From: a virus | Strand: one strand, 5' to 3' | Length of the DNA: 30,860 nucleotides | Virus record (IMG/VR): IMGVR_UViG_3300030116_000926 | Span: 1 to 30,860 of that record | Part shown: positions 1 to 30,860 of the stretch, in pieces | How the letters are laid out: each line of letters opens with the position of its first letter | How positions within the stretch are numbered: position 1 is the first letter of the stretch | Position numbers and translations under genes: made by a program | Notes under the pieces: generated by a model | Database searches by the model: none | Told to the model about the DNA's origin: nothing | What the model saw: only the letters and a program-made list of their open reading frames with translations

Positions 1-2
1 TA

Positions 3-38
3 ATAATTGACAAACTCAGAAATGGAACACACCAATGA
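3..38 (+). CDS. 3' end of an upstream gene (partial)
   Basis: The frame is open from the left edge and ends at the TGA at 36-38, which overlaps the next start codon as ATGA. The visible last residues are IIDKLRNGTHQ. The four-base overlap is the same junction style used by the following pair of genes, which is why this frame is taken as the end of a real gene. Nothing can be said about its function. Confidence 0.45.
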   Translation: MIDKLRNGTHQ

Positions 39-286
39 AAAGTGTAGCTATAGTATTTGCATTGTTAATGTTTAACTCTCAAGGAGATCCTAATGATTGG
101 AAAACAGCAAACGAATTTATGTATACTGACAACCTCAGTTCTTGTATGAAATTAAGACGTGAGGCTACTCGCAACACCAATGGTAAACTTACATTCAAAT
201 GTATCCAGGCAGAGGTAGAGCTTGAGGTACTTGCTATTGATAAATCATTGCATATAAATAAAATAATAAGGGAAGTTAAAAAATGA
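35..286 (+). CDS. small exported protein, unknown function
   Basis: This 83-residue protein begins with a short basic and hydrophobic leader (MKSVAIVFALLMF, residues 1-13) that looks like a signal peptide. The rest is hydrophilic with two cysteines, near residues 37 and 56, that could form a disulphide in the periplasm. It lies directly upstream of the amidase gene and overlaps it by four bases (ATGA), so the two are probably translated together. By position it could be a lysis accessory protein, but there is no lipobox and no clear spanin signature, so that role is only a guess. I do not recognise the family. Confidence 0.7.
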   Translation: MKSVAIVFALLMFNSQGDPNDWKTANEFMYTDNLSSCMKLRREATRNTNGKLTFKCIQAEVELEVLAIDKSLHINKIIREVKK

Positions 287-696
287 TAGAAAGAAAAGAA
301 ACTAAATACATAGTAATACATTGTGCCGATACTCCAGCTGATATGGATATTGGAGTAGAAACAATTCGTAAATGGCACGTTGAAGAAAGAGGATGGTCAG
401 ACGTAGGCTATCACTACATAATAAAAAGAGATGGCAAGATAGAACCAGCAAGAGATGTTAAGCTGCAAGGCGCACACGCAGTTGCAGTTAATGATAAATC
501 AGTAGGCATATGCCTTATCGGTAGAGGTGATAACTTTACAGAAGATCAGTTTTTCGGATTACACAATTTAATTAATACTCTTAATAGTATGTATGAAGAT
601 CTTGAAATCATTGGACACTCTGATGTAGAACCTAAGAAACCAAACTGCCCTGGGTTCGATGTCAAGCAATGGGTTCAAGACGAATTTTATGGCTAA
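283..696 (+). CDS. N-acetylmuramoyl-L-alanine amidase (endolysin, T7 lysozyme type)
   Basis: This 137-residue protein is an Amidase_2 domain that cuts the bond between MurNAc and L-alanine in peptidoglycan. Visible hallmarks are the opening strand YIVIHCADTP with zinc ligand His13, Tyr43-His44 in GYHYIIKRDG, His64 in the GAHA motif, His112 in GHSD and Cys122 in NCPGFD, with Lys118/Lys119 just before it. These correspond to the zinc ligands and catalytic Tyr/Lys of T7 gp3.5 (151 residues), so the enzyme looks intact and is only slightly short. T7 gp3.5 also binds the phage RNA polymerase, but no such polymerase is visible here, so lysis is the likely sole job. There is no signal peptide, so release to the wall would need a holin. 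It overlaps the preceding gene by four bases and the phosphoesterase by eight. Confidence 0.93.
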   Translation: MIERKETKYIVIHCADTPADMDIGVETIRKWHVEERGWSDVGYHYIIKRDGKIEPARDVKLQGAHAVAVNDKSVGICLIGRGDNFTEDQFFGLHNLINTLNSMYEDLEIIGHSDVEPKKPNCPGFDVKQWVQDEFYG

Positions 697-1399
697 AGGA
701 TATTCATCTGTACTTATCATTTCAGATTTACATTGCCCCTGGGAACATCCAGATGCATTTGAATTTTTAAAAACATTAAAGAAAAAAATTAAGCCAGAGT
801 TTGTACTGAACCTGGGTGATGAGGCAGATGCTCATGCTCTATCTATGCATGATACAGATCCAGATCTTATGTCAGCTGGTGATGAGCTGATTGCTGCTAA
901 AGAAAGACTACATGAATTAGAAAAAATTTTTCCAGAAATGACACTACTACATTCTAATCACTCTTCATTAATATACAGAAGAGCATTGAAACATGGAATG
1001 CCTAGAGCTTATTTAAAAAATTATAATCAATTCCTGGATGTAGGCCCAGGATGGAAATGGGTAGACGATATTAACTTTTCATTATCAGATGGATCAGAGG
1101 CATTTGCTACACATGGCATGGCAGCTGATGGTATAAAGTTAGCAATGCAATATGGTAAGAACGTAATCCAGGGCCATTTCCATTCTAAGTTTTCTATACA
1201 ATACTTTTCAAATCCAGATAAATTAATATGGTCAATGCAATGTGGATGTTTAACAAAACAAAGTTCACTTGCTTTTCAGTATGCTCGTAATTTTAAAATG
1301 AGATTTGTAATTGGTACCGGAGCTATCATCGATGGGCAGCCAAAGTTATATGCGATGAGATTAGATAAGTCTGGTAGATGGGATGGGGAGATTGTCTAA
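689..1399 (+). CDS. calcineurin-like metallophosphoesterase
   Basis: This 236-residue protein carries the ordered metal-binding motifs of the calcineurin-like phosphoesterase superfamily: D13-L-H15, G43-D44-x-x-D47, N90-H91 (here SNH rather than the usual GNH), H142 and G162-H163-F-H165. The superfamily hydrolyses phosphomonoesters or phosphodiesters with two metal ions; the substrate here is unknown. The start was set at the ATG at 689, overlapping the amidase end by eight bases. An in-frame ATG at 659 would give a 38-base overlap and ten extra residues with no family resemblance. Related genes occur in other phages beside lysis or replication genes. It could act on nucleic acid or on a nucleotide, and the sequence does not decide between them. 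Confidence 0.85.
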   Translation: MAKGYSSVLIISDLHCPWEHPDAFEFLKTLKKKIKPEFVLNLGDEADAHALSMHDTDPDLMSAGDELIAAKERLHELEKIFPEMTLLHSNHSSLIYRRALKHGMPRAYLKNYNQFLDVGPGWKWVDDINFSLSDGSEAFATHGMAADGIKLAMQYGKNVIQGHFHSKFSIQYFSNPDKLIWSMQCGCLTKQSSLAFQYARNFKMRFVIGTGAIIDGQPKLYAMRLDKSGRWDGEIV

Positions 1400-1532
1400 A
1401 CAAAAGTTTACAACATACATTCCTCATGAACCTATCTTTCACAAAACAAATATTGGAAGGAACCCTAGCAAAGCAAAGATGAACAAAGCAAAACGTAGAA
1501 GTTTTAAAAAGTATAGGGGCCAGGGCCGGTAA
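1383..1532 (+). CDS. 49-residue basic protein
   Basis: This short frame starts at the ATG at 1383 inside the end of the phosphoesterase gene and stops at a TAA whose last base opens the next ATG (TAATG at 1530-1534). It encodes a very basic protein: the C-terminal part reads AKMNKAKRRSFKKYRGQGR. Without it there would be a 130-base hole in a genome that otherwise leaves almost none, and its tight junctions on both sides match the other genes. It may bind nucleic acid, but no family is recognised. Confidence 0.6.
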   Translation: MGRLSKQKFTTYIPHEPIFHKTNIGRNPSKAKMNKAKRRSFKKYRGQGR

Positions 1533-1834
1533 TGAAATCAGTTACCATCAATGGACACAAACATATTTTTTTAAAATTAAATTGGATTGATATTGTCGGA
1601 GCATCAACGTTAGAAGGTGACGTAGATTTCCAGAGAATGAAATGCGCCAACATTACGACAGAGGCTTATCTGTATGATACCTTTGAATTAGATGGTAGAG
1701 AATTTGTTAGAACGTTTGCATCCTACTCATTAGACGATGACTTTGGATATGGGGATAGAAACTGTTATCCGATTGAAGTGTTCGATAAACGCAGCCAAAA
1801 AGCCATCAGAGATGCTCTCAGATTGATGAAATAG
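1532..1834 (+). CDS. hypothetical protein, 100 residues
   Basis: The start codon overlaps the stop of the preceding small gene (TAATG). The protein is soluble and acidic with mixed strand and helix content. It has a DDDFGYGDRN acidic stretch near residues 68-77 and ends in a basic helix. No family is recognised. It is the last rightward gene before a convergent junction with the leftward module, so it probably closes this transcription unit. Confidence 0.65.
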   Translation: MKSVTINGHKHIFLKLNWIDIVGASTLEGDVDFQRMKCANITTEAYLYDTFELDGREFVRTFASYSLDDDFGYGDRNCYPIEVFDKRSQKAIRDALRLMK

Positions 1835-1890
1835 GGTGTCCTGGTATGATTGGTCATCTAAATAAACAACCCTCTGTAAAGCTCTCTAAA

Positions 1891-2142
1891 TCATTTTAAA
1901 GGCAAAGTGTTCGGTATGTTCTCTACTGCACCTAGTAATCCAGCACAATAGCTACCAAACACTACATAATCATAATAAAAAAATCTATCTAGCTCTACTC
2001 CATCCTTCTTTAGAATGGTTCTATGTTCAAAAAGATTATGCTCATATGGATCTTCGCATTGCTCTTCTGTAACCTGGACAGGATGCATCATATATAATTC
2101 AGATCCTACTCCCAGGTACAGAATTAAAACAAAAAGTTTCAC
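1891..2142 (-). CDS. small exported protein, GTG start, unknown function
   Basis: This 83-residue protein starts at GTG (2142-2140), sharing GTGA with the stop of the upstream gene. Residues 1-15 (MKLFVLILYLGVGSE) form a plausible signal peptide. The remainder has two cysteines, in the EQCEDPYEH and GSYCAGLLG segments, that could pair in an oxidising compartment. It is the last gene of the leftward module. Together with the gene at 35-286 it is one of two small signal-bearing, two-cysteine proteins in the left part of the window, though the two are not visibly related. Function unknown. Confidence 0.6.
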   Translation of the reverse strand: MKLFVLILYLGVGSELYMMHPVQVTEEQCEDPYEHNLFEHRTILKKDGVELDRFFYYDYVVFGSYCAGLLGAVENIPNTLPLK

Positions 2143-2375
2143 GTTCTACAAAGTTGTACTAGCTGCTTAATTATATCTTGAATTCTATCTTTCAATCTTG
2201 ATATAATCTTGTCCTTTAATTTTACGTTTTCATACAGGGCCACAACCTCTTGCTCTTTTTTAGATAGCTTAGTCTGTAGCTCTCCATTCAAATCTTGATG
2301 GCCCTTGTTTATTGTTTTAAGATTATTGTTTTCTTCTGTTAGTCTATCTATTTCTTTTGTCTGATCAGTTACCAC
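2139..2375 (-). CDS. short coiled-coil protein, GTG start
   Basis: This 78-residue protein is almost entirely heptad-like helix rich in Glu, Lys, Leu and Asn (for example KEIDRLTEENNNLKTI), so a coiled-coil dimer is likely. It has no membrane segment. The GTG start is supported by a strong Shine-Dalgarno sequence, AAAGGAGG, placed six bases upstream. It overlaps the upstream gene by 11 bases and the downstream one by four, so it belongs to the same leftward operon. The lack of a membrane anchor argues against an Rz-type spanin. Function unknown. Confidence 0.65.
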   Translation of the reverse strand: MVTDQTKEIDRLTEENNNLKTINKGHQDLNGELQTKLSKKEQEVVALYENVKLKDKIISRLKDRIQDIIKQLVQLCRT

Positions 2376-2661
2376 TTATATCCTCCTTTGGATTTTTGAG
2401 TAGAGTATGCTCAATCTTATCTCGATGAGTTTCAATCCATAATTCCTCGTATGGTCTGATCTCTACATTCTGAGGAAACATTGGACTATGTTCTAATTTA
2501 GAAAGCTCTGGTGATCCAGCTGTATAAAATTTTTGGTATTGATCTACATGAGGTTCTTCATTACCTGGGATAGTAATAACAACTACATCCTCAACACCAT
2601 TGAATGCCTCAATCAAACCTTTGATAAATTCTTTTCTAAATCTACTCTTAAAAATTTTCAT
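2365..2661 (-). CDS. hypothetical protein, 98 residues
   Basis: The ATG overlaps the stop of the LexA-like gene as ATGA. The N-terminus is basic (MKIFKSRFRKEF), followed by a mixed alpha/beta segment with VEDVVVITIPGN and an acidic, Glu-rich C-terminal half. No family is recognised. Its place directly after the winged-helix gene in the leftward operon suggests it is expressed with that regulator. Confidence 0.6.
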   Translation of the reverse strand: MKIFKSRFRKEFIKGLIEAFNGVEDVVVITIPGNEEPHVDQYQKFYTAGSPELSKLEHSPMFPQNVEIRPYEELWIETHRDKIEHTLLKNPKEDISGN

Positions 2662-2873
2662 TGTAATATCTCAATGCCTCTAGGTTTAGCTGGATATACT
2701 TTGATAAGATTATCTCTTTCAAGTAAACGCAGCATTCGATGAACGTTAGAATGTACACACTCCATATGCCTAGCACATTCTCTTACAGTAGGAGGTACCT
2801 CTTCCTTCTGCACATATCCTTTTATAAACTTAAATAGTTTTAGTTGCTTTTTAGTTATCATTAGATTTGACAT
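2658..2873 (-). CDS. stand-alone LexA-type winged helix DNA-binding protein
   Basis: The 71 residues match the N-terminal DNA-binding domain of LexA: a first helix with TKKQLKLFKFIKGY, then PPTVRECARHMECVHSNVHRMLRLLERDN, then a wing ending in RGIEI. The recognition helix region is around residues 38-52. LexA itself is about 200 residues and carries a C-terminal serine protease that self-cleaves on DNA damage; that part is completely absent. This protein therefore cannot respond to RecA by self-cleavage and is probably a small repressor or a competitor at LexA-type operators. The start follows AAGGAG seven bases upstream and overlaps the Erf gene end by 23 bases. Confidence 0.78.
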   Translation of the reverse strand: MSNLMITKKQLKLFKFIKGYVQKEEVPPTVRECARHMECVHSNVHRMLRLLERDNLIKVYPAKPRGIEILQ

Positions 2874-3549
2874 TACCTAGCTCCTTTTTAATTTTCTGGA
2901 ATTCTTTAATCATCAAATCATAAGTAACTTGATCTACTTCTTTTAAGTTATTCCAAGAATGTAATTGATTGTTTTCTTGCTCTTCTAGCATTGCTAATTT
3001 TTTATCAAGATCCATTGACTTATCTTGTGCAATACCTTTAGCACCTCTTACTTGAGTTCTTGCGTACTCTTTCCATTTATTTAGATCGTCAACTCTCTTG
3101 TCCTGGTTAGCATTACCATCATCATCCTCACTAGGTAATCCATAGATAGCCTGGAGAGAATATCTTTTTGCATATGTAATGGCAGATCCCAGGGCCTGGC
3201 TATCTGCATAATTATTATTCTTAGGTACAACTAAGTATCTAGATTTAATTACATCACTACATTCATCATGCATTAATATTGTTGTAACGTACATAGTAGT
3301 ATCAATCACACCATCGATGTTTTCTTTTTCATAATCAATAGTCTGTGTAAATGCTAATCCATGTTTGGCCCCTTGATTAGCAGCTGCAATTACATCTTCT
3401 AATCCAGCATAGCTTGATTTAAAATAAGGATTTTTTTTATCTTTAATAGCTACATGGGCCTCTTCCTGGAAGGCACTTAAAGCCTCTACTAATTTATTAG
3501 TGTTTGGTTTCGTCATCGTCATCTTGTCCTGGTTCTTCTGGTTCATCAT
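2851..3549 (-). CDS. erf: Erf-type single-strand annealing recombinase
   Basis: This 232-residue protein carries the ERF family signature: a KNPYFKSSYAGLEDVI segment near residues 39-54, then NNYADSQALGSAITYAKRYSL near 111-132 and IYGLPSEDDDGN just after it. Erf of phage P22 forms rings on single-stranded DNA and anneals complementary strands, which supports recombination-dependent replication and genome circularisation. Family length is usually 180-250 residues, so it looks complete. The C-terminal third is charged and helical. A strong GGAGG lies just before two adjacent ATGs, so either of those is the start, giving an overlap of about 50 bases with the preceding gene. Its partner exonuclease lies two genes upstream in the same operon. 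Confidence 0.88.
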   Translation of the reverse strand: MMNQKNQDKMTMTKPNTNKLVEALSAFQEEAHVAIKDKKNPYFKSSYAGLEDVIAAANQGAKHGLAFTQTIDYEKENIDGVIDTTMYVTTILMHDECSDVIKSRYLVVPKNNNYADSQALGSAITYAKRYSLQAIYGLPSEDDDGNANQDKRVDDLNKWKEYARTQVRGAKGIAQDKSMDLDKKLAMLEEQENNQLHSWNNLKEVDQVTYDLMIKEFQKIKKELGNVKSNDN

Positions 3550-3766
3550 TTCCTCCTGGTTTAATTACATTAATTGTGAATATTTGATTTTGTATCCTAA
3601 GACCTTCGATAGCTGCAAAGGCAACATACTCAATAAGCTCTTCAATAAAATCTTGCTCAAGATCAAGGCCGGTTTTTTCATAAAGTTTTTTTTGAAAAAT
3701 TTTAGCAGCCTCTTTCCGAGCAAGAATGTAAGCATTGATTTGAAATAATGTTTTAGGATCATGCAT
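3497..3766 (-). CDS. hypothetical protein with acidic tail, 89 residues
   Basis: The N-terminal two thirds are predicted helix, and the last part is strongly acidic (NDEPEEPGQDDDDETKH). It overlaps the exonuclease end by eight bases and the Erf start by about 50. Lying between a nuclease and its annealing protein, it may be an accessory of that recombination pair. The acidic tail could mimic DNA or dock on a partner protein. No family is recognised. Confidence 0.6.
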   Translation of the reverse strand: MHDPKTLFQINAYILARKEAAKIFQKKLYEKTGLDLEQDFIEELIEYVAFAAIEGLRIQNQIFTINVIKPGGNDEPEEPGQDDDDETKH

Positions 3767-4733
3767 CTATTTGTTTTAGACTAAACCTCCTGGATACTGT
3801 AGGTGGTTCATCCTTTAACTGTATTGTTTTAGTTTTAACTCTCTTCATTGTAGTATGTTTTATTTCATACCCATTACACAGAGCTACCTCATTCTCACCT
3901 AAGATTTCTTTTATCCTGGTAGAAACTTCATCCTCTATTTCTTTACCAGCTGATATAGTTTTCTTAGCTGCAAGAAAATCATCTATAAGTTTTGGTAATT
4001 CATTATTAGTAGATAGATCTGTAACATCCTTAGATCCATTACCTTTAATAAATTTAGATGCCTCTTTACTAGATCCCATTTTGTACCAAAGATTTTTACC
4101 TTCCATGATACCATCTAATCTGTAAAAGAATTCTGTAGCAGCATCTATTAACTTAGTCTGCATCTCTTTAGTTGGTTTATAAACAAACCATTGCAGCTCC
4201 CAGCCTTTACAAAGTCTAACTAATATTGCGTATTGATATTTAGTAGTTAGCATCTGGGCCTGGACTTGCATCTGATAGATCTCAGATACAGGATCAGTAG
4301 CAGCTCCAGAATAATTTTTAATCTCAACCACACCCAATCCACTTAGGCTGTGGGAGGTGCCTAAGTAGTCAGTTAAGTTTAAAACACCTTTGATATTAAT
4401 AATACCATCCAGGCTGCTACCGATCTTTCCTCCATCAACATCATAAAAGAAAGCCTCGGTGCTAATGCCAAACTCTAGAGGGAGCTTTTCTCCGGCAACT
4501 TTTGTGATTTGATCTTGGAATAGTTTAAAGATGGCCGGTTCTAAAAAAGTACCAGCCTGTACTTTAGGATTGTTAGCTAAGTCATTGTTAGCCTCCTTCC
4601 CTTGTAAGGCATCTTTTGCCTTTTCCAACTCCTCATTCGGAGAGTTGAAACCTATGTAACCTTTATCAGTTAATACTACTTTTGGTAAACTACTCGAACC
4701 AATTTCTCTTCTGGCATATGATGTAAGTTTCAT
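3759..4733 (-). CDS. YqaJ/lambda-exonuclease-like PD-(D/E)XK nuclease
   Basis: This 324-residue protein has the core of the YqaJ viral recombinase family: Glu65 in GTFLEP, Asp109 in GSSLDGII, the E137-I-K139 motif in GVVEIKN, and a glutamine-rich helix YQMQVQAQM (about 153-161). These are the metal and catalytic residues of PD-(D/E)XK exonucleases that resect a double-strand end to give single strand for an annealing protein, here Erf. The start at 4733 was chosen because GGGAGG lies six bases upstream and the ATG overlaps the previous stop as TAATG. A longer frame from 4769 lacks such a site. The C-terminal ~120 residues are helical and charged and are not assigned. Confidence 0.82.
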   Translation of the reverse strand: MKLTSYARREIGSSSLPKVVLTDKGYIGFNSPNEELEKAKDALQGKEANNDLANNPKVQAGTFLEPAIFKLFQDQITKVAGEKLPLEFGISTEAFFYDVDGGKIGSSLDGIINIKGVLNLTDYLGTSHSLSGLGVVEIKNYSGAATDPVSEIYQMQVQAQMLTTKYQYAILVRLCKGWELQWFVYKPTKEMQTKLIDAATEFFYRLDGIMEGKNLWYKMGSSKEASKFIKGNGSKDVTDLSTNNELPKLIDDFLAAKKTISAGKEIEDEVSTRIKEILGENEVALCNGYEIKHTTMKRVKTKTIQLKDEPPTVSRRFSLKQIDA

Positions 4734-4891
4734 TAGATACCTCCCATCATTCCATAGTACGATGCACACTTATCAGACAACGCACACATAAATATTGTGA
4801 AAAAATATACTGCTACTAACATTAAAAGAAATGCAGCGCACTCTACAGCAAACATAATTTGCTCTTTATATTTTTTAATTAGACTTATCAT
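4733..4891 (-). CDS. 52-residue single-helix membrane protein
   Basis: A short basic N-terminus (MISLIKKYKEQ) is followed by one strongly hydrophobic segment at about residues 12-36 and a small tail with a second cysteine-containing stretch. AAAGGAG six to seven bases upstream of the ATG at 4891 decides this start over an in-frame ATG at 4975, which would overlap the recombinase gene. Its stop forms a TAATG junction with the nuclease gene. It could be a small holin-like or membrane-modifying early protein, but nothing proves it. Confidence 0.6.
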   Translation of the reverse strand: MISLIKKYKEQIMFAVECAAFLLMLVAVYFFTIFMCALSDKCASYYGMMGGI

Positions 4892-4964
4892 TTTTACTCC
4901 TTTGTTAATTGGTGTCCAAATGATCTCATATAGTTTATCTTTTAGACACATATTGTTTATATTT

Positions 4965-5633
4965 CTAATGAACATTAACAGAACATCTGTTCATGTAATT
5001 TCTTACAGTAGAAGGGTACCAAGTATTAGATCTCTTACTAGCTGTAGGAATTCCTCTTGCATTAAGAGCATTAGCAATACCTTGTAATGATGTTACTCCA
5101 TACTTTTTAAGATCTGCAATAATAGTATTGATGACAACAGCTTTACGATCTGCCTCTTGCATCTTAGATTTGTTACCTTTTTTTGCAGCTTGTTTTAGGT
5201 TCTTAGTATTACCTAAAGTAACACCTCTCTTCTTAGCCTGGGCCAAAGCAGCTTTAGTATTTTTTCTTAACGTATCTAAATACTGTTCAGCTACAGCAGC
5301 TAAAACTTGTATTGTAAATTTATTAACTGAAGGCATATCACAACACACAAACTCAATCTTGCTTTCCATTAATGATGCTGTGAATGCTAAGTTACGAGAT
5401 AGTCTATCAAGTCTAGCTATAACTAAGATTGCTTTTTCTTTTTTACATAGCTCCAGGGCCTGTGTTAGTTGTGGTCTATTATTTTTAGATCCACTTTCCT
5501 CTTCCTGGAATACTTGCAGCAACTGATCATTCTTAACAAACTCATTAATAGTTTGTAATTGATCACTAGCTCCATAACCTTGCTTACCTTGTTTGTCTGT
5601 ACTAACTCTAGTGTAACCTACATACTTAATCAT
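4965..5633 (-). CDS. serine site-specific recombinase (resolvase/invertase family)
   Basis: This 222-residue protein has the N-terminal resolvase catalytic domain: YTRVSTDKQ with the nucleophile Ser11 and Arg9, and the ARLDRLSRN motif with Arg74, Asp76, Arg77 and Arg80. A long linking helix follows (about residues 115-140), then a C-terminal DNA-binding region containing NARGIPTASKRSNTWYPSTV. It is much shorter than large serine integrases (450-600 residues) and slightly longer than Tn3-type resolvases (~185). It could resolve genome multimers, invert a segment or act as an integrase. No paired crossover sites were recognised. GAGAGGAG precedes the ATG, which overlaps the upstream stop as ATGA. 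Confidence 0.87.
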   Translation of the reverse strand: MIKYVGYTRVSTDKQGKQGYGASDQLQTINEFVKNDQLLQVFQEEESGSKNNRPQLTQALELCKKEKAILVIARLDRLSRNLAFTASLMESKIEFVCCDMPSVNKFTIQVLAAVAEQYLDTLRKNTKAALAQAKKRGVTLGNTKNLKQAAKKGNKSKMQEADRKAVVINTIIADLKKYGVTSLQGIANALNARGIPTASKRSNTWYPSTVRNYMNRCSVNVH

Positions 5634-6070
5634 TTTGCTCTCCTCTCTTTTAAAAGTTTCATTGCATATTTGTAGCCTTCATTATCTTCATAAAAAGTTA
5701 AATCAGCTTTGGCATTAATTTTGATATTTAGAAGATCAATGTTACTCATAGATCTAAATTGTTTCTTCCAGGCATTTTCATATGCTTTAGAAATAATACC
5801 ACCAACAATTAAGTTATGAGTTTGAACTGTATTGATAGGCCCAGCTACTTTCCATTTACCCTGGTATTCATTACTTAGAATGATAGGTGTTTTTTTACCT
5901 TGTTTGATTTTTTTCTTATCAATAAAGCTCTCTTCTATTTTATGCAGCATATCTCTAACTCTTTTGTATGCTCTAGGTTCAACGTAAAGCTCTATTTTTT
6001 GATGTTTAAAATCCTTTGGATCCATATGATTAGTTTTGAATTCAAAGTATTTCTTTTTCTTTTTAACCAT
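5630..6070 (-). CDS. hypothetical basic protein, 146 residues
   Basis: This is the first gene of the leftward module. The start at 6070 follows AAAGGGAGG, five bases upstream; a frame reaching 6181 would run through the promoter region and lacks this signal. The protein opens with a lysine run (MVKKKKKYFEF) and is basic throughout, with a mixed alpha/beta middle containing TVQTHNLIVGGIISKAYENAW. It may bind DNA, and by position might work with the recombinase that starts in its stop codon. No family is recognised. Confidence 0.65.
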   Translation of the reverse strand: MVKKKKKYFEFKTNHMDPKDFKHQKIELYVEPRAYKRVRDMLHKIEESFIDKKKIKQGKKTPIILSNEYQGKWKVAGPINTVQTHNLIVGGIISKAYENAWKKQFRSMSNIDLLNIKINAKADLTFYEDNEGYKYAMKLLKERRAK

Positions 6071-6169
6071 GTTTCCTCCCTTTGTTAATGGTCTTATATT
6101 GTTCATGTATAATAATATATATATTAAATATATATTTTCAAGCATCTTAACAAAATAAAGGAAAAATAA
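6071..6169. promoter_or_regulatory. divergent control region between leftward and rightward early genes
   Basis: These 99 bases separate two divergent transcription units and contain a long alternating AT stretch at 6107-6137. A leftward promoter can be proposed (see the separate entry). For the rightward genes only weak candidates are visible, such as TTGTTC at 6099-6104 with TATTAA 17 bases later. Two opposing promoters would overlap here, so a single repressor could switch both. The neighbouring ribbon-helix-helix protein is an obvious candidate. Confidence 0.55.
6112..6141 (-). promoter_or_regulatory. candidate sigma70 promoter for the leftward operon
   Basis: Read leftward, TTGAAA (6141-6136) and TATTAT (6117-6112) are separated by 18 bases, each differing from the bacterial consensus at one position. 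The expected start is near 6105, giving a leader of about 35 bases before the ATG at 6070. The area is extremely AT-rich, which makes chance matches more likely. Confidence 0.5.
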
Positions 6170-6343
6170 ATGCAACCTCAATTAACCCCCATTTATCTGA
6201 AGTTTCCGAGCAAACTGAAGGATAAGTTAAAAAAAGAGGCTAAGAAAAACAGGGTATCGATGGTGAAATTCATAACCGATGCTGTTGAATTAGCTTTAAA
6301 CTCAAAACCACAATATCAAAAGAGAGGAAAAAATGTCAGATAA
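6170..6343 (+). CDS. ribbon-helix-helix DNA-binding protein
   Basis: This 57-residue protein has the CopG/Arc-type pattern: a strand with alternating residues (QLTPIYLKFP, about 4-13), a lysine-rich helix SKLKDKLKKEAKKN, a turn at RVS and a second helix MVKFITDAVELAL (about 31-43). Such proteins dimerise and insert the paired strands into the DNA major groove. It is the first rightward gene after the divergent control region and starts behind AAAGGA. Autorepression and control of the opposite operon are plausible. It overlaps the next gene by 11 bases. Confidence 0.75.
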   Translation: MQPQLTPIYLKFPSKLKDKLKKEAKKNRVSMVKFITDAVELALNSKPQYQKRGKNVR

Positions 6344-6728
6344 AATAAATCCAGATCATTACAAAAACAATTCAATAGAAACTTGTGATGCTACATTCTC
6401 ACAACTATCAGAGGCAGAAATACTTGGGGCCTGTAAGTTTAATATAGCTAAGTACATATTCAGAGCTGGTAAAAAAGTACAAACGTTAGAAGGTACCAGG
6501 GATGATGTTGGCAAGGCCCATTGGTATTGTGAGAGATTGCTGCAAGAGCTTACTAACATGATCAATAAAAGAAAAAAAACAAAACGAAAAGATCCAACTG
6601 AAATTGATTTGGATGATTTAACAGAGGATGATCTACAGGAGCTGCTTGATCCAACATACAAAAGAAAGAGCAAGGTAGTAGATTTTAAAAAGAAGGAGGA
6701 TCACAATGGCGACACCAATACCAAATAA
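6333..6728 (+). CDS. DUF3310 protein (T7 gp1.7-like domain)
   Basis: This 131-residue protein begins with the DUF3310 pattern: INPDHYKNNSIETCD, then GACKFNIAKYIFRAGKK, then DVGKAHWYCERLL at about residues 5-70. The same domain occurs in T7 gp1.7, a nucleotide kinase acting on dGMP and dTMP, so a role in deoxynucleotide metabolism is possible. Many DUF3310 phage proteins have not been tested. The second half is a lysine-rich linker followed by an acidic segment (EIDLDDLTEDDLQELLD), which is not part of the domain. AGAGAGGAAAA precedes the ATG. Confidence 0.78.
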   Translation: MSDKINPDHYKNNSIETCDATFSQLSEAEILGACKFNIAKYIFRAGKKVQTLEGTRDDVGKAHWYCERLLQELTNMINKRKKTKRKDPTEIDLDDLTEDDLQELLDPTYKRKSKVVDFKKKEDHNGDTNTK

Positions 6729-7245
6729 CGTTATACGACCACCAAAAGGTACAGAGTATAAAATCAAAAATGGTAAACCCATAAAGGTAATTGAAAACAA
6801 ACCAAAGCCAAATAGTACAGAGATGAGAATATCAATCCTGGAGCATCAACAAAAACAAATCCAGGATGAGTTAGCGATGCTAAGACAATTCAACAACAGC
6901 AAAGTTAAACCAGCTAAGAATAGATTGTTCTTGAAGGATGTATTGATTGCTGTCTGTAAGTACACAGATCTCAATCCTCATGATATTTTATCTCCGGATA
7001 GAACAGCTTACTTAGTTAGGGCCAGAAGTTTATTCATGAATTTGTGCCTGGAGCTTACAGGCTATGGAGTAACATTCATTGGTAGAAAGTGTGGTATGCG
7101 AGATCATACAACTGTCTGCTATCATGAAAAACAAAAGGCAGAGAGAAAGGGCCATTGGTCACTAAGCAAGGATACAGGCATAAAGTTATGGGCAGACTAC
7201 GAACAAATTAGAAAGCAACTACTTGATGCCAAAAAAGAAAGCTGA
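6706..7245 (+). CDS. stand-alone DnaA domain IV (DnaA-box-binding) protein
   Basis: This 179-residue protein has a C-terminal half that matches the DNA-binding domain IV of bacterial DnaA. Residues ~78-145 include VCKYTDLNPHDILSPDRT, RARSLFMNLCLELTGYG and the signature GMRDHTTVCYH (residues 130-140, equivalent to GGRDHTTV in DnaA). The AAA+ ATPase and oligomerisation domains of DnaA (about 450 residues in full) are absent. The N-terminal ~70 residues instead form a proline- and lysine-rich arm and a short coiled coil (RISILEHQQKQIQDELAML). It could bind DnaA boxes on the phage origin or on the host chromosome. AAGGAGG lies five bases upstream of the ATG. It overlaps both neighbours by about 20 bases. 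Confidence 0.85.
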   Translation: MATPIPNNVIRPPKGTEYKIKNGKPIKVIENKPKPNSTEMRISILEHQQKQIQDELAMLRQFNNSKVKPAKNRLFLKDVLIAVCKYTDLNPHDILSPDRTAYLVRARSLFMNLCLELTGYGVTFIGRKCGMRDHTTVCYHEKQKAERKGHWSLSKDTGIKLWADYEQIRKQLLDAKKES

Positions 7246-8077
7246 TTATGGTAAGGGCAAGACACCTGGTGCATTTTGTGTGCTGCCACAACGAGCTGTC
7301 GTAGATCCACGTTTTAAGACTTATCCTAGAACGTTCATGATCCTGGCTTGTCTTGGTAACTACACATCAAGAACCGGTGTCTGTTGGCCTAATCAAATCA
7401 CTATAGCTAAGAACCTACACATAACCCAATCAACTGTATCTAAGCACATACAGAAACTAATTGAATGGGGTTACATAAGGTATGCGAAGAAACATCCTGG
7501 ACTAAAAGGTAACAAATACTTTATGGTGTTCCAGGAGGATATTACTGAAGAGGATGCGAAGGCAACAGCTACAGTAAATGATAGATCCTTTGAAGAGAGT
7601 GTAGATATTCCGAAAGGCCCCCTTATGAATAAAAACAGTAATAGTAAATATTCCTCCAGAGTGAATAATAAGATAGCTACTAAAAAGACAGATATGCACT
7701 CTAGTGAATATGTAGATATTCCCTCAGAACGACTACATAACACTCCAACTAACAATACATATATTCTTAATAGTAGTAGAGCTATATGTAATGGTTATGT
7801 AAAACTGTGTGAAGAAATATTCGGACAGCACAAACAATACGATATGAAACAGGAAGATTTGGTAAAAGATTGGATTGTTAAAGGTTTAACTGTAGAGGCA
7901 GCTATGATCTCAATGAGAAGAACCATACAATGGAGAAGAGATAACAGAAGAGATTGCCCTGGTACTCTGTATTTCTTTAAGGATGTATTCTTTAAGAAAG
8001 ACAAGGCTTATAATAAGCAGCTAAACGTACAGGATATGATCAAGAAACTATCTAGGAAGATGAAGATGCCTAGGTAA
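7226..8077 (+). CDS. helix-turn-helix replication initiation-like protein
   Basis: This 283-residue protein has an N-terminal winged helix of the HTH_36 kind found in plasmid and phage replication proteins. FKTYPRTFMILACLGNYTSRTGVCWPNQITIAKNL is an expanded match, followed by a recognition helix in HITQSTVSKHIQKL and the wing GYIRYAKKH (about residues 30-92 in all). A low-complexity linker rich in Ser and Asn follows (~115-185), then a C-terminal helical domain with W and R residues (QWRRDNRRDCPGTLYFFKDVF) resembling DnaD- or lambda O-like helicase-loading tails. The start is set at the ATG at 7226; a TTG lies just before it. It directly follows the DnaA-like gene, so the two probably act together at an origin. 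Confidence 0.7.
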   Translation: MPKKKADYGKGKTPGAFCVLPQRAVVDPRFKTYPRTFMILACLGNYTSRTGVCWPNQITIAKNLHITQSTVSKHIQKLIEWGYIRYAKKHPGLKGNKYFMVFQEDITEEDAKATATVNDRSFEESVDIPKGPLMNKNSNSKYSSRVNNKIATKKTDMHSSEYVDIPSERLHNTPTNNTYILNSSRAICNGYVKLCEEIFGQHKQYDMKQEDLVKDWIVKGLTVEAAMISMRRTIQWRRDNRRDCPGTLYFFKDVFFKKDKAYNKQLNVQDMIKKLSRKMKMPR

Positions 8078-8084
8078 CAATATA

Positions 8085-8113
8085 TTTACAAAACGTAAAC
8101 GTTCCTATATGAT
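8085..8113 (+). promoter_or_regulatory. candidate sigma70 promoter for late genes
   Basis: TTTACA (8085-8090) and TATGAT (8108-8113) are separated by exactly 17 bases, and each differs from the consensus at one position. This is the best promoter match I found in the window. It lies just after the replication gene and would drive the SSB-like, terminase and virion genes, which is what a phage without its own RNA polymerase would need. Confidence 0.6.
8092..8103. promoter_or_regulatory. candidate operator: AACGT-AA-ACGTT inverted repeat
   Basis: Two perfect five-base arms with a two-base centre lie inside the spacer between the -35 and -10 elements. A dimeric regulator bound here would block RNA polymerase. 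Possible binders encoded nearby are the ribbon-helix-helix protein (6170) and the LexA-type winged helix (2873, leftward). No second copy was noticed in the window. Confidence 0.4.
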
Positions 8114-8137
8114 TTATAAATGCAGAAGAAATAAAAG

Positions 8138-8158
8138 ATACCTGGCAGAATACCTGGC
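8138..8158 (+). repeat. direct repeat ATACCTGGC x2, 12-base period
   Basis: The nine bases ATACCTGGC occur at 8138-8146 and again at 8150-8158 with AGA between them. A spacing close to one helical turn would place two protein-binding sites on the same face of the DNA. Each copy also contains a CCWGG pentamer, so it adds to the window-wide excess of that word. Confidence 0.55.
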
Positions 8159-8176
8159 TTTTTACTTTGTAAAAAG
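8158..8176 (+). other. perfect hairpin, 8-bp stem and TTT loop
   Basis: CTTTTTAC (8158-8165) pairs fully with GTAAAAAG (8169-8176). The stem is AT-rich and is not followed by a T run, so it does not look like an ordinary intrinsic terminator. It could form in the leader RNA or as a DNA cruciform near an origin. Confidence 0.5.
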
Positions 8177-8272
8177 TTGCATACCCTTGCCCCCTGGGGT
8201 GCGTATATCTATAGGGGGGTATCTCACAATTTTTTTGCAGAAAAAACATGAAATAAACTAACGAGGAAATAT

Positions 8273-8578
8273 ATGTCTAAACCAACATCAAGCAATAAAG
8301 GTTTTAAGTTTTATAAAGCTGCATCTATTCCAGAAGGATTAGAAGTAATTATAGAAACTTGGCCTGGCGCAAACTACAATAAAGAAAAAGGAATATACGA
8401 ACCGGTTCCAGGTAGATTAGATACGAAGATCTACAAGAAGGATCCTACCAAAGAATATGGTAAAGGTGATCCTGTTTTATTCTTTAGTACATTTGAGAAT
8501 AAGGATGAACCTCCTGTAAACCTGGCAGCTGAACAAGCTGATCATAAGGAAGAAATGGATGACGACATCGGTTTCTAA
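8273..8578 (+). CDS. small protein with an SSB-like acidic tail
   Basis: This 101-residue protein ends in EEMDDDIGF, very close to the DDDIPF tip by which bacterial single-strand-binding protein recruits replication and repair enzymes. The body is short, with strand-like segments (KFYKAASIPEGLEVIIETW, PVLFFSTFEN) joined by charged loops, and could be a reduced OB-like fold, but this is not certain from sequence. It is the first gene after the control region, between the replication and packaging genes, which suits a single-strand DNA-binding role. A full-length bacterial SSB is about 170 residues. The next gene starts within its last codons. Confidence 0.55.
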   Translation: MSKPTSSNKGFKFYKAASIPEGLEVIIETWPGANYNKEKGIYEPVPGRLDTKIYKKDPTKEYGKGDPVLFFSTFENKDEPPVNLAAEQADHKEEMDDDIGF

Positions 8579-9059
8579 AAAAAGGATCGTAAAGCCTCCC
8601 CTGGATCGTTTCGGTGGTGTCCGAGTGGTTCAGAGGAGGATAAGGAAGTCAGAAGTTATCGAGCATAACAAAGATAACGTGGCCCAGGAATTGATCGATA
8701 TAGCTACGTCTAATATTGACGAGATTATGTATTGGGATGACCAGGGCAATGTGAATATTAAAGATCCAAAGAATATTCCTAAAGCAGCAATCAAAGCTAT
8801 AAAAAAAATTAAAATGACACCAACTAAGAATGGGCCACAGATAGAAGTAGAGCTGCATGATAAAGTTTCTGTATTAAGAGTGTTAGCTAAAGCAACAGGA
8901 TTATTAGAACAGGAACAGGATGCAGATAAGCCTAGTGTAGTACAAATCAATATGAGTGGGCCAGAAGAACCTAAAATAGTAGAGGCTGAATATGATGAGA
9001 TTAATAAACCACAAGGAAGTAGAGAAGATCCAAGTGGCGATGTTGAAAAAACAAATTAG
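8559..9059 (+). CDS. terS: terminase small subunit
   Basis: This 166-residue protein precedes the large terminase and shows a pattern seen in small subunits. A basic N-terminus (residues 1-32) is followed by a helical region with DNVAQELIDIATSNIDEI, then AIKAIKKIKMTPTKNGP and IEVELHDKVSVLRVLAKATG, equivalent to the common 'vklhdKl.AL..L.k..g' block. An acidic C-terminus ends it. Small subunits form rings that recognise the packaging site and activate the motor ATPase. The start overlaps the SSB-like gene by 20 bases. Assignment rests on this block and on gene order. Confidence 0.68.
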   Translation: MTTSVSKKRIVKPPLDRFGGVRVVQRRIRKSEVIEHNKDNVAQELIDIATSNIDEIMYWDDQGNVNIKDPKNIPKAAIKAIKKIKMTPTKNGPQIEVELHDKVSVLRVLAKATGLLEQEQDADKPSVVQINMSGPEEPKIVEAEYDEINKPQGSREDPSGDVEKTN

Positions 9060-9183
9060 TGATCGTGAATGCGCCAGGCTTTGTGGTCGTTCTATAAAAG
9101 ATTACAGGGATATAGTGTTTAGAAGAAAGCAAGAAGAAGATAGTAGAATTCAATCAATAGTAAAGGCAATCACAAATGAATGA
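9040..9183 (+). CDS. 47-residue protein between terminase genes
   Basis: A short basic protein with SDRECARLCGRSIKDYRDIV, which could form a small helix-turn-helix, then a charged helix. The start at 9040 gives a 20-base overlap with the small subunit gene; an in-frame start at 8992 would give 68. The stop overlaps the terminase start by eight bases. It may be an accessory of packaging. No family is recognised. Confidence 0.5.
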   Translation: MLKKQISDRECARLCGRSIKDYRDIVFRRKQEEDSRIQSIVKAITNE

Positions 9184-10693
9184 CGCAATAACAAATCTTA
9201 ATTTAGATTTTAGTACATCACCAACAGTATGGAAGTTCCTACAAGATAAAAGTTTTGTAAGAGGAATTATGGGGCCTGTAGGTTCCGGCAAGTCTTATGC
9301 TTGTGCAGCAGAGATTATGATCAAAGCTGTTAATCAAGTACAAAGCCCTCGTGATGGGATCAAGTATTCTAGGTTTGTTGTAGTTCGTAATTCTTATCCG
9401 GAGTTGAGGACAACTACAATTAAAACATGGCAAGAATTATTTCCAGAGAACATTTGGGGTGCATTTAGATGGTCACCACCTTTAACGCATCATATAAAAT
9501 TACCGGCAAGAGATAATGCTCCAGGCATTGATTGTGAGGTTATCTTCCTGGCCCTTGACCAGCCAAAAGATGTTAGAAAATTATTGTCAATGGAATTGAC
9601 AGGAGCCTGGGTTAACGAGGCAAGAGAATTACCTAAAGCTGTTATCGATGGATTAACACACAGAGTAGGAAGGTATCCTACAAAAGCTGATGGTGGATCT
9701 AGTAATAGATTTATTATTATGGATACGAACCCAATGGATGATGATCATTGGTGGTACAGACTTGCAGAAAAAGAAAAGATGAAAGGTAAGTTTGCCTGGA
9801 AATTTTTTAAACAGCCAGGAGCTGTAGAAGAAGTTGTCCAGGAGGAGCTGCCAGAAAATCCAGAGGCTAATGGTTTTGTATTTAGTTCTGGTAAATGGTG
9901 GATGCAAAATCCTAATGCAGAAAATAAAAAAAATCTTACAGCTGGATATTACGAACAGACTTTACTCGGCAAAAATCTAGATTGGATTAGATGTTATGCC
10001 CAGGGAAAGTACACTTATGTGCAAGAGGGTAAGCCTGTTATGTCCGAATACGATGACACCTTAATGACAGAAGATTATATTGAACCGGATATACAATACC
10101 CTATCCAGGTTGGTGTTGACTTTGGTTTAACTCCAGCAGCTATCTTCGGACAGAAACTAGCTAATGGTCAATGGGTTATCTTACATGAGCTTGTAACTTT
10201 TGATATGGGCCTGGAGAGGTTTGGTTATTTATTAAAAGGTGAATTAGAAACTAGGTTTCCTAAATTCGATGTCTTAGTCTGGGGAGATCCGGCTGGACAA
10301 AAGAGAGATGAGATTTTTGAAGTTACTGCTTTTGATCATTTACGAACAATAGGATTAGTTGCTAGGCCCACAGCTACGAATGATTTTAGAGTTAGACGTG
10401 AGGCTGGTGCAGCTCCTATGAATAGACTAATCCAGGGTAAGCCAGGATTGGTTATTGACAAAAGATGTAAACGATTAAGAAAAGCATTAAGTGGTGGTTA
10501 TCATTTTAAACGAGTACAAATATCTGGTGGTGAAAGATTTAAAGATCAGCCAAATAAAAATGAACATTCTCACGTTGGCGATGCATTTATGTATTTATTA
10601 CTAGGTGGTGGTGAACATAAAAGATTAACCAGGGGTGGAAATAAAAATTTTACAGCATCAGTTGCTAGTGCAGATTTCGATATATTTGCATGA
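9176..10693 (+). CDS. terL: terminase large subunit
   Basis: This 505-residue protein has both motor and nuclease halves. The ATPase shows Walker A GPVGSGKS (33-40), a Walker B segment LTGAWVNE (141-148) and the coupling motif DTNP (183-186). The nuclease has the RNase H-like acidic residues Asp315 (QVGVDFGLTP), Asp371 (LVWGDPAG) and Asp469 (HSHVGDAF). Length and motif spacing are normal for the Terminase_6 type used by podoviruses. The protein powers DNA entry through the portal and cuts concatemers into genome units. It overlaps the neighbouring genes by eight and four bases, which suggests coupled translation. Confidence 0.95.
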   Translation: MNDAITNLNLDFSTSPTVWKFLQDKSFVRGIMGPVGSGKSYACAAEIMIKAVNQVQSPRDGIKYSRFVVVRNSYPELRTTTIKTWQELFPENIWGAFRWSPPLTHHIKLPARDNAPGIDCEVIFLALDQPKDVRKLLSMELTGAWVNEARELPKAVIDGLTHRVGRYPTKADGGSSNRFIIMDTNPMDDDHWWYRLAEKEKMKGKFAWKFFKQPGAVEEVVQEELPENPEANGFVFSSGKWWMQNPNAENKKNLTAGYYEQTLLGKNLDWIRCYAQGKYTYVQEGKPVMSEYDDTLMTEDYIEPDIQYPIQVGVDFGLTPAAIFGQKLANGQWVILHELVTFDMGLERFGYLLKGELETRFPKFDVLVWGDPAGQKRDEIFEVTAFDHLRTIGLVARPTATNDFRVRREAGAAPMNRLIQGKPGLVIDKRCKRLRKALSGGYHFKRVQISGGERFKDQPNKNEHSHVGDAFMYLLLGGGEHKRLTRGGNKNFTASVASADFDIFA

Positions 10694-10884
10694 AGAAAAA
10701 ATATTTAATTAAAGTTTGGAAAGTAGGAGAAGTAGAATTATTACAAGAGAAAGTTATAGAAGTAGAAAACGATCAATGGAAAGGATTAGTTCTACATCAG
10801 CCTGGAACAAGAGCTACAGCAGAAGAAATAAATGAACCTCAACAAACTAGAACAGATATTCAAGATCCAGGGATCAAAGATTAG
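10690..10884 (+). CDS. hypothetical protein, 64 residues
   Basis: The ATG lies in the terminase stop region (ATGA overlap). The N-terminal 30 residues have alternating strand character (KKKYLIKVWKVGEVELLQEK), while the C-terminal half is polar and probably unstructured. It overlaps the gp13-like gene by 53 bases, more than is usual here. No family is recognised. Confidence 0.55.
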   Translation: MKKKYLIKVWKVGEVELLQEKVIEVENDQWKGLVLHQPGTRATAEEINEPQQTRTDIQDPGIKD

Positions 10885-11320
10885 TGTAGTACCATTTAGA
10901 TCTTACTTATTAAAAATTATGGATCTTAATGAGTTTGATCAACTAAATTTATCACAGCCTAATTACCTGGAGTACATAGATGCAGCAGCTCAACAAGGTT
11001 ATGGTTACTGTGTTATTGATAATGGTAAGCCTATGTTATGCTTTGGTGTTGTACCTTATTGGCCTGGAGTTGCAGAATTATGGTTGATACCTGATAGAAA
11101 AAAAATTTCTGAACATAAAATAAAATTTCATAAAGGCGCATTACAGTTCATGAAGTTAGTAGCTGCTGATCTAAAATTAAAAAGATTACAAGTAACTGTC
11201 AGTTCTTTAAATGTTTCTGCTCTCAAATGGATAAAAAGCATATATTTTGTAAATGAAGGACTATTGAAACATTATGGAGTAGATGGTTCTGATTATAAAA
11301 TGTTTGCGAGGTACTTTTAA
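10832..11320 (+). CDS. T7 gp13-like internal protein (GNAT-like fold, DUF2833 type)
   Basis: This 162-residue protein resembles the acetyltransferase-like family that includes the T7 gene 13 product. A central strand pair FGVVPYWPGVAELWLIPDR (about 71-89) is followed by a long helix HKIKFHKGALQFMKLVAAD and a C-terminal strand-helix block with RLQVTVSSLNVSALKWIKSI. The T7 protein is 138 residues and is needed for virion assembly. Here the gene lies between terminase and portal rather than after the tail genes. Real acetyl transfer is doubtful, because the usual acetyl-CoA loop (Q/R-x-x-G-x-G/A) is not evident. Confidence 0.68.
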   Translation: MNLNKLEQIFKIQGSKISVVPFRSYLLKIMDLNEFDQLNLSQPNYLEYIDAAAQQGYGYCVIDNGKPMLCFGVVPYWPGVAELWLIPDRKKISEHKIKFHKGALQFMKLVAADLKLKRLQVTVSSLNVSALKWIKSIYFVNEGLLKHYGVDGSDYKMFARYF

Positions 11321-11324
11321 AACT

Positions 11325-11594
11325 ATGGGATCATTATTCAAAATGCCAAAATATGAACCACCTAAACAAGTGGAAACATCTAATAAGTTGTTAGATGAAA
11401 GAGAGGCAAGAGCTGATGCTAATGAGAAAAGAGAAAAAAGAAAATTAGCAGCAAGATCTCGATCTAGAAGAACCCAATCTAAATTATTATTTTCTGATGA
11501 GAGAAATAATCCAGCATTGGGTGTTGCTACATCAATGACACCGGTTGACAGTATTAATCGTAATCCAATGGACACACAAACGAGGTACACATAA
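11325..11594 (+). CDS. small basic virion-region protein with RSRRT motif
   Basis: This 89-residue protein has a proline-rich start (MGSLFKMPKYEPPKQ), a charged helix (about residues 20-45) and a basic segment ARSRSRRTQSKLL, then a Gly/Ala/Asn-rich end. Together with the next gene it resembles the short proteins that sit before portal genes in many podoviruses and carry a basic motif followed by a small-residue tail. Its role is unknown, probably structural or assembly-related. The start at 11325 is chosen because the region upstream overlaps the gp13-like gene. Confidence 0.65.
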   Translation: MGSLFKMPKYEPPKQVETSNKLLDEREARADANEKREKRKLAARSRSRRTQSKLLFSDERNNPALGVATSMTPVDSINRNPMDTQTRYT

Positions 11595-11881
11595 TGGGAG
11601 GATCACCGGCAAAAATAATTAAAAAAACTATCACTAATGTTATTGGTGGAGGTGGAGATAGTTCGCCACCACCAGCTAAACCAACATCTGATATTACAGA
11701 GAGAAGAGATGAAGTTAAAAAAGTAACTGAACCAGAAGGCAAGAAATTAGTTTCTAGAAAAATTAAAAGATCAAGAAGAACAAGAGCATCATTAGCTGGA
11801 GATTTTACACAAACAGCTGCATTAGGAGCTGGTGTTAGAAATCCAGGAGCTGGTACAGGCAAAACAACTTTAGGAGCTTAG
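11594..11881 (+). CDS. small basic virion-region protein, possible paralogue of the preceding one
   Basis: The start overlaps the previous stop (TAATG). The 95-residue protein has GGSPAKIIKKTITNVIGGGG at the start, a proline patch, a charged middle and then KIKRSRRTRASLAGDF, followed by a Gly/Ala/Thr-rich end finishing in GKTTLGA. The RSRRT..S block and the Leu-Gly motif after it echo the preceding protein. The same arrangement with a terminal 'kTlLGa' is typical of short pre-portal proteins in podoviruses. Function unknown. Confidence 0.7.
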   Translation: MGGSPAKIIKKTITNVIGGGGDSSPPPAKPTSDITERRDEVKKVTEPEGKKLVSRKIKRSRRTRASLAGDFTQTAALGAGVRNPGAGTGKTTLGA

Positions 11882-11998
11882 ATGGATAGAGGAATACCAG
11901 ATTACAAAAGAAATCCTAGATTTATAAAATTAAAAAAATCTTGTGATTGTAAAGAAGGATGTGAATGCCAAAAACAAAGAAAGAAGGAGGATGAATAA
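11882..11998 (+). CDS. 38-residue four-cysteine miniprotein
   Basis: The ATG follows the preceding stop directly, with TTAGGAG seven bases upstream. The product is basic and has the compact cluster CDCKEGCEC (residues 21-29), whose four cysteines could hold a zinc ion. The stop makes a TAATG junction with the next gene. It is too short for most gene callers. The ribosome binding site, the exact fit between neighbours and the cysteine pattern support it. Confidence 0.6.
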   Translation: MDRGIPDYKRNPRFIKLKKSCDCKEGCECQKQRKKEDE

Positions 11999-12183
11999 TG
12001 GCTGAGTATCATACAACTAAATCTGGTAAGAAAGCAAAGAAAGGTTTGTATTACTATATTAATAGAAAAAAGAAATCTGGCAAATCAAATACAAAAGCTA
12101 AATCAACAATAAGCGATGAGGCTTATGCTAATATGAAAGCTGGATTTCCAAAACGTAAAAGAAAGAAAGGCTTGGTAACATAA
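11998..12183 (+). CDS. 61-residue lysine-rich protein
   Basis: This very basic protein has many Lys-Lys pairs (for example KSGKKAKKGLYYYINRKKKSG) and ends in FPKRKRKKGLVT. AAGAAGGAGG lies just upstream, and both ends are TAATG junctions. A small DNA-binding or scaffold-binding component packaged with DNA would fit the charge, but no family is recognised. Confidence 0.65.
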   Translation: MAEYHTTKSGKKAKKGLYYYINRKKKSGKSNTKAKSTISDEAYANMKAGFPKRKRKKGLVT

Positions 12184-12308
12184 TGTACAAAATGAAGATG
12201 AAAAAAAAATCACCGGCTAATAAAAAATTAGCAGCACAATATGGTGATAAGAAAAAAATCACTAGAGGTGATATTATAACTGCTGCTAAAAAAAACAAAA
12301 AGGCATAA
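12183..12308 (+). CDS. 41-residue lysine-rich protein
   Basis: It starts in the preceding stop (TAATG) and is again highly basic (MYKMKMKKKSPANKKLAA). A short helix follows, with DIITAAKKNKKA at the end. It resembles the previous protein in composition rather than in sequence. Function unknown. Confidence 0.55.
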   Translation: MYKMKMKKKSPANKKLAAQYGDKKKITRGDIITAAKKNKKA

Positions 12309-12309
12309 C

Positions 12310-12420
12310 ATGATTGTATTCGGACATACTCCTAGAGAATGGAGAAGAAGAGCTAAAGAACACAAATGGTTCATTGCTGCTATACTTATCTCTTTTGTTC
12401 TAGGAGGAATTATTATTTAA
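12310..12420 (+). CDS. 36-residue single-helix membrane protein
   Basis: A basic, amphipathic N-terminus (MIVFGHTPREWRRRAKEHK) is followed by one hydrophobic segment, WFIAAILISFVLGGIII (residues 20-36), that reaches the C-terminus. The arrangement predicts a membrane anchor with the basic end in the cytoplasm. It could be a small holin or a membrane-docking protein for virion assembly. It ends in a TAATG junction with the next gene. Confidence 0.55.
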   Translation: MIVFGHTPREWRRRAKEHKWFIAAILISFVLGGIII

Positions 12421-12695
12421 TGGGTTATTCTAAGGAACATAAAAATCCTAGTGGTGGTTTAAATGAAAGAGGCAGAGCTTTTTTTAAAAGAACAGAAGGA
12501 TCAAATTTAAAAGCTCCTGTATCTTCCGGAAAAAACCCAAGAAGAATTTCTTTCGCAGCAAGGTTCTCAAAAGTTAAAGGGCCTTTGATGAAAGATGGTA
12601 AACCAACAAGATTAAAACTTGCATTAAAAAAATGGGGTTTTGGATCTAAAGAGGCAGCTGCCAAGTTTGCTGCAAACAACAAAGCGAGTGCCTAA
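12420..12695 (+). CDS. DUF6321-like small protein
   Basis: This 91-residue basic protein has a Gly-Leu-Asn motif (PSGGLNERGRAFFKR), then SNLKAPV, then RRISFAARFSKVKGPLMKDG and a C-terminal KLALKKWGFGS block. This order matches a conserved small protein that I recall from marine phages as DUF6321; the family number is from memory. TAGGAGGA lies upstream of the ATG at 12420, which decides this start over one at 12366. It sits directly before the portal gene with a TAATG junction. Function unknown. Confidence 0.65.
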   Translation: MGYSKEHKNPSGGLNERGRAFFKRTEGSNLKAPVSSGKNPRRISFAARFSKVKGPLMKDGKPTRLKLALKKWGFGSKEAAAKFAANNKASA

Positions 12696-14296
12696 TGCAT
12701 TTAAAAGCAGAAGAAGTTTCTAAAAGATCTAAACAAGCATTCGCAGCTAAAGATAATTGGAGAACAATCTACGAGGAGTGTTATCAATATGCATTACCTC
12801 AAAGAAATCTCTATGATGGATACTACGAAGGAAACGTGCCTGGACAAAATAAAATGTCTAGAGTTTTCGATAGTACAGCAATTCATTCTGTTCAAAGGTT
12901 CGCTAATAGAATACAATCCGGTCTTTTTCCTCCCTATAAAAAATGGTGCCGGTTAGAACCTGGGAATGATATACCGGAAGAAAAACGAGGAGAGTTTCAA
13001 CAATCCCTTGACGTATACTTAGATAAATTATTTTCTGTTCTTCGCCAGAGTAATTTTGATTTAGCTATAGGTGAATTTCTTCTCGATCTTTCGGTAGGTA
13101 CAGCTGCAATGTTAATTCAGCCTGGAGATGATCTTAATCCTATAACGTTTACTCCTGTTCCTCAGTATCTTATTGCAATAGAAGAAGGGCCTAATGGTAC
13201 AGTTGATAATGTTTATAGAAAATTAAAAATACCAGCTGATACAATTAAAAGACAATTTCCAGATGCTAATATTCCTCAAGACTTAGAAAGATTAATACAA
13301 GACAAACCACAACAAAAAATAGAATTACTAGAGGCTGTGTTAGTAGATCCACAAAGAAAAGATTATTGCTATCATGTAGTTTATGAAAAATCTAAAGATG
13401 AATTAGTATTTAGAAGAATGGATCAATCACCATGGGTAGTAAGTAGATATATGAAAGTGCCAGGTGAAGTTATGGGTAGAGGCCCATTGGTTACAGCAAT
13501 TCCAGATATTAAAACTTTAAACAAGACTTTAGAATTATTATTAAAAAATGCATCACTAGCTATTAGTGGTATTTATACTGCTGCTGATGATGGTGTGTTA
13601 AATCCTAACAGTATTAAAATACAGCCAGGTGCTATTATTCCTGTAGCTCGTAATGGTGGGCCACAAGGTGCATCTTTAGCTCCATTACCAAGAGCTGGTG
13701 ATTTTAATGTATCACAAATTGTTATTAATGATTTAAGAATGAATATTAAAAAAACATTATTAGATGATACTCTACCTCCAGATAACATGAGTGCTAGATC
13801 TGCAACAGAGATTGTAGAAAGAATGAAAGAGTTAGCACAAAACATGGGAGCTGCGTTTGGAAGATTGATTACAGAAACAATGGTTCCAATTATTAGACGT
13901 ACATTACAGATAATGGATGAAAAAGGTTTGATACAACTACCTCTAAAGATAGATGGTTTGGAAGTTAAAGTTGTACCAATATCACCTCTTGCCAAGGCCC
14001 AAAACTTGGATGAGGTAAATGAAGTTATGCAATTCTTCCAAATTGCAAACTCACTTGGCCCAGGTGGGATGGCTGAAGTAAAACCGGATGCTATTGCTGC
14101 TTTCGTAGGAGATAAACTTGGCATTGCTGCTAAATTAAGAAACTCTGAAGAAGAAAAGCAACAGATCCAACAACAAGCTATGGCTATGATGCAAAATCAA
14201 ATGATGGCGCAGCAACAACCTCCTGGACAAGATGCAGCTCAAGCTCCTACTCCAGAAGAACCAGCGATGGCTTTGGAGGAAGAGGCTAGAGCATAA
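12695..14296 (+). CDS. portal (head-tail connector) protein
   Basis: This 533-residue protein matches the podovirus head-to-tail connector family (T7 gp8, 536 residues). Family features are the N-terminal NWRTIYEECYQYALPQRN, the segment NRIQSGLFPPYKKWCRLEPG (about 70-90), a long alpha/beta middle with VMGRGPLVTAIPDIKTLN, the MSARSATEIVERM motif (about 366-378) and a Gln/Met-rich tail (about 490-515). Twelve copies form the ring through which DNA enters and leaves. It lies directly before the scaffold and capsid genes as expected, and starts in the preceding stop codon (TAATG). Confidence 0.92.
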   Translation: MHLKAEEVSKRSKQAFAAKDNWRTIYEECYQYALPQRNLYDGYYEGNVPGQNKMSRVFDSTAIHSVQRFANRIQSGLFPPYKKWCRLEPGNDIPEEKRGEFQQSLDVYLDKLFSVLRQSNFDLAIGEFLLDLSVGTAAMLIQPGDDLNPITFTPVPQYLIAIEEGPNGTVDNVYRKLKIPADTIKRQFPDANIPQDLERLIQDKPQQKIELLEAVLVDPQRKDYCYHVVYEKSKDELVFRRMDQSPWVVSRYMKVPGEVMGRGPLVTAIPDIKTLNKTLELLLKNASLAISGIYTAADDGVLNPNSIKIQPGAIIPVARNGGPQGASLAPLPRAGDFNVSQIVINDLRMNIKKTLLDDTLPPDNMSARSATEIVERMKELAQNMGAAFGRLITETMVPIIRRTLQIMDEKGLIQLPLKIDGLEVKVVPISPLAKAQNLDEVNEVMQFFQIANSLGPGGMAEVKPDAIAAFVGDKLGIAAKLRNSEEEKQQIQQQAMAMMQNQMMAQQQPPGQDAAQAPTPEEPAMALEEEARA

Positions 14297-14562
14297 TGGC
14301 AGATATTAATACTCCAGGATGGGAAGGATTAGAAACTCTTGGTGTTCAATCTAAAGATGATCAGATTGAATTAGATAAAGCATATGCTAGAACCTTTGAT
14401 ACCGAAGAAGGAAAAAAAGTTTTAGAACATTTAAAATCTAAAACATTAAGTCAACCAACATGGGTACCAGGATCGGAACCATCTTTTGGATATGCAAGAG
14501 AAGGACAGAATTCTGTTATCCGAGATATTTTAATGCGAATGGAAAGGGCAAAAAATGAGTGA
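14296..14562 (+). CDS. Bbp19-like small phage protein
   Basis: This 88-residue protein contains YARTFDTEEGKKVLEHLKS (about 30-48) and, near the end, EGQNSVIRDILMRM. I associate this pattern with the Bbp19-like phage domain found between portal and scaffold genes; the identification is from memory. The start overlaps the portal stop (TAATG), with GGAGG inside the end of the portal gene. Its role in head assembly is not known. Confidence 0.65.
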   Translation: MADINTPGWEGLETLGVQSKDDQIELDKAYARTFDTEEGKKVLEHLKSKTLSQPTWVPGSEPSFGYAREGQNSVIRDILMRMERAKNE

Positions 14563-15361
14563 TGAAATAAATCAAGATGGTCTTACAGCAGAGGCACCAG
14601 CAAAAGAACCAGAAGTAGAAAATCCAGAAGAAAATGTTGTACCTCATAAAGTAGATGATCAACAAGAAAATGTTAGTGAACCAAAAGAAGAAACAACAGA
14701 ACCAGCTGAAAAGCCAGAAGGTTTAGAAGATAAGTTCTGGGATAAAGATAAAGGTCAAGTTAAAACAGAAGATCTAAATAAATCTTATCTTGAATTACAA
14801 AAACAATTTTCTATGGGTAAACATAAAGCTCCTAAAGAATATGACTTAGAAGTTTTAGAAGATGTTGATGTAGACAATGATGAGTTAGCACAATTCTTTA
14901 TGGATTGGACTAACAAATATAAACCAACACAAGGTGCATTTAATGAGCTTGTAAGTAAGTTTAAAGAATTATCTGTAGCTCAAGAACAAGAAGATAGTAT
15001 TGATGTTGCAGCAGAGAAACAACAGTTAGGCCCTAATGCAGATCAAATTGTAAAAGGTACTGTAACCTGGATGCAAGGTTTAGTAGCTAAAGGTATTTGG
15101 TCAGAAACTGATTTTGAAGAAGGTAAAATATTTACTGCTACAGCAGATGGTATTAACGCAATAAATAAAATTAGACGATATTATGGCGAACAAACAATAC
15201 CAACAGCTCCTACAGATGTAGATGGACAGCCTTCAAAAGAAGAGTTATTTGCATTAGTTGCTGATCCTAAGTACAAAACAGATCCAGGATTTAGAGCTAA
15301 AGTAGAGAAACAATTCGAAAGAGCTTTCCCTGGTACTGCTACAACAACCGGTGAAATATAA
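14555..15361 (+). CDS. scaffold (capsid assembly) protein
   Basis: This 268-residue, strongly acidic protein has a Glu/Pro-rich N-terminus (about 1-60), a middle with KFWDKDKGQVKTEDLNKSYLE (a shortened quote is FWDKDKGQVKTEDLNKSY) and helical segments after that. The C-terminus contains DPKYKTDPGFRAKVEKQFER. Composition, length and position between portal and capsid genes match T7 gp9-type scaffolds, which guide shell assembly and then leave. It overlaps the previous gene by eight bases. It is the last gene before the structured leader of the capsid gene. Confidence 0.82.
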   Translation: MSDEINQDGLTAEAPAKEPEVENPEENVVPHKVDDQQENVSEPKEETTEPAEKPEGLEDKFWDKDKGQVKTEDLNKSYLELQKQFSMGKHKAPKEYDLEVLEDVDVDNDELAQFFMDWTNKYKPTQGAFNELVSKFKELSVAQEQEDSIDVAAEKQQLGPNADQIVKGTVTWMQGLVAKGIWSETDFEEGKIFTATADGINAINKIRRYYGEQTIPTAPTDVDGQPSKEELFALVADPKYKTDPGFRAKVEKQFERAFPGTATTTGEI

Positions 15362-15534
15362 TTTATAAAGGGTATTTACATTTTATAAAAAAAAGATTAT
15401 CTTCCAAACTGAAGATAACCAAAATTTTCGTTTGGCCTTCTGGCTGGTGAGCAACTACACCATTTGTCAGCCTGGCTTATTTTACCAGACAACTGAAGTT
15501 AAAAAATAAATGTGTTAATTAAAAGGAGTGATAT
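15362..15534 (+). promoter_or_regulatory. structured untranslated leader of the capsid gene
   Basis: These 173 bases hold no gene. Visible structure includes a perfect hairpin TTATCTTC (15397-15404)/GAAGATAA (15411-15418), a small stem CCAAA/TTTGG at 15419-15435, and a nested pairing of TGGTG (15445-15449) with CACCA (15458-15462), flanked by GGC (15442-15444)/GCC (15470-15472). AACTGAAG occurs twice (15407 and 15491). A weak promoter, TTTACA (15375-15380) with TATCTT 17 bases later, is possible. A strong AAAAGGAG ends the region. It may stabilise or boost capsid mRNA. Confidence 0.55.
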
Positions 15535-16386
15535 ATGGCACAATCAATAACTAATGCTTTTGTCACACTTTTCGATGCCGAGGTAAAACAAGCATACCAG
15601 GGTGAAAGTTCACTTTTAGGATGTGTAAGGCTAAGACAGGGTGTAACAGGGCAAACGTACAAGTTCCCAAAATTAGGGAAAGGTACAGCAACAGCCAGAA
15701 TACCACAAACTGACGTAACACCATTGAACGTAACTTATTCTCAAGTTACAGCTACAATGAGTGATTACAATGCAGCTGAGTATTCTGACATCTTCCATCA
15801 AGCAAAAGTAAACTTTGATGAAAGATCAGAGTTGGTTCAAGTAGTATCGAAAGCTATCGGTAGAAGAATGGATCAACTAATCATCGATGCTTTAAATGGC
15901 GCATCTTCACCTTCAACAGTTGCTAAAACTGTCGTTACAAGTGGATCTGCTGCTGCATCAAATTTAAACGTTGGTAAGCTAATAGCAGCTAAAAAAGCTC
16001 TAGATGCTAAAAACGTACCATTTGATGACAGACACATAGTGGTTCATGCTAATAACCTATCTGGTTTATTAGGTGACGAGAGAGCAATCTCTGGTGACTA
16101 TGCAGCTGTAAAAGCTTTAGTATCTGGCGAGATCAACACTTTCTTAGGCTTTAGATTTTATGTCTTAGGCGATAGAGATGAAGGTGGCTTACCATTATCA
16201 ACAAACGACAGAAGTATATTTGCGTTCCATAGATCAGCAATAGGTATGGCAACTAATATGGCACAAAAAACTGAGATCAACTACGTTCCGGAGAAAACTT
16301 CGTTCTTAGTTAACTCTATGTTTAGTGCTGGTGCTGTAGCGATTGATGACGAAGGTATCGTTAAAATAACTGCTGACGAAAGCTAA
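15535..16386 (+). CDS. major capsid protein
   Basis: This 283-residue protein follows the scaffold gene and has its own long leader and strong ribosome binding site, as expected for the most abundant virion protein. Features fitting an HK97-fold shell protein are the N-terminal helix AQSITNAFVTLFDAEVKQAY, the mixed strand region YKFPKLGKGTATARIPQ (about 42-58), a long helix with VSKAIGRRMDQLIIDALNG, and a C-terminal strand block RSAIGMATNMAQKTEINYV. It is shorter than T7 gp10A (345 residues). Codon use is richer in C and G than in later genes, consistent with high expression. Confidence 0.85.
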   Translation: MAQSITNAFVTLFDAEVKQAYQGESSLLGCVRLRQGVTGQTYKFPKLGKGTATARIPQTDVTPLNVTYSQVTATMSDYNAAEYSDIFHQAKVNFDERSELVQVVSKAIGRRMDQLIIDALNGASSPSTVAKTVVTSGSAAASNLNVGKLIAAKKALDAKNVPFDDRHIVVHANNLSGLLGDERAISGDYAAVKALVSGEINTFLGFRFYVLGDRDEGGLPLSTNDRSIFAFHRSAIGMATNMAQKTEINYVPEKTSFLVNSMFSAGAVAIDDEGIVKITADES

Positions 16387-16404
16387 TAGAGGAGGGTTAA
16401 TAAT

Positions 16405-16686
16405 ATGGCTTATGATAAAACAAACCTACAACCAATAGGTGGACAAAGTAAAGCTGGTAATGCTCCTCAAATGTGGAGTTACACAGCTCCTGGTACTGAT
16501 GCGATTGCTGACATTAATACAGAAGGGTATTTCAACAATGCCTCTGATGTATTAAAAGTTGGTGATTTAATTCATGTATGGGATAGCTCTGTACCTACTT
16601 CAACTTTGGTAACTGTGTTATCAAATGCAAGTGGAGTAGTTGATGTATCTGATGGAACAGCTCTATCAGTTGCAGACGCAGACTAA
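16405..16686 (+). CDS. small head-associated protein, possible decoration or head fibre
   Basis: This 93-residue protein follows the capsid gene with AGGAGGG before its ATG. The sequence GYFNNASDVLKVGDLIHVWD (about 42-61) resembles a compact beta motif found in small proteins next to phage capsid genes, including head-fibre and decoration proteins. The last ~30 residues are strand-like and rich in Val, Ser and Asp. A hairpin terminator follows, so capsid and this protein can form a short abundant transcript. The exact role is an inference from position. Confidence 0.6.
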   Translation: MAYDKTNLQPIGGQSKAGNAPQMWSYTAPGTDAIADINTEGYFNNASDVLKVGDLIHVWDSSVPTSTLVTVLSNASGVVDVSDGTALSVADAD

Positions 16687-16697
16687 TAAATAAATAT

Positions 16698-16723
16698 GAG
16701 GAGGCCCCTAAGTGGGCCTCTTC
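16698..16723 (+). terminator. hairpin terminator after the capsid genes
   Basis: GAGGAGGCCC (16698-16707) pairs with GGGCCTCTTC (16714-16723) in a ten-base stem with one G-U pair and a six-base loop (CTAAGT). It is by far the most GC-rich stem in this AT-rich stretch. The following TTAACTA is a poor T run, so termination may be partial, lowering expression of the tail genes relative to capsid. Confidence 0.6.
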
Positions 16724-16739
16724 TTAACTAGGAATTATT

Positions 16740-17372
16740 ATGGCAAGTGGCGATACAAATATAACTATATGTAACCAGGCATTAAATTTATTAGGAGCTG
16801 ACGTTATAAGTTCATTTTCAGATACAAGTAACGATGCTGCTGCTGTATGTAATAATATTTACGAAACAATTAAAAGACAAACTCTATCTATGTATCCATG
16901 GAGTTTTGCATTAACAAAATTACAATTAACAAAATCTGGTACATCACCAATAGGAGAATGGGATAACAGATTTGATTTACCTTCTACTGCTGTAGCTGGT
17001 CAACCATTCCAGGTTTACAATACAGATGCAACAGGATCGATGCCTATAACAAGTTATGAATTACAATATACTTCTTCTGGCCCAGCTATCTTTACAAATG
17101 AAACAACAATTTATATTGATTACATAACAAGTGCTATCACAGAAGGATTAATGCCTTCATACTTTGTACAGTTACTTGTTTATATGATGGCATGGCATTT
17201 AGCAGAACCGGTAACAGATCAAACAACAAAGGCAGATTATTGGAAAAACATTGCTGTTGGTACTCCATCAGAAAGTGGCAGAGGAGGATATTTTAGACAA
17301 GCTGCAAATGCTGATGGTAGGGGAAAAACTTCTTACGCAATACATGAGTTTCCATTAACTGATGTTAGATAA
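16740..17372 (+). CDS. tail tubular protein A (T7 gp11-like)
   Basis: This 210-residue protein begins with the family pattern ITICNQALNLLGADVISSF and continues with AAVCNNIYETIKRQTLSMYPW (a shortened quote is CNNIYETIKRQTLSMYPW) near residues 36-56. A strand-rich middle and IYIDYITSA follow. T7 gp11 is 196 residues and forms the ring joining the portal to the tail nozzle. Position between capsid and gp12-like genes agrees. The stop forms a TAATG junction with the next gene. Confidence 0.87.
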   Translation: MASGDTNITICNQALNLLGADVISSFSDTSNDAAAVCNNIYETIKRQTLSMYPWSFALTKLQLTKSGTSPIGEWDNRFDLPSTAVAGQPFQVYNTDATGSMPITSYELQYTSSGPAIFTNETTIYIDYITSAITEGLMPSYFVQLLVYMMAWHLAEPVTDQTTKADYWKNIAVGTPSESGRGGYFRQAANADGRGKTSYAIHEFPLTDVR

Positions 17373-19333
17373 TGACAAGAGCTGTAACTATACAATCAAA
17401 TTTTACAACAGGCGAAATAGATCCATTATTAAAATCAAGAATAGATATTAATCAATATTACAATGCATTAGAACAAGCTCGTAATGTTTTAATCCAACCA
17501 CAAGGTGGTGCTACTCGTAGACCAGGCTTACAATATTTATCTGAAATACCTTCTGCTGCTAATCCACAAAATGGATGCAGATTAGTTCCTTTTGAATTTA
17601 GTACAACACAAAGCTATATGTTTTTGTTTGTACATAATCGTCTTTATATTTATCGAGATAAAAGTTTAGTAACCAATATTAATGGTTCTGGTAATGATTA
17701 TTTAACAACTACTGTTGGATCTACAAATATTACAACAATGGATTATGCTCAATCAGCTGATACATTAATTGTTGTCCAGGAGGACATGGCCCCTAAAAAA
17801 ATTACTAGAGGTGGATCTCATTCTAGTTGGACAATATCAGATATTAGTTTTGAGTATATACCTAAGTATGCATTTAATTTATCTACATCTAATCCTTCAG
17901 CTACACTTACACCTAGTGCTGTAGATGGCAACATAACACTTACTGCTGGATCTTCTGTTTTTGCATCCGGTAATGTACATGATTATGTTGAGGCAGCAGA
18001 TGGAATAGGTAGAGCTAGAATAACAAGATTTGTTTCTGGTACAGAAGTAGAGGCTGTTGTTGAAATACCTTTTTTTAATACGTCTGCTATTGCAAGTGGA
18101 TCATGGTTTATAGAAACTGATTATGTAGATGTGTGGTCATCAACTTATGGTTATCCTAGAACAGTAACTTTTCATGAGGGTAGATTATATTTTGGTGGTA
18201 CTAAGTCTAGGCCCAATACAGTATTCGCATCTAGAGTAGCAAGATTTTTTGATTTTAATCCTGGTGAGGCATTAGACGATGACAGTATTGAAGTAACTTT
18301 AAACACAGGACAAGTTAATGCAATAACAGGAATGTTTTCTGGTAGAGATTTACAACTCTTTACCAAAGGTGGTGAATTCTTTTTACCACAATCAGATTTA
18401 GATCCAATCACACCCAGCAACATTGTAATACAAGGAGCTACTAAAAGGGGATCTAAAGAAGGTATCAAGCCTGTGGGAGCAGAGAGTGGTACTATGTTTA
18501 TACAAAGATCTGGTAAATCTTTAAGAGAATTTTTATTTAGTGATGTAGAGTTATCTTACATATCAAATAATATTTCTTTATTATCATCACACTTACTTGT
18601 TACTCCAACAGATCTTGCATTAAGAAAAGCTACATCTACAGATGATGGTGATTTATTATTAATAGTAAATACAGATGGCAGCATGGCAACTTATTCTATT
18701 CTTAGAGGGCAAAACGTTATAGCTCCATCATTGTCAACTACTGATGGTGATTTTATAAATGTAGGTGTAGATGTTGATACTATTTATTGTGTAGTCAAAA
18801 GAACAATTAACTCTGCTACCAAATATTATGTAGAGGCTTTTAATGATGATAACACAACTGATAGCGCAACATTATTATCTGGTAGTAGTAAACCAAGTAC
18901 AACTTCAGTAACAGGATTAAATTATTTAGAAGGAAAAACTGTAAAAGTTATTGTTGATGATGCAATGCAAAGTGATAAGACAGTTTCAAGTGGTGGAATA
19001 ACATTAGATGCTGTACCTACAACTTATGTAGAGATAGGATTAAATTACACACCAACAATAAAAACTATGCCTGTAGAATTAAAATTACCTAGTGGAAATA
19101 TTATTGGACAAAAGAAAAGAATAGTAGATGCAACTGCATTAGTTTATTTAAGTCAAAACTTAACTTTAGATACAAAAGATTTTCCTTTTACAGCTGCACA
19201 ATTTTTTACAGGAAAGAAAAGAAGAAAACCAATGTTAGGTTATGATCGTGAAGGACAACTAACATTTAGTCAATCAGCTCCCCTATTCTTCACATTGTTA
19301 GGGATTGAGTACAAAGTGAGTGTAGGTCAATAA
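17372..19333 (+). CDS. tail tubular protein B (T7 gp12-like nozzle)
   Basis: This 653-residue protein has the gp12 opening: QSNFTTGEIDPLLKSRID, then YYNALEQARNVLIQPQGGAT and RRPGLQYL (about residues 7-57). A long beta-rich body follows with repeated YIYRD-, TTVGS- and FHEGRLYFGGT-type strands (about 245-275). T7 gp12 is 794 residues, so this version is shorter. The protein forms the hexameric nozzle that carries fibres and through which DNA leaves. Genes on both sides are joined by TAATG. Confidence 0.9.
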   Translation: MTRAVTIQSNFTTGEIDPLLKSRIDINQYYNALEQARNVLIQPQGGATRRPGLQYLSEIPSAANPQNGCRLVPFEFSTTQSYMFLFVHNRLYIYRDKSLVTNINGSGNDYLTTTVGSTNITTMDYAQSADTLIVVQEDMAPKKITRGGSHSSWTISDISFEYIPKYAFNLSTSNPSATLTPSAVDGNITLTAGSSVFASGNVHDYVEAADGIGRARITRFVSGTEVEAVVEIPFFNTSAIASGSWFIETDYVDVWSSTYGYPRTVTFHEGRLYFGGTKSRPNTVFASRVARFFDFNPGEALDDDSIEVTLNTGQVNAITGMFSGRDLQLFTKGGEFFLPQSDLDPITPSNIVIQGATKRGSKEGIKPVGAESGTMFIQRSGKSLREFLFSDVELSYISNNISLLSSHLLVTPTDLALRKATSTDDGDLLLIVNTDGSMATYSILRGQNVIAPSLSTTDGDFINVGVDVDTIYCVVKRTINSATKYYVEAFNDDNTTDSATLLSGSSKPSTTSVTGLNYLEGKTVKVIVDDAMQSDKTVSSGGITLDAVPTTYVEIGLNYTPTIKTMPVELKLPSGNIIGQKKRIVDATALVYLSQNLTLDTKDFPFTAAQFFTGKKRRKPMLGYDREGQLTFSQSAPLFFTLLGIEYKVSVGQ

Positions 19334-19839
19334 TGTCAAATCCAATTTTCGCTGTCATTGCTGTAGCATCTGCTTTAGGTAAAGCATACGCAACATTATA
19401 TTCAGCAGCTGCTACTAAAGCATCTTTAGATGCACAAGCAGATCTATCTAATTTACAATTTAAAGAAAAAAGAATTGAGTACAAAGAAAAAGGTGTAGAA
19501 GTTTTAAAAGAAACTAACAAAGCATTAGGTACTATTGTAGCAAGAGGTGCTGCTGGTGGGGCCTTAACAAATGAAGGATCTATATTAACTTCACAAATTG
19601 TTTCTTTAAGAGAAGGAGCAGAAGATTATTCTATTGCTGCTATTAACCAGGAGCTGACACAAAACCTGGGTATTATACAGTTTAATAATTTTAAGATAGC
19701 TGGTAAACAAGCAATGAAGATGGGTTATCTTAATGCTATCTTTGGCCTGGGTACTGATATAACAACTGCACAAGCAACCGGTGTCTTTGATAAAAAACCT
19801 CCAACAACACCAACAGGAACAACTAAACCAGGAGAATAA
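19333..19839 (+). CDS. internal virion protein (T7 gp14-like)
   Basis: This 168-residue protein begins with a hydrophobic helix (IFAVIAVASALGKAYATLYS), followed by a long charged helix and an Ala/Gly-rich segment ARGAAGGALTNEGSI, then QFNNFKIAGKQAMKMGY. Size, helix content, small-residue-rich core and position after the nozzle gene match T7 gp14 (196 residues), an ejection protein that inserts into the outer membrane. The C-terminal end is a Pro/Thr-rich tail (about 155-168). Confidence 0.75.
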   Translation: MSNPIFAVIAVASALGKAYATLYSAAATKASLDAQADLSNLQFKEKRIEYKEKGVEVLKETNKALGTIVARGAAGGALTNEGSILTSQIVSLREGAEDYSIAAINQELTQNLGIIQFNNFKIAGKQAMKMGYLNAIFGLGTDITTAQATGVFDKKPPTTPTGTTKPGE

Positions 19840-21821
19840 TGGCAAAAGAAAGAATTAAATATAAAGGTAATTTACAAGGTGGTGCAATGGTCAATATACA
19901 GTTTCCTCAGTTTAGAGTTGCAGCTGCTGGTATGGATAGCCTTAATCAAAAATTAGATGCCATAAATAAGTTTGCTATTAAAAGATTAGATAAGCAAATG
20001 GAAGATGAAGGTATTAAATATGCAGCAGAAAATCCTGTATCAGTTGATCAATTCTTATCTGCTAATCCACAAGAAAAAAATAAAATGATAGAAGGTAATA
20101 AAAATACTACTTATGGAAATGCAATAAGAGCTACACAGTTAAGTTTACTTACATCACAAATTACAATGAAAGCACAGAATGATTTTGCAGATCTTAAAAC
20201 TAAAGCATATGCATCAAATATGGATCTTGAAAGTTATACAAATGAATTGAATGCTATTGTAAATGGTTACAGCGATAGTTTGTTACAAGTAGATGGTGAG
20301 GCTAGTATTGTAGCAAATGCTAAACTAGCAACAACAGCAAACACTTACCTTACTTCTTACTCAGATAAATTATTAAAAGATTATAAAACTATGAAGGATG
20401 CAACTGTATTAAGTTACAGCGATCAAACATTAGATCTTATACCAGATATTATTAAAGGTGGAGCTGAACAAGGATTTCTAGATAGTAATGGTAAACCTTT
20501 GTTAGACCAGGATGGTAAAGAAATAAAAGTAACATTAGATAAAAGACTTGAGTTACAAAAACAAACAATAGAGGATGAGTTAATTGCAAATGGAATATCT
20601 CCAGAAAAATTATTACAATGGAGAAAAGATTGGGATGCTAGAGTAGATAGAGAGAAAGCAAACTTTTTATTTAGTGAGTACGTTGATACTCCATTTAATT
20701 ACAAAGCTGGTACTAAACACGCAAACGATATTTATAAACAAGTAATGAATGGTAACTTTGGTGGTTATGAAAATCTAAAAAAAATATACGAAAGTTTACC
20801 AGAAGATAAACAAAAAGAATTTAGAGCAAAAGTTAAAGAATGGAAAACAAGTATTATTAAATCTGCTGAAGATGAAGATAAAGCATTAGTATTAGATAAA
20901 AAAGATGAAATAGATGATATTAAATTTAGATATTACAATGCAAGGGCCGATGGAAATTATAAAGAGGCAGAAGAAATTGTAGAAGAGGCAAAACTACTTG
21001 ATAAAGATTTATATATAGAGTTATCTGAAAAAATAGATGCAGATGAACATGATGGTGATTTTACAAAAGATCATACAGATGATGGTCTAGGTTTTATAGA
21101 TTTACAAGATGACTTAACAATTACAAAAGATCTTACTCATAAAAAAATACAAGATGCTTATGATTTAAGATACATAACAAAAGATCAAAAAATTAAACTA
21201 GATGCAGATCTAGAATTATCTAAGTCTAAAAAATTTCAAGAAGGTGAAAAGATTATGCGTAATGCTTTTGGTTATTCAGAGGCAAGTATGTTAAATATGT
21301 CTAAGAAAGACAGAGCTGCTGCTAATCTTTACAGAGAAAAGTCAAATGAGTTACTTGCATTTATGAGAGCTAATCCAGATGCTACAGCTCAAGACATAAC
21401 TAATAAAGCATTAGAATTAACTAAAGGTGTAGAAACAAAACAATTAAAAGAACAAGATGTAAAAGAGCTTAAAAAAAATATTACATCTGGTGAGTTTCAA
21501 TTTTCATCTAAATTATGGAAACCTTACTTACAAGAATTTTATAAAACAGCAGATGGTAGTGATTACAATCATGCAAATTACAGATCTGAATTTTTAGAAA
21601 CAACAGAAGGTGTAGACAGATTAATTGTTGAAATGGAAGAATTAAAAGAAATACCAGAAGGTGAAATGCTTGATGACAGAATGGATTTTGGAACAGGCTT
21701 TTTAGATAATGTTTTTAAAAGACCAAGAGTAAATGGCAAACCTATAACAAATGAATTTATTGATAAATTTATAGAAGAATTACAAACTTACAAAACAGCA
21801 TTACAGGAGCTTGAACAATAA
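19839..21821 (+). CDS. large internal (ejection) protein, gp15 position
   Basis: This 660-residue, highly charged, almost entirely helical protein lies where T7 has gp15 (747 residues). Near the N-terminus it has QFPQFRVAAAGMDSLNQKLD, followed by long Lys/Glu-rich helices. No catalytic motif is visible. Proteins at this position are stored in the capsid and ejected to form part of the channel across the cell envelope. The assignment is by position, length and composition rather than by recognisable homology. It starts in a TAATG junction behind CAGGAG. Confidence 0.65.
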   Translation: MAKERIKYKGNLQGGAMVNIQFPQFRVAAAGMDSLNQKLDAINKFAIKRLDKQMEDEGIKYAAENPVSVDQFLSANPQEKNKMIEGNKNTTYGNAIRATQLSLLTSQITMKAQNDFADLKTKAYASNMDLESYTNELNAIVNGYSDSLLQVDGEASIVANAKLATTANTYLTSYSDKLLKDYKTMKDATVLSYSDQTLDLIPDIIKGGAEQGFLDSNGKPLLDQDGKEIKVTLDKRLELQKQTIEDELIANGISPEKLLQWRKDWDARVDREKANFLFSEYVDTPFNYKAGTKHANDIYKQVMNGNFGGYENLKKIYESLPEDKQKEFRAKVKEWKTSIIKSAEDEDKALVLDKKDEIDDIKFRYYNARADGNYKEAEEIVEEAKLLDKDLYIELSEKIDADEHDGDFTKDHTDDGLGFIDLQDDLTITKDLTHKKIQDAYDLRYITKDQKIKLDADLELSKSKKFQEGEKIMRNAFGYSEASMLNMSKKDRAAANLYREKSNELLAFMRANPDATAQDITNKALELTKGVETKQLKEQDVKELKKNITSGEFQFSSKLWKPYLQEFYKTADGSDYNHANYRSEFLETTEGVDRLIVEMEELKEIPEGEMLDDRMDFGTGFLDNVFKRPRVNGKPITNEFIDKFIEELQTYKTALQELEQ

Positions 21822-24199
21822 TGTCATCATTAGAAGAAAAATATTTAAATTATTTAGAATATAAAAATAGTGATAACGAATACAAGTTAACTGAAAATGG
21901 TTACGAGTTATTTGAAAATAATAAAAAATCTATATTGCAAAGTGTTAAAGACTACACAACAAATACTTTACAAACTTACAAAGATATAGGTAGCAAAATA
22001 AAATATTATAATGATGAGATTGGTACAGGAATATTAAGAGGTGGTACTAAACTTGTAGAAAGTGTTGGTGGTTTAGGTTTAGCAACATTAGAAAAATTAG
22101 ATCTTGCTAGTGAAGGATCTGTACAAAAGTTTGGTGATTTTTTTGCTAAAGAAATTTATCCAAGGATTGGAGAAACAGAAACATTAGCTGGAGGATTTGC
22201 AGAAGGTATATCTCAATTCTTAACTCCAGGTCTAGGTTATTATAAATTGTTTGGTACTTTGATAAAAGCAAAAGGTGTTATGCCTTTTATTACAAGAGCA
22301 TTATCAGCAGAGGCAGCAACTGTAGGTACAGCTCAAGTACCTATGGATCCAAACTTTGTAAGTTTTGTATCTGAAATGTTTGGTATAGATACAACACAAG
22401 CAGAAAGTTTAAGTAAAGAATTATTTAATTACATTGCTACTCCGGAAACAGAATACAATGCAGATACTGTATTCAAAGAAAAAATGAAAGCTATTATAGG
22501 TGATAGTGCATTAGGCCCATTAGGTGAAGGTATAATGTTATTCGGTAAATTATTTAAAGGTATGAAGAAACAACCAGAAATAGTTGAAGAGCTAAACAAC
22601 AATATTAATTTATCTGCTGGATCTGCTATGAACCCAGAAGGGCCTTTAGCAAAAGAAATAGAAGAAGGTACTTTCTCATACAAAGCAGAATTAGAAGGGC
22701 CAGAAAGATTTGATGCTGTTATGATTATGGATAGTATTGAACCGGTTATTATTGGTACAGGAAAAAATAACAAAGTTAAAGTTGAAGATATAATTAATCA
22801 TTTTGATCAATCTCCTAAACTAGATATTAAAAATCCAGATGATTTTAAATTAATGGTAGACCAGGGTGTTAAAGAAGTTACTTACCAATTAGATCAAAAA
22901 ATTACAGGGGCCGGATGGTATGATAAAGATATTAAGATAGCTATGGAAAAATTAGATGAGATCAATCCTAAATTTAAAGGTAATGATCAGATTAAAGATC
23001 TAGTAGTATTCTTTACAGCTATTGCCTCACCAGGACAAAACGTTGGAATGGATTTTAAAGTTGCAGCGCAGATAGCAGACATTTATTTAGATACAGGAAA
23101 GTTCCCTACAACAAATCCTAATAGCCTTCGTAATGCAGATGACGTAATGGTTAAATTAGGTAAAGCTGAAATAGGTGAAGAAAAAGGATGGACACAAAGA
23201 TCTCACCTAAAAGGACAAATAGAATTTGTACAGAAGTATGTTGATGCAAATGGATTAGATGCTTTCTTAGAATTTTTAAACACAACAACAACAAGAAGAG
23301 CATTAAATGAATTAAGAAAATCTTATGGAATGAAACCAATAGCTGGTGCATTAGATAAAGAAATCTATGGTGCAGATATGTTTGGCCCTAAAGTAAGTAA
23401 ATTTATGCAGAGCTTAATGGGTACTTCTGATGAGGCTGTTCCAGATATTTGGTTTACTAGAGGATTTAATAGAAAGTCTGGTAACGTTTACACTATTAAA
23501 AAAGATGGTGTTAAAGCAAGTGCTGATCAACCAAGAAATCTTGCAGAACGTGAAATAATGGATAAATACATAGATGAAATACGAATACAATTAGAAAACA
23601 GTATAGGTGTTAAATTAAATAATCGTGACACACAGGCTGTTCTATGGTACTTTGAGCAAGGATTATATACAAAACTAGGAGTTAAAAGTGAACCAAAAAG
23701 TTACGCAGACGCAGCAACCACAATCATTGAAAGAAAAGCCAATGACATCGAAGGAGGCTTTTCACAGAGCAATGTTAGTAATGTTGAAGGCAAAGAAATC
23801 AAAAACTTTGCTACAGAAAACGAATACAAAAGTTTAAAAAAAACAAAGCCAAATAAAGAATTTGATGAAATAATTAATGGTACATTACCACATCAAGATC
23901 TTGTAGTTTTTAAAAAAAATACCCCAACTAGAATTAAAACAGCATACTTTAAAATTACAGATGATGTATCACCAGATAGATTAATGAGCATTCAAGAAAA
24001 TGTTGTAGGTGCTGACATTTATAATAAATATGTAGATATAAATAAATCTGAAAAAAAATTAACTGCTTTTATGACATATGCTGCTAAAAATTATAATGAA
24101 GATGATTTTGAAACAATTATGAAAAAAGCCGGAATAGATGAAGATACTTATGAAGATTACATGAGTGCATACATATACAACAGGGAGATATTAGAATAA
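21821..24199 (+). CDS. large structural/ejection protein, 792 residues
   Basis: The N-terminal part is charged, followed by a Gly-rich amphipathic stretch (about residues 65-180: GTGILRGGTKLVESVGGLG and FITRALSAEAATVGTAQ) that could interact with membrane. A later conserved-looking region, PDIWFTRGFNRKSGNVYT (about 540-557), and DTQAVLWYFEQGLYTKLG (about 605-622) resemble a block found in large internal proteins of marine podoviruses. No lysozyme-type glutamate motif was identified. It starts in a TAATG junction. The role is inferred from position among ejection-type genes. Confidence 0.6.
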   Translation: MSSLEEKYLNYLEYKNSDNEYKLTENGYELFENNKKSILQSVKDYTTNTLQTYKDIGSKIKYYNDEIGTGILRGGTKLVESVGGLGLATLEKLDLASEGSVQKFGDFFAKEIYPRIGETETLAGGFAEGISQFLTPGLGYYKLFGTLIKAKGVMPFITRALSAEAATVGTAQVPMDPNFVSFVSEMFGIDTTQAESLSKELFNYIATPETEYNADTVFKEKMKAIIGDSALGPLGEGIMLFGKLFKGMKKQPEIVEELNNNINLSAGSAMNPEGPLAKEIEEGTFSYKAELEGPERFDAVMIMDSIEPVIIGTGKNNKVKVEDIINHFDQSPKLDIKNPDDFKLMVDQGVKEVTYQLDQKITGAGWYDKDIKIAMEKLDEINPKFKGNDQIKDLVVFFTAIASPGQNVGMDFKVAAQIADIYLDTGKFPTTNPNSLRNADDVMVKLGKAEIGEEKGWTQRSHLKGQIEFVQKYVDANGLDAFLEFLNTTTTRRALNELRKSYGMKPIAGALDKEIYGADMFGPKVSKFMQSLMGTSDEAVPDIWFTRGFNRKSGNVYTIKKDGVKASADQPRNLAEREIMDKYIDEIRIQLENSIGVKLNNRDTQAVLWYFEQGLYTKLGVKSEPKSYADAATTIIERKANDIEGGFSQSNVSNVEGKEIKNFATENEYKSLKKTKPNKEFDEIINGTLPHQDLVVFKKNTPTRIKTAYFKITDDVSPDRLMSIQENVVGADIYNKYVDINKSEKKLTAFMTYAAKNYNEDDFETIMKKAGIDEDTYEDYMSAYIYNREILE

Positions 24200-27162
24200 T
24201 GTCAAAACCAGATTTTAAAATAGACACTATAGAAAACCAAGACAATTCTTATTTAAACAAAAAATTAGATAAGATAGCTGAAAATATTCTTCCTCAAGAA
24301 AAAGAAGTTATTGGTAATAGTAACAATGACCAGGTTATATCAGATAATGAGTTAATAGAAAAAACTAAGATCCTAGAAGAGCAAGAAGATAACGAAGTTT
24401 TAGTTGCATCTTTATTTCCTAAAAAATTTCCTAAACCTAAAAAGAAAGAAACTCATACAGACAAAACTCATGGCAGTACCATTGATGAGGCTGTAGAAAA
24501 ACAACAAGAAATATTAGCTACTAAAGTTCCAGACAATCAAATGTTTGTTGTTGAAGAAGGAACAGGAAACATAATCTTTAAACAATTTAATGATGCCGAG
24601 TTAAAAATTATAGAAGAAACTATGCTTGATTTACAAGCTGGTAAATTAAAAATTAAAAAAGGTTCATTACAAACTACATTACGAAATGCTGATCATCCAT
24701 CTCTATTTAAAGATGTTGCAACTTTTCAAGATTTCGTAGCTACTGTTTTTAAAGATAACATTGAAATTGCCAAACGAGGAAAAATGTCAATGGAAGAAAT
24801 AGCAGCTGCTGCTGCTAAGTATGGCAGAAATGATATGTACATGAAAATATTAAAAAGAAAACCTGGTGAGCCATTTAATGCTGAAGTGGCTTACAGAGCT
24901 ATTATAGAAGTTTCTGTAGCAAGAGCAGAGGTAGATAGACTTGCTAATATTGTTATGTCAGACAAAGCTACAGCAGCAGATGTAGAATTATTTTACAGAA
25001 CGTTTGCATTGTATGGATCTTTATTTTCACAAACTGCTGGTGCATTATCAGAAAGTGGTAGAACACTTGGTATCATATCTAAAATGGATACTCCAAAAGT
25101 TGAGGCTATAGATGAATTAGCTAAAATATTAGAAACAATGAATGTAGATCCAACAGATGTAAAAGCTGCACAAAGAATTGCAAACGCATATTTAGAATTA
25201 GAACCTCATCAAAAATCTAAATTTGCTAAAGATGGAATTGTAACAAAATTTAGAGATGCCTGGGCAGAGATTTGGATTAACACTAGATTGATGTCACCAA
25301 TCACACACACAGTAAACATTGCTGGTAACATAACATTCAATACACTTAGAATAGCAGAGTATGGTATTGCAGCTGGTTTGAATAAAATACCAGGACTTTC
25401 TTCAGCTGATGGTGTGATGTTTAATGAAGTTTTTGCTATGATCAAATCATTTAGATATGGATCTAAGTTAGCTATAGGTAATGCTTACTCAGCTTTTAAA
25501 TCTGGAGAGAGTGTTACTAATAAATTAGATCTTAGAAAAGATAAAGCAATATCAAAAAGTTTAGCTGGTAAATATGAAGATACAGCTCTTGGTTCTTTTT
25601 TTGAATACATGGGTACAGTAGTTAGATTTCCTGGAAGAATGTTAGTTGCAGAAGATGAGATGATGAAAGGTTTTATATTCCAAATGGAATTAGAAAGAAT
25701 TGCAACAAGCAAAATGAATTCATACATTAAAGAGTTTCCTAATGACAAAGCTGGAGCTGAGTTAGTTTATAAACAAACACTAGCAGATCCAGATAGTTCT
25801 ACTGTTAAAGAAATACAAGAGAGTATGTTGGAAGGTACATTCCAAAAAGATTTACCTCCAGGAGTATTCTCTAAATTACAAAGCATTTTAAATGTACCAG
25901 AAATGAAAATGTTTGTTCCATTCTACAAAACTATTATGAACATTTTCTTTGAGAGTAACAAAAGAAATCCAGCTCTAGCTTGGTTATCTCAAGATGTACG
26001 AAAAAATATTTCTGGTAAAAATGGAAAGAAAGCTCAACAATTAGCTATAGCAAAACTATCAGCTGGTGCTACTTTGATGTATCAATTTGGTAGCATGGCA
26101 TATGGAGCAAATGTTCATGATCAAGGATTAATGATTACAGGAATGATGCCTACAAGAAAAGCAGAGAGAGAGGCATTTATGAGAAAAGGATTACAGCCTT
26201 ACTCAATATGCGTTATGGGTGAAGATGGTTTGTATGAGTGTACTTCTTATGCAAGATTTGATCCTGTATCTTCTTTATTGGCTATCTCTGCTGACTTTGC
26301 TTATATGGCTAGTAGACCAGGACAATACGAAGATCCTAATTTTGCAAACAACATGGAAAGTTTATTTAAAGCTGGATTAGCATCTATCTTCCCATACATC
26401 ATGCAGCAACCATTTGCTCAAGGTATAACTGAGCTTGGTGCTTTATTTCAACCTGGATATGGAGATCCAGAAAATATGGCAACAAGATCATTAACACAAC
26501 TTGTAGAAAAATTAACAGAAGTTACAGTTGGTATTGGTGTTAACCCTCTAGGTACTTTTGGAAACTACTTAACAAAACATTCTGATCCTAAGATCTATGA
26601 CACAATGATAACAACTGACCAGGCATCCTGGTGGAGAGAAAATTTTGATGGAGATATACCAGCTCCTATTAGAGCATTCTACAAACAATTTAATAAAGCA
26701 ATGCATCAATCACCATTCTTCAATCCAGAGTTAGAAGTAAGAGTTAATTTATGGGGTGAAGAAATGGTAGGCCCAGAGATGAATGTATTTTCTCCTATAA
26801 GAACAACTAAAGAAAAATATAATAGAGTTGATGATTGGTTAGTTAAATTAGGTTTAGGTATACCAATGCCAAAAGCATTTATTGGTGGAATTCCATTAAC
26901 ATCAGAAGAGTACAAAGGAATTATTAAATACATGAATTCCGATATTGATGGTGAAGGTACAATGTTAGATGAGATGTTAGATCTTATAGACAATGATCCA
27001 GATTGGGAAGAAATGTTAGCTGGAGATAAATTACAAGCATTAAAAGATATTGTTTCAAATAGAAAACAATTAGCTATAGAAAACTTTTTAGAGAACAATC
27101 CTGTGTTTAATGACAAAGTAGAATTATTAAAAGAAAGAGTAAACAGGAAAGGTAAGAGATAA
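24199..27162 (+). CDS. largest internal/ejection protein, gp16 position
   Basis: At 987 residues this is the longest gene and occupies the gp16 position (1318 residues in T7). The first ~100 residues are charged and low in complexity, with a Lys/Pro patch FPKKFPKPKKKE. A helical domain with KMSMEEIAAAAAKYG and an EVDRLANIV block follow. In the middle, TRLMSPITHTVNIAGNITFN (about 368-387) matches a pattern common in large phage internal proteins. I see no transglycosylase signature, so wall cutting during entry is not assured. Codon use is the most AT-rich in the window. Confidence 0.62.
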   Translation: MSKPDFKIDTIENQDNSYLNKKLDKIAENILPQEKEVIGNSNNDQVISDNELIEKTKILEEQEDNEVLVASLFPKKFPKPKKKETHTDKTHGSTIDEAVEKQQEILATKVPDNQMFVVEEGTGNIIFKQFNDAELKIIEETMLDLQAGKLKIKKGSLQTTLRNADHPSLFKDVATFQDFVATVFKDNIEIAKRGKMSMEEIAAAAAKYGRNDMYMKILKRKPGEPFNAEVAYRAIIEVSVARAEVDRLANIVMSDKATAADVELFYRTFALYGSLFSQTAGALSESGRTLGIISKMDTPKVEAIDELAKILETMNVDPTDVKAAQRIANAYLELEPHQKSKFAKDGIVTKFRDAWAEIWINTRLMSPITHTVNIAGNITFNTLRIAEYGIAAGLNKIPGLSSADGVMFNEVFAMIKSFRYGSKLAIGNAYSAFKSGESVTNKLDLRKDKAISKSLAGKYEDTALGSFFEYMGTVVRFPGRMLVAEDEMMKGFIFQMELERIATSKMNSYIKEFPNDKAGAELVYKQTLADPDSSTVKEIQESMLEGTFQKDLPPGVFSKLQSILNVPEMKMFVPFYKTIMNIFFESNKRNPALAWLSQDVRKNISGKNGKKAQQLAIAKLSAGATLMYQFGSMAYGANVHDQGLMITGMMPTRKAEREAFMRKGLQPYSICVMGEDGLYECTSYARFDPVSSLLAISADFAYMASRPGQYEDPNFANNMESLFKAGLASIFPYIMQQPFAQGITELGALFQPGYGDPENMATRSLTQLVEKLTEVTVGIGVNPLGTFGNYLTKHSDPKIYDTMITTDQASWWRENFDGDIPAPIRAFYKQFNKAMHQSPFFNPELEVRVNLWGEEMVGPEMNVFSPIRTTKEKYNRVDDWLVKLGLGIPMPKAFIGGIPLTSEEYKGIIKYMNSDIDGEGTMLDEMLDLIDNDPDWEEMLAGDKLQALKDIVSNRKQLAIENFLENNPVFNDKVELLKERVNRKGKR

Positions 27163-27230
27163 TGGTATTTTTTTGTTCTACTATACAAAACGACAACAGA
27201 ATATTAGGAATAATACATGGCAACATTTAG
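27162..27230 (+). CDS. possible 22-residue mini-gene
   Basis: An ATG shares the stop codon of the large ejection gene (TAATG), exactly as in the other junctions of this operon, and the frame ends at 27230 inside the fibre gene. The peptide (MVFFCSTIQNDNRILGIIHG and two more residues) resembles nothing I know. It could be a real coupling peptide that keeps ribosomes on the message until the fibre start at 27217, a remnant, or chance. Confidence 0.25.
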   Translation: MVFFCSTIQNDNRILGIIHGNI

Positions 27231-28341
27231 TGTAAACGATACAGCAAGAAGGGTACAATCTATTGTAGGATCTAGTAATAGAGCTGGGCCTTATACTTTT
27301 AACTTCCAGGTAAATGCTACGTCTGAGTTAAAAGTATACCAGAATGATACAGAGCTTACATTATCTACTCAATACTCTGCTGCTCTTAATTCTGATGGAA
27401 CAGGATCTATAACTTTTATAGATAACTCTGGATCCGGAGGTACTGATTATACTCCAGCGCAGAATGATCGTATTACTATTATTGGTGATCAACCATTGTC
27501 CAGGACTTCTGTTTTTACTACAGGATCTGTTATTACACCAGCAGCATTAGAAACTGATTTTGATAATGTAGTTATTAGACAACAACAATTAAAAGAAATT
27601 ACAGATAGATCTATTCAATTAAAACCTTCTACTGCTAGAACAGTAACAGGAACAGGAACCAATGGCCCTGTATTTTTTCCAGAGTTAGTAGCTAATAAAT
27701 TATTATCAGTTAATAATTCTGGTGATGCATTAGTAATGACATCTGAGATTGGATCTTTTAAAGGTAATTGGTCTGCAAGTACAAGTTACTTCCAAAGAGA
27801 TATTGTAAAAGACACTTCAACAAATAATATTTTTATAGCTAACGCAGATCACACATCTTCTGGATCTCAACCCTTAACTACAAATACTGATAGTGGTAAA
27901 TGGGATTTATTAGTGGATGCTGCATCAGCAACTACATCAGCAACTAATGCTGCCAACTCAGCAACAGCAGCTGCTAATAGTGCTACCCAGGCTGCAACGT
28001 CAGCTACGAATTCTGCTAACAGCGCAACTGCATCTGCATCATCAGCATCAACTTCAGCATCTGAGGCTACAGCAGCAGCAAATAGTGCAACAGCAGCAGC
28101 AGCATCAGCTACAAACGCAGCTGCACAATTAGATACTTTCCAGGATCAATATTTAGGAGTTCAATCATCAGATCCAACAACTGACTTAGATGGTGATCCT
28201 TTGACTTCCGGAGATGCTTATTATAATTCTTCGACAAATAGTTTTAAAGTTTACGATGGATCACAATGGAGAATAGCAACAATAGATACTTCTAGTTTTG
28301 CAACAACAGGACTAAGTATAGCCATGAGTGTGGCATTGTAA
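27217..28341 (+). CDS. tail fibre, T7 gp17-like virion-binding half
   Basis: This 374-residue protein starts with the T7 fibre N-terminal domain that binds the tail: FSVNDTARRVQSIVG, RAGPYTFNFQVN, LKVYQNDTEL, DRITIIGDQPLSRTS and DFDNVVIRQQQLKEITDRSI (about 3-132). A beta segment follows, then about 70 residues of Ala/Ser/Asn/Thr repeats (234-305), a trimeric-shaft type repeat. The C-terminal block contains DGDPLTSGDAYYNSST and VYDGSQWRI. T7 gp17 is 553 residues and ends in a receptor-binding tip. That tip is missing here, so receptor contact is probably supplied by the separate downstream proteins. Confidence 0.88.
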   Translation: MATFSVNDTARRVQSIVGSSNRAGPYTFNFQVNATSELKVYQNDTELTLSTQYSAALNSDGTGSITFIDNSGSGGTDYTPAQNDRITIIGDQPLSRTSVFTTGSVITPAALETDFDNVVIRQQQLKEITDRSIQLKPSTARTVTGTGTNGPVFFPELVANKLLSVNNSGDALVMTSEIGSFKGNWSASTSYFQRDIVKDTSTNNIFIANADHTSSGSQPLTTNTDSGKWDLLVDAASATTSATNAANSATAAANSATQAATSATNSANSATASASSASTSASEATAAANSATAAAASATNAAAQLDTFQDQYLGVQSSDPTTDLDGDPLTSGDAYYNSSTNSFKVYDGSQWRIATIDTSSFATTGLSIAMSVAL

Positions 28342-28354
28342 GAAAGGAGAATGA

Positions 28355-28687
28355 ATGGCACAAAATTTTAGAAACCAATTAACACATACTGCAATAGGTA
28401 CTAGCTATACTGATATTCTTACTCAGCTAGATAGCTTTGATACTTGTGTGGGTATTAGATTAGTTAATGTTTCATCAACATCTATTAACGTAACTTGTGC
28501 AATAGAAAATAGTTCTAATACAACAGAGCTAATTGTTAATGCACCAATCCCAGCTGGATCTTCGTTAGAATTGATTGATGGTGGAGCTAAGATAATTTTA
28601 AAGTCTGGCGATAAAATAAAAGCTAAAAGTGATACAGCATCATCACTAAAAGCTATTGTCAGTTTTATTGATGCTATTAGTTCATAG
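28355..28687 (+). CDS. small beta-rich tail-associated protein, 110 residues
   Basis: The protein is dominated by alternating strand patterns (for example CVGIRLVNVSSTSINVTCAI and ELIVNAPIPAGSSLELIDG). It lacks charged helices and ends in a hydrophobic strand. AAAGGAG lies upstream. Such small beta-sandwich proteins often sit between fibre genes as adaptors or collars. No family is recognised. Confidence 0.6.
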   Translation: MAQNFRNQLTHTAIGTSYTDILTQLDSFDTCVGIRLVNVSSTSINVTCAIENSSNTTELIVNAPIPAGSSLELIDGGAKIILKSGDKIKAKSDTASSLKAIVSFIDAISS

Positions 28688-28695
28688 GAGTTAAT

Positions 28696-29016
28696 ATGGG
28701 TTATATCGGACAACAAGTATTTACAGGAGTTATAACTAGCTCTGATAGTATAGATGCTGGAGTTATTGAAGTATCAGATCTATCTTCAACAGCACAAGAC
28801 GAGCTAGGTAAAATAGATTTATATGGTTTTACTAAAACTAATGGATCTGGAAATCAGAAAGAAGATTTAGTGTTAACTAAAACTGCTGGAACAGATAATA
28901 TATCTGTAGCTAACAATGATACTACACAATCAGATTTGTATGATGAAAGTTTTTTTGCAAAGAAAGGATTAACATTTACTGTCAATAGTGATGGTGAGTT
29001 GGAGGTAACAATCTAA
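28696..29016 (+). CDS. small fibre-region protein with YIG start
   Basis: This 106-residue protein starts MGYIGQQVFTG, which is similar to the MPYIGRNLQTG opening of the truncated gene at the right end. The same short opening may be a docking peptide for the tail. The rest is acidic and strand-rich, with SDLSSTAQDELGKIDLYGF in the middle. AGGAG precedes the ATG. The next gene starts within its stop codon. Function is inferred only from location. Confidence 0.6.
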   Translation: MGYIGQQVFTGVITSSDSIDAGVIEVSDLSSTAQDELGKIDLYGFTKTNGSGNQKEDLVLTKTAGTDNISVANNDTTQSDLYDESFFAKKGLTFTVNSDGELEVTI

Positions 29017-30452
29017 TGGCCCTTACAAGATTAGGTACAAAAGCTGTAGAAAGTTCTTTAACAAATATTACAGACCAAGGAACAGAGGGTAGTAGATTAG
29101 CAATCGGAACAACCGGACAAAGAGGATCTACACAAGGTCAATTTAGATTTAATACTTCTCTTAGTCTTGCAGAATATTATGATGGTAATGCATTTAAAAT
29201 TATAGATAGTCCACCAACAATTTCTAGTATTTCACCAACAACAGTAACAGATGCAAATGCTAACATTACAATTCTTGGAAGTGGGTTTGCAAGTGGAGCA
29301 ACAGTAAAGTTTGTTGGAAGTGATGGAACAGAATTTTCATCCCCAAGTGTTACAATAAATTCAGCTACACAAATTACAGCTACAACACCTAGTTCAGCAT
29401 TAACTGTAGCTAAAGAACCTTATGATATTGTAGTTACTAATAATTCTGGTTTATTTGCTATTTTAGCTGATGGATTAGATGCTGGTGGTTCTCCTACTTG
29501 GAATACCTCTGCTGGTACTATTGCAACTATTGGTGATAATGCAACCGGAACCCATGTAACAGTTTCAGCAACAGATCCAGATAGTCAAACCATTACTTAC
29601 TCTGTTCAATCTGGTTCTTTACCTGGGGGTACAAGTTTAAATACTTCTACCGGTGCAATATCTGGAGATGTAGCTGATGTTACTAATTCAACTACAAGCA
29701 CATTTACTTTAAGAGCAAGTGATGGTGTAAACAATACAGATAGAAGTTTTAACATTGTTGTAAATCCAATATTAGATGGTTCATCAGCAGCAAAAGCAAA
29801 CACTTCAGCAGCAGCAATTAAAACTGCAAGTGGAACAACAACAAATGGTGGTTACTATATTATTGATCCAAGTAATAGTTCAAATACAATCTATGCATAT
29901 TGCGATATGAATTTCGATGGTGGTGGATGGATGTTAGTTCATTCATCAAGAGGTAGTACATGGGATGGTAATACCGGTAATCAATCATTAACAAATTTTT
30001 ATAACAGTTCTCATTACGCAGAATACACAAGTGGAGAACCTCAAGACATTTATTCTAAACTAAGAACAAATTTTACTTTTACAGAATTATTAATTCAATG
30101 GACAGCTAACGCAGATATGAGTGGTGCTACAAATGCTACAAGACCGGTTTATACTATGGGTTCACAAGGTAGTTTAATTGGTATAAGTGCTAATCAAACA
30201 TTTAATAGAAAAAGTGGAAATACCGGTGCATTACCTACATCTGGTTTTCAACAATTAGGAGCTTACAATGCTGGTAAATTATATTATAAATTAGCGACAT
30301 CATCAGATCACAGAAATTTTGTATTTTCTAATCACACTAATAGCGACAACAATCAAGGTGGTTTTTATGGCTGGAGTGGACAACACAATAGTTATGCTTG
30401 GGGTTCATCTTTTAATCAAACTTGTTTAACAGTAGCTTTTTATATTAGATAA
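29016..30452 (+). CDS. multidomain adhesin: fibre anchor, IPT/TIG, Ig-like, fibrinogen-like
   Basis: This 478-residue protein appears to contain four parts. Residues 1-65 form an anchor with GQFRFNTSLSLAEYYDG, as in other phage fibre proteins. Residues 67-152 resemble an IPT/TIG fold: PTISSISPTTVTDANANITI, then GSGFASGATVKF and YDIVVTNNSG. Residues 158-250 look like a putative Ig domain (He_PIG) with VSATDPDSQTITYSV, LPGGTSLNTSTGAISG and RASDGVNN. Residues 258-478 match a fibrinogen-like module, with SGTTTNGGYYIIDPSN, YCDMNFDGGGWMLVHSS (about 295-311) and a GGFYGWSG segment near the end. Fibrinogen-type modules often bind acetylated sugars, so this is the best candidate receptor-binding protein. 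Domain names come from pattern memory. Confidence 0.72.
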   Translation: MALTRLGTKAVESSLTNITDQGTEGSRLAIGTTGQRGSTQGQFRFNTSLSLAEYYDGNAFKIIDSPPTISSISPTTVTDANANITILGSGFASGATVKFVGSDGTEFSSPSVTINSATQITATTPSSALTVAKEPYDIVVTNNSGLFAILADGLDAGGSPTWNTSAGTIATIGDNATGTHVTVSATDPDSQTITYSVQSGSLPGGTSLNTSTGAISGDVADVTNSTTSTFTLRASDGVNNTDRSFNIVVNPILDGSSAAKANTSAAAIKTASGTTTNGGYYIIDPSNSSNTIYAYCDMNFDGGGWMLVHSSRGSTWDGNTGNQSLTNFYNSSHYAEYTSGEPQDIYSKLRTNFTFTELLIQWTANADMSGATNATRPVYTMGSQGSLIGISANQTFNRKSGNTGALPTSGFQQLGAYNAGKLYYKLATSSDHRNFVFSNHTNSDNNQGGFYGWSGQHNSYAWGSSFNQTCLTVAFYIR

Positions 30453-30495
30453 TTATGTTTAAAAAAATTATAATAAAAGGAAATAAAAATTAAAG

Positions 30496-30860
30496 ATGCC
30501 ATACATAGGAAGAAATTTACAAACAGGGGAATACAAGCTCATAACATTAACAGAGAGCTTTGATGGTAATAGAACAGCCTTCACTATGTCAGAGAGTGTA
30601 CCATCTGAAAGAGTGCTTATGGTCATACTGTCTGGGGTACTCCAGCATTGGGGAGAGGCCTTTACTGTATCTGCAAATAAATTAAATTTTTCTGCTGCCC
30701 CATCAAATGGCGAAACAATCAAAATTTTAAAACTAGGAGATACTTTAAATATTGCTACTCCATCCCAGGGTACAGTAGGTACTGCTCAACTATCTACATC
30801 CGGAATATCAGCTGGTAAAGTATTTAAAGTAAATGATGCTGGTAATGCCTGGGAGTTAGG
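30496..30860 (+). CDS. tail fibre protein, N-terminal part (cut by window end)
   Basis: The frame runs open from the ATG at 30496 to the right edge, giving about 121 residues. It starts MPYIGRNLQTG and continues with a strand-rich domain (LTESFDGNRTAFTMSE, RVLMVILSGVLQHWGEAF, NKLNFSAAPSNGETIKIL) of the kind used to dock fibres, and then begins a repeat-like segment (GTVGTAQLSTSGISAGKVFK). The first ~60 codons use CTC, CTG, GGG and GAG more than the surrounding genes. A Shine-Dalgarno-like AAAAGG is rather far upstream. The rest, including any tip, lies outside the window. Confidence 0.72.
   Translation, partial: MPYIGRNLQTGEYKLITLTESFDGNRTAFTMSESVPSERVLMVILSGVLQHWGEAFTVSANKLNFSAAPSNGETIKILKLGDTLNIATPSQGTVGTAQLSTSGISAGKVFKVNDAGNAWEL

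What the first reader, a model, noticed from the sequence alone, without database searches (positions are those of the whole stretch)
1..30860. CCWGG and GGSCC strongly over-used while GGWCC and CCSGG seem absent
Reading by eye I counted about 60 CCWGG (CCAGG or CCTGG) in the first 11 kb, where roughly 6-7 would be expected from about one-third G+C. GGGCC/GGCCC is also several-fold in excess (about 25 in the same stretch). On a read-through of the whole window I found no GGACC, GGTCC, CCCGG or CCGGG, although about 17 GGWCC and 9 CCSGG would be expected. The excess appears in all three codon phases (Pro-Gly, xxC CTG/CAG Gxx, and xCC TGG), on both gene strands and between genes (8141-8200). In the codon phase it forces CAG and CTG in genes that otherwise use CAA and TTA. 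It is weaker at 18-27 kb. This points to DNA-level selection or mutation bias, such as host restriction/methylation, phage base modification or very-short-patch repair. CTAGG/CCTAG are not obviously depleted, which argues against a simple Vsr explanation.
Basis: partly seen in the sequence, partly recalled or inferred. Interest (0 to 1): 0.62.

Follow-up and report, generated by a model that had tools for sequence, protein, structure and literature searches.

The report
Ocean phage purged of restriction words
This marine virus has removed at least 16 short DNA words from its genome, most likely to escape cutting enzymes carried by some SAR11 bacteria, and it also over-uses three palindromic words for a reason we cannot yet explain.

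Summary
In detail: CCWGG 109, GGSCC 48, GGWCC 0, CCSGG 0 in 30,860 bp. It is part of something larger. At least 16 compact 4-5 bp words (GANTC, GAAGC, CCTGA, CCTGC, CACTG, ACTGG, CCGC, CCGT and others), GCNNGC and several 6-mers are absent or nearly so. Homologous phages purge different sets. The family's purged words overlap those of eight of nine cultured SAR11 phages strongly (p down to 1e-14; HTVC008M only weakly), but not significantly those of phages of six other hosts. About half of the CCWGG and most of the GGSCC follow from the purge: forbidding CCSGG and GGWCC forces Pro-Gly and Gly-Pro codon pairs into these words. In relatives the same sites read GGWCC. What remains is a 4-7-fold excess at freely variable sites of exactly three words: CCWGG, GGSCC, GCWGC. 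SAR11-like chromosomes lack it, so host mutation bias is unlikely; Vsr repair is excluded. An unrelated cultured SAR11 phage, HTVC028P, shows the same excess. SAR11-like genomes carry patchy C5-methylases (22 of 117), some beside restriction enzymes. Best reading: avoidance of a pooled SAR11 restriction repertoire, plus an unexplained positive selection on likely methylation sites.

The parts
1..30860 (.). Whole phage contig: at least 16 compact 4-5 bp words absent or nearly absent (ACGG, CCCG, CCGC, ACGCT, ACTGG, CACTG, CAGTC, CCTGA, CCTGC, GAAGC, GAATC, GACCC, GACTC, GAGAC, GGACC, GGGAC), plus CCSGG, GCSGC, GCNNGC and several 6-mers
   Evidence: only one CCTGA remains of the 17 core words
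1..11330 (.). Lysis/recombination/replication/terminase region, both strands: CCWGG at codon phases 1 and 2 44 observed vs 12.5 expected, GGSCC 17 vs 2.8, GCWGC 15 vs 3.4
   Evidence: region-specific null
11330..30860 (.). Structural region: CCWGG at codon phases 1 and 2 18 vs 2.0, GGSCC 7 vs 1.4, GCWGC 4 vs 1.3; lower GC3 (0.156)
8078..8272 (.). Intergenic segment with three CCWGG sites (8141, 8153, 8193)
16687..16739 (.). Intergenic segment with two GGSCC sites (GGCCC and GGGCC) that look like the arms of a hairpin downstream of ORF 16405-16686
   Evidence: sequence; hairpin not folded
11090..11094 (+). The only CCTGA left; the same word count (one CCTGA) is kept in five relatives
9176..10693 (+). 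Terminase large subunit; 69% identical to that of OM43 phage MEP301, whose genome shows no purge
12695..14296 (+). Head-tail connector (portal); 65% to MEP301, 27.5-28% to the SAR11 phages HTVC010P and HTVC028P
4965..5633 (-). Serine recombinase (resolvase domain)
2851..4769 (-). Erf-type annealing protein and RecE/YqaJ-type exonuclease
6706..8077 (+). Protein with DnaA C-terminal domain and an O-like replication initiator; no DNA polymerase was found among the proteins scanned

Best explanation
The window is a nearly complete or complete podovirus-like phage of SAR11-type (Pelagibacterales) bacteria. It escapes restriction by sequence purging: it has lost the recognition words of a pooled, patchily distributed set of host restriction systems that recognise compact 4-6 bp sites. 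Layer 1 of the reported pattern follows from this: because CCSGG, GGWCC and GCSGC are forbidden, Pro-Gly, Gly-Pro and GCN-GC codon pairs must be written as CCWGG, GGSCC and GCWGC, usually by one synonymous transition in the centre. Layer 2 is an additional 4-7-fold positive selection on the same three words at freely variable positions. The likeliest cause, inferred and not shown, is that these are C5-methylation sites in the usual hosts, so methylated copies are tolerated or advantageous (self-marking, or shielding from relaxed cleavage at near-cognate words). Shown: the purge, its switching between relatives, the shared SAR11-phage lexicon, the forced layer, and the free-site excess. Inferred: the host, the acting enzymes, and the reason for layer 2.
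For: Purge: GANTC 0 vs 52, GAAGC 0 vs 47, ACTGG 0 vs 37, CCTGC 0 vs 32, CCTGA 1 vs 49, CCGT 0 vs 43 under codon shuffling. Relatives forbid different words: one lacks GATC (0 vs 40), the window has 173; one lacks GGSCC and keeps GGWCC. Window GGSCC sites align with GGWCC in relatives that allow it, and the reverse. In two close relatives none of the 17 core words is gained beyond the same single CCTGA, although randomly relocating their 207 and 55 substitutions would create about 23.5 and 6. Lexicon overlap with cultured SAR11 phages: HTVC028P 11 of 13 (p 2e-14), HTVC024P 8/10, Hodr 8/10, HTVC010P 7/11, HTVC011P 9/16, HTVC019P 7/12; other-host phages 0 or 1 word. No bipartite 3+3 pattern is absent. 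SAR11-like genomes: C5-methylase in 22 of 117; neighbours include RE_NgoFVII and HNH or PADLOC type II nucleases. Free-site excess: CCWGG 60/8.9, GGSCC 24/4.0, GCWGC 19/4.8, the other hyphenated palindromes absent or near 1; unrelated HTVC028P 17/2.9, 12/1.7, 13/3.1.
Against: The host is not demonstrated. HTVC008M shares only 2 of 6 words (p 0.03). No enzyme cutting any of these words was shown. GGNCC-type RE_Eco47II was absent from 117 SAR11-like genomes and found only in two other small AT-rich alphaproteobacteria. A published survey reports no restriction systems in eight Pelagibacterales MAGs (PMC9516812). Layer 2 lacks a demonstrated cause: the free-site excess is absent in some relatives that purge CCTGA and CCTGC (for example L067), and marker spacing is not even (CV 1.24).
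Confidence: 0.72

Rival explanations
1. Everything is a by-product of restriction avoidance: forbidding many words inflates the few allowed neighbours, with no positive selection on CCWGG, GGSCC or GCWGC.
For: It fully explains ACCGGT, CAGCTG and CCGG, and the phase-0 part of CCWGG, GGSCC and GCWGC.
Against: With absent words forbidden, codon usage and trinucleotides fixed, CCWGG is still 60 vs 8.9 at free sites and GGSCC 24 vs 4.0. Gln is CAG in 33 of 37 C_G contexts against 10 of 60 in A_G. Relatives with similar forbidden neighbours (L067) show no excess.
Confidence: 0.12
2. Mutation or repair bias (Vsr-type repair of deaminated 5-methylcytosine, or host polymerase bias) enriches CCWGG and similar words.
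For: CCAAG is mildly depleted in the early region (7 vs 19).
Against: The outer C is favoured as strongly as the inner one: NNY before CTGG is C in 8 of 8 (20 of 22 in the clade) against about 17%. CTAGG is not depleted (34 vs 30). SAR11-like chromosomes show CCWGG 1.05-1.06 and GCWGC 1.00-1.05.
Confidence: 0.06
3. Self-marker selection: a host defence spares DNA that carries enough methylated C5 sites and attacks DNA that lacks them, so phages gain by packing in marker sites.
For: The three words behave as one block: enriched in the window family and HTVC028P, absent in HTVC011P and HTVC109P and nearly so in EXVC031P Hodr. C5-methylases occur in SAR11-like genomes, some beside a protein with a weak EVE-domain match.
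Against: No such defence was identified. GGSCC replaces GGWCC in some lineages. Markers are clustered rather than evenly spaced.
Confidence: 0.25
4. Near-cognate avoidance: host methylases protect the exact words CCWGG, GGSCC and GCWGC, while restriction enzymes also cut one-mismatch words, so the phage keeps cognates and loses neighbours.
For: 8 of 14 forbidden 5-mers are one substitution from an enriched word vs 2.0 for GC-matched random words, p about 1e-4; 4 of 9 in L122 and L131, p about 0.02.
Against: Not significant in HTVC028P and HTVC024P; it does not by itself predict a positive excess of the cognate words.
Confidence: 0.2

Closest known systems
Restriction-site avoidance in phages (Rusinov et al. 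2018, PMC6286503)
   Same: Complete loss of short recognition sites; that survey counts 7.1% of host Type II sites as eliminated, and under 0.5% for other types
   Different: Here 16 or more words are absent or nearly so in one 31-kb genome, many of them asymmetric, and they switch between relatives
GANTC depletion in pelagiphages (Seong et al. 2022, PMC9516812)
   Same: Total GANTC loss in this window and most of its relatives; SAR11 phages
   Different: That paper treats GANTC only and reports no restriction systems in its SAR11 MAGs; here GANTC is one of many words, and C5-methylase/nuclease neighbours occur in SAR11-like genomes
GATC and CCWGG avoidance in phage T7
   Same: Near-total loss of GATC (5 vs 117) and CCWGG (2 vs 49)
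   Different: Few words, and no enriched palindromes
Helicobacter pylori phage KHP30
   Same: AT-rich phage with several absent words; host known to me for many restriction systems
   Different: Fewer words, no overlap with this lexicon, no free-site excess of the three words

Membership tests
Restriction-site avoidance | Words absent beyond codon and composition expectation | tested here: met
Restriction-site avoidance | Absent words have the form of Type II sites (compact 4-6 bp), not random strings | tested here: met
   GANTC, GGWCC, CCSGG, GCSGC, GCNNGC, CCGC; no absent bipartite 3+3 pattern
Restriction-site avoidance | Host carries enzymes that cut these words | tested here: inconclusive
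   SAR11-like genomes carry C5-methylase plus nuclease neighbours including RE_NgoFVII; recognition sites not measured
Restriction-site avoidance | Sites in permissive relatives are replaced synonymously in the purged genome | tested here: met
   GGWCC in relatives aligns with GGSCC in the window
SAR11 phages (pelagiphages) by host | Shared forbidden lexicon with cultured SAR11 phages | tested here: met
   p down to 2e-14; weak for HTVC008M
SAR11 phages (pelagiphages) by host | Demonstrated infection or integration in SAR11 | not testable with these tools
   the genome scan found no low-GC marine match
Vsr / very-short-patch repair | CTWGG depleted, effect confined to the inner cytosine | tested here: not met
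Phage DNA hypermodification or own methylase | Phage encodes a modification enzyme | tested here: not met
   none found in the PHROGs and Pfam scans of the proteins searched; not every tail gene was scanned
DISARM-like CCWGG self-marking | Host DrmMII and nuclease module | not tested
   only general C5-methylase matches seen; one methylase matches DrmMII among many models

The most novel reading that the evidence does not exclude
Some SAR11 phages are under positive selection to accumulate, not lose, the C5-methylation palindromes CCWGG, GGNCC and GCWGC, because a host defence reads methylated sites as self or because methylated sites shield the genome. This would be anti-restriction by gaining marker sites, opposite in sign to classical site avoidance.
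Probability: 0.28. Interest if true: 0.9.

Novelty: new variant of a known kind. Interest (0 to 1): 0.72.

Why it matters
Phage genomes can serve as a readout of the restriction enzymes at work in SAR11, among the most abundant bacteria in the ocean and described as having few defences. The forbidden lexicon is shared by unrelated SAR11 phages, differs between lineages, and could help predict hosts for uncultured phages. The positive excess of three palindromes is hard to fit into standard restriction theory and is directly testable by long-read methylomes and by expressing the SAR11-like methylase/nuclease pairs.

Tried and rejected
Markov expectations alone: too crude (CCWGG 26 vs 51 by codon shuffling). 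One homogeneous null: replaced by region-specific nulls because GC3 differs; the excess holds. Vsr repair: rejected. Host mutation bias: SAR11-like chromosomes give ratios near 1, which also calibrates the null. Type I bipartite avoidance: none among 3+3 patterns with gaps 1-9. General palindrome preference: pooled 6-mer palindromes 439 vs 468, 7-mer hyphenated palindromes 518 vs 528 at free sites. Even spacing of markers: rejected. Phage-encoded methylase: none found. RE_Eco47II (GGNCC type) in the SAR11-like order: no match over the cut-off in 117. Terminase hits in bacterial genomes gave no low-GC marine host.
Full report
What is there. The window is a 30,860-bp virus record. Its proteins mark a podovirus-like tailed phage: terminase, portal, major capsid and tail proteins, Erf annealing protein, RecE/YqaJ exonuclease, serine recombinase, DnaA-like and O-like replication proteins, amidase. 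No methylase, restriction gene or DNA polymerase was found among the proteins scanned. The nearest cultured phage is Methylophilales phage MEP301 (terminase 69%, portal 65%), then the SAR11 phage EXVC031P Hodr (44%).

The observation. The four counts are right: CCWGG 109, GGSCC 48, GGWCC 0, CCSGG 0. A null that reshuffles synonymous codons gives 51, 9, about 20 and 4, so part of the CCWGG count is coded by the proteins (Pro-Gly and tryptophan contexts). The weaker signal at 18-27 kb comes from lower GC3; with region-specific nulls the fold excess there is at least as large.

A bigger pattern. Scanning every 4-6-mer shows a purge of compact words: CCGT, CCGC, CCCG, GANTC, GAAGC, CCTGA (one left), CCTGC, CACTG/CAGTG, ACTGG, CAGTC, GAGAC, GGGAC, GACCC, GGWCC, CCSGG, AGCGT, with CAATTG, CTGCAG, GATATC and others. 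GCNNGC is also absent (0 vs 20), while no bipartite 3+3 pattern is. From my own knowledge several of these are recognition sites of Type II or IIS enzymes (GANTC HinfI, GGWCC AvaII, CCSGG NciI, CCGC AciI, ACTGG BsrI, GTCTC BsmAI, GCNNGC Cac8I).

Relatives. About 150 loci were fetched through terminase and portal. Sets of purged words switch between relatives at 70-87% DNA identity: L131 lacks GATC (0 vs 40) where the window has 173; L139 lacks GGSCC, GGCC and CCGG but keeps GGWCC; L084 keeps GGWCC; L094 and L103 also lack CTNAG. MEP301 purges nothing. Window GGSCC sites read GGACC or GGTCC in relatives that allow them, and the reverse, a single central transition. Randomly relocating their 55 and 207 substitutions on the window background would create about 6 and 23.5. 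Taken one at a time, 11 of the L004 substitutions would create a word on the window background, but none is present in L004 itself.

Host. The family's forbidden lexicon (31 words) overlaps those of cultured SAR11 phages far beyond chance: HTVC028P 11/13 (p 2e-14), HTVC024P 8/10, Hodr 8/10, HTVC011P 9/16, HTVC010P 7/11, HTVC019P 7/12, HTVC031P 4/8, HTVC109P 4/12. HTVC008M is weak at 2/6 (p 0.03). Phages of SAR116, Roseobacter, Prochlorococcus, Vibrio, E. coli and Helicobacter share at most one word. This points to a SAR11 host and to a lexicon shaped by host rather than phage ancestry. GANTC depletion in about half of pelagiphages was already published, together with the statement that no restriction systems were found in eight Pelagibacterales MAGs (PMC9516812).

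Restriction genes. An order of small (0.7-1.5 Mb), AT-rich alphaproteobacteria with proteorhodopsin in 53 of 58 genomes, which I take to be Pelagibacterales (the tool names nothing), carries C5-methylases in 22 of 117 sampled genomes, several as tandem pairs. Neighbours include RE_NgoFVII (the Pfam family of an enzyme that, from my knowledge, recognises GCSGC), HNH nucleases and a PADLOC type II nuclease. RE_Eco47II was found only in two other small AT-rich alphaproteobacteria. Patchy systems of this kind would fit lineage-specific purges. No recognition site was measured.

Two layers in CCWGG, GGSCC and GCWGC. Layer 1 is forced. With CCSGG, GGWCC and GCSGC forbidden, every Pro-Gly, Gly-Pro and GCN-GC codon pair must carry the allowed word: observed equals expected in phase 0 (41/41, 20/20, 85/85). 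Layer 2 is free. In a Gibbs null with protein, codon usage, trinucleotides and forbidden words fixed, variable sites show CCWGG 60 vs 8.9, GGSCC 24 vs 4.0 and GCWGC 19 vs 4.8. The other 29 hyphenated 5-bp families are absent, or between 0.6 and 1.4. Gln is CAG in 33 of 37 C_G contexts, and Leu CTG is almost confined to C_G and G_C contexts. The outer base is selected as well as the inner one, which excludes Vsr repair. The same kind of null on 400 kb of two SAR11-like chromosomes gives ratios of about 0.8-1.17 for these words, which calibrates the null and argues against host mutation bias.

The excess as a block. HTVC028P, an unrelated cultured SAR11 phage, has the same top three: CCAGG 17/2.9, GGACC 12/1.7, GCAGC 13/3.1. 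HTVC024P shows it weakly. HTVC011P and HTVC109P, and nearly so Hodr, lack all three W-centred words; HTVC010P, L067 and L139 show no excess. The three words therefore tend to move together, as if read by related host functions. Whether the benefit is self-marking, shielding, or tolerance of methylated cognates with loss of near-cognates (8 of 14 forbidden 5-mers are one substitution from an enriched word, p about 1e-4; weaker elsewhere) is not resolved.

Limits. Relatives are phylogenetically dependent, so they are not independent replicates; HTVC028P is. The null assumes fixed proteins and homogeneous codon weights apart from the region-specific run. Thresholds for absent words are arbitrary but the main words are far from them. 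Host, enzymes and methylation state are inferred.

Noticed in passing
window 11090-11094: The only remaining CCTGA sits in a Pro-Asp codon pair where a synonymous escape exists, yet five relatives (L003, L004, L008, L097, L103) also keep exactly one CCTGA; possibly a functional DNA site.
   Followed up: partly
L231-L250 (SAR11-like chromosomes): At free sites GAWTC is at 0.37-0.38 of expectation while GASTC is at 1.26-1.55, a strong W/S asymmetry inside GANTC.
   Followed up: no
L212:3029-3493, L213:5165-5626, L214:5372-5824, L215:3979-4428: A family of about 150-aa proteins (one with a weak EVE-domain match) lies next to C5-methylases in SAR11-like genomes.
   Followed up: partly
G065 (L174, L175, L176, L180): A 1.2-Mb AT-rich alphaproteobacterial genome carries five C5-methylase matches, one beside an Eco47II-type nuclease.
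   Followed up: partly
L066/G002 (contig of 60,596 bases; L169, L170): The contig holds two copies of a similar late-gene block (for example L169:16967-19199 and L170:8802-10596), possibly two joined phage genomes.
   Followed up: no
L158, L159 (HTVC019P, HTVC031P), L002 (Hodr): GCWGC is absent or nearly so and GCSGC is 4-7 times the codon expectation, the mirror image of the window.
   Followed up: partly
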